DNA from: Polyangiaceae bacterium
Lineage (GTDB): Bacteria > Myxococcota_A > Polyangia > Polyangiales > Polyangiaceae
DNA: 64,000 nucleotides
NCBI GenBank assembly: GCA_025936115.1
Contig: JAICTZ010000018.1
Coordinates: 62,001 to 126,000 of the forward strand
Direction of reading: 5' to 3'
Shown here: piece after piece, positions 1-64,000 of the stretch
Numbering within the stretch: position 1 is the stretch's first letter
How the letters are laid out: the number at the start of each line of letters is the position of its first letter
Program-made: the position numbers and the translations under genes
Notes under the pieces: model-generated
Database searches by the model: none
Seen by the model: the letters and a program-made list of their open reading frames with translations, nothing else
What the model was told of the DNA's origin: nothing

Positions 1-219
1 CTGCGCGCGTTCTAGCGCCGGGCGCTCGCCCGTGCGGCGCGGCAAAAATGGCATATTTCACGCGGAGATCACGCGGGGCGGCAGCTCGGCGCTGCTCGAG
101 CGCATCTTCGTCGCGAGTGACGAGCACGACGGACGCCGAGCGTCCGCTACTTCGACTTGTTCGGACAGAGGCCCGACGGAACTCGCGTCAGCGAGCGTAT
201 CTTGCCGTAGACTCGCGTC
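1..219. other. window edge, no gene supported
   Basis: No coding region is convincing here. Frame 1 reads four codons and then stops (TAG at 13-15), which could be the tail of a gene lying outside the window. Directly after it, 15-40 can fold into a GC hairpin (arms 15-23 and 28-40 with a small bulge), possibly a terminator of that gene although no T-run follows. The long open frames over this stretch are by-products of high GC. Confidence 0.3.
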
Positions 220-1203
220 GTGGCGAGGACTTCGTTCGGCAAGACGCTCGCGCGCGTCGTCCCGGCGCTCGCGGGCGTCGCCGTGCTCGTCGCGGTGGCA
301 ACCTTCGCGGGCGTCGCCGACATCGGTAAGCGACTCGGCTCGGCCCTCAGCTGGCTCCCGCTCTTGCTCGTGCTCGAAGGCGCGCGCGCGCCGATCGAGG
401 GCGTCGTCACGCGTCGCTTGCTCGGCTCGCGTGCGGCTCGCGTGCCGTTCGGTCTGCTCGCGCGCGTTCAGCTCGTCTTCTACGCGGTCTCGGTGTGCTC
501 GCCGGGCGGCCGCGTGCTCGGCGAAGCTTCCAAGGTCGCCCTGCTCGGCGGTCGCGTCGGGGCTCCCGCGGCGTCCGCCGTTGCCACGGCGAGCCAAGCA
601 GCGAGCCTGGTCGTCGATGCGCTCGTCGTGCTCGTCGGAGCCGGCGCCATCTACGAGCTCACCGGCTTCGGGGAGCTCACCGCGCTCGCGCTCGTGTTCG
701 TAGCGGCGTGCGCGCTCTTGGCGGGCGTCGTCATCGCGGCGACGCGCGCCTCGCGCACGCCGCGCGCGCTCGATCGTTTTCCGAAACTCGCGCAGTTCTT
801 GGAGCGCTGGCGCCGCGCCGCGCGCGCACAGCGCCTGTTCTCGGGCGACGTCATCGCGCTCTTGTTCAGCGCGCGCGTCGCGCAGGTGCTCCTGCTCGGT
901 ACCGCGCTCGCGGCCGTTGGCGGCGGCTGGTCCGGTCTACGCGCGTGGGCGCTCCTCGCGGTCGTGCTCGCGGGCTCCGCCATGGGCGAGCCCATCCCCG
1001 CACAGCTCGGCGCGACCGACGCGGCTCTCGTCGCGGCCGCACCGGCGCTCGGCATCGATCGGGCCCAGGCCGTCACGATTGGCGTTCTCTTTCACGTGGT
1101 GCAGCTCTTCTGGTCGGTCATCGGCGTACTGGCCGGCGCAGCCCTGCGTGACGGCTCCCGCGAACCGACGACGCCCGCCCGCAGCGAAGAGCAGATGAAC
1201 TGA
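220..1203 (+). CDS. lysylphosphatidylglycerol synthase TM-region / UPF0104 family membrane protein
   Basis: A 327-residue, strongly hydrophobic protein with about seven to eight predicted membrane spans (first roughly residues 12-30) and an Arg-rich cytoplasmic loop near residues 180-205. Length, span pattern and the motif around GEPIPAQLGATDAAL (about residues 257-271) fit the flippase-like UPF0104/LPG_synthase_TM family, which moves lipid-linked or aminoacylated lipids. The substrate cannot be told from the sequence, and no aminoacyl-transferase domain follows, so it is not a complete MprF. The GTG at 220 is used; no strong ribosome site is visible. It stands alone: upstream is the window edge and downstream is the padR control region. 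A weak hairpin with 6-bp arms (1206-1211 and 1219-1224) follows the stop. Confidence 0.7.
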   Translation: MARTSFGKTLARVVPALAGVAVLVAVATFAGVADIGKRLGSALSWLPLLLVLEGARAPIEGVVTRRLLGSRAARVPFGLLARVQLVFYAVSVCSPGGRVLGEASKVALLGGRVGAPAASAVATASQAASLVVDALVVLVGAGAIYELTGFGELTALALVFVAACALLAGVVIAATRASRTPRALDRFPKLAQFLERWRRAARAQRLFSGDVIALLFSARVAQVLLLGTALAAVGGGWSGLRAWALLAVVLAGSAMGEPIPAQLGATDAALVAAAPALGIDRAQAVTIGVLFHVVQLFWSVIGVLAGAALRDGSREPTTPARSEEQMN

Positions 1204-1353
1204 ATCGCGGACCGCCACTCCGCGTCTCGCCGCGCCGCGTCATCATTTGGGCTGCTCTGGCGCGCGGAAATCCAGCCCCAGCGGACGGCTGAGCATGCTG
1301 ATCAAATTAAAGCGCCGGGAAGCAGGGCCCGCGCATTAACGCAGGGGAGACGA

Positions 1354-1381
1354 TTGACGTTCGAAAAGATATGTCTAGAGA
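1354..1381 (+). promoter_or_regulatory. putative sigma-70-type promoter of the padR-rpoH pair
   Basis: TTGACG at 1354-1359 and TAGAGA at 1376-1381, 16 bp apart, resemble -35 and -10 boxes. The -10 box lies inside the first operator repeat, so a bound repressor would cover it. The rest of the 300-base gap 1204-1503 shows only the weak hairpin after the upstream gene and an inverted GAGACC/GGTCTC pair (1401-1406 and 1426-1431). Confidence 0.4.
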
Positions 1382-1398
1382 TGTGTCTAGAGATACAT
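1371..1398. promoter_or_regulatory. putative PadR operator: two 12-bp-spaced repeats inside an ATGT...ACAT frame
   Basis: The 11-mer TGTCTAGAGAT occurs at 1372-1382 and again at 1384-1394. The whole element begins with ATGT (1371-1374) and ends with ACAT (1395-1398). Each repeat contains the palindrome TCTAGA. PadR proteins commonly bind ATGT/ACAT dyads and often repress their own gene. AT-rich repeats of this kind stand out in this genome. Confidence 0.5.
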
Positions 1399-1503
1399 CG
1401 GAGACCAGTCTTGAACGGTTCGAGCGGTCTCGGTCACAGAAAACTGAGTTCAAACGTCGATCTGGGCACTGCTCGTTCGTCGTCAGAAGCGAGGAGAAAG
1501 AAA

Positions 1504-2094
1504 ATGCACGGTGCATCGGCCTGCGGGCCAGGAGCTTGGATGTGGATGGCCCATCAGCATCATCGCCAGGGCAGGGCCGGGTTTCGGCGGCCCTGGTGGG
1601 CGGGCGCCATGGACGAGCCTGCGCCACGCGCCGAGCGCGGCGAGATCCGCTATCTCGTGCTCGACGCCATTCGAGAGCAACCGCGACACGGCTACGAAGT
1701 GATTCAACACATCGAGCAGCGTGCGCGCGGTACGTATCGGCCGAGCCCCGGCGTCATCTATCCGACGCTGCAGATGCTCGAGGAGCTCGGTCACGCGCGC
1801 GTCGCCGAGACCGAGGGACGCAAGGCGTACGCAATCACCGAGGAAGGACGCGGTGAGCTCGAGCGCAACGCCCGCGCCGTCGACGACTTTTACCAGCGCT
1901 TCGAAGAAGATTCATTCGAAACGCACGCCGAAGATTTCGCCGAGCTCATGTGGCGCGTCGCACGGCTCGTGAAGACGTTCAAACGCGGGGCGAGGCAAGG
2001 CCGCATGTCCCCCGAAGTGATGCGCGGCATTCGCACGGTCCTCGACGACGCGCTGAGCGGCATCGAGGAAGTGCTCAACGGAAAGCGCCGCTGA
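1504..2094 (+). CDS. PadR family transcriptional regulator
   Basis: A 196-residue protein with a Gly/Trp/His/Arg-rich N-terminal tail (residues 1-45, with clusters such as HQHHRQ and RRPWW), then the PadR winged helix (residues 47-125) with the family signature RHGYEVIQHI and PGVIYPTLQMLEELG. The C-terminal part (about 130-196) is helical and probably dimerises. Tails of this type are common in one PadR subfamily. The ATG at 1504 is chosen because GAGGAGAAAG lies just upstream; an open frame reaches back to 1354, but that would run through the promoter and operator. It lies 10 bp upstream of an RpoH-type sigma gene, so the two are probably cotranscribed and under the PadR operator. Confidence 0.88.
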   Translation: MHGASACGPGAWMWMAHQHHRQGRAGFRRPWWAGAMDEPAPRAERGEIRYLVLDAIREQPRHGYEVIQHIEQRARGTYRPSPGVIYPTLQMLEELGHARVAETEGRKAYAITEEGRGELERNARAVDDFYQRFEEDSFETHAEDFAELMWRVARLVKTFKRGARQGRMSPEVMRGIRTVLDDALSGIEEVLNGKRR

Positions 2095-2104
2095 GAGGTT
2101 CGTC

Positions 2105-2893
2105 ATGCTCGATCGCGACTTAGAAAACGTGCTCTTCCAACGGCTGCGCAGCGACAACGATATGCGCGCAGCGGACGAAATCGTGCGCGCGAGCTTGCCG
2201 TCCGTGGTGATGATCGCGCAGAAATACCGCCGTTACGGGCTGCGAGAGGGGGAGCTCATCGCCGAAGGCAACTTCGGCCTCGTGCGCGCCCTCGACAAGT
2301 TCGACCCCGGGCGCGGTATTCGTTTCATGACGTACGCGACGTACTGGATTCGCGCTTACGTCATCGACTACGTCATTCGCTCCTGGAGCATGGTGGGCGC
2401 GGGCTCGGGTGCGCTCCGTTCCCGGCACTTCTTCAAGCTCCGCCGCGAGCGCAGCCGCGTGAGCAACCTGCTCGGCGAAGGCGAGGAAGCGGACAAGGCC
2501 CTCGCCGAACGCGTCGGCGTCAATCCGACGCGTCTCGGCTCGATGCTCCGGCGCCTCGACGCGCGCGACGTATCGCTCGACGTGCCCTCGACCGAAGGCG
2601 CGCCCGCGCTCGCTGAACGGCTCCCTGCCCCCGACGACGTCGAATCGAGCCTCGCGACGCGCCAATCGCTCGAGCTCGTGCGCCGGCCGATCCAATCGGC
2701 GGTCGCGACGCTCGACGCGCGTGAGCGCTATATCGTCGAGCATCGACTGATGGCCGACGCCGAGGACGAGCTATCGCTCGCTCAAATCGGCCGCAACCTC
2801 GGTGTTTCGCGCGAACGGGCGCGCCAGCTCGAAGAACGGGTGAAGAAGAAGCTGCGCGCTCGGATCGCCCCCGAAGTCGCCGTCGCGCTCTGA
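2105..2893 (+). CDS. rpoH: RNA polymerase sigma factor, RpoH (sigma-32) type
   Basis: A 262-residue sigma-70-family factor without region 1.1. Region 2 is at about residues 30-95 (GLREGELIAEGNFGLVRAL, then FMTYATYWIRAYV) and region 4 at about 200-255 with a helix-turn-helix (LSLAQIGRNLGVSRERARQLEE). The stretch RSRHFFKLRR (residues 105-114) matches the RpoH box that distinguishes heat-shock sigmas from RpoD and RpoS. Myxobacteria carry several RpoH-like factors, so this one need not be the main heat-shock sigma. It follows the PadR gene by 10 bp. The next gene is convergent, 22 bp away. Confidence 0.85.
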   Translation: MLDRDLENVLFQRLRSDNDMRAADEIVRASLPSVVMIAQKYRRYGLREGELIAEGNFGLVRALDKFDPGRGIRFMTYATYWIRAYVIDYVIRSWSMVGAGSGALRSRHFFKLRRERSRVSNLLGEGEEADKALAERVGVNPTRLGSMLRRLDARDVSLDVPSTEGAPALAERLPAPDDVESSLATRQSLELVRRPIQSAVATLDARERYIVEHRLMADAEDELSLAQIGRNLGVSRERARQLEERVKKKLRARIAPEVAVAL

Positions 2894-2915
2894 CCCGAAC
2901 CACCCGACTCGAGCA

Positions 2916-3464
2916 TTAGAAGACGCAGTGCGCGGCGCAGTCGGCGAACGCGGCGAGCTCTGCGGGAGCCGGCGCGCAGACGTCGGCGAGCGAATCCAAG
3001 TAGCACTGCGCCGAGCAGACCCCGTTCGCCGTGCACGGTTCGAGGGCCGGCCCGCCAGCGGTCGCCACGGCGGCTGACCCGCCGGGACAAGTCGCGAGGC
3101 GCGTCTCGAGCTCACCGCACGCGTTGCTCGCGCGACCTGCGTCGATGCAGCGATCGATTGCCGCCGCTGCGGCGTCACAGCCGGGAAATGTACTCTGGTT
3201 GCCCGTGCACTCGAAGTGGTCGTCCGCGCACGAGAAGTACGCGTCGTAAGCGGCGTCGCAGCCCGAACGGGTCGCTTCGTGCGCCAGATCGTCTGCTTGG
3301 TCGCGGCAAGCAGTCACGTAGTCGTCGCTGCCGCCGTGGGAACAGTTCGTCACGTCGGCGCACACACGATGCGCCGCGGATTCGCAGCCGGAGAGCAACA
3401 GGGCGCAAGCACCGAGCCGTGCGAAAAACGACAGGCGCGAGTAGTGGGCCAAAGTCCTGAACAT
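2916..3464 (-). CDS. cysteine-rich putative lipoprotein
   Basis: A 182-residue protein starting MFRTLAHYSR with a type II signal peptide ending ALLLSGC (lipobox Cys at about residue 27). The mature part has about 16 cysteines spaced through short helices (for example CDAAYDAYFSCADDHFEC), as in many myxobacterial lipoproteins of unknown role. The ATG at 3464 follows GGAG; a TTG at 3482 in the same frame would overlap the upstream stop by four bases and is the alternative. It is downstream of the porin gene on the same strand and probably in its operon. I recognise no domain. Confidence 0.7.
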   Translation of the reverse strand: MFRTLAHYSRLSFFARLGACALLLSGCESAAHRVCADVTNCSHGGSDDYVTACRDQADDLAHEATRSGCDAAYDAYFSCADDHFECTGNQSTFPGCDAAAAAIDRCIDAGRASNACGELETRLATCPGGSAAVATAGGPALEPCTANGVCSAQCYLDSLADVCAPAPAELAAFADCAAHCVF

Positions 3465-3478
3465 GCGCTCGAGCTCCG

Positions 3479-4816
3479 TCAAAAAGCGACGCGCAGGCGG
3501 CCCGAAAACACGTGCACGGGTCCGCGATCACGGTTGTAACCCGGGTTCACGATCGGCTGGTAGACGCCCGAAAATTGAATGAACTGCGTGATTTGGGCGC
3601 GGTAGTACAGGTCGCCTTCGAGCTCGGGCCCGTACCTGAGCGCGCCGTCACCCAGTAGAAAGCCGTAGCCGCCCGCGGCGAGATAGCGGCGGTGCCAGGG
3701 CGCGATGCCGTCGATCACGAACGCGGCGCCGGCTTCGTCGTCGGGGCGCTGCCACGGCGCTCCGTTTTGCACGACGCCGAACGCGAGCGAACGGTCGATC
3801 TCGGTGAACGCCCAGGTTTCGTTGTTGCCGTCATTGATGCTCGCGCGCACGAAGACGCCGAGTGAGCTCGTGAGCGCCTGATCGGCGCTGATGCCGGCGC
3901 CGTACTTCTTGCGGCCGTCGAGCCGCGTCGCCGTCACGTCGAGTCCCGCGGCAGGATCCTCGGTCGCCTGCCGGTAGTTGCCCATGCGCGCCTGATTCAC
4001 GAAGCCGAGCACGCGCACGCTACCCGGCCGACCGGCGACGCGATAGCGCACCTCTCCCTCGAGCATCAGGGCGCGCGCCTTTTTGAGGTTCCACTCCATT
4101 TCGAGCAAGTTGCCGTACTTCGGCAAGAGCGCGATGCCCGAGCGCAGCGAGAAATCACCGACCGTCAGATCACTCAGCGCGCCCCACGTGTACCCGCGCG
4201 TGTCGGCGGGATAGTCCCACGCGCCGGACGCAAACAGCGCCCAATCGAAAAACTGCGTCGTTGCGTCGTGAGCGTAGCGATTGCCGTCGAACACGTCCGT
4301 GACGGCGAGGCGCCCAACCGTGAACGTGAGGGTGTCGCGATCGTGCGTGCCCGCGAGGCGATTGGGCCCGGATTCGTCTCTGACGCGCCCGCCGCCGAGC
4401 TCGAAACGCTGCCGGAACGCGAGCCGCGCGAGGTAGATGGTCGGGCTCGGGTTACCCACGCGGTACACGATCCCACTCGGAAACGCGGCGACACCGAGGG
4501 TGCGGCTGAGGCCGCGCCCGCCGCTCATTTCGGGATTCAGCATCACGTCCGCGCCGCGCCAGAGCCCCACGTCGAGCGATAGATTCATGACCATGGCCGA
4601 GGCGGACTCGGCCACCGAGCTCATGCTGTTCTGGCCCGAATACTCGGCCGAGAACGCGGGATGCGCCTGCGTGGCGGCGACCGCTTGAAAATGCAGGCTC
4701 ACGCGCTCGTCCTCGGTCGGCGTCGTGTCCGCGGCGCTCACCCGGGGAGCGGCGAGCCATGCGGCGCTCGTCACCGCGACTCCGACCGCAGCGCTACGAA
4801 TCCTGGCGAAAGACAT
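3479..4816 (-). CDS. OprB-like outer-membrane porin
   Basis: A 445-residue protein with a Sec signal peptide (cleavage near VSA-AD, residue 29) and a long series of amphipathic beta-strand segments that ends in a terminal aromatic residue (LRVAF), as expected for an outer-membrane beta barrel. The spacing and motifs such as QFFDWALFASGAWDYPADTRGYTWG and the ending VNPGYNRDRGPVHVFSGRLRVAF fit the carbohydrate-selective OprB family. The substrate is unknown. Its 3' end nearly abuts the Cys-rich lipoprotein gene on the same strand. A pirin gene is divergent upstream. Confidence 0.72.
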   Translation of the reverse strand: MSFARIRSAAVGVAVTSAAWLAAPRVSAADTTPTEDERVSLHFQAVAATQAHPAFSAEYSGQNSMSSVAESASAMVMNLSLDVGLWRGADVMLNPEMSGGRGLSRTLGVAAFPSGIVYRVGNPSPTIYLARLAFRQRFELGGGRVRDESGPNRLAGTHDRDTLTFTVGRLAVTDVFDGNRYAHDATTQFFDWALFASGAWDYPADTRGYTWGALSDLTVGDFSLRSGIALLPKYGNLLEMEWNLKKARALMLEGEVRYRVAGRPGSVRVLGFVNQARMGNYRQATEDPAAGLDVTATRLDGRKKYGAGISADQALTSSLGVFVRASINDGNNETWAFTEIDRSLAFGVVQNGAPWQRPDDEAGAAFVIDGIAPWHRRYLAAGGYGFLLGDGALRYGPELEGDLYYRAQITQFIQFSGVYQPIVNPGYNRDRGPVHVFSGRLRVAF

Positions 4817-4915
4817 GAAGTCCGCGCGGCACTAAGCCGAACGGCCGTCGGCGGCAAGCCTCGACGCGGACGATCTTGGAAGGCCAGTGGCAAGCGAAGT
4901 GCTAGGAACTTCGTC

Positions 4916-5614
4916 ATGTTGACGCTCCGCCCGGCCGCCGAGCGCGGCCACGAAAATCACGGCTGGCTCGATTCCTGGCACACGTTCTCGTTCGCCGATT
5001 ACTACGACCCGGCGCACATGGGCTTTCGCGCGCTGCGCGTGATCAACGAGGATCGCGTCGAACCGGGTCACGGCTTCGGCACCCACGGTCACCGCGAGAT
5101 GGAAATCATCTCGTACGTGCTCGAAGGAGCCCTGCGCCACGACGACTCCACGGGCGTCGGCTCCGTGATTCGCCCGGGCGACGTCCAACGCATGAGCGCA
5201 GGCTCGGGCGTGCGCCACAGCGAGAAGAACCTTTCCTCGAGCGAAAAGGTGCACTTCCTCCAAATCTGGATCTTGCCGTCGCTCCGCGGCATCGCCCCGA
5301 GCTACGAACAGAAGAGCTTCGCCGACACGGAGAAGCGCGGTCGCTTGCGCCTCGTCGCGTCACCCGACGGGCGCGACGGGAGCGTGACGGTGCATGCGGA
5401 CACGAGCCTCTACGCCGGCACCTTCGATGCCGGTGAGTCCGCCGAGCTGAAGCTCTTGCCCGCGCGCCACGCCTGGGTGCAAGTCGCGCGTGGGCGCGCC
5501 AAAGTGAACGGCAGCGAGCTCGGCCCCGGCGACGGCGCCGGGCTCAGCGACGAGTCGAGCCTGCGCATCGAGGGCGTCGCCAACGCGGAAGTGCTCGTCT
5601 TCGACCTCGCTTGA
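4916..5614 (+). CDS. pirin family protein (YhaK/quercetinase-like bicupin)
   Basis: A 232-residue bicupin. The N-terminal cupin holds the metal-binding set typical of pirins, GFGTHGHREMEII, with a further His/Glu in SGVRHSEKN. The opening WLDSWHTFSFADYYDP is the pirin signature. Members include YhaK and YhhW of E. coli; the latter has quercetin dioxygenase activity, but the physiological role is usually unknown. The ATG at 4916 follows AGGAACT; an upstream in-frame extension to 4661 would run antisense through the porin gene and is not accepted. Cytoplasmic, unlike the second pirin of this window at 17982. Confidence 0.85.
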   Translation: MLTLRPAAERGHENHGWLDSWHTFSFADYYDPAHMGFRALRVINEDRVEPGHGFGTHGHREMEIISYVLEGALRHDDSTGVGSVIRPGDVQRMSAGSGVRHSEKNLSSSEKVHFLQIWILPSLRGIAPSYEQKSFADTEKRGRLRLVASPDGRDGSVTVHADTSLYAGTFDAGESAELKLLPARHAWVQVARGRAKVNGSELGPGDGAGLSDESSLRIEGVANAEVLVFDLA

Positions 5615-5621
5615 AGGGAAC

Positions 5622-6242
5622 TCAGCGGGACGGCGTCGCGAGCGCACGGCGAGCGCTGCGTGCCTTGAACGTGCCCGCCAGCCGCACGAGCAGCAAGAGC
5701 CCAATCACGCCCGCGTAGGCGAGCGGCTCACGGGTGTCCTTCTTCACGCGCCAATAGAAGTGGAGGGCGCCGAGCGCCGCGATCAGATACACGGTCCGGT
5801 GCAAGGCCTTCCACCTCTTGAAGCCGAGCTTCTGCAGCATGCCTTTGGTCGAGGTGACGGCGAGCGGAATCAAGAGCAGCCAGGCCGAGAAACCGACGAG
5901 GATGAACGGTCGCTTCGCGATGTCCTCGAGGATGGCGCGAACGTTGACGAGCTGATCGAGCCCGGCGTACGTCAAAAAGTGCAGGCTCGCGTAGAAGAAC
6001 GCGAACAAGCCGAGCATGCGCCGAAGGCGCGCGGGCCACGTCCATCCGAGTAGCGTCTTAAGCGGCGTGACCGCCAGCGCGAGCACGAGGAAAATCAGCG
6101 CCACGAGCCCGAGCCGGTTCAGCGCTTCGGCGATGGGATTGGCGCCCAGGCGTCGCTCGAAGGCGCGGAGCAAGAGCGCGGCGAGCGGCACGAGCGCGCC
6201 GGCGAAAACGGCTGGTTTGAGCCAGGAGAGGGAGCGAGACAT
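5622..6242 (-). CDS. msrQ: heme-binding membrane subunit MsrQ of the periplasmic methionine sulfoxide reductase
   Basis: A 206-residue protein with about six membrane spans and the ferric-reductase-like domain. Candidate heme-ligand histidines sit in FYASLHFLTY and in KALHRTVYLIAALGALHFYW. In E. coli MsrQ (YedZ) passes electrons from the quinone pool to MsrP. The gene begins 3 bp after the msrP stop, in the usual msrP-msrQ order. The C-terminus is Arg-rich. Confidence 0.9.
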   Translation of the reverse strand: MSRSLSWLKPAVFAGALVPLAALLLRAFERRLGANPIAEALNRLGLVALIFLVLALAVTPLKTLLGWTWPARLRRMLGLFAFFYASLHFLTYAGLDQLVNVRAILEDIAKRPFILVGFSAWLLLIPLAVTSTKGMLQKLGFKRWKALHRTVYLIAALGALHFYWRVKKDTREPLAYAGVIGLLLLVRLAGTFKARSARRALATPSR

Positions 6243-6245
6243 GCC

Positions 6246-7268
6246 TCAGAAGTTCCGGCGCAGATCCATGTTTTTGTAGAGTGAGGCGACCTCTGCCGCA
6301 TAACCGTTGAAAGGCAGGGTGGGGCGCCGTTCCACTTCCCCGATGCGGCGCTCGGTCGCTTGACTCCAGCGTGGATGGTCGACCTTGGGATTGACGTTCG
6401 CGTAAAAGCCGTACTCGTTCGGCGCCGCGCGGTTCCACGTCGTCTTCGGTTCCGTCTCGCTGAAGCGGATGTTGACGATCGATTTGATGCCCTTGAAGCC
6501 GTACTTCCAGGGCACGACCAGCCGGATCGGCGCGCCGTTTTGATTCGGGAGCGTCTTGCCGTAGAGGCCCACGGCGAGCAGCGCGAGCGGGTGCGTCGCC
6601 TCGTCGAGGCGCAGGCCCTCGACGTACGGCCAATCGAGCACGCGCTCGCGAGTGAGCGGCATTTGCTTTTCGTCGAGCAGCGTCTCGAAGGCGACGTACT
6701 TGGCGCTCGCGAGCGGCTTGAGCCGCGCGATCAGCGCCGCGAGCGGAAACCCGAGCCACGGGATCACCATCGACCACGCTTCGACGCAGCGCATGCGGTA
6801 GACGCGCTCCTCGAGCGGAAACCACTTCAAAATCGTGTCGAGGTCGAGCGTCTGCGGCTTTTCGACGGCGCCGCTCACCGTGATCGTCCACGGCCGCGGC
6901 CGGAGCGTCTTCGCGTTTTCAGAGGGGTCGAGTTTGTCGAGCCCGAACTCGTAGTAGTTGTTGTAGTGCGTGACGTCTCGGAACGAGGTGCGCGGCTCGT
7001 TCACGTCGTAGCGACGGCCGATCCCCTGTGCCGCACTCCCCGGCGGCGCTGCGGGCGCTGGCGGCAAAGGCGGTACGTCGGCTGACGGAGCGTCCGCTTC
7101 TGGAGCGTCAGCGGGCGCGCCGCGTCCGGCTCCGCTGAGCCACGTCACCGCGCCGCCGAAGACCGTCGCCGTCCCGACGAACAGCGCGCCTTGTCGCATG
7201 AACTCGCGCCGCCGCACGTAGAGCGGCTCCGGCGTGATCTCCGAGTGGCGCGGTTCGCGATACTTCAT
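6246..7268 (-). CDS. msrP: molybdenum subunit MsrP of the periplasmic protein-methionine-sulfoxide reductase
   Basis: A 340-residue oxidoreductase of the sulfite-oxidase fold that carries molybdopterin. Its Tat signal is clear: [21 protein letters not shown] from about residue 19, followed by an Ala/Pro-rich linker. The Mo-ligand cysteine is in [15 protein letters not shown]. The conserved C-terminal region includes [17 protein letters not shown]. MsrP repairs oxidised methionines in periplasmic proteins with electrons from MsrQ, encoded next. The gene is divergent from a MASE1 sensor kinase 68 bp away. Confidence 0.93.
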
Positions 7269-7336
7269 GCAGCGGCCTCACAGCGTACGCTGCAACCCGG
7301 GGTCCGGTTACGCAACGACCGCGTCGCTTCGGTTTC

Positions 7337-9022
7337 GTGCACTTTTCACCGGCCGCTCGCGCGACCCGGCAAGGGCCACCCCCGACGGTGTCGACCCGTG
7401 AGCGCGCGGCTCGGCTAGCATTGCTGGTCGTGTCGGTCCCGAGGCTCGTCCGCATCGCGCTCGGCGCGGCCTGTTACGCCGTGATCGCGCGCCTCGGGCT
7501 CGCGCTCGACGCGGTGGGAGGACTCGCGACGCTCGTGTGGCCGCCGACGGGGCTCGCGCTCGCGGCGCTGGTCGTATTCGGCCGGGACGACTGGCCCGCC
7601 GTGGCGCTCGGCGCGTTCGCCGCGAACCTGTGGGTGCGGGCGCCGCCGCTCGTCGCCGGCGGCATTGCCCTCGGCAATACGCTCGAGGCCGTCATCGGCG
7701 CCGCGCTCGTAACACGCGCCGGGGTATTTCGCCGTTCACTCGACGACCTGCGCAGCGTGGCCCGCCTCGTCGTCTTCGCGGCGCTCGTGAGTACCCTCGT
7801 GAGCGCCAGCGGAGGAACGCTTGCGATGGTGCTCGGGCACGTCGTGCCGGCGAGCCGCGCCGCGCAGACCTGGCAAGCGTGGTGGGTGGGCGACATGATG
7901 GGAAATCTGGTCGTCGCGCCGCTCGTGCTCACGCTCACGGCAACCGACGACGCCGGGCCTTCGGGTTCACGGGCGGAGGCGCTCTTGCTGGCGCTCCTCT
8001 TCGCGCTCACGCTCGGTCTCGTCTTCGGTCGCTCCGAGGGGGCGTTCGTCGCCGGCTTTCGTGAGCCGCACCTGCTGATGCCCTTCCTGATTTGGGCGAG
8101 CGTGCGCTATGGGCCGCGCGGGGCGGCGACGGCGACGTTCTCTGCGTCGGCCGCCGCCATCGCGGGCACGACGCTCGGTCGCGGCTCGTTCGTGCGGGGT
8201 AGCTTGCACGAGAGTCTGCTCGCCGTGCAGAGCTTCATGGCCGTCGTCACGGTCACGTTCCTGTTTCTAGCCGCCGTGACGGCCGAGCGGCGGCGGCTAC
8301 TCGTGCGCGAGCGCGCCGCGCGCGCCGAGGCCGAACAAGCCGTCAAGGCGCGCGAGGCATTTCTCGCCGTCGCCTCGCATGAGCTGCGCACGCCACTCAC
8401 CCCCCTCGAGCTCGAGCTCCAGGCTCTGCTGCGCAGTCCGGCCGTCACGAACGAGGCGCTGCGGCGCAGGCTCGAGCGCGCCAAACGGCAGAGCTCGAGG
8501 CTCGCACGCCACGTCGAGGCGCTACTCGACGCGTCACGCCTTGCGGCGGGCAAGCTCGACCTCGACCTGGAACCGTGCGACGGGCGCGAGCTTGCGCAGG
8601 AGGTGCTCGAGCAAGCGCGAAGCGAAGCGGAGCGCGCGGGCTCGGCGCTCACGTTGGAAGTGTCCGGTCCGACCGCAGGGTCTTGGGACCGCCACCGCGT
8701 CGCGCAAGCCCTCTCGAACCTACTCGCCAACGCCATCAAGTTCGGAGCCGGCCAGCCGGTGAACATCAGCCTCAAGGGTAGTCGCGAGCGGCTCGTCATC
8801 GTGTGCACGGACCGCGGCGTCGGCATCGAGCCGAACGTCATCGATTCGATCTTCGAACGCTTCGAGCGGGCGCCGGCGTCTCGCAACCAGGGCGGCCTCG
8901 GCCTCGGCCTGTACGTCGCGCGCGAGATCGCGCGGGCCCACGGCGGCGACCTCACCGTCGAGAGCAGTGTCGGCGGTGGCTCCGCTTTCAAGCTCTGGTT
9001 GCCGCGCAGAGAGGAGAAATGA
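7337..9022 (+). CDS. MASE1-domain membrane sensor histidine kinase
   Basis: A 561-residue kinase in the longest reading. Residues about 35-310 form a MASE1 sensor with about eight membrane spans (signature LVWPPTGLALAALVVFGRDDWPAVALGAFAANL). A dimerisation domain with H-box SHELRTPL (His348) and a complete ATPase domain follow: NLLANAIKFG, DRGVGI and GGLGLGLYVAREI. The start is uncertain: GTG codons at 7337, 7390 and 7430 are all in frame and none has a good ribosome site; 7430 would place the membrane domain near the N-terminus. It is divergent from msrPQ, and no cognate regulator is immediately adjacent. Signal unknown. Confidence 0.85.
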   Translation: MHFSPAARATRQGPPPTVSTRERAARLALLVVSVPRLVRIALGAACYAVIARLGLALDAVGGLATLVWPPTGLALAALVVFGRDDWPAVALGAFAANLWVRAPPLVAGGIALGNTLEAVIGAALVTRAGVFRRSLDDLRSVARLVVFAALVSTLVSASGGTLAMVLGHVVPASRAAQTWQAWWVGDMMGNLVVAPLVLTLTATDDAGPSGSRAEALLLALLFALTLGLVFGRSEGAFVAGFREPHLLMPFLIWASVRYGPRGAATATFSASAAAIAGTTLGRGSFVRGSLHESLLAVQSFMAVVTVTFLFLAAVTAERRRLLVRERAARAEAEQAVKAREAFLAVASHELRTPLTPLELELQALLRSPAVTNEALRRRLERAKRQSSRLARHVEALLDASRLAAGKLDLDLEPCDGRELAQEVLEQARSEAERAGSALTLEVSGPTAGSWDRHRVAQALSNLLANAIKFGAGQPVNISLKGSRERLVIVCTDRGVGIEPNVIDSIFERFERAPASRNQGGLGLGLYVAREIARAHGGDLTVESSVGGGSAFKLWLPRREEK

Positions 9023-9192
9023 ACTTCGGACGTAATGGGCAAAGCGCACGACGAGCGAAACGCGAGTCAGCCGAATTGTCCCGTCGATGCGAATCACCCC
9101 GGACTGTTAGAGCGAGCCTCCGTCTTCGACCGAGCTCCGTCGTTCCTTTTCGGAAGTTTCACGGGGCATGGATCGTGCTTGAGACGTGCCAA

Positions 9193-9684
9193 ATGCGGCG
9201 CTTGACCCCCGTTCCCTCGAAATCCGTCGAAATCCTCCTGCTCGAATCACCGGAGGCATTCGCGGCCGCTCTGCTCGCGCGCCCGCCGCTCGCCGAGCAA
9301 AACCATCTGATCGCGCGCGACCGCGGGGAGTCCGTCCGGCGCTTTGCCGTGCGCGTGCTGCACCGGCTGCGCCGCATGCGGGCCAGGGCTGATCAGATTT
9401 CCTCGATCAGCTATCTCTTTGCCGGCGACTCAGCGGCCGCGACGGTGCGCGCGCGGCTGCTGCGGGCTATCTCGGCCATGCTCGGGCGGCGCGGCGCGTT
9501 AAGGCTCATCGGCCCGCGGGACGCCACGGGCGACCTCCGCGGCTACATGGACGCGCTCGAACCCCGTTTTCCGGTTGGAACTCGGCTCGAAGCAAACGTC
9601 TCACCCACGGGTTGGACCATCATGTCGGCGCGCGGCCCCCGCCGCGACGAACCCCTGAGCGTGCGCCCGTCGATTTCTGCGTGA
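9193..9684 (+). CDS. conserved-looking hypothetical protein
   Basis: A 163-residue protein that I do not recognise. It begins MRRLTPVPSKSVEILLLESPE, contains an alpha/beta-like core (ISSISYLFAGDSAAATVRARLLRAISAML, then GALRLIGPRD) and ends with an Arg/Ser-rich tail. The regular alternation of hydrophobic strands and helices supports a folded domain. An in-frame GTG at 9175 is the alternative start. It lies between a sensor kinase and a receiver gene on the opposite strand; a 170-base gap before it shows no recognisable promoter. Confidence 0.5.
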   Translation: MRRLTPVPSKSVEILLLESPEAFAAALLARPPLAEQNHLIARDRGESVRRFAVRVLHRLRRMRARADQISSISYLFAGDSAAATVRARLLRAISAMLGRRGALRLIGPRDATGDLRGYMDALEPRFPVGTRLEANVSPTGWTIMSARGPRRDEPLSVRPSISA

Positions 9685-9693
9685 CGAGCGCGC

Positions 9694-9725
9694 GAGCGGC
9701 GTGACCGAGGGGTGTCGCGCCGCTC
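9694..9725. terminator. inverted repeat between convergent genes
   Basis: Arms GAGCGGCG (9694-9701) and CGCCGCTC (9718-9725) are perfect with a 16-base loop. The element lies between the converging stops at 9684 and 9739 and could serve both directions. No T-run is visible, so Rho-independent action is uncertain. Confidence 0.35.
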
Positions 9726-9738
9726 GGAGGAAGCCCGG

Positions 9739-10242
9739 CTACTCGTTCGAGCCGTTGTCTGAGCCGTCGGCACCGCCGCCATCGATCCGTGGCGGATGGC
9801 CCGGGTGAGCCAGAGCGTTTTCGATGGCTGTCCGCAGGTCTTCGAGGTCGAACGGCTTGCGAAACACGGCGACGGCGCCGAGCGACTCGGCGATGCGTGT
9901 CGTGCGGTCGTCGCCGTAGGCCGTAATGACGAGCACCGGCACGCGCGCCGTACGGCTCCGCATGGCCGTGAGCACGTCGAGCCCGCTGAAGCCCGGCATC
10001 ATCACGTCCGTCACGATGGCGTCGAAGAAGGGGCGCGCCGAGGGATCGGCCACGGCGTGCACGACCAGATCGAGCAGCTCGTTCCCGTCGGCGGCCTCGA
10101 CTACCAAAAAGCCATCTTCCGACAGCGCGCTCGCGAGCTCGCTCCGAATGTCGGGATCGTCGTCGGCAACCAAAATACGTGGAGCTCGTTCGCGCAGAAA
10201 ACGACCGTGGCCGCCCCAGTCGGTAGGTGCATTCATGCTCAT
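9739..10242 (-). CDS. single-domain response regulator (receiver only)
   Basis: A 167-residue protein made of one receiver domain (about residues 20-140): acidic patch VADDDPD, phosphoacceptor Asp in AIVTDVMMPG, Thr in LVITAYG and Lys in FRKPFDL. The C-terminal tail is short, Gly/Asp/Ser-rich, and has no output domain, so it probably acts through protein contact. The ATG at 10242 follows GGGAAGAGAG. It lies downstream of the hybrid kinase on the same strand, 96 bp away, and may receive phosphate from it. Confidence 0.85.
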   Translation of the reverse strand: MSMNAPTDWGGHGRFLRERAPRILVADDDPDIRSELASALSEDGFLVVEAADGNELLDLVVHAVADPSARPFFDAIVTDVMMPGFSGLDVLTAMRSRTARVPVLVITAYGDDRTTRIAESLGAVAVFRKPFDLEDLRTAIENALAHPGHPPRIDGGGADGSDNGSNE

Positions 10243-10338
10243 CGGGTGCTCTCTTCCCTGAGCAGACGCACGAAGCATGCCTATGCGCCCCCCGCTGAAC
10301 TCGATGCCATGGCACCTAAGGCAGCACGATGAGAGGCA

Positions 10339-11895
10339 CTATGCAACGTCGCCGCCTTGTTCCTCGCCCTTGGCCGCACTCTTGACTGGGTTCGCGCCGG
10401 AGAGCGGCAAGGTGACCGTGAAGACCGGTGGCGTGTCCTTGGAGTTCGTGACGGCGATGCTGCCACCGTGCGCTTCCACGATTTGGCGCGTCACGAACAG
10501 GCCGACGCCGAGGCCTCCGTGTGAACGCATGCTCTGCGAGCGCCCGAATCGCTCGAACAGCCGTGGCAGATTTGCCTCGGCGATGTGGCTGCCGCCTTCC
10601 ACTTCGAGCAGGACGCTGGACGCATTCGTAGCAAGCCGGACGCGAACCGGCCCTCGCTCGCGGTAGCGGAGCGCGTTGGAAAGCAGATTCGTGAGCACCT
10701 GCTCGAGGCGCGCACGATCCCAGCGCCCTTCGAGGCTCGGCGGCAGCTCGAGCTCGATCGCGATGCCGGCACGCTCGGCGTCGACGGCAAAGCGCTCGGT
10801 AACCTCGCGGATCGTCGCGACCAAATCGAGCTGCTCGGGATGAACGTCGAGGAAGCCCGTCGTGATGCGAGACACGTCGAGCAGGTTGTCGATCAAGCGC
10901 TCGAGTCGGTTGGTTTGACGCATGGCGCCGTCGAGCTTCGTGTAGAGGGCTTCGTTCGGAGGAGCCGAGCGTTGCATGCTCTGCAGGCGTAGCTTGAGGG
11001 CGGTCAGCGGTGTGCGGAGCTCGTGGGAGGCGAGCGCCATGAACTCGTCCCTTGCGCCGATTGCTTGCTTCAGATCGTGAAAATCGCTGCAGGTGCCGAG
11101 CCAGGCGAGCACGCGCCCCGTGGTGTCGCATTCCGGAACGGCGCGGCACAGGTGGAAGCGGTACACGCCGTCGGCGCGCCGCAAGCGGCACTCGGCCGTG
11201 AACGGCGCGGCATGCTGCACGGAGTCGAGCCAGCGCCGGTGGGCCTCCGTCGCGTCCGCGTCGTGAACCGCCTTGAAAAATCCAAGCCCTCGCGTCGCCT
11301 CGAACTCGAGGCCGGTGTATTCGCGGAAGCGGCGATTGCAGTAGTCGAGTTGCCCGTCTGGCGTCGCCGTCCAAACCATTTCGGGGATCGACTCGGCGAG
11401 ATTGCGGTAGCGGCGCTCCGCGGCGAGCTGGAGCTCGGCGCGCTCGAACGCGCGCTCGCGCCGTTCCGCCTCCTGAATCGTGACTGCTTGCCGCCTGAGC
11501 AGCAGCTCCTTGCGGTAGAGGTCGGCGAATACCGCGACTTTGGCGCGCACGACGTCCGAGTCCACCGGCTTTTGGAGGTAGTCGATGGCGCCCACGGAGT
11601 ACGCGCGATAGATGCGCTTGAGCTCGACGCCCTCTGCCGTCAAAAATAAGATCGGTGTGAGGCGAGAGCGTTCGCGCTGCTTGATGGCAGCCGCGAGCTC
11701 GAAGCCATCCATGTCAGGCATGTTGACGTCGAGCAGGATCACGGCGAAATCGTGGTCGAAGAGCAGCTGGATCGCGTCCGAACCCGAACGCGCCGTCATG
11801 ACGGCGTACCCTGGTACGTCGAGCACGGCGCAGAGCGCGGTCAGATCGGCGCTGCGATCGTCGACGACGAGCACGTTGACGACCTCGGTCGCCAC
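10339..11895 (-). CDS. receiver-PAS-histidine kinase hybrid
   Basis: A 518-residue soluble protein. It has an N-terminal receiver (Asp56 in ILLDVNMPD), a coiled coil at about 125-160, a PAS domain at about 162-275, an H-box with His291 in SHELRTPL, and an ATPase domain. The N-box (NLLSNALRYRE) and G2 box (GGLGVGLFVTRQI) are normal, but the G1 box reads EGGSHI instead of DxGxGI. This arrangement is common in kinases that are themselves controlled by phosphorylation. The GTG at 11895 starts the receiver cleanly; an open frame continues to 12051 but adds only unstructured sequence. It is followed by a receiver gene and divergent from an NtrC-type activator. Confidence 0.8.
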   Translation of the reverse strand: MATEVVNVLVVDDRSADLTALCAVLDVPGYAVMTARSGSDAIQLLFDHDFAVILLDVNMPDMDGFELAAAIKQRERSRLTPILFLTAEGVELKRIYRAYSVGAIDYLQKPVDSDVVRAKVAVFADLYRKELLLRRQAVTIQEAERRERAFERAELQLAAERRYRNLAESIPEMVWTATPDGQLDYCNRRFREYTGLEFEATRGLGFFKAVHDADATEAHRRWLDSVQHAAPFTAECRLRRADGVYRFHLCRAVPECDTTGRVLAWLGTCSDFHDLKQAIGARDEFMALASHELRTPLTALKLRLQSMQRSAPPNEALYTKLDGAMRQTNRLERLIDNLLDVSRITTGFLDVHPEQLDLVATIREVTERFAVDAERAGIAIELELPPSLEGRWDRARLEQVLTNLLSNALRYRERGPVRVRLATNASSVLLEVEGGSHIAEANLPRLFERFGRSQSMRSHGGLGVGLFVTRQIVEAHGGSIAVTNSKDTPPVFTVTLPLSGANPVKSAAKGEEQGGDVA

Positions 11896-12172
11896 GTCCG
11901 CTGCTTGAGCACGCCCGAATGTCCTAGTCGAGCTGCCGCCCGGATCTGATGGTTCTAATGCGGCCAGGGCGAGTGCTGTGAAGCACGAATCGTGCCCATC
12001 GCGAGGCCCCGATACGCGGGGCTCACGCACGTGGCGCGGGGCCAATTGCAACAGGTGTCGACGATTGGCACTGCGCGTAGCTCGTACGCTCGAGGGTCAA
12101 ATCACGCGCGTGTCACGAGCTCGGACGAAGCGGTTGCCCGGTGAGCCCGTTCAGTGGAAACTTGGAAGTCGC

Positions 12173-13519
12173 GTGTCATCGTCAAAAGTTTTGCTACTCG
12201 ACGAGCAGAATCTGGTCTCGCCTCGGATCGAGCGCGAACTCGCGCAAAAATTCGTGGTTCGACGGGCCGCACGCGCTGAAGCCGGGGAAATGACGGACAT
12301 CGACGCCGTCGTGGTTTCGTGCGCGCACGCGCGGGCCCTCTCGGTCGAACAGCTCCCGAGCGGCGTCCCGCGCGTCGTCGTCGTCGCTTCCCAACCCGCC
12401 ATCGCCGACGTCGTGGCAGCGATCCACGCGGGCGCGCAGGACCTCATCGCTGCAGAGGACGGACGCGCACTGCTCGCGGCCGTCGAGGACGCGGTCGAAC
12501 GCCGCCGGCTCGAGGCCGAGCTCTTGCGCCTCGCGGAAGCGCCGAGCACGCCCGAAGTCCTGCCGCAAATCCTGGGCGAAAGTGCCGTGATGGTAAAGCT
12601 CCGCGCTCGCATCGCGCGCGTCGCGCTTTCCGACATCACCGTGCTCATCATGGGACCGAGCGGGAGCGGCAAGGATTTGGTCGCGCGCGCGTTGCACGAT
12701 GCCGGACCTCGCCGCTCTGGACCGTTCGTCGCGGTCGCCTGCGGCGCGATCCCGAAGCACCTCGCCGAGAGCGAGCTCTTCGGGCACACGCGCGGGTCGT
12801 TTTCCGGAGCCGTGCAGGACCGCGACGGCCTCTTGTTACAGGCGTCCGGCGGAACGCTCTTCCTCGACGATGTCGCCGAGATGCCGCTCGAGCTCCAGGC
12901 GAAGCTCCTGCGTGCGCTTCAGGAGCGCACGGTGCGCCCGCTCGGGCAAGGGCGTGAAATTCCGTTCGACGCGCGCGTCGTCGCCGCGACGAGTCGCGAT
13001 CTGGATCAAGAAGTGCGTGCAGGTCGGTTCCGGGAAGACCTATATTTCCGCCTGAACGTCATCACCGTGCGCACGCCCGCCCTCAGCGAGCGCGGGCACG
13101 ACGTGCTCCTGCTCGCGCAGTACTTCATCCGCCGCGCGTCGACGCCGGCACGGCCGCTGCTCGGACTCACGCCCGGCGCGGCGCGCGCGCTCATGGCGCA
13201 TTCGTGGCCCGGCAACGTGCGTGAGCTCGAGCATTGCGTGACCGCCGCCGTCACCGCGGCGACGACCGACCACGTGAGCACTTCGGATCTGCCGGCGCCG
13301 CTCGGACAGCGCAAGGTGTCGCCCCCGCCCGAGAGCCTGAAGTCGCTCGAAGTCGTCGAGCGCGCACACATCCTGAACACGCTCAGCGCGGTCGACGGCA
13401 ACCGGGCCCTCGCGTCGCGCATCCTGAAGCTCGATCGCAAGACGCTCTACCGCAAGCTCAAGAGCTACGCGGGGAGCGAGCCGCCGCCGCGCCCGCGCGA
13501 AGACTCAGTTCCCGGCTGA
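12173..13519 (+). CDS. NtrC-type sigma-54 activator with a degenerate receiver
   Basis: A 448-residue bacterial enhancer-binding protein. Residues 1-115 look like a receiver, but the phosphoacceptor position reads DAVVVSCAH with Ser (about residue 49) instead of Asp, so classical phosphorylation is unlikely. The AAA+ domain (about 130-370) has Walker A GPSGSGKD (161-168) and a sigma-54 contact loop GSFSGA (208-213) instead of GAFTGA. A Fis-type helix-turn-helix closes the protein (NRALASRILKLDRKTLYRKLK). The GTG at 12173 is preceded by TGGAAG; upstream in-frame sequence to 11978 is not protein-like. It converges on another activator gene with a 3-bp gap. Confidence 0.85.
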   Translation: MSSSKVLLLDEQNLVSPRIERELAQKFVVRRAARAEAGEMTDIDAVVVSCAHARALSVEQLPSGVPRVVVVASQPAIADVVAAIHAGAQDLIAAEDGRALLAAVEDAVERRRLEAELLRLAEAPSTPEVLPQILGESAVMVKLRARIARVALSDITVLIMGPSGSGKDLVARALHDAGPRRSGPFVAVACGAIPKHLAESELFGHTRGSFSGAVQDRDGLLLQASGGTLFLDDVAEMPLELQAKLLRALQERTVRPLGQGREIPFDARVVAATSRDLDQEVRAGRFREDLYFRLNVITVRTPALSERGHDVLLLAQYFIRRASTPARPLLGLTPGAARALMAHSWPGNVRELEHCVTAAVTAATTDHVSTSDLPAPLGQRKVSPPPESLKSLEVVERAHILNTLSAVDGNRALASRILKLDRKTLYRKLKSYAGSEPPPRPREDSVPG

Positions 13520-13522
13520 GCC

Positions 13523-14920
<1,398 letters not shown>

Positions 14921-15141
14921 CTCGTCCTCGAACTCTGCATCTTGTACGGCGCCGGGGCAACAGCGTTCGGCCGTTTGGGGCCCTAACGCGCCGGGGCGAA
15001 GCGTCACGCCCGACCACCTGACGGGAAAATCGAGCGACGTGGCGACCGCGGAGACGGAATTCGCCCGGCGAGCGCCTCTTTCGCGCTCGAGGGCCGGCTT
15101 AATCACCCGCCAAGCCGAGCCGTACCGAATCGAGACACGGC

Positions 15142-16749
15142 ATGTCGGCTTTCCTGCGCGCTAAACGTACGGCATGGGGAGCCGCGCTTTTTTTCGCGGT
15201 TTTCGTCCTCACGCTCTCGTACGTGAGCGGGCTCCGTTACAAGAAAGCCCTCGATTGGGTGGAGCACACCCACCTCGTGCGCGCGAGCCTCGAGCGGGTG
15301 CTTTCGAGCATGATCGATCACGAGTCCGCCGTGCGCGGCTACGTCATCACGGGTGACGCCCGGTTCCTGGCGCGGCGAGCCGAAGCCGCACGCGCTGCCG
15401 CAGACGAGGTGCGCCACACGCGGGAGCTCGTGCGCGACAATCCGACGCAGGACGTGCGGGCGGTGGAGCTCGAGCGCTTCGTGGCAGACAAGCTCGCCTT
15501 TGCCGCGAGCGTGGCCGTGGCCCGCGAGCACGATGACCTCGCGAGCGCGAACGCCCTGACCGGCGGTTTTCGCGGCAAGCTGCTGATGGATCGCGTGCGC
15601 TGGACGGTCGCGAGCATGACGGCCGAGGAGGAGCAGCTGCTCGACGAGCGCCGAGCCGCCGCAAACGCGACGCAGCGCGAGACCGTCCTCGCGATCGGTA
15701 CGCTGGCCTTGTGCCTACTCGGGCTCTTGGCTTTCAGTTTCGTCAGCATGCAGCGGGACGCCAACGAGCTCGAGCGGGCCGCGCTCGAGCTCGCCGAAAG
15801 CGAAGAACGGTACCGACTGCTCGTGGACAACGTGAGCGACCTCGTCCTCTTGCACGACCGGGAGGGCAAGCTCGTCTACGTGAGCCCCTCGCTCGAATCG
15901 CTGCTCGGCTACTCGCTCGCGCGCGCGGCCACGCTCGAGCTTCGTTCCGTCGTGCACGCGGACGACGTCGAGCTCGTCGAAAGCCATCTGTCGCGCTTCC
16001 GGGCCGGCGCCGCCACGAGCGCGGTCGTCACGTGTCGACTCTGCCGCAACGACGGCGACTATCGCTGGTTCGAATTCAAGGTCGCGGCCGTGAACGACGA
16101 AGCCGGTGCCGTGCGGCACTTTCAAGCCGCCGGCCGCGACGTGACGGCGCGGCGCGAGCTCGAACAGTGTCTCGCCGAACAAGCCGAGGAGCTCCGGCAG
16201 CTCTCGCTGCGGGACGGGCTGACGGGCCTCTACAACCGTCGAGGTTTCCTCGAGATTTCTCTGCAGCTCGTGCGCGTGGCCGAGCGTCAGAAACATCGGC
16301 TCGCGGCGCTCTTCATCGATCTCGACGGCCTCAAGGGCATCAACGACGAGCTCGGTCACGAGCGCGGTGACCGCGCCATCGGTGAAGCCGCGGATCTGTT
16401 GCGCTCGACCTGCCGCGCGACGGATCTCATCGCGCGCCTCGGTGGCGACGAGTTCGTGGTGCTGGCAAGCGACGTCGACGAGTCGGCAATCGCGGCGCTC
16501 AGCGCTCGGCTCGAGCACGCGCTCGTCGAGGCGAATAGAAGGTCGAACCGCGACTACCAGCTGGCGTTCAGTTTCGGCGTCGCATGCTTCGATCCTTCGG
16601 CGCCCGTCTCGATGGAGAAGTTGCTCGTCGAGGCGGACGCGCGCATGTACGAAGCGAAAGTGCGCAGGCGCCGCACGCGCGTCAACTCGGTCGCTTTCGG
16701 CACGGGCGCGCTCGACCGTAGCGAGCGCGCGTCGGGGCCGTCGTCGTGA
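15142..16749 (+). CDS. membrane diguanylate cyclase (CHASE3-PAS-GGDEF)
   Basis: A 535-residue protein. A first membrane span (about 10-30), a CHASE3-like periplasmic domain (about 35-175, with DHESAVRGYVITGD) and a second span (about 180-200) form the sensor. A PAS domain (about 220-340) precedes the GGDEF domain (about 355-520). The catalytic motif is intact (RLGGDEF, 434-438) and an inhibitory site RATD lies five residues before it, so the enzyme should make cyclic di-GMP and be feedback-inhibited. No EAL domain. It is divergent from the NtrC-type gene, which suggests but does not prove a shared control region. Confidence 0.9.
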   Translation: MSAFLRAKRTAWGAALFFAVFVLTLSYVSGLRYKKALDWVEHTHLVRASLERVLSSMIDHESAVRGYVITGDARFLARRAEAARAAADEVRHTRELVRDNPTQDVRAVELERFVADKLAFAASVAVAREHDDLASANALTGGFRGKLLMDRVRWTVASMTAEEEQLLDERRAAANATQRETVLAIGTLALCLLGLLAFSFVSMQRDANELERAALELAESEERYRLLVDNVSDLVLLHDREGKLVYVSPSLESLLGYSLARAATLELRSVVHADDVELVESHLSRFRAGAATSAVVTCRLCRNDGDYRWFEFKVAAVNDEAGAVRHFQAAGRDVTARRELEQCLAEQAEELRQLSLRDGLTGLYNRRGFLEISLQLVRVAERQKHRLAALFIDLDGLKGINDELGHERGDRAIGEAADLLRSTCRATDLIARLGGDEFVVLASDVDESAIAALSARLEHALVEANRRSNRDYQLAFSFGVACFDPSAPVSMEKLLVEADARMYEAKVRRRRTRVNSVAFGTGALDRSERASGPSS

Positions 16750-16769
16750 GGAGCGGCCACGGTCTCAGG

Positions 16770-17126
16770 TCATGCGGGCTCCCGGTAAAACCCGAGCGTC
16801 ACGATCAGCGCCGCGAGCGCGAGGAAAGTGAAGCCGAGGACGCCAGGAGCGAGTGACTCCGCGAGCCCCTGCAGCACGGCCTCGGCCAGCGAGACGCCCG
16901 GATGCTTTTGCACGTACTCCGGCACCTGGTGACCTACGGTCGCGAGGTCGACGCAGATGCCGCCGAGCGTCGCCGAAGCCGTGGCGGCTGCAAGCCCCAG
17001 CGTGATTCGGAACAGCGCCCGCGTGACGCGCACGGCGTAAAGGCTCGCGGCGACCAGCGTGGCGACGCCGAACGCGAGCAGGAAAAACATGGCGAATCCG
17101 CCCTCGGTAAAAAATCGTTCCAACAT
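16770..17126 (-). CDS. small membrane protein of unknown function
   Basis: A 118-residue protein with three predicted spans (about 11-32, 38-60 and 93-113) and a short hydrophilic loop around HQVPEYVQKHPGVS. The N-terminus (FFTEGGFAMFFLLAFG) faintly resembles the first span of MotA/TolQ/ExbB-type proton-channel proteins, but the family signatures further on are missing, so I leave it unassigned. The ATG at 17126 is preceded by an AAGAAG-like site. It is divergent from an ECF sigma gene 78 bp away and could be one of its targets. Confidence 0.6.
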   Translation of the reverse strand: MLERFFTEGGFAMFFLLAFGVATLVAASLYAVRVTRALFRITLGLAAATASATLGGICVDLATVGHQVPEYVQKHPGVSLAEAVLQGLAESLAPGVLGFTFLALAALIVTLGFYREPA

Positions 17127-17204
17127 GGCTTCTTGGAGTAAACGCCCAGCGTGTCGTCGCGTGACAGCTGTCACACCTCGGCCGCTGGCGCGTTACCCTG
17201 AGTC

Positions 17205-17768
17205 GTGACCGCCGCGCTCGATCCGGAACTGATTTCCCTGCTGCGGCGGCGGGATCCGCGCGGCTTCGATGGCGCGTACGACGCCTACGCCGGACCGGTA
17301 TTCGGGTTCTTGCTCCGGCTCAGCCGCCGCCGGGACCTGGCCGAAGATCTGCTCCAGCACGTGTTCATGCGGCTGGCGGAGCGGGGACCGGAGCTCCGAG
17401 CGGATTCGGACCTGCGTGCCTGGCTTTTCGCCGTCGCCCGCAACGCGGCGGTGAGCCAGCTGCGGCGCGCTCCCGAGCTCGCCGAAGAATCTGCGCTCGA
17501 GGCGCTCGCGGACCCGCCGCCCGATATGGAAGCGCGCCTGCTCTTGGGTGACGTCGAGCGGGCGCTCTCGGCGCTGCGGCTCGAGGATCGCGAGGTGCTG
17601 TTGCTCGTCGGCGTCGAAGGTCTCGAGCGCGGCGCCGTCGCTCGTCTGCTCGGCCTGCGGCCGGACGCGTTGCGGCAGCGGCTCGCTCGCGCTCGGTCAC
17701 GCTTGCTCGCGGAGCTCGAACGCGCGAGGGTGGAGCTGAGCCCTCGCGCGCGCAAGGTGCTGCCATGA
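17205..17768 (+). CDS. ECF-type RNA polymerase sigma factor
   Basis: A 187-residue sigma factor with region 2 (about 15-85: DLAEDLLQHVFMRLAE, LRAWLFAVARNAAVSQLRR) and region 4 (about 120-170: LRLEDREVLLLVGVEGLERGAVARLLGLRPDALRQRLARARSRL). GTG start at 17205. The stop overlaps the start of the next small gene by four bases (ATGA), the usual arrangement for a sigma factor and its regulator. The exact ECF group cannot be assigned by eye. Confidence 0.88.
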   Translation: MTAALDPELISLLRRRDPRGFDGAYDAYAGPVFGFLLRLSRRRDLAEDLLQHVFMRLAERGPELRADSDLRAWLFAVARNAAVSQLRRAPELAEESALEALADPPPDMEARLLLGDVERALSALRLEDREVLLLVGVEGLERGAVARLLGLRPDALRQRLARARSRLLAELERARVELSPRARKVLP

Positions 17769-17980
17769 CGTCCACTCGGCCTGACGACGATCCCGTGCTC
17801 GCTCGGCTGGCTGCGTTGCCGGGGGAAACCCCCGCACGCGATCTGACGGCAAGAATCCGCGCGGCGTCCCTCGCGCAACTCCGACCTCGACCGCTGCACC
17901 CGGTCTTCACACTGCTCGTCGCCGGTTCGGCGCTCGGTTATCTCCTGAGCGCGTTGCGGTTCACACTGGGGCTGTTCTAA
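17765..17980 (+). CDS. tiny single-span membrane protein, candidate anti-sigma partner
   Basis: A 71-residue protein translationally coupled to the ECF sigma gene. Residues 1-45 are soluble with a short helix (DPVLARLAALP, then ARDLTARIRAASLAQL); residues 46-68 form one membrane span. It has no HxxxCxxC zinc motif, and its cytoplasmic part is much shorter than a normal anti-sigma domain. The position and topology suggest an anti-sigma role; that is inference. Confidence 0.6.
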   Translation: MTSTRPDDDPVLARLAALPGETPARDLTARIRAASLAQLRPRPLHPVFTLLVAGSALGYLLSALRFTLGLF

Positions 17981-17981
17981 T

Positions 17982-19103
17982 TCAGCTGGCGCGCTCGACA
18001 CGGCCGTCGGCGTGCCGAGCGAAACGCGCCGGATCGGCGCCGAGCACGGGATCGGCGCGCGGCCAAGGCCAGCCGCCGAACCCCGTCGCGCGGTAGTCCG
18101 CGTACGCCTGCCGGATCTCCTCCTGCGTGTTCATCACGAAGGGGCCGTGCTGCACGATCGGCTCGCCGAGCGGGCGGCCTTGCAAGAGGAGTAGCTCGCT
18201 CGTATCGGGACCGTTCACGAGGGGGACGCTCGCGTCGGCGCGGAGCTCGAGCGAGTGTCGGGCGTCGATGGCGCGCCCTGCGACGGTCAGCGCCGAGCCA
18301 CGGAAAAAGTAGAGCATGCGACGATTGCCTGCCGCGGCGGGAGGCAGGCGAAACTCGGCGTGCGGCTCGAGCTTGAGCGTCCAAATCGCGATGTCCGCCC
18401 CCGTGCACGCCGCATACGAATGCGGCGGCGGCGCGGCGGCCTGCACGGCGCCGAGCGCACCGGCAATGATGGCAAGCTCGGTCGAGCGTCCCGCGCCGTC
18501 GCGCACGACGCTGCGCGGGATCATGTCGCGCCAAAGCATCGAGAAATGCGGCGCGACCAACTTGCTCTGGCTCGGCAAGTTGAGCCAAATCTGAAAGAGC
18601 TCGAGAGGATTTTCCCCCGTGGGATTCAGGAGCGGGAACATTTCTGCATGCACGATGCCGCTGCCGGCCGTGAGCCACTGCACGTCGCCGTGCCCGTAAC
18701 GCGCGGCAGCGCCGAGCGAGTCGGCGTGATCGACCAAGCCTTCTCGCACGATCGTTACCGTCTCGAAGCCGCGGTGCGGGTGCTCGGGAAAGCCCGGCAC
18801 GACTTGCCCGTGATACATGCTGAAGCCGTCGCGGTGGGAAAAGTCCTGCCCGAGCTCGCGGCCTGCGAGTGACGTGGCGGGCCCGAGCGACGCGTTGCCG
18901 GCCGGGTAGCCGTCGTCGTGGTGCGCGCAGAACAAGAACGGGTCGAGCGTGCGCCATTGAAAGCCGATTGGCTCGACGGCGAGCACGACGGGGCTTTCCG
19001 ATTCGCGCGGGCGGACCACCGTAGCCGGCAGCGCGCTTTCGCTCTTGCATGCGTCGAGCAGCGGGACGCTGACGAGGGCTCCGAGCACACTGCGACGATC
19101 CAT
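17982..19103 (-). CDS. exported pirin-like protein with Tat/lipoprotein signal
   Basis: A 373-residue bicupin of the pirin family. The metal-binding cupin motif FPEHPHRGFETVTI and the following SGIVHAEMF are present. Unlike ordinary cytoplasmic pirins it begins MDRRSVLGALVSVPLLDAC, which carries a twin arginine and a lipobox-like ending (Cys at residue 19), suggesting Tat export and lipid anchoring. The C-terminus ends with the common pirin segment EIRQAYADYRATGFGGWPW. It follows a separate SDR gene on the same strand with a 63-bp gap. The substrate is unknown. Confidence 0.8.
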   Translation of the reverse strand: MDRRSVLGALVSVPLLDACKSESALPATVVRPRESESPVVLAVEPIGFQWRTLDPFLFCAHHDDGYPAGNASLGPATSLAGRELGQDFSHRDGFSMYHGQVVPGFPEHPHRGFETVTIVREGLVDHADSLGAAARYGHGDVQWLTAGSGIVHAEMFPLLNPTGENPLELFQIWLNLPSQSKLVAPHFSMLWRDMIPRSVVRDGAGRSTELAIIAGALGAVQAAAPPPHSYAACTGADIAIWTLKLEPHAEFRLPPAAAGNRRMLYFFRGSALTVAGRAIDARHSLELRADASVPLVNGPDTSELLLLQGRPLGEPIVQHGPFVMNTQEEIRQAYADYRATGFGGWPWPRADPVLGADPARFARHADGRVERAS

Positions 19104-19166
19104 GAGCTCTCGAGTATAGCGCCGAACGGCTCGGCGCGGAGGGCCCGGCGCGTTTCGCGCAGGGGT

Positions 19167-20198
19167 TCAAGCCGCCGGCGCGCGGGCGCTCCGCGCCGAG
19201 ATCGCCTCGGCGGTGTCGAGCACCATCTCGCGCATCGTGCGGCCCGACCAGCCGAGCAGGGTCTTGGCTTTTTCGGCGCTCATGAGCGCGGGTCGGTCGA
19301 GATCTTCGAGCACGAGGCGCACGGTCGGATCGAAGAAGCCGACGAGACGCACGAGCCAGCTCGACAGCTCGCGTGTCGGTACGCGATAGCCGCCGTCCGC
19401 GAGCACCTGGGCGATTTGTTTCATCCAGGCCGTGTCGCTCACCAGCAAGAAGCGCTCACCCGCGGCTGCGGGAGCGAGCATCGCGAGCAGATGCGCGCTC
19501 GCAACGTCGCGCACGTCGACGAGCGGAAACGCAATGCGCGCACAACCCGGTAGCTCGCGGCGTAAGAGCTTCCCGACGATTTCATTCGAAGTGTTGTCGG
19601 CACCGGTGAGCGACGGGCCGAGCACGTACACGGGATTCATCGCGACGAGCTCGGGCGCGCCGGGTTTGCGGGCGAAATCCCAGGCCGCCCTTTCGGCGAG
19701 CGTCTTGCTCTTTTCGTACGCGCCGAGCGGTCGCGAGAGATCGGACCAGTCGTGCTCGTCGAAGACGTGCGTCGGCGTGCGCTCGCGGCCCGAATTCACG
19801 GCAGCCGCCGACGACGTCAGCACGATCCGCTCGACACCCGCCTCCCGTGCGGCCCTGAGCACGCGGAGGCAGCCGTCGCGCGCGGGACGGATGAGCTCGT
19901 CTTCGTCCTTCGGTAGTGTCTTGGGTAGCGGCGAAGCGACATGCAGGACGTAGCGGGCGCCGCGGAGCGCTTCCGCCCAGCCACTGTCCGACAGGAGCTC
20001 GGTGGCCGCGAATTCGAGCCGGTCGCCGGGATCGAGCGGTAAGAGGGCGCCGCGCAACGCTTCGGCAACGTGCAGGCGGCGCACCGTGCCGCGCACGCGA
20101 AAGCCGCGCTCCAAGAGCGCGCGCACGCAATGGAGGCCGATGACGCCCGAGGCTCCCGTCACCGTCACGAGTGTGTTCGCCGTGTCTAGCTCGCTCAT
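19167..20198 (-). CDS. NAD(P)-dependent epimerase/reductase (dihydroflavonol-4-reductase-like SDR)
   Basis: A 343-residue extended short-chain dehydrogenase. The N-terminal nucleotide site reads VTGASGVIGLHCVRALLERG and is followed by GTVRR, which favours NADPH. The catalytic region has the Ser of LTSSAAAVNSG and the Tyr/Lys pair of GAYEKSKTLAER. Overall it matches aldehyde reductases and dihydroflavonol-4-reductase-like proteins; the substrate is unknown. The ATG at 20198 has GCGGGGAAC upstream. A divergent mini-lipoprotein gene starts 263 bp away. Confidence 0.85.
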   Translation of the reverse strand: MSELDTANTLVTVTGASGVIGLHCVRALLERGFRVRGTVRRLHVAEALRGALLPLDPGDRLEFAATELLSDSGWAEALRGARYVLHVASPLPKTLPKDEDELIRPARDGCLRVLRAAREAGVERIVLTSSAAAVNSGRERTPTHVFDEHDWSDLSRPLGAYEKSKTLAERAAWDFARKPGAPELVAMNPVYVLGPSLTGADNTSNEIVGKLLRRELPGCARIAFPLVDVRDVASAHLLAMLAPAAAGERFLLVSDTAWMKQIAQVLADGGYRVPTRELSSWLVRLVGFFDPTVRLVLEDLDRPALMSAEKAKTLLGWSGRTMREMVLDTAEAISARSARAPAA

Positions 20199-20420
20199 GT
20201 TCCCCGCTCACGAGTTCAAAACTGCTCGACGAATCGTTTCCAGCCGATGACGCGCGCTCGGGTTCGACGGGAGCGTCAACGCGTGGCTGAACCGCCGCAA
20301 GTTGCCCAGGGTGAGCGGCCGTGCCTCACGAAGACCAAGCGGGAGAGGTCGTGGTCTCCACGGTATCCGCCATTACTCAGCCACCTAACGCAAACACTGC
20401 TTTTTCTCCTGCGGCCGGGC

Positions 20421-20437
20421 ATGGCACACCCCGTGCA
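20421..20437 (+). promoter_or_regulatory. possible sigma-54 promoter (weak match)
   Basis: TGGCAC at 20422-20427 and TGCA at 20434-20437 give the GG-N10-GC spacing; 10 of the 14 defined consensus positions match. The predicted start, about 20448, is 14 bases before the ATG. The match is weak alone and is listed because similar small stress genes in the window have better ones. The remaining gap 20199-20420 shows nothing recognisable. Confidence 0.3.
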
Positions 20438-20461
20438 TCCGTCCGGGCCGAGGAGGCCAGA

Positions 20462-20644
20462 ATGCGCACCCACCTTAGTCATCGCAGTTCCTTTTCCCCA
20501 ATCACGCTCGTGCCGCTCGCTGTTTCCATCAGCGGTTGCGCCGTGGTCGGCGACATCTTCAAGGCCGGCGTCTGGGCGGGCATCTTGGCGGTGCTGTGTT
20601 TGGCCGCGGTGCTCGCGCTGCTCGTCCGCACGCTCGGTGGGTGA
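20462..20644 (+). CDS. 60-residue lipoprotein/membrane protein
   Basis: A small protein with a signal ending PLAVSISGC (lipobox Cys at about residue 21), then AVVGDIFKAGVWAGIL and a hydrophobic segment to the C-terminus. The order Cys-x-V-V-G-D-I-F-K-A-G-V followed by one span is a recurrent pattern in very short bacterial envelope proteins that are sometimes mislabelled as phosphatidate cytidylyltransferases. It cannot be an enzyme of that kind at this size. The ATG at 20462 follows GAGGAGG. Role unknown. Confidence 0.65.
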   Translation: MRTHLSHRSSFSPITLVPLAVSISGCAVVGDIFKAGVWAGILAVLCLAAVLALLVRTLGG

Positions 20645-20660
20645 CACGCGCAGCGGTCGT

Positions 20661-20704
20661 CGGGCACGGGCACGGGCACGTTTACGGGCACGTTTACGGG
20701 CACG
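20661..20704. repeat. tandem repeat, 6-bp and 12-bp units
   Basis: CACGGG-type hexamers are followed by two copies of the 12-mer CACGTTTACGGG and a final CACG. It lies in the 105-base gap between the mini-lipoprotein stop and the convergent outer-membrane protein gene. No spacers, so it is not a CRISPR array. The origin is probably slippage. Confidence 0.7.
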
Positions 20705-20749
20705 TGGGGGATCGCGAGCGAGATGTGGTCGCCGTCCGCGCGGCGACGT

Positions 20750-21469
20750 TCAGATCAGATCGAAGCCGATGCGCAGGGTGAGCGTCGGCAGTAGGTTGGT
20801 GCGAAAGACGTGATCGATGTCGGCGGCTGCTTCGGACAGCGCGGGCTGTTCGTTGGGCGCGTCGCCTTGCGGGCGGATCACGGTGTTCGACTGAAACGCG
20901 CCGGTGAGGCCGAGCGCGCCGGCGAGGATGAAACGACGGGCGAGCTCGGCTTCGTAACCGAGCTCGACCGCCCAAAGATCGAAGCCCGTGCGAAGCTCGT
21001 AGGTGCCACCGGGGAACGTGAAGCCGGGCACCGAAAACGGCGGAATATCGCGCGTCGCCGTCAAACGCACGTGCGCGTAGCTCGCGTCGAAGTAGCCGCC
21101 GAAGCCGCGTAGCGGTCGGATGCCGAGCCCGAAGCGCGCGCTGTCGCCCGAGTACTGCGCCGAGTCGAGAATGATGCTCGCTTGCTGCCGCCCAGCGGCG
21201 ACGCCCGCCACCAAGTCCACGTATGCCGCGGGCACCCAGCCGTAACCTCCGAACACACGCAGGCCGAAGGGCATCTCGACGCCTGCTTGCACGCCCGCTT
21301 CGAGCGGCACACGCGTGACGGCTTCGAGCGAAACCATCCAATCGTCGCGTACGCGCTCCGACGGCGCGAAGCCGCGGTGGGGCGTGTCTGCGTTTGTCTG
21401 CTCTGGCGTGCCCTGTGCGCCCGCGAGACCGACCGTCGTCGCGAGGACGAATGCGGATACGAACGGCAT
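20750..21469 (-). CDS. putative outer-membrane beta-barrel protein
   Basis: A 239-residue protein with a Sec signal peptide (MPFVSAFVLATTVGLAGAQG) and many alternating strand-like segments that end with LRIGFDLI, consistent with a small barrel of 8-12 strands. No named family is recognisable. The ATG at 21469 puts the signal at the N-terminus; an in-frame extension to 21517 is not signal-like. It is divergent from a Cys-rich membrane-anchored protein gene. Confidence 0.6.
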   Translation of the reverse strand: MPFVSAFVLATTVGLAGAQGTPEQTNADTPHRGFAPSERVRDDWMVSLEAVTRVPLEAGVQAGVEMPFGLRVFGGYGWVPAAYVDLVAGVAAGRQQASIILDSAQYSGDSARFGLGIRPLRGFGGYFDASYAHVRLTATRDIPPFSVPGFTFPGGTYELRTGFDLWAVELGYEAELARRFILAGALGLTGAFQSNTVIRPQGDAPNEQPALSEAAADIDHVFRTNLLPTLTLRIGFDLI

Positions 21470-21529
21470 GGCACGCAAGGAATCGCAAGAACGGTGCCAC
21501 TGGTCCGTGGTTTGCACGGTGAGTCGCGC

Positions 21530-22432
21530 ATGGCCGCGATATCTTGGGAGAGCTGGCGACGGCGACGCTGGCTTCCGCCGCTCATCGCCGTTGCGGCACT
21601 GTGTCTCGCCAGCCTGGCCGTGGCATTCGTGACTGCCCGCGGACGCCGTTCACCAGGGCGCCTACTCGACGGCATCGCGGCGACGCTCTCGAAGATCCCG
21701 CACACCCCGCCCTCCGTCACCGTTGCGCCCGAACCCACGCCGACCGTGACGGCGGCGACGCGCGCGACCAATGCCCCCACGCTCCTGCCCAATGCGCCGT
21801 CGTCCGCGCCGGCCGCGCCGAGCACCGTCGCCTCCACGGCGGACGTCGAGCGCGCTGCCCCGGCTTACCCACAGCCCATCGTGCTCCACGTCGAGCCGCC
21901 CATCGATTTGGACGACGCGGGGGCGCGCGGGTTAGACACCGGCGCCGGGTTAGAGACCGGCGCATCGGATAGCGGCTCGACCGACACGAACGCCGCCGTG
22001 ACGGCGAGCGCGTCGGCGCCGCCTGCAACGTCGGCTGCGCCAACGGCCCCGGCGACGCCGCAGGGCGTTGCGTGCGGCACCACGCAGTGTGCGCCCGGCA
22101 AGGTTTGTTGCAACGCGAGCTGCGGCACGTGCACCGATCCGGGCGAGCGCTGCTCCCAGCGCGTTTGCGGCATGAACCCTTTCAACGAAAGTCAAAGTTG
22201 CGGGCCGTCGACCTGCAACGTCGGCGAGGTCTGCTGTAACCCGAGCTGCGGGACGTGTGTTCATCCGGGCGACGCGTGCGACACGACTCGTCGTTGCTCG
22301 AGCGAGATTACCTTTCCCGACAGCCAGTCGTGCGGCATGCAAACCTGCAACGTCGGGCTCGTTTGCTGTAACCCGAGCTGCGGCATCTGCGCGCCACCGG
22401 GCGAGCCTTGCTCGCAAGACGCCTGTCGCTGA
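21530..22432 (+). CDS. membrane-anchored protein with three Cys-rich repeats
   Basis: A 300-residue protein: short Arg-rich N-terminus, one membrane span (about 16-36), a Pro/Thr/Ala/Ser-rich linker (about 60-185), then three related modules of about 35 residues. Each module has the order Cys-x4-Cys-x2-Gly-x-Val-Cys-Cys-Asn-x-Ser-Cys-Gly-x-Cys followed by PG-x2-Cys. This is probably a disulfide-rich extracytoplasmic domain. The open frame begins at 21182, but upstream sequence is antisense to the barrel gene, so ATG 21530 is preferred. Function unknown. Confidence 0.62.
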   Translation: MAAISWESWRRRRWLPPLIAVAALCLASLAVAFVTARGRRSPGRLLDGIAATLSKIPHTPPSVTVAPEPTPTVTAATRATNAPTLLPNAPSSAPAAPSTVASTADVERAAPAYPQPIVLHVEPPIDLDDAGARGLDTGAGLETGASDSGSTDTNAAVTASASAPPATSAAPTAPATPQGVACGTTQCAPGKVCCNASCGTCTDPGERCSQRVCGMNPFNESQSCGPSTCNVGEVCCNPSCGTCVHPGDACDTTRRCSSEITFPDSQSCGMQTCNVGLVCCNPSCGICAPPGEPCSQDACR

Positions 22433-22455
22433 GCACGTGTTACTCTGTTCATCTC

Positions 22456-23445
22456 GTGCGTCGAGTCGGCTGGAGCTCGGTAGTCGCCTGTTCGTTCGCG
22501 TGCGCTTGTTCGAGCACGGGTACCGAGCGCAGCGCACCGGGGCCCGCCGCCGGACGCGGCGCTGGTGGTCAAAGCGGCCAGGCGCCGAGCGCGTCGGGCG
22601 GTGACGCGGGTCAGCTCGACGCCGGCCGGGGCCGTGCAGGGCAAACGGGCGCCGGGCGCGGCGGCGCTCATGACGGTAGCGCCGGGCACGCTGCCGCGGC
22701 GGGAGCGAGTGGTGCGCAAGCGGGACAGAGTGGCACGAGCTGCAAACGCGGTGTGGCTGCGAACGTGGCGCCCGGTCCCGCGTTCTCGTCGGGAATTGCC
22801 TGGTGGTACAACTGGTCGCTCAAAGGGAGCGGCAGCGTCGAGTTCGTACCGATGGTGTGGGGTAAAGACAGTGTCACGGGGACCATTCCCGCTGGCGTCG
22901 AGTACCTGCTCACGTTCAACGAGCCGAACTTCCATACCCAATCGAACTTGAGCGCAGCGGCCGCGGCTGAGCTCTGGCCGACGCTCGAACAGAAAGCCAA
23001 GGCAGCGGGCATCCCGCTCGTCTCGCCCGGCATGAACTTTTGCGGTCCCGCCGCGGACTGCAACGGTACGGACCCGTACCAGTACCTGAAGGATTTTTTC
23101 GCGGCGTGCGCGACGTGCGAGGTCGATTACGTCGCCGTGCACTGGTACAATTGTGATTTGCCGTCGCTCAAGGATTACCTCGAGCCGGGCGGCAACCTCG
23201 AAGGCTTCGAGCAATTCGGCAAGCCCATCTGGCTCACTGAGTTTTCCTGCGACGGGAGCGCGAGCTCCGCCGACCAGGAGGCGTACATGCGCGCCGCGGT
23301 GCCCTACTTGGAGGGCAACCCCGACGTCTTCCGCTATTCGTGGTTCAGCGCGGACCCGATTCCGAAGGCCGAGCTCATCGCTGACGACGGCTCGCCGACG
23401 GCGCTCGGGCAAGTGTACTTAGGCTTGCCGGGCGCTTGCCACTGA
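22456..23445 (+). CDS. secreted glycosidase-like lipoprotein (GH128 / Glyco_hydro_cc type)
   Basis: A 329-residue protein with a short signal that ends in a Cys (VVACSFACACSS), a Gly/Ala/Ser-rich linker of about 80 residues, and a catalytic domain that matches the Asl1/GH128 TIM-barrel family: WWYNWS, FVPMVWG, LLTFNEPN, DYVAVHWYNC and KPIWLTEFSC. The likely acid/base is Glu156 in FNEPN and the nucleophile Glu262 in LTEFSC. GH128 enzymes cut beta-1,3-glucans, so a fungal or algal cell-wall target is plausible for a predatory or saprophytic myxobacterium; that is inference. The GTG at 22456 places the signal correctly; the frame stays open to 22408. Confidence 0.8.
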   Translation: MRRVGWSSVVACSFACACSSTGTERSAPGPAAGRGAGGQSGQAPSASGGDAGQLDAGRGRAGQTGAGRGGAHDGSAGHAAAAGASGAQAGQSGTSCKRGVAANVAPGPAFSSGIAWWYNWSLKGSGSVEFVPMVWGKDSVTGTIPAGVEYLLTFNEPNFHTQSNLSAAAAAELWPTLEQKAKAAGIPLVSPGMNFCGPAADCNGTDPYQYLKDFFAACATCEVDYVAVHWYNCDLPSLKDYLEPGGNLEGFEQFGKPIWLTEFSCDGSASSADQEAYMRAAVPYLEGNPDVFRYSWFSADPIPKAELIADDGSPTALGQVYLGLPGACH

Positions 23446-23638
23446 CGTCCAGCGCAACCCGAAAAATCGCGGGCAGCTATTCTCCTTTGATTTGCCGGGT
23501 GTCGTGGGTCACGCGCTGTCACGTGACCAAATGGCTGGCCGGTCGCGAGCTGCCTCGGGCCCAGGCCGATGCAACGACTCTTCAAGCGAGCGGATTTCGG
23601 CGAGAAGGGCCGGCGGGATCTCCTCCGCGGCGGCTGGC

Positions 23639-23869
23639 ATGCGTTTCGCTAAGCAAGCGGTCGCGATGTCCGCGATGGAAGAACTGCCGGTCGACTTTAC
23701 CCGCTACCTGAGCCAGCGCCTCGGTTTGACCGCCGCAGAGGCTGCCGATGTGCTCGGTGCCTGGCTCAAGGACTACGAGCCGGTTTCGTGCCGGCCCGAG
23801 GGCGTGAGCCGTCGCTCAGCGCCGCTCGCGAGCCCCGAGCCCATCGAGCCGGCTGAGCGCATGGGTTGA
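23639..23869 (+). CDS. small hypothetical protein
   Basis: A 76-residue reading frame with an apparently folded core (MEELPVDFTRYLSQRLGLTAAEAADVLGAWLKDYEP). I do not recognise it. Starts at 23639, 23666 and 23675 are possible, none with a good ribosome site. It ends where the oxidoreductase frame begins, so coupling is possible. The gap before it (23446-23638) shows nothing recognisable. Confidence 0.4.
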   Translation: MRFAKQAVAMSAMEELPVDFTRYLSQRLGLTAAEAADVLGAWLKDYEPVSCRPEGVSRRSAPLASPEPIEPAERMG

Positions 23870-23907
23870 GCTCCCAGTCTGGCGCACGGCGTGCAGGCAA
23901 CGCCAGG

Positions 23908-24999
23908 ATGGATTCCAAACGGCAAATTCGTTACGCCGTCATCGGCGCCGGCAACATCGCGCAGGTCGCGGTCCTGCCGGCATTCGAGCATTCGCGCAAT
24001 TCCGAGCTCGTTGCGGTCATCTCCGGGGACGCTGAAAAGCGCCACGCACTGTGTGAGACCTACGGTCTCGAGTTCGCGGGCGACTATGCCGAGCTCGAGA
24101 GCATCCTCGAACGCGCCCGGATCGACGCCGTCTACGTGGCGACGCCGAACGCGTTGCATCATCAATTCGTACTGCGATCGGCCGAACGCGGCGTGCACGT
24201 GCTTTGCGAGAAACCGCTCGCGCTGAGCGCCGCCGAGTGTGGTGAGCTCGCCGATACGTGCAACGACCACGACGTGAAGATCATGGTCGGCTACCGCCTG
24301 CACTTCGAAGCAGCGACGCTGCAGGCCATCGAAATCGCGCGCTCGGGTCAGCTCGGCGCGCTCCGGCTCTTCAGCTCGTTCGTGAGCCAGGTCGTGCGGC
24401 CCGACGACGTGCGGCGCGACGCGCGCCTCGGTGGCGGAGCGACGTATGATCTCGGCGTCTACTGCGTGAACGCGGCGCGAAATCTTTTCGGCGCCGAACC
24501 GACGCGCGTCGTCGCCGCGAGCGTCGCGCGGCTCGGTACGGACGACAGCACCATGGCGATCCTCGAATTTCCTCGGGAATCCCTGGCCATGCTCTGCGTG
24601 GGAAATAGCACCTCGAGCGTGTCGAACTACCGCATTGCGGGCACCGAGGGTGATCTGCGCGTCGAACCCGCGTACGACTACGCGGCGGAACGGATCCATC
24701 ACCTGACGGTGGGAGGTCGAACCCGGCGCACCGTCTTCAAGAAGAGCGATCAGTTCGCGCCGGAGCTCACGTATTTTTCCGACTGCATCCTGAACGATCG
24801 CGAGCCGGAGCCTTCGGTCGAGGAGGCCTGGTGCGATGCGCGCGTGCTCGACGCCATCCTGGAAGCGGCGGAAACTCATCGTGCCGTCGAGCTCGCTCCA
24901 TACGAGCGCGCCCGCCGTCCGAGCGCGAGTCAGCTCGCCGAAGTGAGCCCGACCAAGCGTCCGCGCACCGTGAACGCGCCAGGCCCGAGCGCGCGCTGA
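23908..24999 (+). CDS. Gfo/Idh/MocA family NAD(P)-dependent oxidoreductase
   Basis: A 363-residue protein. The Rossmann motif is YAVIGAGNIAQVAVLPAF near the N-terminus, the family signature EKPLALSAAECGELADTC comes at about residues 95-112, and the C-terminal alpha/beta domain (from about 120) has GGGATYDLGVYCVNAARNLFGAEP. Such enzymes act on sugars, inositols or similar polyols; the substrate here is unknown. The ATG at 23908 is preferred, and an in-frame start at 23866 would add 14 residues. The C-terminus is basic and looks disordered. Confidence 0.85.
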   Translation: MDSKRQIRYAVIGAGNIAQVAVLPAFEHSRNSELVAVISGDAEKRHALCETYGLEFAGDYAELESILERARIDAVYVATPNALHHQFVLRSAERGVHVLCEKPLALSAAECGELADTCNDHDVKIMVGYRLHFEAATLQAIEIARSGQLGALRLFSSFVSQVVRPDDVRRDARLGGGATYDLGVYCVNAARNLFGAEPTRVVAASVARLGTDDSTMAILEFPRESLAMLCVGNSTSSVSNYRIAGTEGDLRVEPAYDYAAERIHHLTVGGRTRRTVFKKSDQFAPELTYFSDCILNDREPEPSVEEAWCDARVLDAILEAAETHRAVELAPYERARRPSASQLAEVSPTKRPRTVNAPGPSAR

Positions 25000-25079
25000 G
25001 ACGGCTCGGACTCGGCTTTCGCCGTTTTCCGAGCGGCTGCTTCGCGCCCGCAACCGCGCAAGTCCTCGCTTCTGTCGAG

Positions 25080-25649
25080 TCAGAGCGAAAGCAGGTCTGC
25101 GGGCGTGTCCACGTCGACCGCGCCCTCGGGCCAGGCGACGCGCGCGACGTTGGGTTCGCGGCGCAGGATGCCGGAGCCGCCTTCGTCGCCGCGCAGCGCG
25201 AGCAGCGCACCGAAGTAGCGCTGGGGGAAGATCGCGGGCACGGCCGTCTTGCCGGCGTAATGCGACGCGGCGAGGCGCTTGCCGTTGGCGCTCGCGAACC
25301 AGAGCGCGTTCAGATGGCGCGCCGTCAGAAACGGCTGGTCGCACACGCAGAGCATCAGCGCGTCAGCGCCGCGATCGATCGCCCACAGCGCGGCGGTCCG
25401 AATCGACGCCGCCATGCCTTCACGCCAATCGAAGCCATCGAGGATCTCGACGGGTAGGCCGCGAACGCTGTGCGTGACTTCCTCGGAGCGTGCGCCGACC
25501 ACCACGGCGACACGCGAGCAACACGAAGAGCATGCGCATTGTGCGGCCCAGTGCACGAGCGTGCTCGAGCCGTTGAACGGCAAGAGCTGTTTCGGTTTAC
25601 CCAAGCGAGCGGATGCGCCTGCCGCTAATACTGCACAAGCAACGTTCAT
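25080..25649 (-). CDS. MocA/MobA-like nucleotidyltransferase for the molybdenum cofactor
   Basis: A 189-residue NTP-transferase. The nucleotide-binding start VLAAGASARLGKPKQLLPF is typical, and CVCDQPFL provides the metal-binding Asp. Proteins of this group (MocA) attach CMP to molybdopterin to give the dinucleotide form used by xanthine-oxidase-family enzymes. The ATG overlaps the xdhC stop by four bases, and the gene is last in the Mo-hydroxylase operon, so it probably serves that enzyme. Whether it uses CTP or GTP cannot be settled by eye. Confidence 0.85.
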   Translation of the reverse strand: MNVACAVLAAGASARLGKPKQLLPFNGSSTLVHWAAQCACSSCCSRVAVVVGARSEEVTHSVRGLPVEILDGFDWREGMAASIRTAALWAIDRGADALMLCVCDQPFLTARHLNALWFASANGKRLAASHYAGKTAVPAIFPQRYFGALLALRGDEGGSGILRREPNVARVAWPEGAVDVDTPADLLSL

Positions 25650-26779
25650 GACGAGTCTCCCTGCAAGGCGAGCGCCAGAGGTGCGTGAATTTTCCCCGCG
25701 CGCTCGCGGAGCGAGCCGCGCGGGGTCGTGGCGAGCGCGGCTTGCGCTTCCGCGACGATGCTGAGCGCGATCTCCTCGGGCGTCTCGGCGCCGAGGGCGA
25801 GACCTGCGGGCCCGAAGATACGCGACATTGCGGCTGTGGCGAGCGGTCCGCCGTCCGCTTCGATGTCGTCGAGCAAGCGTGCGGTGCGCCGCGCCGGACC
25901 GAGCACCCCGAGGTAACGGAGCGGCGCGGCGAGCAGTTCGGCGAGCGTCGCGCGATCCTGCCGGTAATCGTGGGACATGATCAGCGCGAGCGGGCGCGCA
26001 CAGCGCCGCAATTCCGCGACGAGGTCGGGGAGCGGTCGCTCGGACACGCGCGCAAGCTTAATGAAGCGCTCGCGAGCGCTCGGACGTCCGGCGCTACCGG
26101 CGACGGTCACGTTCCAACCGAGCAGGGTTGCAAGGCGTACGACCGGCACCGCATCGACGCCCGCGCCGAACACGAACAGGTGCGGCGCTGGCTCGAGCAC
26201 TTCGACGAGCGCCGTGACGCCCGCGCTCTCCACGAGCGTAGCGCGCGCGTCACGCACGGCGAGCGCACGAGTCGCGGACTCGGTGAGGCTACGTTCGAGG
26301 TTCGGGTCGGAGAGCTCCGTGATCCGGGTCTGCCCGCTCTGGAGCAGGCGCGCCCCGAGGCGCACGTGCGGTAGATTGCTCGCGATCACCGTCGCGAGCG
26401 CCACCGGTCGCTCGGCCTCGAGCTCACGAGCGATCACGCCGAGCGCGCCGTCGGCGAGCAGGGAGAGCGGCTCGAGCAGGAGCTCGAGGCGCCCGAGGCA
26501 GCCGCTGCCGCGCGCCCCGTCATCGTCGTCGGCCCTTGCGTCGAACGTCCGGCAAACCGGGCCGTGCTGCGTCAGCCAGGGCCCCGTACGCACGAGCTCG
26601 CGTTCGAGACAGCCGCCGCTCACCGCTCCAGCGCGCACGCCGTCGTGCCCGAAGAGGAGACGAGCACCGGGACGCCGATAGGACGAACCTTCGGCGCGCA
26701 TGAGCGTCGCGAGCCAAACGGGCTCGCCGAGCTTTTGCGCTTCGAGCCACGCTCGGCACACGGCCGTGATCTCGCTCAT
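25646..26779 (-). CDS. XdhC/CoxI family Mo-cofactor maturation factor
   Basis: A 377-residue protein with the N-terminal XdhC_CoxI domain (GAVSGGCLERELV, about residues 55-67) and a C-terminal Rossmann domain (HLFVFGAGVDAVPVVRLATLLGWNVTV; later YLGVLGPARRTARLL). XdhC and PaoD proteins bind the sulfurated cofactor and insert it into xanthine-oxidase-family enzymes. The ATG at 26779 follows GAGGACGCG; the frame stays open to 26926 through the end of the Mo-subunit gene. It lies between the Mo subunit and the MocA-like gene. Confidence 0.9.
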   Translation of the reverse strand: MSEITAVCRAWLEAQKLGEPVWLATLMRAEGSSYRRPGARLLFGHDGVRAGAVSGGCLERELVRTGPWLTQHGPVCRTFDARADDDDGARGSGCLGRLELLLEPLSLLADGALGVIARELEAERPVALATVIASNLPHVRLGARLLQSGQTRITELSDPNLERSLTESATRALAVRDARATLVESAGVTALVEVLEPAPHLFVFGAGVDAVPVVRLATLLGWNVTVAGSAGRPSARERFIKLARVSERPLPDLVAELRRCARPLALIMSHDYRQDRATLAELLAAPLRYLGVLGPARRTARLLDDIEADGGPLATAAMSRIFGPAGLALGAETPEEIALSIVAEAQAALATTPRGSLRERAGKIHAPLALALQGDSS

Positions 26780-26795
26780 CGCGTCCTCGAGGGCG

Positions 26796-28892
26796 TCACA
26801 GGAGCTTGTCCAGTGTGATCGGCAGCTCGCGCACGCGCTTTCCCGTCGCGTGATAGACGGCGTTCGCGATGGCGGCCGGCATGCCGGTGATACCGATTTC
26901 GCCGATGCCTTTGGCACCGATTTCATTCACGTGCGGATCGAGCTCGTTCAGCATGATGACCTCGAGCTCGGGCACGTCGGCGTTCACGGGCACGTGATAG
27001 TCGGCGAGATCGCGCGTCACGATGCGGCCGCTGCGCTCGTCGCGCCGGCTGTGCTCCAAGAGCGCGAGCCCGATACCCCACACCATGCCGCCCATGAATT
27101 GACTGCGCGCCGTCTTGACGTTCAGGATCTTGCCCGTGGCGAAGGCGGACACGGCGCGTGTGACGCGCACGACGCCGAGGTCGGGATCCACTTTCACTTC
27201 CACGAATTGCGCGCCGAACCCGTGCGTCGAGAAGCGCTTGCGGTCGGGCTTTTCTTCCGTCTTGAGCTCGGCGACGAGCTCGGTATCGGCGCTGCGGTCG
27301 CTGGCCGACAGCGCGTCGAGTTTTTGTTTCAGCGCCTCGGCGGCGCGTTTGACTGCGGAGCCCGTACTCGATGCCGTCTGCGAACCGCCGGATACCGGTG
27401 TCTCGGGCAACGCGGTGTCACCGATTTCTACGCGGACGCGTTCGACGGCGACGCCGAGCGCGTCCGCCGCAATCTGAGCGAGGATGGTATACGTGCCCGT
27501 CCCGATGTCCTGCGTCCCCGCTTGCACGACGAAGTTACCGTCGCGATCGCGTTTCACGCGCGCGGAAGCCGCGCTCTGCCGCGCCGGATACGAGGCCGTC
27601 GCCATACCCCAGCCGACGAGTAGGTGCTGCTCGCGCTGCGAGCCCGGGAGCGGACGGCGATGCCTCCAGCCAAATTGCTCCGCAGCACGGCGGTAGCATT
27701 CACGTAGCGACTTGCTCGACCAGGGCTTGTTCTCGTCCTCGTCGTGTTCGGCGTAATTTTTGAGCCGTAGCTCGACCGGATCGACGCCTAGCTCGTAGGC
27801 GAGCTCGTCGAGCGCCACCTCGAGGGCGAAGTTGCCCGTCGCTTCGCCGGGAGCGCGCGTGAACGTCGGGGTAGGCACGTCGAGCTCGACCACGCGGTGC
27901 GTCGTCGTGACGTTCGGACACGCGTACAGCATCCGCGTCACGAGCCCCGAAGGCTCCACGAATTCGTCGAAACGCGACGTCTCCGAGATGACGTCGTGGC
28001 GCATCGCGCGCAGCTGGCCGTCTTTGGCCGCGGCGAGCGTGACGTGTTGGATCGTGCGCGGCCGATAGCCGACGAGCGAGCACACTTGCTGGCGCGTGAG
28101 CACGAGCTTCACCGGGCGTTTGACGACGCGTGCGGCGAGAGCCGCCAGCGCCACGTGCGACCACGCCGAACCCTTGCAGCCGAACCCGCCGCCCACGTAG
28201 TGCGAGATGACGCGCACCTTTTCGGGCGGCAAATCGAACGCGCCGGCCAGGCGCTCCCGGCACGGAAACACGCCCTGCGTCGCGTCGTAGAGGGTGAGCG
28301 CGTCGTTGCCTTGCCACACGGCAATCGTGCCGTGCAGCTCCATTGGATGGTGATGCTGAATGCTCGTCGTGTACGTTTGCTCGACCTTCACGGCCGCGGA
28401 GGCGAGCGCGCCAGCGAAGTCGCCGCGCGACGAGTCGGGTTCCGCGCGCGGTCCGGCCTTCGCCGGTTTGCGGCCCGCTGCTTCGTTCTGCGCGAGCGAC
28501 ACCGCGATCGGGGAAGGGGCATAACTCACGACCAGCGCCTCGCCCGCGGCGCGGGCCCGTTCGGGCGTGTCGGCGACGACGACGGCGATCGGCTGGTCGG
28601 CGTAACGCACGTCGGCGTCTTGCACGACTTGCAGGATGCGATCGAACGACACCTTCTTCTTGGTCGCCCCCGGCACGCGTGGTGCGTTGTCGGGCGTGAT
28701 GACGGCAAGGACGCCCGGAACCGTGCGCGCCGCGCTCGCGTCGATGGCGGTCACGCGGCCGTGGCCGAGGGCGCTCGTGACGACGAAAGCGTGAACGAGC
28801 CCGGCCACGGGTGTATCGGCGGCGTATTGCGCCTCACCGCGTACTTTTGCGCGCGCGTCGGCGCGGTCGATGCCTTGTCCGACGCTGGTCAC
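26796..28892 (-). CDS. molybdopterin-binding large subunit of a PaoC/XdhA-type aldehyde or xanthine dehydrogenase
   Basis: A 698-residue xanthine-oxidase-family subunit. It has the a/b hammerhead domain (about 10-115) and the Mo-binding domain with [11 protein letters not shown], the [14 protein letters not shown] region and the C-terminal active-site glutamate in [31 protein letters not shown]. The last motif is more like PaoC aldehyde oxidoreductases than true xanthine dehydrogenases. The GTG start at 28892 overlaps the FAD-subunit stop by four bases (GTGA), so translation is coupled. It is expected in the periplasm if the iron-sulfur subunit directs Tat export of the complex. Confidence 0.9.
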
Positions 28893-29872
28893 GCGAGTGC
28901 TCCTGCCCGCTCGAGAGCGCGCGCGACGACGCGTTCGGTGAGCGGCACTTTGAAGGCGTTGTCGGGCGTCGTCTTCGCGCCGCTCGTCGCGAGCTTCGCG
29001 GCCGCTCGATACGTCTCGCTCGTGGCGGGCCGCCCGACGAGTGCTGCTTCCGTGGCAGCGGCACGCCAAGGTTTGACCCCGACGCCGCCGAGCGCCACGC
29101 GTGCCGAACGGATCGTACCCTGCTCGAGCTCGAGCGCGACGGCCGCGGAACTGAGCGCAAAGGCGAAGGAGGCGCGATCGCGAACCTTGAGGTACGTCGA
29201 GCGACGGCCGCGCGGCGAACGCGGCACGACGACGCGCGTAATGACTTCACCGGGTTCGAGCACCGTTTCGAGCTCGGGCGTCGTGCCGGGCAACGTGTGG
29301 AGGTCGCCGAGTGGGATCTGGCGTTCCCCGGTGGCTCGGCGCGTGTGAACCGCGGCGTCGAGCGCGAGCAGCGCGACGGCCATGTCCGACGGGTGCGCGG
29401 CGATGCAGCGCTCGCTCACGCCCAAAATCGCGTGCATGCGCGTGTACCCCTCGAGCGCCGCGCACCCGCTGCCCGGCTTGCGTTTGTTGCAAGCGGGTAC
29501 GGCGGCGTCGCGGAAGTACGCGCAACGCGTGCGCTGGAGCAGGTTCCCGCCCGTGGTCGCGAGGTTTCGGATCTGCGGCGACGCGCCAGCGAGGATCGCC
29601 TCGCTCAGGACCGGAAATTCACGCCGTACGGTGTCATCGTACGCCACGTCCGTGTTGCGAGCGAGCGCGCCGAGCGTGAGCCCCGCCTCGTTCCACGCGA
29701 TGTCGGACGAGAGCACGCCGTTCAGATCGACGACGAGGTCCGGCCGCTCCACGTCGAGCCGCATGAGGTCTACGAGCAGTGTGCCGCCCGCGATGAAGCG
29801 GCTCGTCCGCGGCTCACCGCGGGCCACCGCTTCTTCGAGCTTTTGCGCCGGCAGGTAGTCGAAGGATTTCAC
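28889..29872 (-). CDS. FAD-binding subunit of the PaoABC-type dehydrogenase, with extra 4Fe-4S site
   Basis: A 327-residue CO-dehydrogenase-flavoprotein-type subunit. FAD motifs include [12 protein letters not shown] (about 26-37) and [13 protein letters not shown]. Four cysteines at about residues 117, 128, 137 and 156 (in [18 protein letters not shown] and SERC) match the additional [4Fe-4S] cluster found in E. coli PaoB and absent from ordinary xanthine dehydrogenase FAD subunits. The GTG start at 29872 overlaps the preceding stop by four bases (GTGA). It transfers electrons from the iron-sulfur subunit to an acceptor. Confidence 0.9.
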
Positions 29873-30972
29873 GTGGGCACTCCGCTCTCCTGCACCGAGC
29901 GAATGGCGCGCACGATGTTGACGTACGCGCCGCAACGGCAAATGTTGCCGCTCATGAGCTCTCGCACCTCGTCATCGGTGTGAGCGCGCTTTTCGCGCAA
30001 GAGGCCCGCGGCGCTCATGATTTGTCCCGGCGTGCAGTAGCCGCATTGCAGCGCGTCCTCCTTGACGAACGCGGCCTGTAACGGGTGCAGGTTTTCGCCG
30101 TGCGAGAGGCCTTCGATCGTCGTAATCGGCTTATTTTGCGCCATCACGGCCAGGATCAGACAGGCGTTCACACGCCGGGCGTCGAGGAGCACGGTGCAGG
30201 CACCGCATTGGCCGTGGTCGCATCCCTTTTTCGTGCCCGTGAGCGCGAGCCGCTCGCGCAGTGCATCCAGCAGCGACACGCGCGGCTCTAGCTCGAGCTG
30301 ATGAGTCTCGCCGTTGACGACGAGCGTCACGAGTATTTCACGGGCGGTCGAGGGCGTGCTCGCCGCCGGAGGAGCGCCGGGTGAAGGTGGTTTGGCGTGC
30401 GGCCGGCAGCTCGCGGCAAAGGAGAGTGCAAGGGCCGCCGTGAGGCTCGAGAGCACGACCTCGCGCCGCGAAAAGAGGACCCGCTCATCGGCCCGCGTGT
30501 TTTCGACGGCCGAGCGCAAGGTCGCGAGCAGCGTCGCGTGCAGGCCGCCCTCTGCGCGCGCGCTCGTTTGGGCACGTACCGCGCCGTGCTCGTCGAGTAG
30601 CGTGAGAGTGAACGGTACCTGCGCGGCGGCTTCCACGCCGTAAAGGCCGTGAAGGGCCCGCATGCCTGCTCCCGTGGCAAGCCTCTCCGGCACCGGCTCG
30701 TCACGATCGACATCCGGACGAAAACAGAACGAGCGCCCTTCCGTCACGACGACGAGCGCGGCGCCGAGCGCGCGTAGCTCGCCCCGGATGCCATCGAGCA
30801 GTCTCCGATCGGGCGTGCCCCACTCGCCGTCTGCGGCCACGATCAGAACTGCCGGTGCACCCACCCCGCAAAGCCATGCGCGCCACGCAGCCGCCAAAGC
30901 GTCGGTCTGGACGTGGAACATGGCTGGCGCCAAGCAAAACGCGTACCCGGCACGCTGATGCGGGAGGTCCAT
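29869..30972 (-). CDS. 2Fe-2S subunit with internal Tat-like signal and N-terminal redoxin-like domain
   Basis: A 367-residue fusion. Residues about 215-365 are a standard PaoA/XdhC-type iron-sulfur subunit: plant-type cluster cysteines near 251, 256, 259 and 271 ([10 protein letters not shown]...C) and the second cluster near 310, 313, 345 and 347 (CGYC...CRCG). Before it, residues 168-189 read like a Tat signal with Cys ending (SRREVVLSS...AASC). Before that, residues 1-160 form an extra alpha/beta domain ([38 protein letters not shown]) resembling a peroxiredoxin/thioredoxin fold but without a clear CxxC. The frame is open and protein-like throughout, and I see no convincing internal start. 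First gene of the Mo-hydroxylase operon. Confidence 0.82.
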
Positions 30973-31116
30973 GAAAACGTTCGAGGTCGCAGAGACGGAT
31001 ACGGGCTATCCTGCGACGGGCGGGGCAATTCGGCGCGAATCAGCCGGCCCTGACCTCGCCAGCTGCGCCCGAGCTCTGACTGATGGAGGGATACCTGGTA
31101 CCCGCGCCGTGACCCG

Positions 31117-31133
31117 CGGGCACGGAGTGTGCA
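31117..31133 (+). promoter_or_regulatory. putative sigma-54 promoter of the hemerythrin gene
   Basis: GGCACG (31119-31124) and TGCA (31130-31133) have the GG-N10-GC spacing; 12 of 14 consensus positions match. Predicted start about 31144, 26 bases before the ATG, with AGGAGAG between. The dyad ATTCG-GCG-CGAAT at 31028-31040 lies about 104-116 bases upstream of the start, a usual distance for an activator site. Confidence 0.5.
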
Positions 31134-31169
31134 CCTACCCCTCGGTCGTCACGAACCAGGAGAGATGGC

Positions 31170-31688
31170 ATGGCACATCCGATTGAAAACGTGATTGCGA
31201 AGGGTGCGGGAAAGGTCGCGGCCGTCGAGGCGCGCGCCAAGGGGCTCAAAGGAGTCTTCACCAAGCTCGCGGAACAACATCGTGAAGCGGCGACGTTGCT
31301 TTCGCGGGCGGAGAGCACGAACGACGTCGAAAAGCGTCGCGATCTCTGGCGCGAGATCAAAAAGCAGCTCATCTCGCACGAGCGCGCGGAGCTCAGCGAA
31401 ATCTATCCCCTGCTCTCGGCGTACGACGGCACGCGCGACATCGTGAGCCGCCACGGTCAGGAAGCCCAGGTGCTCGAGACCACGATCCGACAGATCGACG
31501 CGATGTCCCTCGACACGCCAGCTTGGAAGACGTCGATCCAGCGGCTGATCACGCTCGTGAAGGAGCACGTGGCCGAAGAGGAAGGAGAGTTCTTCCCACG
31601 CGCTCAGGAAACGCTCGGCGACGAAGCGGCCAAGCAGCTCGAGGAGCCTTTCATGCGCGCCAAGCAGCGCGAAATGAACGCGATTTAG
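31170..31688 (+). CDS. hemerythrin-domain protein
   Basis: A 172-residue helical protein of the hemerythrin/HHE type. Candidate metal ligands are in EQHREA, SHERAEL, SRHGQEA and KEHVAEEEGEF, the spacing expected for a di-iron four-helix bundle. Such proteins bind oxygen or NO, or take part in iron and oxidative-stress handling; this one is soluble and has no extra domain. The ATG at 31170 has AGGAGAG eight bases upstream. The AI-2E transporter gene begins 4 bp after its stop. Confidence 0.87.
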   Translation: MAHPIENVIAKGAGKVAAVEARAKGLKGVFTKLAEQHREAATLLSRAESTNDVEKRRDLWREIKKQLISHERAELSEIYPLLSAYDGTRDIVSRHGQEAQVLETTIRQIDAMSLDTPAWKTSIQRLITLVKEHVAEEEGEFFPRAQETLGDEAAKQLEEPFMRAKQREMNAI

Positions 31689-31692
31689 CCCG

Positions 31693-32802
31693 ATGCAGAG
31701 CGCGCACTCGCTTCCGCCTGTCGGTCGCCCGCCCCGCGGAGCGAGGCACCCGCACGACGAGCACGCCAGGACCAAATCGAAAGCACTCTTGGTTCTGGCG
31801 CTCGTCGCCGCGGGCGCTGCCGCGAACGCCGCGCGCGCTCTGTTCGTCCCGCTCGCGTTCGCGTTGATGCTCTTCTTCCTGTTGCGTCCAGCGGTGCGTT
31901 TTCTCGTCGTTCGCCGCGTGCCGCGCTTGCTCGCGAGCGCGCTGGTGCTCGGCAGCACGCTCGGACTTTTAGCGTTGGCTACCGTGGAGCTGGCGGCGCC
32001 CGCCGTCGCGTGGTCACAGCGCCTGCCGGAAGCCGTGCATCAAATCGAGATCAAGAGCCGAGGGCTTCGTTATCCCGTCGAGCACCTCACGAACGCCCTG
32101 CAGGCGCTCAGTCGTTTGCTGGAGGTGGGGCACGCGGAAACGGTCCCGCGCGTCGACGTGGTGCGGCCGGGTTTCTTCGAGGGTCTGCTCGCGCGTGCGG
32201 CTTCGATCGCGACGCAGCTCGCGCTCACGGTCGTCGCGGCGTTCTTCTTACTCATCGACGGCGACGCGCTGCTCGAGCGCCTGTTCCGCCTCGCGCCGGG
32301 GCCGCGCACCGACCACCGTGCCAGTCTGGTCATCAACGAGGTCGGCTCGCGCATGAGCCAGTATCTCGGAGCGGTCACGCTCGTGAATCTCGGGCTCGGC
32401 ACCATCCTCACGGCGTGCTTGTTTTTGCTCGGAATGCCGAACCCCTGGCTTTGGGGCGGACTCGCCGCGGTGCTCACGTACATGCCCTACGTCGGTCCTG
32501 CCATCGGCATTGGGCTCGTTGGGCTCGCGTCGTTTCTCGCCTTCCCCACGCCGGGTGCAGCGGTGTTGCCGCCCCTCGTCTACATGGCGCTCTCGTCGCT
32601 CGAGGGCAACATCGTGACGCCGCTCGTGCTCGGCAGGACCTTCGCGGTGCGCCCGCTGATTCTGTTCGTTTGGCTCGCGCTCTGGGCGTGGCTCTGGTCG
32701 ATCCCGGGAGCGATCTTGGCCGTGCCGATGCTCATGTTATTCAAGATGATCTGTGAGGAGACGCCCGAGCTCGCCACGATCGCTTTCCTGCTCCGGCGCT
32801 GA
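31693..32802 (+). CDS. AI-2E family (PerM-type) membrane transporter
   Basis: A 369-residue membrane protein with about eight spans. The family pattern is clear: two spans near the N-terminus, a helical hydrophilic stretch (about 115-165), and the conserved C-terminal half with GLAAVLTYMPYVGPAIGIGLVGL and a final PGAILAVPMLMLFKMICE. Members export various small solutes; a role in AI-2 traffic is not implied. It is in an apparent operon with the hemerythrin gene. Its last 66 bases overlap antisense with the end of the BrkB gene. Confidence 0.85.
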   Translation: MQSAHSLPPVGRPPRGARHPHDEHARTKSKALLVLALVAAGAAANAARALFVPLAFALMLFFLLRPAVRFLVVRRVPRLLASALVLGSTLGLLALATVELAAPAVAWSQRLPEAVHQIEIKSRGLRYPVEHLTNALQALSRLLEVGHAETVPRVDVVRPGFFEGLLARAASIATQLALTVVAAFFLLIDGDALLERLFRLAPGPRTDHRASLVINEVGSRMSQYLGAVTLVNLGLGTILTACLFLLGMPNPWLWGGLAAVLTYMPYVGPAIGIGLVGLASFLAFPTPGAAVLPPLVYMALSSLEGNIVTPLVLGRTFAVRPLILFVWLALWAWLWSIPGAILAVPMLMLFKMICEETPELATIAFLLRR

Positions 32803-33624
32803 GCGCTGGCGCGCGAGCACGACGTTCAGCTCCGCGGCGTAGAGCAGCACCTGTGCGGAGAAGTAAAACCACAGCTCGAGCACGATGACGCCTTCGAGCG
32901 CGCCGTACGTCGAGCTGAAGTGCGCGAAAAAGCGCACGTACAGAGAATAGGCGCCGCTCACCAAGAGCCACGCGACGCTCGCGAGCCCCGCGCCCGGAGC
33001 GAGCTCGATGAAGGTGGCCGGTCTGCGATAAGGCGCGTAGCGAAAGAGCGCGAGCAGGGTGACGAAGGCGATGCCCGCCAGGACGAGTGGCGGCACCAAG
33101 ACGAGCAGGGTCTCGGCCCGAAAAATGTGCAGAAGACGCGGTACGGCGATGAGCGCGGGCACGACGACGGCCACGCCGACGACGCCCGCGAGCGTGAAGA
33201 GCAGAGCGACGGCGCGGCGTCCGAAGAAGCTCCGGTGCTCCTTCGCGCCGGAGGCGACGTTGATGGCGCGAACGAGCACGCTCATGCCCGACGAAGAGCT
33301 CCAGAGCACGCCGACGATGCCGAAAACGATGCGAAACGTGAGATCGCCCGAAGAACGACGCACGAATTCGGCGACGCTCTCGATCACGAGCTTGCGTGCC
33401 TGCGGCGGCAGCGTGCGAGCGAGCGCGCTCAGCGCCGCTTCGACGCTCGCGGGATCGGCCACCAAGCCGTAAATCGAGACGATGGCGAGCAGCGCCGGAA
33501 ACAAGCCGAGTAGTGCGTAGAAGCTCAGGCCCGCGGCCACGATATCGACGTCGTGTTCGTTCGCGCGGTCGTTCACGCTGCGGAGCAGGCTCATAAAGGA
33601 CGAGAACCGGCCGCGTATGCTCAT
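32737..33624 (-). CDS. YihY/BrkB family inner-membrane protein
   Basis: A 295-residue protein with about six spans and the family motifs AAGLSFYALLGLFPALLAIVSIYG (about 30-53) and YGALEGVIVLELWFYFSAQVLLYAAELNVV near the C-terminus. It was once thought to be ribonuclease BN; the actual function of the family is unclear, with a transport or envelope role most likely. The 3' end overlaps the convergent AI-2E gene by 66 bases, which is long for this compact genome. Confidence 0.88.
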   Translation of the reverse strand: MSIRGRFSSFMSLLRSVNDRANEHDVDIVAAGLSFYALLGLFPALLAIVSIYGLVADPASVEAALSALARTLPPQARKLVIESVAEFVRRSSGDLTFRIVFGIVGVLWSSSSGMSVLVRAINVASGAKEHRSFFGRRAVALLFTLAGVVGVAVVVPALIAVPRLLHIFRAETLLVLVPPLVLAGIAFVTLLALFRYAPYRRPATFIELAPGAGLASVAWLLVSGAYSLYVRFFAHFSSTYGALEGVIVLELWFYFSAQVLLYAAELNVVLARQRSAPEQESDRGELGRLLTDHLE

Positions 33625-33700
33625 GAGATTCGACCGTGACTCAATTCACTTTGCGTGCCCAGCCATCCCAGGTAGTCTTGGGGCGTCCTGCTACGCGTGC

Positions 33701-33713
33701 GTCGCATTGCGAC
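33701..33713. promoter_or_regulatory. short palindrome upstream of the zinc-ribbon gene
   Basis: GTCGCA-T-TGCGAC is a perfect dyad about 79-91 bases upstream of the predicted sigma-54 start. It could be an activator binding site; nothing else supports this. Confidence 0.3.
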
Positions 33714-33741
33714 ACTGGCTCGCGTGAATTTCCCGGCGAAA

Positions 33742-33762
33742 GCAGTTTTTGTCCAAAACTGC
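33742..33762. repeat. AT-rich inverted repeat next to the -24 box
   Basis: Arms GCAGTTTT (33742-33749) and AAAACTGC (33755-33762) with a 5-base loop. The repeat ends 4 bases before the putative -24 element. In GC-rich DNA an 8-bp AT-rich dyad is notable and suggests an operator or bending-protein site. Confidence 0.55.
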
Positions 33763-33764
33763 CG

Positions 33765-33781
33765 CTGGCATGGACAATGCA
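33765..33781 (+). promoter_or_regulatory. putative sigma-54 promoter of the zinc ribbon/cyclic glucan synthase pair
   Basis: CTGGCATGG (33765-33773) and TGCA (33778-33781) in GG-N10-GC spacing, 12 of 14 consensus positions. Predicted start about 33792, only 6 bases before the ATG at 33798, so the message would be almost leaderless. Confidence 0.45.
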
Positions 33782-33797
33782 CCGCACATTTTTAGCC

Positions 33798-34055
33798 ATG
33801 ACTCGTGTTTACCCTAGAGCTCCCGCCGAACTCGATTGGATTAACGTTTCCGCTTGGAGTCGTTGTCCGATCTGCGGCGGCTCCGCGGGTTGCAAGATGC
33901 ACGCGGAAGGGCATTTCGCAGCGTGCGGACATGAACCGTCCGACTGGCCTTTGACGAGCGGCGCGTGGCTTCATCGCTTGGACGCGCCTGCCGCCGCATC
34001 GTCGCCCTCGCAAGACGCGGTCGCGTCGCCGAGTGTGGCCGTCACGGCCTCATGA
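33798..34055 (+). CDS. small zinc-ribbon protein coupled to cyclic glucan synthase
   Basis: An 85-residue protein. Residues about 20-56 read CPICGGSAGCKMHAEGHFAAC, then GHEPSDWPLTSGAWLHRL. The four-cysteine pattern plus a following SD-x-P-x3-G-x-W-x-HRL resembles the zinc ribbon at the start of phage and plasmid primase-like proteins, here as a stand-alone unit with no catalytic domain. The C-terminus is Ala/Ser-rich. The stop overlaps the synthase start by four bases (ATGA at 34052-34055), so the two are coupled. The longer frame from 33636 would run over the promoter. Function unknown. Confidence 0.6.
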   Translation: MTRVYPRAPAELDWINVSAWSRCPICGGSAGCKMHAEGHFAACGHEPSDWPLTSGAWLHRLDAPAAASSPSQDAVASPSVAVTAS

Positions 34056-37000
34056 ATTTTAGCACGCCGCTGCCGGCGGAGCGCGTATCCGCGATTCCGG
34101 AGCGGTTGTGTCCCGCGCTGGATCCCGGCGCCTGCTGGGACGAGCCCGACGCGCTGCGCGGCGAGATCCACGTCGCCGATCAACTCGTCTCGCACGCCGC
34201 GGCGCTCGCGCGCGCGCACGGGCCACCCTCGCACACGGTCGCGACGGGCGGCCTGAGGCAGCGCTTCACGGCCGTCAGACGCCAGATTCACGAGGCGTAC
34301 GCCGTGCTCACCGCGCGGCTGAAGCAGGGGAAAGACCCCTCGCCGGCCGAAGAGTGGCTGCTCGAAAACTCCCACGTCGTCGAAGACCAAATCCGGGAAA
34401 TCGACGAGGATTTGCCGCGCGGCTACTTGCTCGAGCTGCCGCGCCTCGGGCTCGGCCGGATGCGCGGCTACCCACGCGTGTACGCGCTCTGCCTCGACTA
34501 CCTGCGTCACACGGATGCGCGTCTCGATCTCGCGACGCTCTCGCATTTCGTCGAGTCCTACCAGGGCGTCGAGCCGCTCACGATCGGTGAGCTCTGGGCA
34601 GTGCCCATCATGCTCCGGCTCGGCCTCTTGCTCGTGGTCGGCGCGCTCGCGGCTTCCGAAGCGAGCGCCGGCAACCGCGAACGCGCCGACGCCGGGTCGG
34701 AGCGGCTGCTCGGCGCGCGCCAAAATGCGCTCGAGCTGGGCGCCGAGCTCGTCGCGCTCGAACGTAGCGGCGCGCCCATCACGGCGCCGTTCCTCGTGCA
34801 GCTCGCGCGCCGGTTGCGCGAGCACGACGATCAGGCGCTCGCGGTGGCGTTCGATTGGCTCGCGCTGCAGAGCCAAAAACTCGGCTCATCCCCCGAAGAG
34901 CTCGCGCGCCTGCAGCACTTGAAGCAGGCAGCCGATCAAGTTTCGGTCGGCAACGCCGTCACGAGCATGCGCGCCGTGGCTGCGCTCGATTGGAACGCGT
35001 TTTTCGAGCGCACGAGCGCCGTCGAGGCCGTCCTGCGCCGCGATCCCTTCGGTACCTATGCGGCGACGGAGCCCGAGACCCGGGATCGTTACCGGCACGC
35101 CGTCGAACGGCTCGCGCGCCGGGGCGAAGGTGGCGAAGTCGGCGTCGCGCGCCTGGCGCTAACGCTGGCCGAGCAGGCGCGCGAACAGGCGCCCTCCGAC
35201 GTGAAGCGCGCCCACGTCGGCTACTACCTCAGCGACGACGGCAGCAGTCTGCTCGAAGGCCTGGTGCGCTATCGCCCGACGCTCGGCGAGCGCTTCAGGC
35301 GCGGCTTGCTCCGCCGCCCCGAGCTCTTCTACTTCGGTTCGATTGGGCTCCTCGCGCTCGGCATCGTGGCGTCGATGGTCGCTTGGGCGCTCGGAGGCGC
35401 TGCGCTCGGCAGCGAGCGAGTGACTCTCGCCGTCGGCGTCGGACTGCTCGCGCTGCTGCCCGCGAGTGAAGTCGGAAGCGCGCTCACGCAAGCGTTCGTC
35501 ACGGCGGTGCTTAGGCCGCGGCTCTTGCCGCGCCTGGACTTCGAAGCCGGAATTCCGGCGCAGTACCGCACGCTCGTCGTCGTCCCCTGCCTGCTCGACG
35601 GCAAGCAGACGCTCGACACCTTGCTCGAGGAGCTCGAGGTGCGTTCGCTCGCGAACGGCGACGAACACCTGCATTTCGCGCTGCTCGCCGACTTCACCGA
35701 CGCGTCGAGCGAGGAATTGCCGAGCGACGGCGAGCTCGTGCGCGCCGCGCTCGAAGCCGTGCGCCGGCTCAACGCGCGCCATCCGGGCGAAGAGCAGCGC
35801 TACTGGTTCTTTCACCGGCGCCGCCTTTACAACGCGAGTGAAGGCACCTTCATGGGCTGGGAGCGCAAGCGCGGCAAGCTCGAGGAGCTCAACCGCCTGC
35901 TGCGCGGCGCGACCGATACGTCGTTCGCGTGGGTGGACGCGCCGAGCGAGCTCTTGCGCGCCGTGCGTTACGTCATCACGCTGGACGCCGACACGGAGCT
36001 ACCGCGCGACACGGCGCGCGAGCTCATCGCGACGCTGGCGCATCCGCTGAACGCCGCCGAGTTCGACGCCGAGCGCCGCCGCGTCGTGCGCGGCTACGGC
36101 ATCGCGCAACCCCGCGTCGGGCCGCTGCCGCCGAGCTCGCGCAAATCGCGGTACGCGTGGCTCACGGCGGGTCCCGCCGGGCTCGATCCGTACACTACGG
36201 CCGTCTCGGACGTGTACCAAGACCTCTTTGCCGAAGGCTCGTTCACCGGCAAAGCCATCTACGACGTCGACGCGTTCGCCGCGGCGCTCAGCGACCGCGT
36301 GCCGGAAAATGCGCTCTTGTCGCACGATCTGTTCGAGAGTTTTTTCGCGCGCTCGGCGCTCGTGACCGACGTCGAGGTCCTCGACGAGCAGCCACCCTCC
36401 TACGAAGTGCACGCCGCGCGGCAGCACCGCTGGATGCGCGGCGATTGGCAGCTCGTGCGCTGGCTCGTCGGTCGCGTTCCGGCGCGTGACGGCACGCCGC
36501 GCCCGAACGATCTGCGCGCTCTGGATCGCTTCAAGCTCGCCGACAATCTGCGCCGCAGCCTCCTGCCTCCGGCGCTCGTGCTGCTCGCTCTCTTCGCGTG
36601 GTTCGTGGGCGGACGCCTGGCAGTCGCTTTGGGTCTTCTGTTCTTGGGGGTGCTCGTGACGCCGCTCGTCGCGCAGGCGGTGCTGGCCGTGACGCGCGAA
36701 GCGAGCCGTGTTTCAGGCGCACCTTGGGCGGGCTTCGGCACGGCGATGGGCCGGGGCGTGCTCGGTGTGCTCGTGAGCCTCGTGTTCTTGCTCGATCAGG
36801 CGCTGCTGTCGCTCGACGCGATCTCGGTCGCGCTCTACCGGCTGGCCGTCAAGCGGCGCTTGCTCGAGTGGGTGACCATGCGTCAAAGCGCGGGTGGGCG
36901 CCCGAACGGCACCTCGCCGCGGCTCTTGCTGGCGAGCGCGCTCGCCGTGGCGATCGCGGTCTGCCTCTTCGTGTGGCGCGCGCACAGCGCGGTCGCGGCG

Positions 37001-40000
37001 CTGCCGCTGCTCACGGCTTGGTTCGTCGCCCCCGGAGTCGCGCGCTGGCTCGGCGCGCCGCTGCCGGCGCGGCGCCGAGACGAGCTGTCCGTCGATGACC
37101 GGCGATTCTTACGGCTCGTGGCGCGCAAGACGTGGCGCTTCTTCGCGCGCTTCGTCACCGAGCAGGACCATTTTCTGCCGCCGGACAACTTCCAGCAAGA
37201 GCCGCGCGGCGTGGTCGCGCACCGGACGTCGCCGACCAACATCGGTCTTTACCTTTTGTCCGTGGTCGCCGCGCACGACTTCGGAGTGCTCACGCGGCGC
37301 GAGCTCTGCGAACGGCTCGAACGCACGCTCGATACGCTCGATCGCCTGCCGCGTCGCGAGGGGCACCTGCTCAATTGGTACGACACCGAGACGCTCAATC
37401 CGCTCGCCCCCGAGTACGTGTCGACCGTCGACAGCGGTAACCTCGCCGCGTACCTCTGGACCATCGCGAGCGCGAGCTCCGATCTCGCCAAGTCGCCCAT
37501 CATTGCCGGGGAAACGTTTTTGGCGATTGCCGATGCGGTCGAGCTCGCGAGTCGCGCCGGCGCGGGGCCAGGCACGGCTTCGCGCTTGCGCGCGTTCGAG
37601 GCGGAGGTGCGGGCGCTCGCCGAGCCGCGTCCGGGCGGTCTTCTCGCCGCGCTCGAGGCCCTCGAAACCACGCGCGACACGCTCGCCGAGCTCGGTACCG
37701 TGCTCGCGGGCGAACCCACGGAAGCACGCTATTGGCTCGCCGAAGCCGAGCGCACGGCGCGCGCCTGGGCCGACGAGGTCATCACGCTTGCGCCCTACCT
37801 GACGCTCCTGCGCGAGACGGCGCCGGTCGTCGACGGCAGCATGGCCAAACTTTGGGTAGATCTCCGCGCGCGGCTCACCTCCCCGCTCGGTCTGGAAGGG
37901 CTCGAAAGCGCGGCGCATGCTGTGCGCGCGCTCTTGGACGACGCGACCGAGGCGGCGCGGCGACCCGGTAGCGCGCCTGCCGCGGCGCGGCTCGTGTCCG
38001 AGCTCGAAAGCGCCCTCGACCGCACGCTCGACGCCGTCGGCCGGCGCCGTCACGAGCTCGAGCGCGTCGCGAACCGCTGCCGCAGCCTGGCGGACGGCAT
38101 GAGCTTCCGCTTCTTGCTCGACTCGGAGCGCGAGCTGTTTGCGACCGGCTACAACGTCAGCAACGCGCGGCTCGACACGTCGCATTACGACCTCTTGGCG
38201 TCGGAAGCGCGCCTCGCGAGCCTCGTCGCGATCGCCAAAGGCGACGTGCCCGAAAAGCACTGGTTCCGGCTCGGCCGGCCGCGGGCACGCGTGGCGTCGG
38301 GGCGCGCGCTCTTGTCGTGGAGCGGCTCGATGTTCGAGTACCTGATGCCGCTCTTGGTCACGGAAAGCCTGCCGGACACGTTGCTCGACGAGACCATGCA
38401 GGCGGCGGTGCGGCGCCAGCGCGCCTACGGCACCGAACAGGGCGTGCCCTGGGGCGTCTCGGAGTCCGCGTACAACGTGATGGACCTCGAGATGACGTAC
38501 CAATACCGGGCCTTCGGCGTGCCCGGCCTCGGTCTCAAGGCGGGCCTCGCCGAGGATCTCGTGATCGCGCCGTACGCGACCGCGCTCGCGGCCCTCGTCG
38601 AGCCGGCCGCGGCGGTCAAGAACCTGCGGGTGCTCGCCAAGGATGGGCTCGAGGGCGACTACGGCTACTTCGAGGCCGTGGACTTTTCGGCGACGCGTGT
38701 GCCGCCGGGCAAGCGCGGCGTCGTCGTGCGCTCGTTCATGGCGCACCACCTCGGGATGAGCTTCGTCGCGCTCGACAACGTGCTCCACGAACGCGTGATG
38801 CAGCGCCGCTTTCACGCCGATCGGCGCATCAAGGCGACGGCGCTGTTGCTCGAAGAGCGCATCCCGACGGGCGCGCCCTTGCTCGAGGTGCCCGAGGCCG
38901 CGCTCGCCGCGCCCGTGCGCCACGGCGTTGACCTCGACGCGCTCGAGCACGTGCGACTCGAGGACATGACGCCCGTCCGGCTGCACCTGCTCGGCCACGG
39001 CGCGCTCTCGACGTTCGTCACGGCGGCGGGCTCGGGTGCCCTCACCTGGAAGGGCATGGACATCAACCGCTTCCGCGAGGACTCGGTGTTCGACGCGGGC
39101 GGCATCTACGCGTACGTGCGCGACCTCGGGAAGAACAAGACTTGGTCGGCCGCGTACTACCCGAGCCGGCGCCAAGCCGACGCTTACGAGGTCGCCTTTT
39201 CGATCGATCGCGTCGAGGTCCACCGGCGTGACGGCGCGCTCGAGACCATCACCGAGGTCGTGCCGTCGCCCGAACATCCCGCGGAGGTGCGGCGCTTCAC
39301 GCTGAAAAACCACGGTTCGGAGCCGAGCGAGCTCGAGCTCACCACGTTCACCGAGCTCGCGCTCGCGCCGCGCGCCGCCGACATGGCGCACCGCGCGTTC
39401 AGCAGCATGTTCATCGAGACGGAGTTTTTGCCCGAGTGCGGCGCGCTCGTCGCCCATCGCCGGCCGCGCGCGCCGGGTGAAGCGGGCATCTGGGTCGCGC
39501 AGGTGCTCACGCCCGAAGACGAAGGCTTCGGACCGATCGACTTCGACACGTCGCGTTCGAGCTTCGTCGGCCGCAACGGTTCGCTCGAGCGCCCGCGCGC
39601 GTTCAGCGAAACGACGAGCGCGCTCGCGCAGCGGACGGGCGCCGTGCTCGATCCCGCGTTCGTGCTCCGCCGGCGCGTGCGGCTCGGCGCCGGCGCCGTC
39701 GTGCGGGTGACGCTCACGACGCTCATGGCCGAGACGCGCGAGGAGTGCTTGCACTGGGCGGCCGTTTACGCCGCGGCGCAGGCGATCCCGCGTGCCTTCG
39801 AGCTCGCCTGGGCGGACGCTCGCGTCGAGCTCCGCCACGTCGGCGTGACCGCGGTGCAAGCCCACCGCTTCCAGCGCCTGCTCTCCGCGATCATGTTTCC
39901 GCTGCCGGGCCTGCGCGTCTCGTTCGAGCCGTCGACGCTCGGGACGTCCGGCAAGAACGCGCTCTGGGCGCGAGGGATATCCGGTGATTTGCCGCTCGTC

Positions 40001-42826
40001 GTGCTCCGGCTCGATCACCCCGACTTCGACGAGCTCTTCCGCGAGCTCATGCTCGCGCACAGCTATTTCAGGGTGAACGCCGTCTCGTTCGATCTCTTGG
40101 TGCTGAACGAGGAGCCCGGCGGCTACTTGCAACCGCTCTACAATCAAGCGCTCGACATCGTGCGCTCGACGCATTCCGAGGGCCTGCTCGACCAGCGCGG
40201 CGGCATCTTCGTGCGACGCGCGGACCAGATGCCGGAGGGCGATCAAAAGCTCGTGCTCGCGTCGGCGCGGGCAGTGTTCACCGCGTCGGGTGGCTCGCTC
40301 TTGCGTCAGCTCAAGCGCGCGACGCGTCGTGTAGAGCTGCCCGAGCTCTTGGCACCCACCAAGCGTCCGACGCCGCGCCCGTCTCTGCCGCCGGCAGCGC
40401 CGAGCGAGCTCGTGTTCCACAACGGCCTCGGCGGCTTCACGCCCGACGGCCGCGAGTACGTGCTGACGCTCGACCGCCACACGCGCACGCCGCTGCCCTG
40501 GTGCAACGTGATGGCCAACGCGAGCTACGGCTCCGTCGTGTCCGAAAGCGGCTCGAGCTTCACCTGGGCGGGCAACAGCCAGCGCCAGCGCTTGACGCCC
40601 TGGAGCAACGATCCGCTGCTCGATCCGTCGGGCCAGGAGCTCTACGTGCGCGACGACGACGACGGCTCGGTGTGGTCGGCGACGCCGCGGCCGGCGGGCG
40701 GCACCGCCGTCTATACCGTCGCTCACGGACAAGGCTACTCCCGCTTCAGCCACGCCCGCGTCGGTCTGTTCCACGAGCTCACGCTGTTCGTCGCCGCGGA
40801 AGACGCCGTGGCTTTTCAGCGGCTGCGCATCGAGAACCGCGGCGACACGCGCCGGCGCTTGTCGCTCTACGGAGTCGTCGAGTGGGTGCTCGGCAGCAAC
40901 CGCGAGACGAGCCGGCTCACGGTGGCCACGGCCTGGGACGCGGCCGCTCGCACCCTCACGGCGACGAACCCGCTCGCCATGTCGCCGCACGCGATCGCTT
41001 TCTACGCCGCGACGGCGCCCATCACGAGCTTCACGGCCAATCGCGAGGAGTTCTTCGGGATGCCCGGCTCACGCACCTGGCCGCACGCGCTCAGGCGCTC
41101 GGCGCTTTCGGGTCAGTACGGCATGGGCTTCGAGCCGTGCGCGGCGCTCGAGACGCGCGTGACGCTCGAACCGGGCGAGTCGTACGAGGTGACGTTCGTC
41201 CTCGGCCACGGCAAGGATCTCGAACAGACGCGCGCGCTCGCGGCTCGGTACGCGGACGAAGCGGCCGTGGCGCGTGCGTTCAACGCCGCCGTCGCACGCT
41301 GGGACGAGCTGCTCTCGGTGATCACGGTAAAGACGCCCGATCCCTCGCTCGACCTCTTGATGAACCGCTGGGTGCTGTATCAAGCGCTCAGTTGCCGGAT
41401 TTGGGCGCGCTCGGGGTTTTACCAGTCGAGCGGCGCGTTCGGTTTCCGCGATCAGCTGCAAGACGTGCTCTGCCTTTTGCACACGCTGCCGGGCGCCGCG
41501 CGCGAGCACTTGCTGGTCGCGGCGGCGCGCCAATTCGTGGAAGGCGACGTGCAGCACTGGTGGCACGCCGAAGCCGGTGACGGCGTGCGCACGCACTGCT
41601 CCGACGACAAGCTCTGGCTGCCGTTCGCAGTGGCCGAGTACGTGCGCGTGACCGGCGATCGCGCCGTGCTCGACGAGCCCGTGCCGTTTCTCAGCGAGCG
41701 CCTGCTCGGCCCCGAGGAGCATGATCTGTACAGCACTCCCGCGAGCACCAGCGACACGGCGCCGCTCTACGAACACTGCGCGCGAGCGCTCGAATCGTCG
41801 CTCGGCGTGGGCCCGCGCGGACTGCCCAAGATGGGCGCCGGCGACTGGAACGACGGTATGAATCGCATCGGCGTGAAGGGGGAGGGGGAGAGCGTGTGGC
41901 TCGCCTGGTTCCTCGCGAAGACGCTGAACGACTTCGCGCCCCTCGCGCAGGCTCGTCGCGACGCGCGCGTGACGCGCTGGCTCGAGCATGCTCGGCGGGT
42001 GTGCGAAGCGGCCGAGACGCACGCTTGGGATGGCGCTTGGTACCGCCGCGCCTTCTACGACGACGGACGTCCCGTAGGTACGGCGTCCGCTTCGGAGTGC
42101 CGCATCGACGCCATCGCTCAATCGTGGGCGGTGCTCGCCGGCAGTGCGGACCGGCGCCGCGCCGCGAGCGCCGTGCTCGAATCCGAGCGTCTGCTCGTGC
42201 AGGAAGACGCGCGCATCATGTGCTTGCTCGCACCGCCCTTTACCGGCAAAGACGGCGACCCGGGTTACATCGCGAGCTACCCGGCCGGCATTCGCGAAAA
42301 CGGCGGCCAGTACACGCACGGCGTGCTCTTCACCCTGCGCGCCCTCGCCGAGCTCGGCGAAGCCGAACGCGCGGAACACCTGCTCGGCATCTTGAACCCC
42401 GTGCGCCACGCGCTCACGCCGTCCGATGTCGAGCGCTACCAAGTCGAGCCCTATGTCGTCGCAGCCGACGTCTACTCGGACGCTGCGCACGCCGGGCGCG
42501 GCGGCTGGACCTGGTACACCGGTTCGGCCGGCTGGTTTTATCGCATCGTGCTCGAAGATGTGCTCGGCTTCCGGCGCGCGGGCGACAAGCTCACGCTGTC
42601 GCCCTGCATCCCGCTCGGGTGGCGCGGCTTCGAGCTCAATTACCGCTATGGTCGCTCGACACTGCGCGTGTTCGTGGAGAATGGTCACGGTCCTTCGGCG
42701 ACCGACGACAGCATGCGGCTCGACGGTCGCACGCAGCGCAGCCACGAGGTCACACTCGTAGACGACGGTCAGACGCACGAGCTCCGCGTCCTCGTCGGTG
42801 AGCGCCGCCTTCGGTCCTCAGCGTGA
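34052..42826 (+). CDS. cyclic beta-1,2-glucan synthase (NdvB/ChvB type, GT84-GH94)
   Basis: A 2,924-residue protein, close to the usual size of NdvB/ChvB. The N-terminal region (about 1-430) is helical. Membrane spans occur near 430-490 and again around 850-1020. Between them lies the GT84 glycosyltransferase, with LDADTELP near residue 640 and RQHRWMRGDWQL near 790. The C-terminal half holds the Glyco_transf_36 and GH94 phosphorylase modules; KMGAGDWNDGMNRIG near residue 2600 contains the general-acid Asp of GH94 enzymes. The protein should polymerise glucose from UDP-glucose, trim the chain by phosphorolysis, cyclise it and deliver glucan towards the periplasm for osmotic or envelope protection. 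Start at ATG 34052 because of the overlap with the zinc-ribbon gene. Confidence 0.92.
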   Translation: MNFSTPLPAERVSAIPERLCPALDPGACWDEPDALRGEIHVADQLVSHAAALARAHGPPSHTVATGGLRQRFTAVRRQIHEAYAVLTARLKQGKDPSPAEEWLLENSHVVEDQIREIDEDLPRGYLLELPRLGLGRMRGYPRVYALCLDYLRHTDARLDLATLSHFVESYQGVEPLTIGELWAVPIMLRLGLLLVVGALAASEASAGNRERADAGSERLLGARQNALELGAELVALERSGAPITAPFLVQLARRLREHDDQALAVAFDWLALQSQKLGSSPEELARLQHLKQAADQVSVGNAVTSMRAVAALDWNAFFERTSAVEAVLRRDPFGTYAATEPETRDRYRHAVERLARRGEGGEVGVARLALTLAEQAREQAPSDVKRAHVGYYLSDDGSSLLEGLVRYRPTLGERFRRGLLRRPELFYFGSIGLLALGIVASMVAWALGGAALGSERVTLAVGVGLLALLPASEVGSALTQAFVTAVLRPRLLPRLDFEAGIPAQYRTLVVVPCLLDGKQTLDTLLEELEVRSLANGDEHLHFALLADFTDASSEELPSDGELVRAALEAVRRLNARHPGEEQRYWFFHRRRLYNASEGTFMGWERKRGKLEELNRLLRGATDTSFAWVDAPSELLRAVRYVITLDADTELPRDTARELIATLAHPLNAAEFDAERRRVVRGYGIAQPRVGPLPPSSRKSRYAWLTAGPAGLDPYTTAVSDVYQDLFAEGSFTGKAIYDVDAFAAALSDRVPENALLSHDLFESFFARSALVTDVEVLDEQPPSYEVHAARQHRWMRGDWQLVRWLVGRVPARDGTPRPNDLRALDRFKLADNLRRSLLPPALVLLALFAWFVGGRLAVALGLLFLGVLVTPLVAQAVLAVTREASRVSGAPWAGFGTAMGRGVLGVLVSLVFLLDQALLSLDAISVALYRLAVKRRLLEWVTMRQSAGGRPNGTSPRLLLASALAVAIAVCLFVWRAHSAVAALPLLTAWFVAPGVARWLGAPLPARRRDELSVDDRRFLRLVARKTWRFFARFVTEQDHFLPPDNFQQEPRGVVAHRTSPTNIGLYLLSVVAAHDFGVLTRRELCERLERTLDTLDRLPRREGHLLNWYDTETLNPLAPEYVSTVDSGNLAAYLWTIASASSDLAKSPIIAGETFLAIADAVELASRAGAGPGTASRLRAFEAEVRALAEPRPGGLLAALEALETTRDTLAELGTVLAGEPTEARYWLAEAERTARAWADEVITLAPYLTLLRETAPVVDGSMAKLWVDLRARLTSPLGLEGLESAAHAVRALLDDATEAARRPGSAPAAARLVSELESALDRTLDAVGRRRHELERVANRCRSLADGMSFRFLLDSERELFATGYNVSNARLDTSHYDLLASEARLASLVAIAKGDVPEKHWFRLGRPRARVASGRALLSWSGSMFEYLMPLLVTESLPDTLLDETMQAAVRRQRAYGTEQGVPWGVSESAYNVMDLEMTYQYRAFGVPGLGLKAGLAEDLVIAPYATALAALVEPAAAVKNLRVLAKDGLEGDYGYFEAVDFSATRVPPGKRGVVVRSFMAHHLGMSFVALDNVLHERVMQRRFHADRRIKATALLLEERIPTGAPLLEVPEAALAAPVRHGVDLDALEHVRLEDMTPVRLHLLGHGALSTFVTAAGSGALTWKGMDINRFREDSVFDAGGIYAYVRDLGKNKTWSAAYYPSRRQADAYEVAFSIDRVEVHRRDGALETITEVVPSPEHPAEVRRFTLKNHGSEPSELELTTFTELALAPRAADMAHRAFSSMFIETEFLPECGALVAHRRPRAPGEAGIWVAQVLTPEDEGFGPIDFDTSRSSFVGRNGSLERPRAFSETTSALAQRTGAVLDPAFVLRRRVRLGAGAVVRVTLTTLMAETREECLHWAAVYAAAQAIPRAFELAWADARVELRHVGVTAVQAHRFQRLLSAIMFPLPGLRVSFEPSTLGTSGKNALWARGISGDLPLVVLRLDHPDFDELFRELMLAHSYFRVNAVSFDLLVLNEEPGGYLQPLYNQALDIVRSTHSEGLLDQRGGIFVRRADQMPEGDQKLVLASARAVFTASGGSLLRQLKRATRRVELPELLAPTKRPTPRPSLPPAAPSELVFHNGLGGFTPDGREYVLTLDRHTRTPLPWCNVMANASYGSVVSESGSSFTWAGNSQRQRLTPWSNDPLLDPSGQELYVRDDDDGSVWSATPRPAGGTAVYTVAHGQGYSRFSHARVGLFHELTLFVAAEDAVAFQRLRIENRGDTRRRLSLYGVVEWVLGSNRETSRLTVATAWDAAARTLTATNPLAMSPHAIAFYAATAPITSFTANREEFFGMPGSRTWPHALRRSALSGQYGMGFEPCAALETRVTLEPGESYEVTFVLGHGKDLEQTRALAARYADEAAVARAFNAAVARWDELLSVITVKTPDPSLDLLMNRWVLYQALSCRIWARSGFYQSSGAFGFRDQLQDVLCLLHTLPGAAREHLLVAAARQFVEGDVQHWWHAEAGDGVRTHCSDDKLWLPFAVAEYVRVTGDRAVLDEPVPFLSERLLGPEEHDLYSTPASTSDTAPLYEHCARALESSLGVGPRGLPKMGAGDWNDGMNRIGVKGEGESVWLAWFLAKTLNDFAPLAQARRDARVTRWLEHARRVCEAAETHAWDGAWYRRAFYDDGRPVGTASASECRIDAIAQSWAVLAGSADRRRAASAVLESERLLVQEDARIMCLLAPPFTGKDGDPGYIASYPAGIRENGGQYTHGVLFTLRALAELGEAERAEHLLGILNPVRHALTPSDVERYQVEPYVVAADVYSDAAHAGRGGWTWYTGSAGWFYRIVLEDVLGFRRAGDKLTLSPCIPLGWRGFELNYRYGRSTLRVFVENGHGPSATDDSMRLDGRTQRSHEVTLVDDGQTHELRVLVGERRLRSSA

Positions 42827-42890
42827 TCAAATGCCGCGCGCCTGACGAGCCCTGAACGCGAGCTTTCCTCGACCTTCGCCGCCAGTGAGC

Positions 42891-42907
42891 TTGGCATGGC
42901 GTCTGCA
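42891..42907 (+). promoter_or_regulatory. putative sigma-54 promoter
   Basis: TTGGCATGG (42891-42899) and CTGCA (42903-42907) in GG-N10-GC spacing; 12 of 14 consensus positions match. Predicted start about 42918, 42 bases before the mini-ORF GTG. The rest of the 42827-42959 gap shows nothing else. Confidence 0.5.
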
Positions 42908-42959
42908 CACGGAGAAGTGCCGCGCGGCCCGTCCGCACGGCTCAGCAAGGAGAGCCGCC

Positions 42960-43016
42960 GTGGAAGCCAAGCACACCGTCAGTCAGCGCTCCTTTTCGGA
43001 GCTCGTGAGCAAATGA
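42960..43016 (+). CDS. possible 18-residue leader peptide
   Basis: GTG at 42960 is preceded by AAGGAG (42947-42952) at good spacing and opens an 18-codon frame (MEAKHTVSQRSFSELVSK) whose TGA overlaps the next ATG by four bases (43013-43016). The end RSFSELVSK faintly resembles the N-terminus of phage-holin-like membrane proteins. It may serve only to couple translation, or be a relic. Confidence 0.4.
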   Translation: MEAKHTVSQRSFSELVSK

Positions 43017-43255
43017 GCGCCGCACACGTCATCGGTAGGGCAATAGGCGCAACCCTGCTCGTTTGCGGCGCTCATTTCCTCGTGCGCGCACTCACGGGCA
43101 AGACGCCGCTCGCTCACGCGAAGGACTGGCTCGAGCGCAGCAAGGCGTCGGAGCCGCCGATGGCGCCGCGGCCCCCGACCGATCCGGTCGACGAGTCGTC
43201 GTGGGAGTCGTTCCCGGCGAGCGATCCTCCGGCACATTCGCCGAAGAATGCCTGA
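43013..43255 (+). CDS. small membrane protein with SFPASDPP motif
   Basis: An 80-residue protein with a hydrophobic segment (GRAIGATLLVCGAHFLVRALTG, about 7-28), a short linker and the C-terminal motif DPVDESSWESFPASDPPAHSP, which is found at the ends of many small stress-associated bacterial proteins. The function is unknown. The ATG at 43013 overlaps the leader peptide stop; a frame from 42896 would begin inside the promoter and lacks a good site. The next gene is convergent, 14 bp away. Confidence 0.6.
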   Translation: MSAAHVIGRAIGATLLVCGAHFLVRALTGKTPLAHAKDWLERSKASEPPMAPRPPTDPVDESSWESFPASDPPAHSPKNA

Positions 43256-43269
43256 ACGTGAGTCTTTCT

Positions 43270-43689
43270 TCACCTCCCGGTTTGGAACTCGGCGGTGACC
43301 TCGTTCGGCGGCGTCACGGCAGGCACCAGGATCGCCGCGGGCCTAAGATAGTGGCCTTGCAGGTCGACCCAGTGACTCTGCGAAAAGAGCGCGCGGCCGT
43401 CGGCGGTGAAGTGGAACGCCCACGGGCAAAACCGCGCGGTCGCGTCGGGCGTGACCCAGCCGCCGCGCTGCCAGACGTAGTAGCGGCCGCGCCACGACCA
43501 GCCTCCGTCTTGAAACACTACGTTCTTGCCCTTGGGCGGCTTCGGAACGAGCTCGGAGAGCGCGGGCGGCGGCGGATACGGTACCTCGAAGAACGCATCG
43601 TCCGAGGGGGCAACTTGCCTCGGCAGTGGCAGGCTCGAACCACAAGCGGTCCCGAGCGCGGCGACGAAAAGCAGCCCAATGCGATGCAT
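43270..43689 (-). CDS. putative lipoprotein with Trp/Tyr-rich core
   Basis: A 139-residue protein with a lipoprotein signal (MHRIGLLFVAALGTAC, Cys16). The mature part is Pro-rich at first, then contains GWSWRGRYYVWQRGGWVTP, a Trp/Arg/Tyr-rich strand pattern seen in small surface proteins, and CPWAFHFTADGRALFSQSHWVD. I recognise no family. Its start codon abuts that of the TamL-like gene on the other strand in the palindrome ATGCAT. The frame stays open upstream to 44727 only because it is antisense to that gene. Confidence 0.6.
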   Translation of the reverse strand: MHRIGLLFVAALGTACGSSLPLPRQVAPSDDAFFEVPYPPPPALSELVPKPPKGKNVVFQDGGWSWRGRYYVWQRGGWVTPDATARFCPWAFHFTADGRALFSQSHWVDLQGHYLRPAAILVPAVTPPNEVTAEFQTGR

Positions 43690-45813
43690 GTCGCGAGGCA
43701 GAGCAGGAATCGCGCCGGGGCGTGCCCGATCGCCGCACTGCTCGCGACACTCGTGCTGGTGTGTTTGGCGAGCGGCTGTGCGCGCATTCCGAAGCAGCGT
43801 TACGCGCTCGACCGTATCGATTTCGTGGGCAACCGAGTGCTCGGAGACGGCGAGCTCGAAGATCACATCGCGAGTCGCGAGTCGCCCAAGTTTCTGGGAC
43901 TGTTCGAGGGCTTCATCGACGAATACGAGGTGTTCGATCGCTACGTGCTCGAGCGCGATCTCGAGCGCGTCGAACGCTACTATCGCGCCAAGGGCTATTA
44001 CGACGCCCGAGCGCGCGTCGCGCGCGTCTACTCTTCCGGCAGGCACGTGCGCGTCGAGATCGTGCTCGAAGAGGGCAACCCCGTGCTCGTCGGACGTGTC
44101 GACGTGCACGGACTCGAAACCATGTCGCCGAGCCTGCGCGCCAAAGCGGAGGATTTCGCGCGACGCCGCATGCGCTTGCAGAAGCCGCTCGAGGAAGAGC
44201 GGCTGCACGCGGTCGAGCAAGAAATCGCGCGGCTGCTCGGGGACGAGGGCTACGCCTGGGTCAAGGTCAAGGGTTCGGTCGACGTCGACCTGCCTCATCG
44301 GGTGGCGAGCGTCGGCTTTTGGATTGAACCCGGTAAGCCCGCGCGCCTCGGCGCCGTGCGCATTCAGGGTCTCGAAAAAATCCCCGAAGGCCCCGTGCGG
44401 CGCGCGCTCAACCTGAAACCGGGCGAACCGTATTCGCTGAGCGACCTCGAGGCGGCACGACAAGCCGTGCTCGATCTCGGTGTCTTCAGCGCCGTCACCA
44501 TCGAACCGGACCTGCCCCCCGACGCCGGCGAGCCGGACGTCATGCCTTTGCTCGTCAAGGTCGAGGTCACCAAGCTGCGCAGCGTTCACCTCGGCGGCGG
44601 TGTCGAAATCGACTCCCTCAAGTCGGAAATTCACGCGACGGCAGGCTGGGAGGATCGCAACTTCCTGGGCGGCTTCCGGCGTTTTCAAGTCGAAGCCGTG
44701 CCCGGCGTGGTGCTGTATCCGACGCACCTACCGAACGTCAAGGCGCCACGCAGGCTCTTACCCGAAGGACGTCTACGCGCCGAGATCCGCCAACCGGGCT
44801 TCCTCGAGGCGCGCACGACGGGCGTGATTCGGGGCCAGTTCAGTATCTATCCCTTGCTCTTGAGCGCCGAGCTCCCGCCTGGCGCGCCGATCATCGGCTA
44901 CCGCGAGCTCCGGGGCGCAGTCGGGTTCGAGCGCAACATTCAGAAGCTGAACCTGTCACTGACGCAGAACGTGCAAAATAACGCGCCTTTCACCTACGCG
45001 GGGCCGCTCGATCCCGATCTCGTCTCCGTGCTCGCCTCCTACCCGGAGCTATTTGCGGACCTGGAGCTCACGGACAGTCGCGTGAGCCCGCATTCGGGCG
45101 TCTCCGTGCGCAACACGTTCCAGGTGGCGGGGGTCGGCGGCGACGCGCGCGACGTGAAAATCGTGCCGGACGTGCGCGGCTATATTCCGCTCGCACGCAA
45201 GGTCACGCTGGCAATCCGCGCGAGCGTCGGCATGCTCTTCCCCGCCAACTACGGCCAAACGGTCGAGCCGAACTCGATGACACGCACGCCGGGTGACGCA
45301 ACGAGACAAGAGTGGGTGCGTGACTCGGAGCTCATGTTCTTGCGCGGACTGTTTTCGGGCGGTCCGGGTTCGAATCGCGGTTACGGCCTGCGTGAAATCG
45401 GCCCACACGGCTTGGTCCCGTTTTACGCGCCGGGCGTCACTGGCACTCAAGCGGGCGCGACCTGCACCAACGTTCCGACCGAGCAGAGCGCCTGTGATTT
45501 GCCGCTTGGCGGCTTCACCCAGTGGGAAAGCAGCGTCGAAGTGCGTTATCCCATCTCGGGGCCGTTCTCGGGAGTCGTTTTCGTGGATGGCGCGGACGTT
45601 GCTCCGAGAAAGCTGGTGTTCCGCTTCGATCGCCCTCATTTGAGCGCTGGCGTCGGCTTCCGCTACGACACGCCAATCGGCCCCGTGCGCCTCGACGCCG
45701 GATATCGTATTCCTGGTCTGCAGGCGCCCGAAAACGCGCCCGACGAGGGGAAGCCGGCTACCATCTTGGGCATTCCAGCCGCGCTCTCGTTCGGCATTGG
45801 CGAGGCGTTCTAA
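43684..45813 (+). CDS. TamA/BamA-like outer-membrane assembly protein with lipoprotein signal (TamL-like)
   Basis: A 709-residue Omp85 protein. The N-terminus ends in ALLATLVLVCLASGC, a lipobox with Cys32, instead of a plain Sec signal. About three POTRA domains (roughly 40-360) follow: YALDRIDFVGNRVL, VLVGRVDVHGLETM and RLGAVRIQGLEKI start them. The C-terminal bacterial surface antigen barrel (about 380-709) has FLRGLFSGGPGSNRGYGLREIGP and GFRYDTPIGPVRLDAGY, the latter matching the lid-lock-type region of the family. Lipidated TamA relatives (TamL) are known from Bacteroidetes. It is followed 1 bp later by tamB, so the pair probably forms a translocation and assembly or lipid-transport module. 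Confidence 0.85.
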   Translation: MHVARQSRNRAGACPIAALLATLVLVCLASGCARIPKQRYALDRIDFVGNRVLGDGELEDHIASRESPKFLGLFEGFIDEYEVFDRYVLERDLERVERYYRAKGYYDARARVARVYSSGRHVRVEIVLEEGNPVLVGRVDVHGLETMSPSLRAKAEDFARRRMRLQKPLEEERLHAVEQEIARLLGDEGYAWVKVKGSVDVDLPHRVASVGFWIEPGKPARLGAVRIQGLEKIPEGPVRRALNLKPGEPYSLSDLEAARQAVLDLGVFSAVTIEPDLPPDAGEPDVMPLLVKVEVTKLRSVHLGGGVEIDSLKSEIHATAGWEDRNFLGGFRRFQVEAVPGVVLYPTHLPNVKAPRRLLPEGRLRAEIRQPGFLEARTTGVIRGQFSIYPLLLSAELPPGAPIIGYRELRGAVGFERNIQKLNLSLTQNVQNNAPFTYAGPLDPDLVSVLASYPELFADLELTDSRVSPHSGVSVRNTFQVAGVGGDARDVKIVPDVRGYIPLARKVTLAIRASVGMLFPANYGQTVEPNSMTRTPGDATRQEWVRDSELMFLRGLFSGGPGSNRGYGLREIGPHGLVPFYAPGVTGTQAGATCTNVPTEQSACDLPLGGFTQWESSVEVRYPISGPFSGVVFVDGADVAPRKLVFRFDRPHLSAGVGFRYDTPIGPVRLDAGYRIPGLQAPENAPDEGKPATILGIPAALSFGIGEAF

Positions 45814-45814
45814 C

Positions 45815-48800
45815 ATGGACCAGCTCCGCTCCCCGCGGCGCTCGAAGCGGGGCTGGCGGCGGGCGCTCAGGATCGCCGGGCGGGTGCTGGCGGGGCTCGT
45901 TGTCTTCATCGTCGCCGTGCCGATCCTCGCACTTTTTGCGCTGCGCTTTCCTTCCGTGCGCGCATTCGTGTCAAAGCGTGTCGATTCTGCGCTGGCGTCG
46001 TCCTTCAAAGGCCGGATTCATTTGCGCGAGCTCGAGCGCATCGACCTCGGCGGCCTGCGCGCGAGCGGCAGCGTGGACGACCCGCGGGGTCACACGATCG
46101 TGCGTTTCGAGCACGTTACGGTAAACCTCGACATTCCGCGGCTCGTCGTGGGCGTGATCCGCGACGGCGGCTCTCCGAAGCTCATCGTCGTCGACGAGAT
46201 CGCCGTGAAACAGGGCGAGCTCACGCTGATTGACGACGGCAAGGGCTCACCGACCCTCGCGGAAACCTTCCAGCCCCGTACCCCGAGCGCTCCGAGCACG
46301 GCGCCCTCGCCACGCATCGAGCTCCGGCGGATCGACGTCCGACACCTCTGGACGCACGGCGCGGTCGGTTCTTCCCCGTACATCGACGTTGACCTGTCCA
46401 AAGTTTCAGCCTCGCTCGTCTCCGACGCCAAGGCGCTCAGCATCGAGCTGCGCGAGCTAGAGCTCGACGAGCGCTTCCTGCCTTTCAATCCGCACGGCAG
46501 CATCAAGGCGAAGGCCGTCCTGCCGTCCGACGCGACGCCCCCGAGCGTGAGCGCCAGCTACGACGGCATGGTCGCGGGGACCAAGCTCCAAGCCAAGGGC
46601 TCGTACGCGGCGAGCGGTGTGAGCGCCGACATTTCGTTCCCGTCGATCGATGCAGCGGCCGTCCACCGGCTCGCGCCCGACCTCGATTTGAAATCACCGC
46701 TGCGCGTGTCGCTGAAAGCCGATGGTCCGCTCGAGCACATCGTGTTGCGCGGGGAGGCGCAGGGAGACGCCGTGGGTGCCGTACGCATCGAAGGCACCGC
46801 TCGCGCGTCCGCGCCCCAAACGGCCGCGCTCGAAATCCAGGTGAACCGCCTGAACGCCGCGGGCGTGGCGCCGACGGCGCCGCAGACGGACGTCGATGCT
46901 CGACTGTCGCTGAACGCGAAGCTCGACGGTGAGCGCTGGCAGGTCAACTACGAGCTCGCTCTGACTCGCGGTAGCGCGAACGGCGAGACCTTGCCGCCCG
47001 TCGAAACTCACGGCTCGGCGACCGGCCGAGGCTCCGTCGCGAACGTCGACGGAGCGGCGAGCATTCACGAGCCGGGTGCGGAAATCGAGCTTGGCTACCG
47101 CGTATCCTCACATGGCTCGGACGGACGCGTCGAGGCGGAGCTCGAAAGCACGCTCGACGACCCGCCGCGCGTCAAGAAGCTCGCGGGTGTCGAGACCAAC
47201 GGCAAAGTCGCGGCGCGCGTGCTCTTTGCCTGGCCGAGCAACGCCATCGACGCGACGGCCGACGTGCGGCTCGACGGCGTGCGACACCCCTCGGCTCAGA
47301 CCGGCGCCGTACGGGCGAAGCTCGACGTCCGCGGAACGGTCGCGGAACCCGTGCTCAAGGCGAACGTGTTCGCGCGTTCGCTCGAAGTGCAGGGGAGAAA
47401 ATTCGAGACTGCCGACGTGGCCTTCAACGGCACGCCCGCGAAGGCGGACGTGGGGCTCGAGCTCACGAACGCGCGAGGGCAAGGCCTCAAATCACACGCG
47501 CTCCTCAAAACGGCACCCGGCAAGACGGAGCTCATCGGGCCCTCGCTCGCCTTTCGCGATCAGGATGGGACACTACAGCTCTCCGTGGGACGCGTGGCGC
47601 TCACGGGGTCCGCGGTCGACGTCGAGCATTTCGTTTTCGACGGCGCAGGCCACGCCGCAGGAACGCTCCACCTGCGCGGCAAGAAGATCGACGTGGAGGC
47701 GCAGACGCGCGAGCTCGACCTCGGTCGCCTCTTCAAGGTCGCGGGAATCGAGAGCCCCGTGCACAGCGCACGCGCGACGCTCGACCTGCGTTATTCCGGC
47801 CCGTTGAACGGCGAGGGCAGGGGTAAGGTAAAGGGCGAGATCTCGCAGATCGGCTACGAGCAGGTGACCGGCGGGTGGACGCAGGTGGACCTCGAGCTCG
47901 GCGACCGCGGAGTGTCCGGCATGGTCGAGGCCGAGCTCGTGCAGGGTGCCAAGGTCGTGATCGGCGTGGACGACATCGTCCCGGCCGCGCTCACGAAGGG
48001 GAAATCGTGGGCGCCGGACGGTCGCGTGCGCGTGAGGGGCAAGCTCGATCTCGAGAGCCTGGCACCGCTCGCCGGCAGGGTTCCCGCTGTTCCGATCGAG
48101 CACGCGAAGGGGAGCGTCGAGCTCGATATCACTTACGCGCGCGACAACGACGACGCATTACCGGAAATCAAGGGACACGTTCAAACCCACGACTTGACTT
48201 TGATCGGTCGGCGCGGGCGTCGTAACGAGATCGGCACGCCGAACGAGGCCATCGAAGCGGCGCCTGCCGTCTACCGAGGCATCGACGTGGCGCTCGACGT
48301 GGCGCTCGACGAACGTAGCCCGCAAATCGCCGTGCGCACCACGCTCTACGACAAACACGGCACGCTGCTCGAGCTCGAGGCGACCGCGGGGCCGTGGCTC
48401 AACGAGAACCTCGAGCAAGTCATCGCAGGGCTGCAGCAGGCGCCGCTCGAGGTGAAGGTATCCATGCCCGCGCGTAGCTTTGCGCGCTTGCCGCAGCCGA
48501 TCCGCCCGCTCTCGGTGCGTGGGCGGGTCGCGGGCGACGCCAAGTTCACGGGTACGATCGCGGACCCGCATCTCGTGCTGGACGTGCGCGCGTCGCGTTT
48601 GACGAGCGCCGGCGAGCGCATCGCCGGGGAGAAGCACCCGAGCGTCGCGGTCGTCGGTCACGTCGAGTACGCGCCCGATGGCGGTAAAGTCGAGCTCATT
48701 GCTCAGCGAGACCAGGCCAAAGCCGTCGACGTGGACGCGTCTTGGTCGGGCAACGCGCTGTTGGCCGCGAGCGACCCAAAGCAACGCGATCGGCTCAAAA

Positions 48801-50458
48801 TCAAGCTCGACGCCGTACTCGACGAGCTCGATCTCGAAACGATCCCCGCACTCAAGAATCGACAAATCGAGGGCGTGCTGTCGGGTACCGTGCACGCCGA
48901 CTACGCGGCGGACAAACGCATGCTGGCCGTGGATCTCGGTGCTCACCCGCTGAAGATCGGGCAAGCCTCGATCGACCACGTCAACGTCGAGCTGGCCATG
49001 ACTCCGCACGACGTGAAAGGCCTCGTACTCGTTCGGGGCAAGAGCGGTTCGCTCGACGCCGAGCTCAATTCGGGGCTCAAGTGGCCCGCGGGCGGAATCC
49101 CGGAGCTGAGCGGCGCGATCGAAGCCAAGCTCGCCGCGAAGGCTTTCCGTCTGGCCACGCTCGCCCCCTTGCTCGGCAGCGCCGTGAACGAGCTCGATGG
49201 ACGCTTCGACGCCGACATGGCGGCGAACGTGCAGGGCGGTCGCGTCACTTTGCGCGGTAAGGGTCGATTGTCGGAGGGCGTCGTGCAACTGCCGGCCATC
49301 GGTCAGCGGTTCGAGGACATGTCCGCCAGGATCGATGTCCAGCCCTCGATGATCGTGCTCAGCGACCTCAAGGCGCGCGGCGTTACCGGCGAGATGATCG
49401 GCAGCGCGCGCGTCGAGATCGACGAACACCTCGGCTTACGCGAATTGAACGCCGAAATAGCCATACCAAAGCATCAGAAGCTCCCCGTCACGGTGCAGGG
49501 CGTGGCGATGGGTGACGCCTGGGGGCACCTGACCGCGCGCGTCAAGAACGGCAAGGACAAGGTCGAAGTGGCGATCGTCGTGCCGGAGCTGCACCTGTTC
49601 GTGCCGGATTCGGCGGGCGGCGACGTCCAAGAGCTCGACCCGGACCCGGAGGTGCGCATCGGGGTGCGGACACAGGACAAGAAGCTCGTGGCGCTGCCCG
49701 TTCAGCCGCTCGCCAAGCCGTCCGAAAATTCGACCCCGCTCGACCTCACGCTCGAGCTCGGCAAAAACGTCGACGTACGCAAGGGCGATCTCGTCACCGC
49801 TCAGGTCACGGGTAAGATCAACGTGCACGTCGCCGAGGAAACGGCGGTCACCGGCGAAATCGACGTGAAGGGCGGCACGCTCGACGTTTCCGGCAAGGAG
49901 TTTCACATCGAGCGCGGCACGGTCACGTTCACGGCCGACCAGCCCGGCAATCCGACGGTCGCCGCCGAAGCTCGCTGGGACGCGCCTGCCGGCTACGCCG
50001 TGTACGCGACGTACACGGGCACGGCGAAGAAAGGCAAACTGAGCTTGCGCTCGGAGCCGCCGCTCACCCAGGACGAGATCTACAACCTGATCCTCTTCGG
50101 TACTCCGGAAGGCTCCGTCTCGTCGGGCTCGGGTGATACGGCGACGAGCGCCGTCGGCGCCGTCGGCGGCACCGCCACCAAGGGCATCAACCGGGCGCTT
50201 TCCGACTTCACCCACCTCGACATTCAGGCGCGCATCGACACGAGCACCGGCGAATCGCGCCCGGAGATCCTCGTGCCCGTCAACAAGCGACTCTCGGCGC
50301 GCGTGACCCATTCCGTCGGTGAGCCCGCGCCCGGCACGAGCCCGGACCGTACCTTCGTGACGCTCGAATTGCGGCTCAAGCAGCTATGGCTGCTCTCGGC
50401 GACGTTCGGCGATCGCGGCGCGTCGGCGCTCGATCTCATGTGGCGGAAGCACTACTGA
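45815..50458 (+). CDS. tamB: TamB family translocation/assembly protein
   Basis: A 1,547-residue protein with a basic N-terminus, one membrane span (about 22-45), a very long AsmA/DUF490-type region of repeated beta segments, and the typical TamB C-terminus: FHIERGTVTFTADQPGNPTVAAEA, EPPLTQDEIYNLILFG, and a final QLWLLSATFGDRGASALDLMWRKHY. Proteins of this type form a hydrophobic groove across the periplasm, partner an Omp85 protein and probably move phospholipids or help barrel assembly. The ATG at 45815 is one base after the tamL stop; an in-frame TTG at 45797 is less likely. Confidence 0.9.
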   Translation: MDQLRSPRRSKRGWRRALRIAGRVLAGLVVFIVAVPILALFALRFPSVRAFVSKRVDSALASSFKGRIHLRELERIDLGGLRASGSVDDPRGHTIVRFEHVTVNLDIPRLVVGVIRDGGSPKLIVVDEIAVKQGELTLIDDGKGSPTLAETFQPRTPSAPSTAPSPRIELRRIDVRHLWTHGAVGSSPYIDVDLSKVSASLVSDAKALSIELRELELDERFLPFNPHGSIKAKAVLPSDATPPSVSASYDGMVAGTKLQAKGSYAASGVSADISFPSIDAAAVHRLAPDLDLKSPLRVSLKADGPLEHIVLRGEAQGDAVGAVRIEGTARASAPQTAALEIQVNRLNAAGVAPTAPQTDVDARLSLNAKLDGERWQVNYELALTRGSANGETLPPVETHGSATGRGSVANVDGAASIHEPGAEIELGYRVSSHGSDGRVEAELESTLDDPPRVKKLAGVETNGKVAARVLFAWPSNAIDATADVRLDGVRHPSAQTGAVRAKLDVRGTVAEPVLKANVFARSLEVQGRKFETADVAFNGTPAKADVGLELTNARGQGLKSHALLKTAPGKTELIGPSLAFRDQDGTLQLSVGRVALTGSAVDVEHFVFDGAGHAAGTLHLRGKKIDVEAQTRELDLGRLFKVAGIESPVHSARATLDLRYSGPLNGEGRGKVKGEISQIGYEQVTGGWTQVDLELGDRGVSGMVEAELVQGAKVVIGVDDIVPAALTKGKSWAPDGRVRVRGKLDLESLAPLAGRVPAVPIEHAKGSVELDITYARDNDDALPEIKGHVQTHDLTLIGRRGRRNEIGTPNEAIEAAPAVYRGIDVALDVALDERSPQIAVRTTLYDKHGTLLELEATAGPWLNENLEQVIAGLQQAPLEVKVSMPARSFARLPQPIRPLSVRGRVAGDAKFTGTIADPHLVLDVRASRLTSAGERIAGEKHPSVAVVGHVEYAPDGGKVELIAQRDQAKAVDVDASWSGNALLAASDPKQRDRLKIKLDAVLDELDLETIPALKNRQIEGVLSGTVHADYAADKRMLAVDLGAHPLKIGQASIDHVNVELAMTPHDVKGLVLVRGKSGSLDAELNSGLKWPAGGIPELSGAIEAKLAAKAFRLATLAPLLGSAVNELDGRFDADMAANVQGGRVTLRGKGRLSEGVVQLPAIGQRFEDMSARIDVQPSMIVLSDLKARGVTGEMIGSARVEIDEHLGLRELNAEIAIPKHQKLPVTVQGVAMGDAWGHLTARVKNGKDKVEVAIVVPELHLFVPDSAGGDVQELDPDPEVRIGVRTQDKKLVALPVQPLAKPSENSTPLDLTLELGKNVDVRKGDLVTAQVTGKINVHVAEETAVTGEIDVKGGTLDVSGKEFHIERGTVTFTADQPGNPTVAAEARWDAPAGYAVYATYTGTAKKGKLSLRSEPPLTQDEIYNLILFGTPEGSVSSGSGDTATSAVGAVGGTATKGINRALSDFTHLDIQARIDTSTGESRPEILVPVNKRLSARVTHSVGEPAPGTSPDRTFVTLELRLKQLWLLSATFGDRGASALDLMWRKHY

Positions 50459-50461
50459 CGA

Positions 50462-50517
50462 GGGGGCCTTGCCCCCGCGGCTCGCTTCGCGACCGCTCCC
50501 CCGCCGCCTGCGGCGGG
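50462..50517 (+). terminator. GC hairpins after tamB
   Basis: Two stem-loops follow the tamB stop: GGGGGC (50462-50467) with GCCCCC (50471-50476), and CCCGCCGC (50500-50507) with GCGGCGGG (50510-50517). They lie within a region of short CG-rich inverted motifs of a kind common between myxobacterial genes. No T-run follows, so termination is only possible. Confidence 0.4.
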
Positions 50518-50624
50518 CTCGCTCCGCTCGCGTCGTTCCCAACCGCTTTGATCCTTCGGGACGACGACGTCGTCGATGCGGAACTACTGAGTCACGTGGC
50601 GCCGCTGACCCGCTTGGCTGCTCG

Positions 50625-50680
50625 GCTTCGAAAAGCACTGCGCACGGCGCCGGATCCTTCGATCCGGTTCGCCGTGCGCA
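50625..50680 (-). terminator. Rho-independent terminator of the NtrC-type gene
   Basis: Outer arms TGCGCACGGC (50639-50648) and GCCGTGCGCA (50671-50680) and inner arms CCGGATC (50650-50656) and GATCCGG (50661-50667) form a 17-bp stem with a CTTC tetraloop. On the minus strand it is followed by GTGCTTTTCG, a short T-run. It is 39 bases after the activator stop. Confidence 0.65.
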
Positions 50681-50718
50681 GTCGAGCGACTTCGGGGTGG
50701 GGAAGTCGACTCGTTTGC

Positions 50719-52131
50719 TCAGGCGACCTGGCGCTTGAGCTTGCGGTAGAGCGTGCGGCGGTCGAGCTTCAGGACCTTGGCGGCCAAGGTCTTGTTGCCG
50801 CCGACTGCCGTGAGAACGCGGCGAATGTGCCGTTCCTCCACTTCTTCCATCGACGGAAGCTCGAGCGGATTCGAGCTCATGTTCTGGAACTCGGTGGGCT
50901 GGAACTGGCGCACCTTCTCGGGCAGATCTTCGACCGTGATCTCGTCGAAGCGGGCGAGCGCGACGGCGCGCTCCATGCAGTTTTCGAGCTCGCGAACGTT
51001 GCCCGGCCAGTCATAGTCCGTGAGCTTTTCGGCGACGAGACGGCCGATGCGCGTGACCTGACGGCCCGAGCGTGCGGCCGCGCGTTCGAGGAAGTACTGC
51101 GCGAGCATGAGCGTGTCGTTGCCGCGCGAACGGAGCGGCGGCACGTCGATGCGCACGACGTTGATGCGGTAAAACAGATCCTCGCGGAAGCGCTTCTGCT
51201 CGACCTCGCCTTCGAGCTCGCGGTTGGTCGCCGTGATCAGGCGCGAGTCGAAGGGGATCTCCTGACCCGTGCCGAGCGGCCGCACCTTGCGCTCCTGGAG
51301 CGCCCGGAGCAACTTAGCTTGCATGCCGAGCGGCATCTCGCCGACCTCATCCAGGAACAGCGTGCCGTTGTGTGCTTCGACGAACAAGCCCTGCCGCGCG
51401 ACGCGCGCGTCGGTGAAGGCGCCGCGCGCATGACCGAAGAGCTCGCTTTCGAGCAGCGTCTCGGGCAGCGCCGCGCAGTTGACGGCCAGGAACGGCCCGC
51501 GGCGTCCGCTACGCTCGTGAATGGCTCGCGCGACGAGCTCCTTGCCCGTCCCGCTTTCGCCCGTGATGAGCACGCTCGTGTCCGTCTCGGCGATGCGCTC
51601 GACGATGTCGGCCATGTGCCGAATCGATTCGCTATGACCGACGATGTTCGGCAGCTCGTGCTGATCGACGCGGCGGCGCAGGCGCTTGAGCTCGTCGTTC
51701 ATCGCGCGGTGACGCGCGGCGCGATCGACACTGAGCGCGAGCGCGTCGGTGGAGACCGGCTTGGTGATGAAGTCATAGGCACCGGCCCGCATCGCGCCGA
51801 TGGCGTCTTCGAGCGTGCCGAAACCCGTCATCACGACCACGACGGCGTCGGGTCGCTTGAGCAGCGCTTGGCTGCAGAGCTCGAGCCCGTTCATTCCCTG
51901 CATGTGAATGTCGATGAGCAAGACGGCGAAGTCTTCTCGATCGAGCTCGGCGAGCGCCTCTTCGGGCGACAGCCGCCAAGTGACCTTGTAACCGCGACGG
52001 CTGAGGCTCGCTTCAGCGAGCTCACACATCTCCTTGTCGTCGTCAGCGACGAGAATGGCGGGTGCCGCGGCGGCCAAAGCTGTGCCGCCGAGGCCAATTG
52101 TAGGCTCCGGAGTCTGAATGACGGTAGACAT
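50719..52131 (-). CDS. NtrC family sigma-54 response regulator with GAFTDA loop
   Basis: A 470-residue activator: receiver (acidic VADDDKE, Asp74 in LLIDIHMQG), AAA+ domain with Walker A GESGTGKE (191-198) and Walker B TLFLDEVGEM, and a Fis-type helix-turn-helix (NKTLAAKVLKLDRRTLYRKLKRQ). The sigma-54 contact loop reads GAFTDA (237-242): the Gly of GAFTGA is replaced by Asp. I recall this variant from other deltaproteobacterial and myxobacterial activators, so it need not inactivate the protein. The ATG at 52131 follows CGGAGG. The divergent gene encodes a degenerate histidine kinase. Confidence 0.92.
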   Translation of the reverse strand: MSTVIQTPEPTIGLGGTALAAAAPAILVADDDKEMCELAEASLSRRGYKVTWRLSPEEALAELDREDFAVLLIDIHMQGMNGLELCSQALLKRPDAVVVVMTGFGTLEDAIGAMRAGAYDFITKPVSTDALALSVDRAARHRAMNDELKRLRRRVDQHELPNIVGHSESIRHMADIVERIAETDTSVLITGESGTGKELVARAIHERSGRRGPFLAVNCAALPETLLESELFGHARGAFTDARVARQGLFVEAHNGTLFLDEVGEMPLGMQAKLLRALQERKVRPLGTGQEIPFDSRLITATNRELEGEVEQKRFREDLFYRINVVRIDVPPLRSRGNDTLMLAQYFLERAAARSGRQVTRIGRLVAEKLTDYDWPGNVRELENCMERAVALARFDEITVEDLPEKVRQFQPTEFQNMSSNPLELPSMEEVEERHIRRVLTAVGGNKTLAAKVLKLDRRTLYRKLKRQVA

Positions 52132-52324
52132 CGGGCCTCCGCGAATGCACGGTGTGTGCCCGTGTACGCGCCCCTCAGAACCCCTCGAAATTCCGTGGTT
52201 TTGTTACCCACACCCGTGGCAGTTTGCGACATGCTGAGGCAAATCGCCTCGGACGAAAGCGCCGTTTGGGCTAATCGGCCCAGTGGCCAAATGACTCATC
52301 AAGAGCTAGAATGGACGGTCACCC

Positions 52325-53074
52325 ATGGCTGAGGGAGAGATGCCGAGGGTCGATGGAGAGGCACCGGTTAGCGCGGGCGCAGCCAAGCGTCTCGCGATGT
52401 TGGACGATCTCCGGCAGGCCGAACGGCGCGCCGTGAGCTCGCGCGTGGCGTCGGTCATTGCGCATCTGATCGGGACGCCTCTGCACGTGATCGCGGGCCG
52501 AGCCTCCCTGATCCGCAGCGTGCCCGGCGACGCCAACGTGGCGGAAAATGCCCGACGCATCGAGGAGCAGGTCGACCGGCTGGCCAAGCGAATTCGCGCG
52601 CTCATCGACTATCTGACCGCGCCGGAGCCGGCCCCGCAGGAGGAAGCCGTGAGCGGTGTGATTGAAGCGGCCCTCGCCGTGTATGCGCCAATCACCGAGG
52701 CGCGGGGTATGACGCTTCGACTCGCGAGCGAGCTGCCCGACGCGAACGTGGACGGTACGTCTGCGCTGATCGTGCTCACCAGCTTGTTCTCGCTTGCGAC
52801 GCGAGTGGCGCCCCAAGGTGCGGTGATCGAGCTCGGCGTCGCACTCACGGACGACGGCCGCGTCGCGTTCGAGCTCGGCGTACCCGGACTCGAGCCGCCG
52901 CGCGGCCGCATCGACAGCCTCGAACCGCCCGAGCAGTTCGAGCAGGCGCGCATCGAGGAGTTACAGGTGCTCTCGGTCTGCTCGGCGATCGTCCGGCGTA
53001 ACGGTGGACAGCTCGAGGTGCTGCCGGACGGAGCGGCGCGCGCCAAGGTTCGGTATCTTGCGCGCAGCACCTGA
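52325..53074 (+). CDS. degenerate histidine kinase-like protein
   Basis: A 249-residue soluble protein. Residues about 30-100 look like a dimerisation and phosphotransfer domain with His47 in VIAHLIGTPLHVIAGRA. The C-terminal half (about 110-245) has the outline of an ATPase domain, but the N-box is TSLFSLATRV rather than NLLxNAxKF, the G1 motif is ELGVPGLEPP, and no G2 glycine box appears. ATP binding is therefore doubtful. It may be a phosphotransfer or scaffold partner of the divergent NtrC-type regulator, 193 bp away. The ATG at 52325 has no clear ribosome site. Confidence 0.65.
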   Translation: MAEGEMPRVDGEAPVSAGAAKRLAMLDDLRQAERRAVSSRVASVIAHLIGTPLHVIAGRASLIRSVPGDANVAENARRIEEQVDRLAKRIRALIDYLTAPEPAPQEEAVSGVIEAALAVYAPITEARGMTLRLASELPDANVDGTSALIVLTSLFSLATRVAPQGAVIELGVALTDDGRVAFELGVPGLEPPRGRIDSLEPPEQFEQARIEELQVLSVCSAIVRRNGGQLEVLPDGAARAKVRYLARST

Positions 53075-53081
53075 GCACACG

Positions 53082-53621
53082 TCACTCTCCGATATTGAAG
53101 GACACGTGCCCGCCGATTTCGAGCCACGACAGCGCGTCCGACCCGTTACCGCCGGAAATGCCTGATTCCATGACGTGCGCGCCGAAGCTCACGACCGGCA
53201 AAATCGTGAGATCGAGCGCGGCCCCAATGTCGTACCCGAAAGACGTGTGATCACCGAACGACGTCGAGTAGTGGCCGAGGCCGGCGTGCGCGAAGACGAT
53301 TGGCTCGAGCCCGAAGTCGATGCCGAAACGACCGCCCGCGAGGATATTCCAGGCCGTGGCGTCCGCGGTGCCGGTGAGATCGTGATAGCTGAAGCCGACC
53401 TCCGGCGTGAGCTTGATGACGGCGAGGTTCCATTGGCGCCCGAAGCGACCGCCGACGCCCCAGCCGTTGTCATTGCCGCTGCCCTGCGGAAGATCGGCGC
53501 CCACGTCGATGGCAATTTTGTTTTGTGCGCTCGCGGTGCGGGGCAAAAGCACGGCGAGTGAAACGACGAGCGCCCCCGCGCTGGCTTTGAGCAATGCGGA
53601 CGTACGATGGAGAGAACGCAT
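53082..53621 (-). CDS. putative outer-membrane beta-barrel protein
   Basis: A 179-residue protein with a Sec signal peptide (cleavage after RTASA, about residue 31). The mature part is a series of short beta strands rich in Gly and aromatic residues (GWGVGGRFGRQWNLAVIKLTPEVGFSYHDL) and ends GGHVSFNIGE, fitting a small eight-strand barrel. No named family. The ATG at 53621 is used since it places the signal at the N-terminus. It starts 7 bp after the stop of the upstream small membrane gene on the same strand, so it may belong to that transcript. Confidence 0.6.
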   Translation of the reverse strand: MRSLHRTSALLKASAGALVVSLAVLLPRTASAQNKIAIDVGADLPQGSGNDNGWGVGGRFGRQWNLAVIKLTPEVGFSYHDLTGTADATAWNILAGGRFGIDFGLEPIVFAHAGLGHYSTSFGDHTSFGYDIGAALDLTILPVVSFGAHVMESGISGGNGSDALSWLEIGGHVSFNIGE

Positions 53622-53628
53622 GATTCTT

Positions 53629-54045
53629 TTAGAGCCTTGGTGGGTTGTTTCCGTTTCGAGGCGGGACAGCGCGCCCCGTTGAGGTCGATTGAGTCTGCTC
53701 GCTGTTTGGGAACAGTTGCTCGCCCAAGTGGCGCGCCGCCGCTGACGCAAGCGAGATGCTCGCGGCGCGCAGCGCTTCGTTCATGAGGAACGGGCGCTTG
53801 TATGGAGCGGGCACGAAGGCGCGCCGCCGCGGCCGGCGCAAGGTCGAGACGAGCCACACGAGCCCCGCTACGGCTACGGCTCCGATCACGACGGGACGCA
53901 CGAGCGACAAAGCGCGTTCGACCGTGGCCTGCCCGGCCGCGCCCGCTTCCTCGAGTCGACGCGATAGCGCGCGTTCCGCTCGGTTCACGTCCCGCTTCGC
54001 GGCGTGCATCGCGTTCCAAGTGCCCGTCCCGGCGTGTCGATTCAT
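53629..54045 (-). CDS. small membrane protein, second gene of the holin-like pair
   Basis: A 138-residue protein. The N-terminal half is helical and charged (AAKRDVNRAERALSRRLEEAGAAG), one membrane span follows (about 46-66, VIGAVAVAGLVWLVSTL), and the C-terminal tail is hydrophilic. I recognise no family. GGGAGAAGG lies just before the ATG, and the ATG overlaps the stop of the holin-like gene by four bases. The two are probably one operon on the sigma-54 promoter upstream. Confidence 0.6.
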   Translation of the reverse strand: MNRHAGTGTWNAMHAAKRDVNRAERALSRRLEEAGAAGQATVERALSLVRPVVIGAVAVAGLVWLVSTLRRPRRRAFVPAPYKRPFLMNEALRAASISLASAAARHLGEQLFPNSEQTQSTSTGRAVPPRNGNNPPRL

Positions 54046-54434
54046 GTGCCTTCTCCCGTTTGGTCCGCGGATGAAATCGATTTGAGGCGCCGCAACGCGG
54101 CGATGGCGACCCAGGTCCCCGCGAGCGTGATCGCGACCGAAGCGCTCAAGCTCAGCAAGAACGGCCACGGCAACGGCAGCCATGCGACGCGCAGGGCAGC
54201 GCTCGGCGCCGCAGAAACCGGTGACAGCGAAACGATGACGAGCGTCAAAGCGAGGAACGTCATCGCGACGAGCCCGCCGAGCACGAGCGCGAGCGCGTGC
54301 GTGGCCAATTCCCGCCCGCGAATGAGCGCGAGCTTCGTCTCTGCGCGTGCGAGCGCGATGGCGCTCTCCACGACGCGCAGCGATGCTGAAACGGCTTCGT
54401 GCGTCGCGACGGGGCGGGTCGGGATCACGGACAT
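54042..54434 (-). CDS. phage-holin-like (holin superfamily 6) membrane protein
   Basis: A 130-residue protein with an N-terminal amphipathic helix (SLRVVESAIALARAETKLALIRGRELA) and two membrane spans (about 50-72 and 90-118). This layout is that of the chromosomal holin-X/YqjE-type family, which often sits beside YtxH- or DUF883-like genes in stress-related clusters and is not proof of a phage. The ATG at 54434 has no ribosome site, and the predicted sigma-54 start lies one base upstream, so the message may be leaderless. Confidence 0.68.
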   Translation of the reverse strand: MSVIPTRPVATHEAVSASLRVVESAIALARAETKLALIRGRELATHALALVLGGLVAMTFLALTLVIVSLSPVSAAPSAALRVAWLPLPWPFLLSLSASVAITLAGTWVAIAALRRLKSISSADQTGEGT

Positions 54435-54445
54435 GCCGCGCTCGA

Positions 54446-54462
54446 TGCAGTCTTCGTACCAA
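54446..54462 (-). promoter_or_regulatory. putative sigma-54 promoter of the holin-like operon
   Basis: On the minus strand TTGGTACGA (54462-54454) and CTGCA (54450-54446) in GG-N10-GC spacing, 12 of 14 consensus positions. Predicted start about 54435, directly at the ATG of the holin-like gene. Confidence 0.5.
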
Positions 54463-54493
54463 CACGCTGCGAGGCCCCTGCGGGAAACGTGAC

Positions 54494-54509
54494 TGTCACG
54501 CGGGGGACA
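54494..54509. promoter_or_regulatory. dyad between divergent sigma-54 promoters
   Basis: TGTC-N8-GACA (54494-54509, with ACGCGGGG in the middle) lies about 60-75 bases upstream of the predicted holin-operon start and about 86-101 bases upstream of the YtxH start. It may be a shared activator site. A related string, TCACGGGGACA, occurs on the minus strand at about 63128-63138 upstream of the DUF1328 promoter. Confidence 0.35.
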
Positions 54510-54567
54510 ACCTTGCACCACCCGCGACGCTGAACGGTTCCACGCGCCTCTACGCGGGTTCTCCAGC

Positions 54568-54584
54568 ATGGTCCGCGCCTTGCA
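54568..54584 (+). promoter_or_regulatory. putative sigma-54 promoter of the YtxH gene
   Basis: TGG (54569-54571) with CCG and TTGCA (54580-54584) in GG-N10-GC spacing; 10 of 14 consensus positions but the -12 element is perfect. Predicted start about 54595, 25 bases before the ATG. Confidence 0.45.
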
Positions 54585-54619
54585 GGACAGACCCGGAACC
54601 CTCAACACCGAGGTGCATC

Positions 54620-54964
54620 ATGCAGACCCTTCGTAATCTGATTTTCTCCGTGGGTGCGGCCATCGCCGGCACCAAGATCGTTCGCGCCGTCTCGGACCTC
54701 GAGTTCGACGACGTGCTTGCGCCCATCGGCCTCTCGCGCCGCCGGTCGCACATCGTTTCGGACGTGGCGCTGCTCAGCGCGGGCATGGTGCTCGGCGGGG
54801 CCGTCGCTCTCATTTTCGCCCCGATGAGCGGCCGCGAGACGCGCCAGCGCATCGCGAGCAAGGCCGACGAGTTGGGTGACGCGGCGGCGCAGAAGCTCCG
54901 CGATATCCGCGACGAGGTGCGGCCGCGGCTCGGTAACAGCCACATGTCCGAATCGAATGCGTGA
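54620..54964 (+). CDS. YtxH domain-containing small membrane protein
   Basis: A 114-residue protein. A hydrophobic segment with Gly-rich spacing (VALLSAGMVLGGAVALIFAPMSGRETRQRIASKADEL, about 49-85) is the YtxH signature, where a glycine-zipper-like span is followed by a helical, charged tail. Such proteins are induced by general stress in several bacteria; the mechanism is unknown. The ATG at 54620 follows GAGG. It is divergent from the holin-like operon. Confidence 0.75.
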   Translation: MQTLRNLIFSVGAAIAGTKIVRAVSDLEFDDVLAPIGLSRRRSHIVSDVALLSAGMVLGGAVALIFAPMSGRETRQRIASKADELGDAAAQKLRDIRDEVRPRLGNSHMSESNA

Positions 54965-54972
54965 GTTTGGGA

Positions 54973-55014
54973 ACGGCCGGAACGTGGGGGCATTTTGCGT
55001 CGCGTTCCGGCCGT
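54973..55014 (+). terminator. strong inverted repeat after the YtxH gene
   Basis: ACGGCCGGAACG (54973-54984) pairs perfectly with CGTTCCGGCCGT (55003-55014) across an 18-base loop, 9 bases after the stop. It has no T-run. A terminator or an mRNA-stabilising hairpin is the most likely role. Confidence 0.5.
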
Positions 55015-55207
55015 CGCCTTGAGGGGAATCGTACGGGTGTGAGATCGGAATGACGAACGGGGGGACAGGCGAGAAGAGGGACAGGCGGGAAGAGGGAAGA
55101 GGAGGACAAGAGCGGCAGGGGTGAGGCCGCGGTGCGGGCATTCGGCTGTGGAGGAGGCGCGGAGGGGACGCGGCAATACCGAATGCCCAGGTCGAGCAAC
55201 CCGCAGG

Positions 55208-55231
55208 CGTGAGTGGCGTCGTGAGTGGCGT
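55208..55231 (+). repeat. two tandem copies of a 12-mer, possible activator site
   Basis: CGTGAGTGGCGT occurs at 55208-55219 and again at 55220-55231 without a gap. They lie about 101-124 bases upstream of the predicted sigma-54 transcription start, the usual place for an enhancer-binding protein. Confidence 0.45.
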
Positions 55232-55304
55232 GCGTCAAAGACGTCATCGACGTGGCAGCTCGTCACGCTGAACTAGCGCGCCAGTCGCCGTGGCTGAAAG
55301 AAGG

Positions 55305-55321
55305 TTGGCCCGACGCTTGCT
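55305..55321 (+). promoter_or_regulatory. putative sigma-54 promoter of the OmpA/kinase operon
   Basis: TTGGCCCGACGCTTGCT matches 13 of 14 defined positions of the sigma-54 consensus, the best match in the window. GG at 55307-55308 and GC at 55319-55320. Predicted start about 55332; AAAAGGAG (55346-55353) and the ATG at 55360 follow. Confidence 0.62.
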
Positions 55322-55359
55322 CCACTGCGGGACGTGACTTCCGTCAAAAGGAGCGCGTG

Positions 55360-55725
55360 ATGATGGCCTCGCTGCGAGCGCTCGGGTTTGCCGCACTGCT
55401 CGGTGCGTGCAGCTCGACCCAGACCTTGCCTCCGAATTATGCGCCGGCTCGGGCCGCCATCAGCGCTGCGGACGCCGTCGGGGCCGAGCAGGAGCCGCGT
55501 GCGGCGTTGCACCTCAAGCTCGCGCGCGACCAGCTCGTCGAAGCGCAGTCACTCGCTCGGAACGGTAAGTCGAACGAAGCTTCGCTGGCGCTCGATTGCG
55601 CGCGCACCGACGCCGAGTTCGCGCTGATGGTGACACGAGAGGCGCAGGCCCGCGCCGACGCCGTTCGCGCCAAGCAGGACGTTCAGCGGCTGGGGAACGC
55701 AGACGGCGCAGAGCGCCCTCAGTGA
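55360..55725 (+). CDS. DUF4398-type lipoprotein
   Basis: A 121-residue protein with a lipoprotein signal (MMASLRALGFAALLGAC, Cys17) and a helical DUF4398-like domain (ARAAISAADAVGAEQEPRAALHLKLARDQLVEAQSLARNGKSNEASLAL) ending in charged helices. The ATG at 55360 follows AAAAGGAG; GTG 55357 and ATG 55363 are near alternatives. It is the first gene of a five-gene operon with an OmpA-type lipoprotein, a Ser/Thr kinase, a DUF2383 protein and a receiver. Confidence 0.75.
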   Translation: MMASLRALGFAALLGACSSTQTLPPNYAPARAAISAADAVGAEQEPRAALHLKLARDQLVEAQSLARNGKSNEASLALDCARTDAEFALMVTREAQARADAVRAKQDVQRLGNADGAERPQ

Positions 55726-55751
55726 CTCCAGATGCTTCGCGGAGATTTGCC

Positions 55752-56588
55752 ATGAGAACTTCATTCGTCGCGCTTTCATTGGTCTCGCTCACGGCCCTCG
55801 CGTGCGCGAGCACTGGACCTACACCCGAGCTACTCGACGCACGGCGCGCGTATGAAACGGCGCGCGTCGCACCTGAGGCCCGCTACGCGCCCGAGCGTGT
55901 GCTCGAGGCGAAACGGGCGCTCGAACGTGCAGAATACGCCCACGCGAATGAGCCCGGCTCGTTCCAGGAGAAGAGCCTCGCGTACATCGCCGGGCGACGC
56001 GCCGAGCTCGCCGTCGTCTACGGTCAGTACGAGGCCGACCGCCGGGTACGCTGGACGGCCGATGCGCAATACAAGGCACGCGAGGACGTGCTGCGCCGCG
56101 AGGCCGAGAAAAACGCCGCCGAGACGCGCCGCGTGCTCGAGGGCACGCGCGCGACGCTCGGTACGGTGCAGGGCAACTTCGGCGACGAGCAGCAGCAGGG
56201 ACGCCAGGACGCACCAAGCGCGGAGAGTGCTCGCCGCACCGTGATCACCCTCGACGGCTCGGCGCTGTTCGTCGCGAACAAATCGGAGCTCGTGCCGAGC
56301 GGCCGCCAGAAGCTCGACCAAGTGGCGAAGACTCTGAAGGACGGGACCGACGAGATCTCCGTGCTCGGCCATACGGACGCAGAGGGCGACGGCGAGACGA
56401 ACCGCCGCCTGTCGCAGGAACGGGCGGACGCCGTACGCGCTTACCTGGTCGAGCGTGGCGTCGCGCCCGATCGCATCAAGGCGGTCGGCAGAGGCGAGAC
56501 CGAGCCCATCGTCGCGAACGCCAGCCCCGAAGGTCGCGCCGGCAACCGTCGCATCGAGATCGTGGTCGAGAAGAGGCAAGCCCCATGA
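55752..56588 (+). CDS. OmpA family lipoprotein (DUF4398-OmpA)
   Basis: A 278-residue protein with a lipoprotein signal (LVSLTALAC, Cys at about residue 17), an N-terminal helical region related to the preceding DUF4398 gene (ELLDARRAYETARVAPEARYAPERVLEAKRALE), a coiled-coil segment and the C-terminal OmpA peptidoglycan-binding domain (about 165-275): VLGHTDAEGDGETNRRLSQERADAV and ANASPEGRAGNRRIEIVV. It should tether the outer membrane to the cell wall. It is coupled by a four-base overlap to the kinase gene that follows. Confidence 0.88.
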   Translation: MRTSFVALSLVSLTALACASTGPTPELLDARRAYETARVAPEARYAPERVLEAKRALERAEYAHANEPGSFQEKSLAYIAGRRAELAVVYGQYEADRRVRWTADAQYKAREDVLRREAEKNAAETRRVLEGTRATLGTVQGNFGDEQQQGRQDAPSAESARRTVITLDGSALFVANKSELVPSGRQKLDQVAKTLKDGTDEISVLGHTDAEGDGETNRRLSQERADAVRAYLVERGVAPDRIKAVGRGETEPIVANASPEGRAGNRRIEIVVEKRQAP

Positions 56589-57886
56589 CCGCGCTCGCCG
56601 AAAACGATCCGCTGCGCGACCTGCCGCGGCCCGACACCATCATCGGCCGGCGCTTCCGCCTCGGGGGCGCAATCGGGCAAGGAGGCATGAGCGCGGTGTT
56701 CAGCGCCCGCGACCAGCGTCTCGAGCGCGAGGTCGCTTTCAAAATCCTGACGCCCGAGCTCGCGTGTTCGCGCGAGATCGTGACACGTTTCGTCAACGAG
56801 GCGCGGACGCTCGCGCGGCTCGACTGTCCCCACATCGTACGCGTGCTCGACGCCGGTGTGACGAGCGAGCCGGACATGGCGTCGCTGCCGTACATGGTGC
56901 TCGAGCTCCTGCACGGCGAGGATCTCAGGACGCAATGCGAGCGCGGTCCGCTCGACGTGGAACGCGCGCTCGGCTTCGTGCTCCAGGCGTGCGAAGGCCT
57001 CGCGGCCGCCCATGCCGAGGGCGTGGTTCATCGCGACCTGAAGCCGGAGAATCTTTTTCTGTGCGCGCAGCCGGACGGTACCGAGGTCGTGAAGATTTTG
57101 GATTTCGGCATCGCGCGCTCGCTTGCCGCGCCCTCGTCGCTCACGTTGAGCGGGGAAGGCATGGGCTCCCCTGGGTACATGTCTCCCGAGCAACTTCGTG
57201 ACGCGAGCGCCGCCGACGAACGCAGCGACATCTGGTCGCTCGGCGTCGTTCTTTACGAGCTCTTGGCGGGCGTGCCGCCCTTTCAGGCGGCGACCCCGTT
57301 CGATCTCTGCGCCCACATCCTCGCCGGTAAGCGCGAGCGGCTCGAGCAACAGCGGCCCGAGCTCCCGCCCGGACTCGTGGCCGTGGTCGACCGCTGCCTG
57401 GAGGTCGAGCCGGAGCGGCGCTACCAAAGCGTGGTCGAGCTCGCGTCCGCGCTGGCGCCGTTCGTCTCCGGCGGCGCACAGGCGCTCGCGCGCATTCGGC
57501 ACCGTCTGCTCGGGCGCGATAGCGGTGAAGTGCCGGCGCTTCCGCGACCCGTCGTCGACGCGCAAGCCCCCACCGAGCCCGTGATCCACGAAGACGAGGC
57601 GGTGCTTCCGCTTCCGCTTCCGTTTCCACTCTCCCTGTCGCGTTCGCGAAGGCGTCATCGCGTTGCACAGGCGCTCGCTGGTCTGTCGCTGATCGCGATG
57701 CTCGCGTTGCTCTCGCACGTGTTCGGGGTCGGCAGCGCCACCCCGCGCTTGGACGAGGCACAGAGCTCGGTGCTCAAGCTGAGCGAACGCATGAGCGCGG
57801 CGGCGCACGATTTTCTGGGGACCGGAGCGCGCACGCCCGAAGCGGCGCCGCTTCCGGCGCAGGGGCAGGAAGGATCACACCGATGA
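56585..57886 (+). CDS. Hanks-type Ser/Thr protein kinase with C-terminal membrane span
   Basis: A 433-residue kinase. All key elements are present: Gly-rich loop GQGGMSAVF (31-39), Lys53 in VAFKIL, catalytic HRDLKPEN (Asp151), DFG (173-175) and GSPGYMSPEQ in the activation segment. A Leu/Pro-rich stretch (LPLPLPFPLSLS, from a CTTCCG repeat at about 57605-57630), a basic patch and one membrane span (about 364-384) follow. The short extracytoplasmic tail carries no PASTA or other sensor domain. Its position after an OmpA lipoprotein and before a DUF2383 protein, with ATGA overlaps on both sides, suggests a role in envelope stress. Confidence 0.92.
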   Translation: MTALAENDPLRDLPRPDTIIGRRFRLGGAIGQGGMSAVFSARDQRLEREVAFKILTPELACSREIVTRFVNEARTLARLDCPHIVRVLDAGVTSEPDMASLPYMVLELLHGEDLRTQCERGPLDVERALGFVLQACEGLAAAHAEGVVHRDLKPENLFLCAQPDGTEVVKILDFGIARSLAAPSSLTLSGEGMGSPGYMSPEQLRDASAADERSDIWSLGVVLYELLAGVPPFQAATPFDLCAHILAGKRERLEQQRPELPPGLVAVVDRCLEVEPERRYQSVVELASALAPFVSGGAQALARIRHRLLGRDSGEVPALPRPVVDAQAPTEPVIHEDEAVLPLPLPFPLSLSRSRRRHRVAQALAGLSLIAMLALLSHVFGVGSATPRLDEAQSSVLKLSERMSAAAHDFLGTGARTPEAAPLPAQGQEGSHR

Positions 57887-58359
57887 GCTATCACCATCCG
57901 ATGCCGAGCGAGCCCGGCACGAAGAGCGACGCGCCGAATCTGCAGGTACTGAAGGACCTCTGCAAAGAAGAGATCGCCGCAACGCGTACTTACGAGAAGG
58001 CGTTGAGCCTACCCGTGCTCGCCCGCCATTCAGGCGTGCTCGAACGCTGCTATGCCTCGCATCACCATCGCGCCGCCGAGCTCGGCCGGCGCATCACGAC
58101 GCTCGGCGCGGAGCCGCCGAGCGCCCCGGGAGTTTGGGGTTCCCTCATTCCCACGCTCGCGACGGCTGCAGCCGCGATGAGCGAAAAGCTCGCGCTTGCG
58201 TTGCTCGAGGAATCCGAAGAGCGCGGCGTTCGGCGCTATCGCGACCAGCTGCAAGAGCTCGACCCCGTCAATCGGGCATTCTTGATCGAACGCATCGTGC
58301 CGGCGCAAGATGCGTCGCACGCTGCCATCAGTGAACTCAAACAGACGGTCTCGGTATAA
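57883..58359 (+). CDS. DUF2383 (ferritin-like) protein
   Basis: A 158-residue helical protein of the PA2169/DUF2383 type. The helices carry candidate di-iron ligands Glu and His (LCKEEIAATRTYEKAL, CYASHHHRAAELGRRI, LEESEERGVRRYRDQL), the pattern of a ferritin-like bundle. The function is unknown; the family is associated with stress. It starts inside the kinase stop (ATGA) and ends 2 bp before the receiver gene. Confidence 0.8.
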   Translation: MSYHHPMPSEPGTKSDAPNLQVLKDLCKEEIAATRTYEKALSLPVLARHSGVLERCYASHHHRAAELGRRITTLGAEPPSAPGVWGSLIPTLATAAAAMSEKLALALLEESEERGVRRYRDQLQELDPVNRAFLIERIVPAQDASHAAISELKQTVSV

Positions 58360-58361
58360 CC

Positions 58362-58880
58362 ATGGCAATCGGGGTGGCGGAAATGCACTCTAGTTTCGAG
58401 CGCAGGCTGGCATCGCCTGCGGGATCTTCCGAAGACTCGCCGCACAGCGGAATGCGCGAGGCTACGGGCACCGACGCGGCGCACTGCCTCGACGGCGTGA
58501 ACGTGCTCGTCGTCGAGGACGAGCCGGACGCGCGCGAAGTCGTGGGTGCGCTGCTCGAAGCGCGCGGTGCCCGAGTTCTGCTCACCGCTTCGGTCGCGGA
58601 GGCGACCGAGAGCCTCGCGCAGAGCAGACCGGACGTGATCGTGAGCGACATCGGCATGCCCGACGTGGATGGCTTCGAGTTCGCACGACGCCTGCGCAAG
58701 CTGTCGCCAGAGCGAGGAGGCGACACGCCGATCGTGGCGCTCACGGCCTACACGTCGGCACAGGACCGACTGCGTACGTTCGAGGCGGGCTACGACTGCC
58801 ACCTCGGCAAGCCCGTGGACATGGACGAGCTCGTGCGAGTGCTCGAGCGGCTTTCGAAACACCGCTCGCGGGCGTCGTGA
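58362..58880 (+). CDS. receiver-domain response regulator
   Basis: A 172-residue protein with a disordered N-terminus (about 1-45) and one receiver domain: acidic VVEDEPD, Asp96 in VIVSDIGMPD, Thr in ALTAYTS and Lys in HLGKPVD. It has no output domain. The segment around DVIVSDIGMP is nearly the same in the receiver at the end of the convergent hybrid kinase (58893), and the order PERGG-x-TP-x-VALTAY is shared, so the two are probably paralogs and may interact. Last gene of the OmpA/kinase operon. Confidence 0.85.
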   Translation: MAIGVAEMHSSFERRLASPAGSSEDSPHSGMREATGTDAAHCLDGVNVLVVEDEPDAREVVGALLEARGARVLLTASVAEATESLAQSRPDVIVSDIGMPDVDGFEFARRLRKLSPERGGDTPIVALTAYTSAQDRLRTFEAGYDCHLGKPVDMDELVRVLERLSKHRSRAS

Positions 58881-58892
58881 GCCCGAGCGGCC

Positions 58893-61800
58893 TCAACGGC
58901 TCTCCACCGTCAGGCCGCCGAGGTTGGCGACGACGTTGGCAAGTTGCGCCGGCTCGATGGGTTTCGCGAGATGCAGCTGGTATCCAGCCGCAAAGGCGCG
59001 CTGCGCGTCCTCGTCCCGCGCGTAAGCCGTGAGCGCGACGGCCGGCGTCCGCCCCCCGCGCTCGGGCGGCAACGCTCGGATCTTTCGGATCAGGGAGTAG
59101 CCGTCCTCGCCGGGCATACCGATGTCGCTCACGATGACGTCAGGCTTGATCGAGCGGAGCTTTTCGAGCGCTACTTCAGCCGACGGCGCCGGATGAACCT
59201 TGGCGCCGTGCCGAGTGAGCACTTCGGTCACGAGCGCGAGCGCGTCTTCCTCGTCATCGACCACGAGTAAGCAGAGTCCGTCGAGCCGTCGCGTGCCGAG
59301 CTCGCGTGCCGTAGCGGCCGCGGCCGAACCGGGACGCAGGGGTTGGCTGATCGCGACGCTCTCGGCGCGCAGCGGCAGCTCGACGACGAACGTCGCGCCA
59401 CGACCGGGCCCTTCGCTCCGGGCGGAAACGCTGCCCCCGTGCGCCGTCACGAGCTGCTTCACGATCGCGAGCCCGAGCCCGAGCCCGCCGTGCCGCCGCG
59501 TCGTCGACGTGTCTGCCTGCAGGAACGGCTCGAAGACATAGGGCAGGGACTCCTTGCGGATGCCTTCCCCGCTGTCGCTCACTTCGAGGCGGACGTCCGA
59601 GCCCGCGAGTGAAGCCCGGAGCTCGATCTGGCCGCCTTTGGGCGTGAACTTCACGGCGTTCGAGAGCAGGTTCCAGACGACCTGCTGGATGCGCTGAGCA
59701 TCGGCGAGGATCGTGAGCGGCTCGGGCGGGACATGCGTCCGGATGACGATGCCTTTTGCTTCGGCGGCGGGCATCACGGTTTCGACCGACGCGCTCACGA
59801 CCTCGCCTACCGTCGTGGGCGCGAGAGCGAGCGCGAGCTTGCCGCTGATGATGCGGGAAACGTCGAGCACGTCTTCGATGAGCTTGGCTTGAGCGCGAGC
59901 GTTGCGCTCGATGACGGTGAGCCCGCGCTCGAGCGCATTGGCGCCGCTGCGTCCTCGCAACATCACCGTCCAACCGAGGATCGCGTTCAGCGGCGTGCGG
60001 AGCTCGTGCGACACCATGGCCAAAAATTCGTCCTTGGCGCGGCTCGCCACCTCCGCTTCCGCTCTGAGTCTGCGCTCCTCGGCACGCGACTCTTCGATTT
60101 GGCGGAGCGCGAGCGCGTTCTCGATCGCCATGGCGGCCCGCCGCGCGAAATCCTCGGCGAAGGCGAGATCTTCTTCGTCGTACGAGCGGTTCGACTCGGC
60201 GTAGACGAACGTCATCGCTCCGAGCGTGCGGCCGCGCGAGCGCAGCGGCACGACCATGGCCGACCGCAGCCCGAGCTCGTGGATGAGCCTGCGGTGCTCG
60301 TCGTTTTGCGCCGCCTGTTCGAGCAGCTCTCTCGGGATCTTCGAGTAGAGCTCGGAGCGGCCCGTGCGGATCACCTCCGGCGCACCGGTCCGCGCTTCGG
60401 GGTCAGGCGGATACTTACGGCCGAGCTCCTGCGCGAACTCGAGCTTCTGCGGATCGCTATGCGCGACGGCCGCTTGATAGGGCGCCTTGCTGCCAGGTTC
60501 CAGGATATTGACGGCGCACCAGTCTGCGATCGCGGGCACCGCCAAGCGCGCGACGGTCCCGAGCGTCGCTTGATAGTCGAGCGATGCCACGAGCGCCTCG
60601 CCTGCCTTGCTCAAGAACTCCTTGCGCGCGCGATCCGCCTTGTCGCGCGACACGTCGCGAAACACCATCACGACGCCGATGAGCTCGCCGTGCTCGTTCC
60701 TGATCGGTGCGCCGCTGTCGTCGATCGGCAGCTCCGTGCCGCGACGCGAGCGCAAGATCGTGTGGTTGGCGAGCCCGACGATCGCCCCTTCGCGCAAGAC
60801 GCGCGCCACGGGGCTCTCGACGGGGCCCCGCGTTCGCTCTGAAAAGATTTGAAAAACCTCGTCGAGAGCCTTGCCGCGCGCTTCCGGCTCGGGCCAGCCC
60901 GTGAGCGCCTCGGCGATGGGGTTCATGAACGTGACGACGCCGCTCGGATCGGTCGCGATCACCGCATCCCCGATGCTCCGGAGCGTCGTCGTGAACCAGC
61001 GCCGTGCTTCCTCCTCGCTTTCGAGCCGCCGCGCGCGGAGCAGCGCCTGAGCGCAGTGCTTGCCGAGCGTATCGGCGAGCAGTTTGTCGTCGTCCGAGAA
61101 GCGACGCTCGCGGTAGAAGCCCATACCGAGCAAACCGACCGGGCGCTTCTCGACGATGAGCGGCATGCTCCAGAACGCCCGGGCGCGCGGTCCTTCGGAA
61201 GGTAAGTGCTTGACCTTCGGAAACAGCCGCTCGTAATCGGCGTCCCTTTCCGCCCAGACGGCCTCGCCGCTCTCGAGCGTGCGGAAGGCTTCGGGATTGC
61301 CCCCGCTGTTCGAGATTTCACGAATGCGCTCGAGCACACCCGGCGCCACGCCGCGGTCGCCGACGAGCTCGAGCGTCCGCCCACTTTCGTCGAGCAAGTA
61401 CAGGGTACATACGTTCGCTTCGAAGGCCGCCATCCCCACATCGACCACGGCATGCCCGACTTCGGGAACGTTTCGAGCTTCGGAGAGCATACCCGCTACG
61501 TCGGACAGCGCCTGGAGTCGGTTCCGCGCTTCGCTCGCCGCGCGTCGCAGCAGTCCCTCGCGGCGCGCACGCGAAGTCCACACGGCGATGAGCAGCGCGA
61601 AGGCGCTCACCCCCAGCGCAGAGCCGCCCGAAAACGCCGTCAGAACCCGCCGCCGCGCTTGCGCGCTACGCATCACGAGCAAGCGAGCTTCGTGCGCTTG
61701 CATGGCGTCGCAGGCGAGCTCGAAGCGGCTGCTCGCTCGGTTGTAGTCCGCCTCGCTCGCGAGCAGGCGATCCATGGCCTCCCGCTGGTGTCCAGCCTTC

Positions 61801-62189
61801 GTGAGCGCCACGAGCTCCCGGTACGGCTCGACGGCGGTTTCCGCGTCGCGCGCCGCGCCCGTGAGCGCGGCCGTCTGCTCCGCGCTGTCGGCGGTCATGG
61901 CGCGCAGCTGCTCGTGCGTGGAGGCTTGGCTCGCCATGGCGCGCGAAAACTCCTCGAAGTCCGCGGGCTGACCAGAATCGACGTAACGTCGTGCAGCGGT
62001 TTCGGAGGAACGTACCGCGACGGACCAGTGGCTCAAAGCCCGTTGGATCTCGAGCGTGTGATCGATCCACCCGGCGGCCGACCAGTACGCGCTCGTCGCC
62101 GCAGCAAAGAACGCAACAATGGCCACGAGCCCGGCCGTGGCGAGGACGAGCTCAGGCTGTCTGCGAGCGGGCGCGGCCGCGGGACCCAA
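58893..62189 (-). CDS. hybrid sensor histidine kinase (CHASE3-GAF-PAS-GAF-HK-receiver)
   Basis: A 1,098-residue protein. Two membrane spans (about 12-34 and 185-205) flank a CHASE3-like domain; then come a GAF domain (about 225-390), a PAS domain (about 395-515, DPSGVVTFMNPIAEALTGWPEPEARGK), a second GAF (about 530-690), the kinase core with His728 in SHELRTPLNAILGW, intact N-box (NLLSNAVKFT), DSGEGI and GGLGLGLAIVKQL, and a terminal receiver (about 968-1085, Asp in VIVSDIGMPGEDG). It is soluble on both sides of the first domain and probably senses redox or small ligands. It begins with TTG at 62189 after GAGAG. No cognate output gene is adjacent except the convergent receiver at 58362. Confidence 0.9.
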   Translation of the reverse strand: MGPAAAPARRQPELVLATAGLVAIVAFFAAATSAYWSAAGWIDHTLEIQRALSHWSVAVRSSETAARRYVDSGQPADFEEFSRAMASQASTHEQLRAMTADSAEQTAALTGAARDAETAVEPYRELVALTKAGHQREAMDRLLASEADYNRASSRFELACDAMQAHEARLLVMRSAQARRRVLTAFSGGSALGVSAFALLIAVWTSRARREGLLRRAASEARNRLQALSDVAGMLSEARNVPEVGHAVVDVGMAAFEANVCTLYLLDESGRTLELVGDRGVAPGVLERIREISNSGGNPEAFRTLESGEAVWAERDADYERLFPKVKHLPSEGPRARAFWSMPLIVEKRPVGLLGMGFYRERRFSDDDKLLADTLGKHCAQALLRARRLESEEEARRWFTTTLRSIGDAVIATDPSGVVTFMNPIAEALTGWPEPEARGKALDEVFQIFSERTRGPVESPVARVLREGAIVGLANHTILRSRRGTELPIDDSGAPIRNEHGELIGVVMVFRDVSRDKADRARKEFLSKAGEALVASLDYQATLGTVARLAVPAIADWCAVNILEPGSKAPYQAAVAHSDPQKLEFAQELGRKYPPDPEARTGAPEVIRTGRSELYSKIPRELLEQAAQNDEHRRLIHELGLRSAMVVPLRSRGRTLGAMTFVYAESNRSYDEEDLAFAEDFARRAAMAIENALALRQIEESRAEERRLRAEAEVASRAKDEFLAMVSHELRTPLNAILGWTVMLRGRSGANALERGLTVIERNARAQAKLIEDVLDVSRIISGKLALALAPTTVGEVVSASVETVMPAAEAKGIVIRTHVPPEPLTILADAQRIQQVVWNLLSNAVKFTPKGGQIELRASLAGSDVRLEVSDSGEGIRKESLPYVFEPFLQADTSTTRRHGGLGLGLAIVKQLVTAHGGSVSARSEGPGRGATFVVELPLRAESVAISQPLRPGSAAAATARELGTRRLDGLCLLVVDDEEDALALVTEVLTRHGAKVHPAPSAEVALEKLRSIKPDVIVSDIGMPGEDGYSLIRKIRALPPERGGRTPAVALTAYARDEDAQRAFAAGYQLHLAKPIEPAQLANVVANLGGLTVESR

Positions 62190-62303
62190 GCGTATCGATT
62201 TCTCTCATCCGCGCGGTTGACGCAAGTCACCAGTCAAGTTTTGTACGCCGGAGCGCGTGTCGTGGCGGAATGACACGCGCTCACCGGACCTCATTCGGCG
62301 GGT

Positions 62304-62783
62304 TCACGAATAGGTCGTCGCTTCGACTCGTCCGCGGCGGCGACCCGGCTGCCGCCGATTCTTCGTGACCAAAGCGTCGACGCTCAAGGGGCCGGCACCC
62401 CGGGCCACGAAATACATCGCGATCAAGAGTAGCGTGAGCGGATATTCCCAACCGCCATTTTGCGCGAAAAGGCCGTTGTCGCGGTGTACGAAATAGATCG
62501 CGGCCGCCATCGTGCAGATGGGACCGAGCGCCGCGAGCGGCGTCAGTGCTCCGAGTGCGAGACCTAGACCGCCGAAAAACTCGCCCAGAATGGCCAGATA
62601 GACCATGAGCGCGGGATTCGGCAGTCCCAGATGCGTGAACGCCGCGACTGTCCCGTGAACGTCACTGAGCTTCTGCCAGCCGTGTGCCACGAAAATCGCG
62701 CCCACGCCGATGCGCAACAGCGTGAGCGCGACGATCGCCGGTTTGCGATCACTGTCCGTCTCGTACGTATTCAGCGCGCGCAT
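62304..62783 (-). CDS. DoxX family membrane protein
   Basis: A 159-residue protein with four membrane spans and the DoxX signature ALTLLRIGVGAIFVAHGWQKLSD, GLGLALGALTPLAALGPICTMAAAIYFVH and GGWEYPLTLLLIAMYF. DoxX-like proteins are linked to thiosulfate oxidation in archaea and to oxidative stress elsewhere; the role here is unknown. It starts 15 bases after the DUF1328 stop and is probably cotranscribed with it. The Arg-rich tail ends near 62304. Confidence 0.85.
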   Translation of the reverse strand: MRALNTYETDSDRKPAIVALTLLRIGVGAIFVAHGWQKLSDVHGTVAAFTHLGLPNPALMVYLAILGEFFGGLGLALGALTPLAALGPICTMAAAIYFVHRDNGLFAQNGGWEYPLTLLLIAMYFVARGAGPLSVDALVTKNRRQPGRRRGRVEATTYS

Positions 62784-62798
62784 GACGGATGCTCCGCA

Positions 62799-62963
62799 TC
62801 AGACAGGGGCGCGCCTGCCGAAGAGCAGAGCCACCACCGCGAGCACGAGGAACACGAAGAACAGGATCTTCGCGATACCAGCTGCGCCCGCCGCCAGGCC
62901 CCAGAAGCCGAACAGGCCGGCCAGGAGCGCGATAATGAAAAACACTGCTGCCCAGTACAACAT
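62799..62963 (-). CDS. DUF1328 (YtjA family) small membrane protein
   Basis: A 54-residue protein with two hydrophobic spans: [20 protein letters not shown], then a Gly/Ala turn ([13 protein letters not shown]) and [15 protein letters not shown]. This is the full DUF1328 pattern. Such proteins are very common, stress-associated and of unknown role. The ATG at 62963 follows CAGGAGAAAG. It is the first gene of a two-gene unit with DoxX, on a sigma-54-like promoter. Confidence 0.88.
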
Positions 62964-63021
62964 GGCTTTCTCCTGTGTCCTTGTCTGGTGGCGTTCCGAA
63001 CGCCACATGGGACGAGATCAC

Positions 63022-63038
63022 TGCAACCCGCGTGCCGC
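63022..63038 (-). promoter_or_regulatory. putative sigma-54 promoter of DUF1328-doxX
   Basis: On the minus strand GGCACG (63036-63031) and TTGCA (63026-63022) in exact GG-N10-GC spacing; both core boxes are perfect and 11 of 14 positions match. Predicted start about 63011, 48 bases before the ATG. Confidence 0.58.
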
Positions 63039-63221
63039 CCGACGGCGGAGGGCGGCCAACGCGTCCTCCTCTGTTCTTGGCCCTCGCCCTGGCTCGTAGT
63101 GACAGTTTGCCACGCCCGTTGCGGTTGAGTGTCCCCGTGAACGCGCCGGCGGAGTGGAAACGCCCTTTGCGGGCGTTGCCGCAGCGCAGCCGCGGCACGA
63201 CGAATGCTTAGCGTGGTGTAA

Positions 63222-64000
63222 ATGAGCGATAGTCGCTTGCATACGATTGCGACGCCGCTCATGTGGGCGGTGTTCATCGGGCTCGTGCTTTCGCTACTCG
63301 CGCTCGATCTGGGCCTGTTCAATCGAAAATCGCGCGAGATCTCGCCGCTGCGGGCAGCGGTGTGGAGCGGCGTTTGGATTGGACTGTCGGCGGTATTCGG
63401 CGCCGTCATCGCTGCGACGCACGGCAGTCACGTCGCGCTCGAATTCGCTTCGGGTTACGTGCTCGAGAAGTCACTCGCCGTCGACAACCTGTTCGTGATC
63501 GCCCTGCTTTTCGCCCACTTTCGCGTGCCTAGGCGTGAACAGCACCGCGTGCTTTATTGGGGAATCCTCGGCGCGCTCGTCACGCGCGGAGCCTTCATCG
63601 GCCTGGGGACCGCGCTGATCGCGAAGTTCTCGTGGGTGCTCTACGCGTTCGGGGCGTTGCTCGTCGTCGCCGGGGTCCACGTCGCGCTCAAGCGCGAGGA
63701 CGGGAACGCCAACGGCGAGGGGCTGATCGTGCGCTTGGTGCGCCGCGTCGTGCCCATGACGAGCCGCTTCCACAGCTCGGCCTTTTGGGTCGTGGAACGG
63801 CGTCGGCTGCTGGCGACGCCGCTCGTGCTCGCCCTCGTGACCATCGAGGTGAGCGACGTGGTTTTCGCCGTGGATTCGATTCCGGCGGTGTTCGCCGTGA
63901 CGCGCGATCCGTTCATCGTGTTCACCTCGAACATTTGCGCCGTGCTCGGCATGCGCTCGCTCTACTTCCTGCTCGCCCACGTGATCGACCGCTTCCAATA
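63222..64000 (+). CDS. TerC family integral membrane protein, cut by the window end
   Basis: Partial: 259 codons are visible from ATG 63222 and the frame is still open at 64000. Spans begin at about residue 10. The family core EKSLAVDNLFVIALLFAHF and the second half TIEVSDVVFAVDSIPAVFAVTRDPFIVFTSNICAVLGMRSLYFLL are both present, with the acidic in-membrane residues thought to bind metal. TerC/Alx-type proteins are tied to metal (manganese) export and tellurite resistance. No promoter is certain; a TTGCCACG...TTGCG string at 63107-63123 resembles a sigma-54 site with one altered core base. It is divergent from DUF1328, 258 bp away. Confidence 0.9.
   Translation, partial: MSDSRLHTIATPLMWAVFIGLVLSLLALDLGLFNRKSREISPLRAAVWSGVWIGLSAVFGAVIAATHGSHVALEFASGYVLEKSLAVDNLFVIALLFAHFRVPRREQHRVLYWGILGALVTRGAFIGLGTALIAKFSWVLYAFGALLVVAGVHVALKREDGNANGEGLIVRLVRRVVPMTSRFHSSAFWVVERRRLLATPLVLALVTIEVSDVVFAVDSIPAVFAVTRDPFIVFTSNICAVLGMRSLYFLLAHVIDRFQ

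Follow-up and report, generated by a model that had tools for sequence, protein, structure and literature searches.

Predicted sigma-54 promoters with a shared enhancer at small envelope and stress genes in Myxococcota, and their candidate response-regulator activator

Here we present an analysis of a 64,000-nucleotide stretch of a Polyangiaceae genome (the window), in which small envelope and stress genes follow GG-N10-GC strings of the sigma-54 (-24/-12) type. All eight strings named in a preliminary description were located, correctly oriented and each upstream of the gene it had named, and each agrees with YTGGCACG-N4-TTGCW at 10-12 of its 13 specified positions. Genes were called with a simple codon-usage script, and sites were scored with a Barrios-type consensus matrix whose values have only relative meaning and depend on the controls.

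The top score in the window (16.9) belongs to the site at 42891-42907 (+ strand), before the gene of an SFPASDPP protein (43013-43255); the syntenic site in the same-genus genome G007 (12.9) precedes an ortholog that keeps SFPASDPP. At 33765-33781 (+, 16.7) a site precedes a zinc-ribbon-like ORF (33798-34055) and an overlapping gene (33965-42826) for a cyclic-glucan-synthase-like protein of 2953 aa with GH94 domains (PF06165 and PF17167), and a G007 site of 15.8 precedes the ortholog of the ORF. The 60-aa mini-lipoprotein gene (20462-20644) follows a site of 12.3 at 20421-20437 (+), and both the site and a similar gene are present in G007. Hemerythrin (31170-31688, PF01814) and AI-2E transporter (31693-32802, PF01594) genes follow a site at 31117-31133 (+; 11.4, and 9.7 in G007). 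Also conserved in G007 are the sites at 54446-54462 (-), before the holin-like pair (54042-54434 and 53629-54009) and then an OMP-like gene (53082-53621); at 54568-54584 (+), before the YtxH gene (54620-54964, PF12732); and at 55305-55321 (+), before an operon whose gene families, assigned by Pfam, are DUF4398 (55360-55725), OmpA (55752-56588), a Ser/Thr kinase (56585-57886) and a weakly DUF2383/COQ7-like product (57883-58359). The site at 63022-63038 (-), before DUF1328 (62799-62963) and DoxX (62304-62783), is weak by itself (8.2; 11.8 in G007), and its assignment would depend mainly on conservation.

The proposed gene identities held for the SFPASDPP, GH94, hemerythrin, AI-2E, YtxH, OmpA, kinase, DUF1328 and DoxX proteins, but the zinc ribbon had no Pfam match, and for the holin-like and OMP-like genes the matches to PF07332 and PF13505 were both below cut-off. 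Of 39 genomes, 2 had a match to the holin-like protein, namely the source genome and G007, with no match in a wider contig search. The statement that larger genes have no good site was partly wrong: the Mo-hydroxylase operon, which starts with gene 29869-30921, has a possible one of 13.2 at 30933-30949 (-), poorly conserved in G007, and the 239-aa outer-membrane-like gene described next has a conserved one. Conserved sites absent from the preliminary description lie before a sigma-54 activator gene (50719-52131; site CGGGCACACACCGTGCA at 52146-52162, -, 8.8, and 11.4 at the same distance in G007), a gene for a 239-aa outer-membrane-like protein with no Pfam match (20750-21469; 21484-21500, -), a 64-aa gene (23675-23869, from its likely start at 23675; 23634-23650, +, 14.3, and 16.5 in G007) and a BrkB-family gene (32737-33594), where the site at 33645-33661 (-) is weak in the window (8.1) and 13.8 in G007.

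Matches to at least 11 of the 13 consensus positions number 10 in the 6,978 bp of intergenic DNA of the window, with 5 touching coding sequence, and every one of the four sites scoring at least 16 lies upstream of a gene. Between 20.4 and 64 kb, a site of at least 10.5 precedes 9 of 26 genes, compared with 7 of 89 in eight same-genome stretches that hold no hit to a strict pattern (P = 0.0017); since such hit-free stretches lean low, the comparison was repeated with all 20 stretches (28/249, P = 0.003) and with 60 (60/706, P = 0.0003). At the exact sigma-54 spacing, with GG and GC 10 bases apart in TGGCAC-N5-TTGC, sites occur at 11 of 42 genes in the window and 13 of 41 in G007, versus 0-3 at other spacings, and the 60 of 706 genes in the 60 stretches compare with 4-16 at seven other spacings, an enrichment that extends genome-wide. 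The strict pattern YTGGCAYG-N5-TGCW was uninformative genome-wide, where it is not above its reversed control (32 versus 30).

In a footprint test against G007, a sigma-54-like site was found in both genomes at 9 of 17 orthologous first genes at a score of 8 (7 at 9, 5 at 10 and 3 at 12), whereas 300 scrambled matrices gave a mean of 0.12 and a maximum of 2, with 0/300 reaching 9. Across the taxonomic family, among the best-scoring 28-30 loci of each gene family, YtxH, CsbD and DUF1328 genes carry a site at the sigma-54 spacing in 55 of 81 loci (7 of 88 were dropped for short flanks), versus 1-10 at twelve other spacings and 5 in reversed sequence; 26 of the 81 are without a site of 11. PF04226 (GlsB/YeaQ-like) was picked as a prediction for a fourth stress family, prompted by a gene beside the window that was recognised by eye (Pfam score 23.3 bits against a cut-off of 25.3). 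It gave 20 of 25 (5 of 30 rows dropped) versus 0-5, and 5 reversed; at E 1e-5 the search for this family lists nothing in G000. With one locus per genus and family, the four families together have the site in 33 of 54, versus 0-5 at other spacings. Elsewhere in the phylum, CsbD genes have it in 8 of 20 rows, or 7 of 18 distinct genes, two being counted twice, versus 0-1 rows. The DNA-repair family Ku, examined as one more candidate target, did not hold up at family level (2 of 26 loci, 4 of 30 rows dropped) and serves as a negative control.

Upstream of many of these promoters we found a palindromic enhancer, GTSGCA-N3-TGCSAC. Its two top-scoring copies in the window stand in tandem, 20 bp apart, at the promoter of the activator gene 50719-52131 (52233-52253, 18.5, and 52213-52233, 16.8). 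Other copies lie before the outer-membrane-like gene (21590-21610, 11.9; 13.0 at the same distance in G007), where the hemerythrin gene and the Mo-hydroxylase operon diverge (31019-31039, 12.8; none comparable before G007 hemerythrin, 3.8), between BrkB and the zinc-ribbon/2953-aa operon (33696-33716, 11.1; 13.4 at the corresponding G007 place), as a weak copy upstream of the SFPASDPP promoter (42820-42840, 9.9; 14.9 at the G007 place), at the OmpA/kinase operon (55249-55269, 14.9), at DUF1328/DoxX (63096-63116, 14.9; 15.5 at the same distance, 78 bp, in G007) and upstream of a hybrid histidine kinase gene (58893-62189; 62259-62279, 16.4). For the copies at 62259 and 43604 a -24/-12 site was sought and not found. 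The mini-lipoprotein promoter has no enhancer above 6, and none was found at the holin-like and YtxH promoters of the window.

The enhancer is concentrated in the window, with 11 intergenic copies of at least 11 in 6,978 bp versus 28 in 60 other stretches (162,975 bp). When the consensus from the window and G007 was applied independently to other loci, including four G000/G007 loci outside the compared stretches, it was found at spacing 3 in 28 of 69, versus 1-10 at other spacings and 6 reversed; with one locus per genus and family the figures are 15 of 44, 1-5 and 3. An enhancer matrix trained on 61 promoters of relatives gave 20 of 28 at 7 or more in the window and G007 and 2 of 28 reversed, a figure that is not fully independent because the matrix was seeded with the window/G007 consensus. 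Among PF04226 promoters, 7 of 18 reached 8 (2 reversed), with a single genus supplying five of these seven, and 4 of 26 Ku loci reached 11, three of the four from one genus. The strict composite of enhancer and promoter was barely more frequent genome-wide than its control (12 versus 7), and the composite count of 25 versus 9 reversed in 1.25 Mb of genome stretches is no unbiased estimate, because 12 of 20 stretches and a number of later ones had been picked for pattern hits. Shuffles in an ortholog-pair motif search had fewer seeds, so that the score difference alone proves little, and a generic dyad-word count failed to yield the enhancer. TTTGC-N11-GCAAA, an initial enhancer guess before the activator gene, was dropped because the genome has only 4 copies of it.

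The presence of three sigma-54 activators in the window was borne out (PF00158 in three proteins); with 226 first-look candidates in the genome, three per 64 kb is not special as such. RpoN itself is encoded by a single gene (PF04552, E 2.5e-64; RpoN box ARRTVAKYR). The product of 50719-52131 (-) is a response regulator (PF00072, PF00158, PF25601, PF02954) in which a REC domain is followed by an AAA+ domain, with Walker A motif GESGTGKE and a GAFTDA loop, and a Fis-type HTH. It is 97% identical in G007, versus 53-82% for the other homologous proteins of the block and 100% for DUF1328. The loop reads GAFTDA, not GAFTGA, in all 29 motif-readable loci among 30 of this subfamily. The pages of a Desulfovibrio vulgaris regulome study that treat the motif (PMC4641369) count GAFTDA among variants expected to stay functional, and the corresponding part of another report (PMC10714721) describes no sigma-54 in a pull-down and leaves the function of GAFTDA open. 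Among 29 subfamily promoters, the enhancer reached 10 in 8 of 8 with a -24/-12 site of at least 8.5 and in 4 of 21 others, as counted by eye with thresholds set afterwards. Neither element was found at 17 of the 29 genes, so the subfamily probably also has other targets. Of 28 YtxH loci, 10 have a GAFTDA-subfamily gene on the stretch retrieved around YtxH; at locus L350 a DUF1328 gene (PF07043, 41 bits) directly precedes the activator, and in Corallococcus praedator enhancer and -24/-12 site precede an operon of a histidine kinase and the activator. Divergent from the window's activator gene, 52325-53074 (+) encodes a short HisKA protein (PF00512 only) with homologs near YtxH in G006, G001, G005 and G072, and is possibly its partner kinase.

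Promoters and enhancer can be read directly in the DNA, as can how they are spaced and conserved and the position of an activator near its presumed targets. These features support the proposal that small envelope and stress genes share a sigma-54 programme, and we consider it likely that the sites are RpoN promoters of one self-amplifying, general-stress-type regulon in Myxococcota under activator 50719-52131. Such promoters also occur beyond the window in the same genome, at CsbD, a Ku paralog with the composite promoter, two Ser/Thr kinases and treZ, and with the genome-wide spacing enrichment the predicted programme is not only local. Triggered through phosphorylation by a histidine kinase, presumably under general, envelope or osmotic stress, the activator would bind the enhancer, placed mostly ~50-135 bp before the -24 element, and open sigma-54 RNA polymerase at genes for CsbD, YtxH, DUF1328, PF04226, hemerythrin and lipoprotein-like proteins, at the OmpA/Ser-Thr-kinase operon, and at treZ and the Ku paralog. 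Its own gene follows a tandem pair of enhancers and a -24/-12 site, through which the activator would amplify itself. The original label of envelope or osmotic stress derives from gene content; general-stress-type appears the better one.

That the strings are chance matches in GC-rich DNA is highly improbable. The caveat about their frequency was fair, as GG-N10-GC occurs 1314 times on both strands of the window and the strict patterns are not enriched genome-wide, but the spacing and footprint tests already contradict this reading, and position, orientation, reversed-sequence controls and the Ku control also argue against it. A different question is which protein binds the enhancer. The genome holds many activators, including paralogs of 50719-52131, one of them next to another YtxH cluster, on contig C43, and the recognition helix of 12173-13519 is similar (LKLDRKTLYRKL versus LKLDRRTLYRKL); 50719-52131 could then be one target among others of another activator. 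We regard this as unlikely, since an enhancer at the activator's own promoter and gene proximity across genera are the usual marks of a cognate activator.

A substantial minority chance attaches to a mixture, in which several activators with different inputs share a promoter class and the genes belong to sigma-54 but not to one regulon. Several promoters without an enhancer, and a dyad in only 15 of 44 genus-independent promoters, fit such a mixture, whereas the recurrence of one enhancer before several gene families and before the activator gene favours the single regulon. The promoter class is shared by the YtxH, CsbD, DUF1328 and PF04226 families and, in the source genome, by treZ and one Ku paralog; one common regulator may serve these stress families, some of whose promoters have no enhancer.

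The textbook picture places general stress genes under sigma-70-family factors that are freed from anti-sigma factors, as in the switches of sigma-B and EcfG/PhyR, whereas sigma-54 works with an ATP-driven activator and a distant enhancer, and its promoters are silent without that activator. In the present case these gene families follow predicted sigma-54 promoters, so that the response would stay firmly shut down until a signal came and would then self-amplify. From the pattern in relatives, this lineage seems to route part of its general stress response through sigma-54, a switch put to other uses elsewhere in bacteria. We give nearly even odds to the broader reading that, across Myxococcota, a GAFTDA response regulator with its own enhancer forms an old, self-amplifying replacement for the sigma-B/RpoS/EcfG logic. 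This provides a concrete, testable regulon, enhancer and activator in a group whose genomes are very large and hold many activators with no assigned role.

The kinds of target gene resemble those of sigma-B in Bacillus, whose core list includes csbD and ytxH (list in PMC7824861), and of EcfG/PhyR in alphaproteobacteria, where the Sphingopyxis EcfG regulon includes csbD and ku (regulon description in PMC7083833); the sigma factor differs. Sigma-54 control of envelope genes is the general theme of Francke et al. 2011 (PMC3162934), which treats sigma-54 as controller of the bacterial exterior; its relevant passages name neither CsbD/YtxH/DUF1328-type stress genes nor a shared enhancer or GAFTDA activator, and its main text lacks the strings "Sorangium" and "Polyangi". 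Matrix-based promoter prediction was likewise used in a 2025 cross-phylum survey that includes Myxococcia and Polyangia (PMC12316311), whose main text lacks CsbD, YtxH and hemerythrin and whose abstract and relevant passages assign no enhancer or activator. The D. vulgaris GAFTDA protein is described in the relevant part of PMC4641369 as a single-component regulator of cell-division genes, unlike the response regulator here. Nla28 of Myxococcus xanthus is a starvation-induced sigma-54 activator of a myxobacterium that, according to the sections of PMC9765219 on its targets, acts on its own operon and cell-envelope genes, as we propose for 50719-52131; Nla28 binds tandem 8-bp CT(C/G)CG(C/G)AG half-sites, in contrast to GTSGCA-N3-TGCSAC.

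The source genome, 8.06 Mb in 83 contigs, has one sigma-54 gene. The preliminary description had proposed that eight GG-N10-GC sites place small envelope and stress genes of the window in a local sigma-54 regulon; all eight sites were found, and the gene identities named there were borne out as well. Using a Barrios-type sigma-54 matrix for site scoring, we found that the top four sites of the window (score 16 or more) lie 11-183 bp upstream of genes, all in the correct orientation, and that the coding sequence of the window is free of matches to this matrix at 16 or more. In the 20.4-64 kb part, 9/26 genes have a site of 10.5 or more, compared with 7/89 in eight genome stretches without a strict pattern hit, 28/249 in a wider set of 20 stretches, and 60/706 in 60 stretches, some of which were picked for pattern hits. 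The block is about four times richer in sigma-54 promoters than these 60 stretches. Reversing the sequence of the window reduced the genes with a site of 11 or more from 9/40 to 1/40. Since the 60 stretches gave 60/706 genes at the canonical spacing versus 4-16 at each of seven other spacings, sigma-54 promoters are common in this genome.

Most of the 20-64 kb block is also present, in inverted order, in a genome of the same genus (G007). Homologous proteins are 53-82% identical, except for the DUF1328 protein (100%) and the activator encoded at 50719-52131 (97%). Among 17 orthologous pairs of first genes, nine carry a site scoring at least 8 in each genome, placed at comparable distances: 20750 (239-aa outer-membrane-like), 23639 (64-aa), 31170 (hemerythrin), 32737 (BrkB), 50719 (the activator), 54042 (holin-like), 54620 (YtxH), 55360 (DUF4398/OmpA operon) and 62799 (DUF1328). 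Stricter scores left 7 pairs at 9, 5 at both 10 and 11, and 3 at 12; scrambled matrices gave a mean of 0.12 and a maximum of 2 of the 17 pairs at score 8. The zinc-ribbon ORF, the SFPASDPP gene and the mini-lipoprotein, which fell outside the automatic 17-pair test, have syntenic upstream sites in G007 too.

A motif search in 24 upstream regions from the window and G007 yielded a palindrome scoring 287.8, versus 228-233 in four shuffles that had fewer seeds. Formulated as the dyad GTSGCA-N3-TGCSAC, allowing up to 2 mismatches in 12, it was present at spacing 3 in 28 of 69 promoters of relatives versus 1-10 at other spacings, with 6 in reversed sequence; for a single promoter per genus and family, the counts were 15/44 versus 1-5, and 3 reversed. 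With a matrix trained on the relatives, the two top window matches of this putative enhancer, 52233 and 52213, stand in tandem upstream of the activator gene, and others precede the DUF1328, OmpA, hemerythrin and 239-aa genes and the zinc-ribbon operon. No enhancer above 6 was found at the window promoters of YtxH, the holin-like pair and the mini-lipoprotein. Intergenic enhancers of 11 or more number 11 in 6,978 bp of the window versus 28 across the 162,975 bp of 60 stretches outside it (Poisson P ~6e-8). At the level of sequence statistics, both the promoters and the enhancer are demonstrated.

The pattern extends to relatives. The best-scoring YtxH (28), CsbD (30) and DUF1328 (30) loci were drawn from 108 genomes of the taxonomic family, and the 81 loci with full flanks were counted at a threshold of 11 or more. 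A canonical-spacing site was present in 55/81 versus 1-10 for each of the twelve alternative spacings, with 5 in reversed sequence (YtxH 20/26, CsbD 16/28, DUF1328 19/27). PF04226 (GlsB/YeaQ-like) was chosen as a prediction because a supposed gene of this type with an enhancer adjoins the window, and it gave 20/25 at the canonical spacing versus 0-5 at others, and 5 reversed; the adjoining gene itself reaches only 23.3 bits in Pfam, under the cut-off. Restricted to a single locus per genus and gene family, the four families including PF04226 gave 33/54 versus 0-5 at other spacings. In the identical test, 2/26 Ku loci had a site. For CsbD in the wider phylum, the site occurred in 8/20 rows (7/18 distinct genes) versus 0-1 at other spacings.

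The activator at 50719-52131 comprises REC, AAA+ and Fis-type HTH domains, with the Walker A motif GESGTGKE and the loop GAFTDA in place of GAFTGA. This loop was readable in 29 of 30 loci of the taxonomic family, where no alternative form was read; among 80 loci from named records it was found in 6 of the 61 with a readable loop, namely all five with at least 53% whole-protein identity and a partial one (locus L384). The nearest named relatives of the activator among the matches listed are from Corallococcus praedator and from Myxococcales and Deltaproteobacteria MAGs. Among 29 promoters of this subfamily, a -24/-12 site scoring at least 8.5 occurs in eight; each of these eight also carries an enhancer of at least 10, compared with 4/21 of the remainder (P ~1e-4, with thresholds chosen after the fact and some rows from one genus). 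A subfamily activator gene is on the same retrieved stretch in 10 of 28 YtxH neighbourhoods. At one locus (L350), a sigma-54 site stands upstream of a DUF1328 gene, with a GAFTDA activator immediately after that gene; in Corallococcus praedator (L349), the activator comes last, behind an enhancer with a sigma-54 site, a small protein that looks exported and a histidine kinase with a HAMP domain.

For activator binding, signal and outcome we infer the following scheme. A signal would be relayed by a histidine kinase, for which there are two putative candidates, a short HisKA protein (52325-53074) and a hybrid kinase (58893-62189), to phosphorylate the activator, which is predicted to bind the dyad and to drive ATP-dependent opening of sigma-54 polymerase at -24/-12. 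Through the tandem enhancer upstream of its gene, the activator would raise its own production, and the output would be small membrane and periplasmic stress proteins. A core SigB list includes csbD and ytxH (PMC7824861), an EcfG regulon includes csbD and ku (PMC7083833), the notion that sigma-54 governs the exterior of the cell is established (PMC3162934), and a 2025 sigma-54 survey takes in Myxococcia and Polyangia (PMC12316311). Titles and abstract openings of open-licence literature on sigma-54/RpoN with CsbD, YtxH, DUF1328, general stress or osmotic stress, and on myxobacterial sigma-54 regulons, do not describe this sigma-54 stress regulon, which is no proof of absence.

The other two activators of the window differ in their loops. 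That at 13523-14920 has GAFTGA, unlike 50719-52131; an enhancer-like dyad (14990-15010, score 11.6) lies 70 bp before its start, and its surroundings have no sigma-54 site scoring at least 5. The protein encoded at 12173-13519 (+) has the loop GSFSGA and an altered Walker A, GPSGSGKD, and lacks a receiver domain by Pfam. Its recognition helix resembles that of 50719-52131, and it is possibly a modulator acting on the same enhancer.

Further arrangements were noted in the window. Opposed sigma-54-like sites at 21484-21500 (-) and 21500-21516 (+) overlap by one base where they meet; G007 has a similar pair, and no gene is called within 1.2 kb in the + direction. A strong enhancer-like dyad (43604-43624), without a -24/-12 site, stands ahead of the Omp85/TamB (TAM-like) operon at 43684-50458 (+). 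Within the Omp85 gene, 211 bp before TamB, a sigma-54-like site (45587-45603, +) is identical to G007 at 17/17 bases and represents either an internal promoter or coding conservation.

Elsewhere in the genome, 64 stretches, some picked for pattern hits, contained 25 composite enhancer-promoter places versus 9 in reversed sequence, which means that chance may account for as many as a third. Among them are a CsbD gene, two Ser/Thr kinases, a second YtxH, two lipoprotein-like genes (judged by eye), a Ku paralog (L206:7354-8289, +) with enhancer and sigma-54 site, and treZ (TIGR02402, 596 bits). The genome's other Ku gene (L312) has neither element. The treZ gene (L069:10482-12371, -), some 11 kb beyond the end of the window, has a strong sigma-54 site, and a divergent GH1-like gene has its own. 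Another contig (C43, locus L072) carries a shuffled second copy of the cluster with an activator paralog, YtxH, a holin-like pair and DUF4398/OmpA, and here divergent sigma-54 sites lie between YtxH and the holin-like pair.
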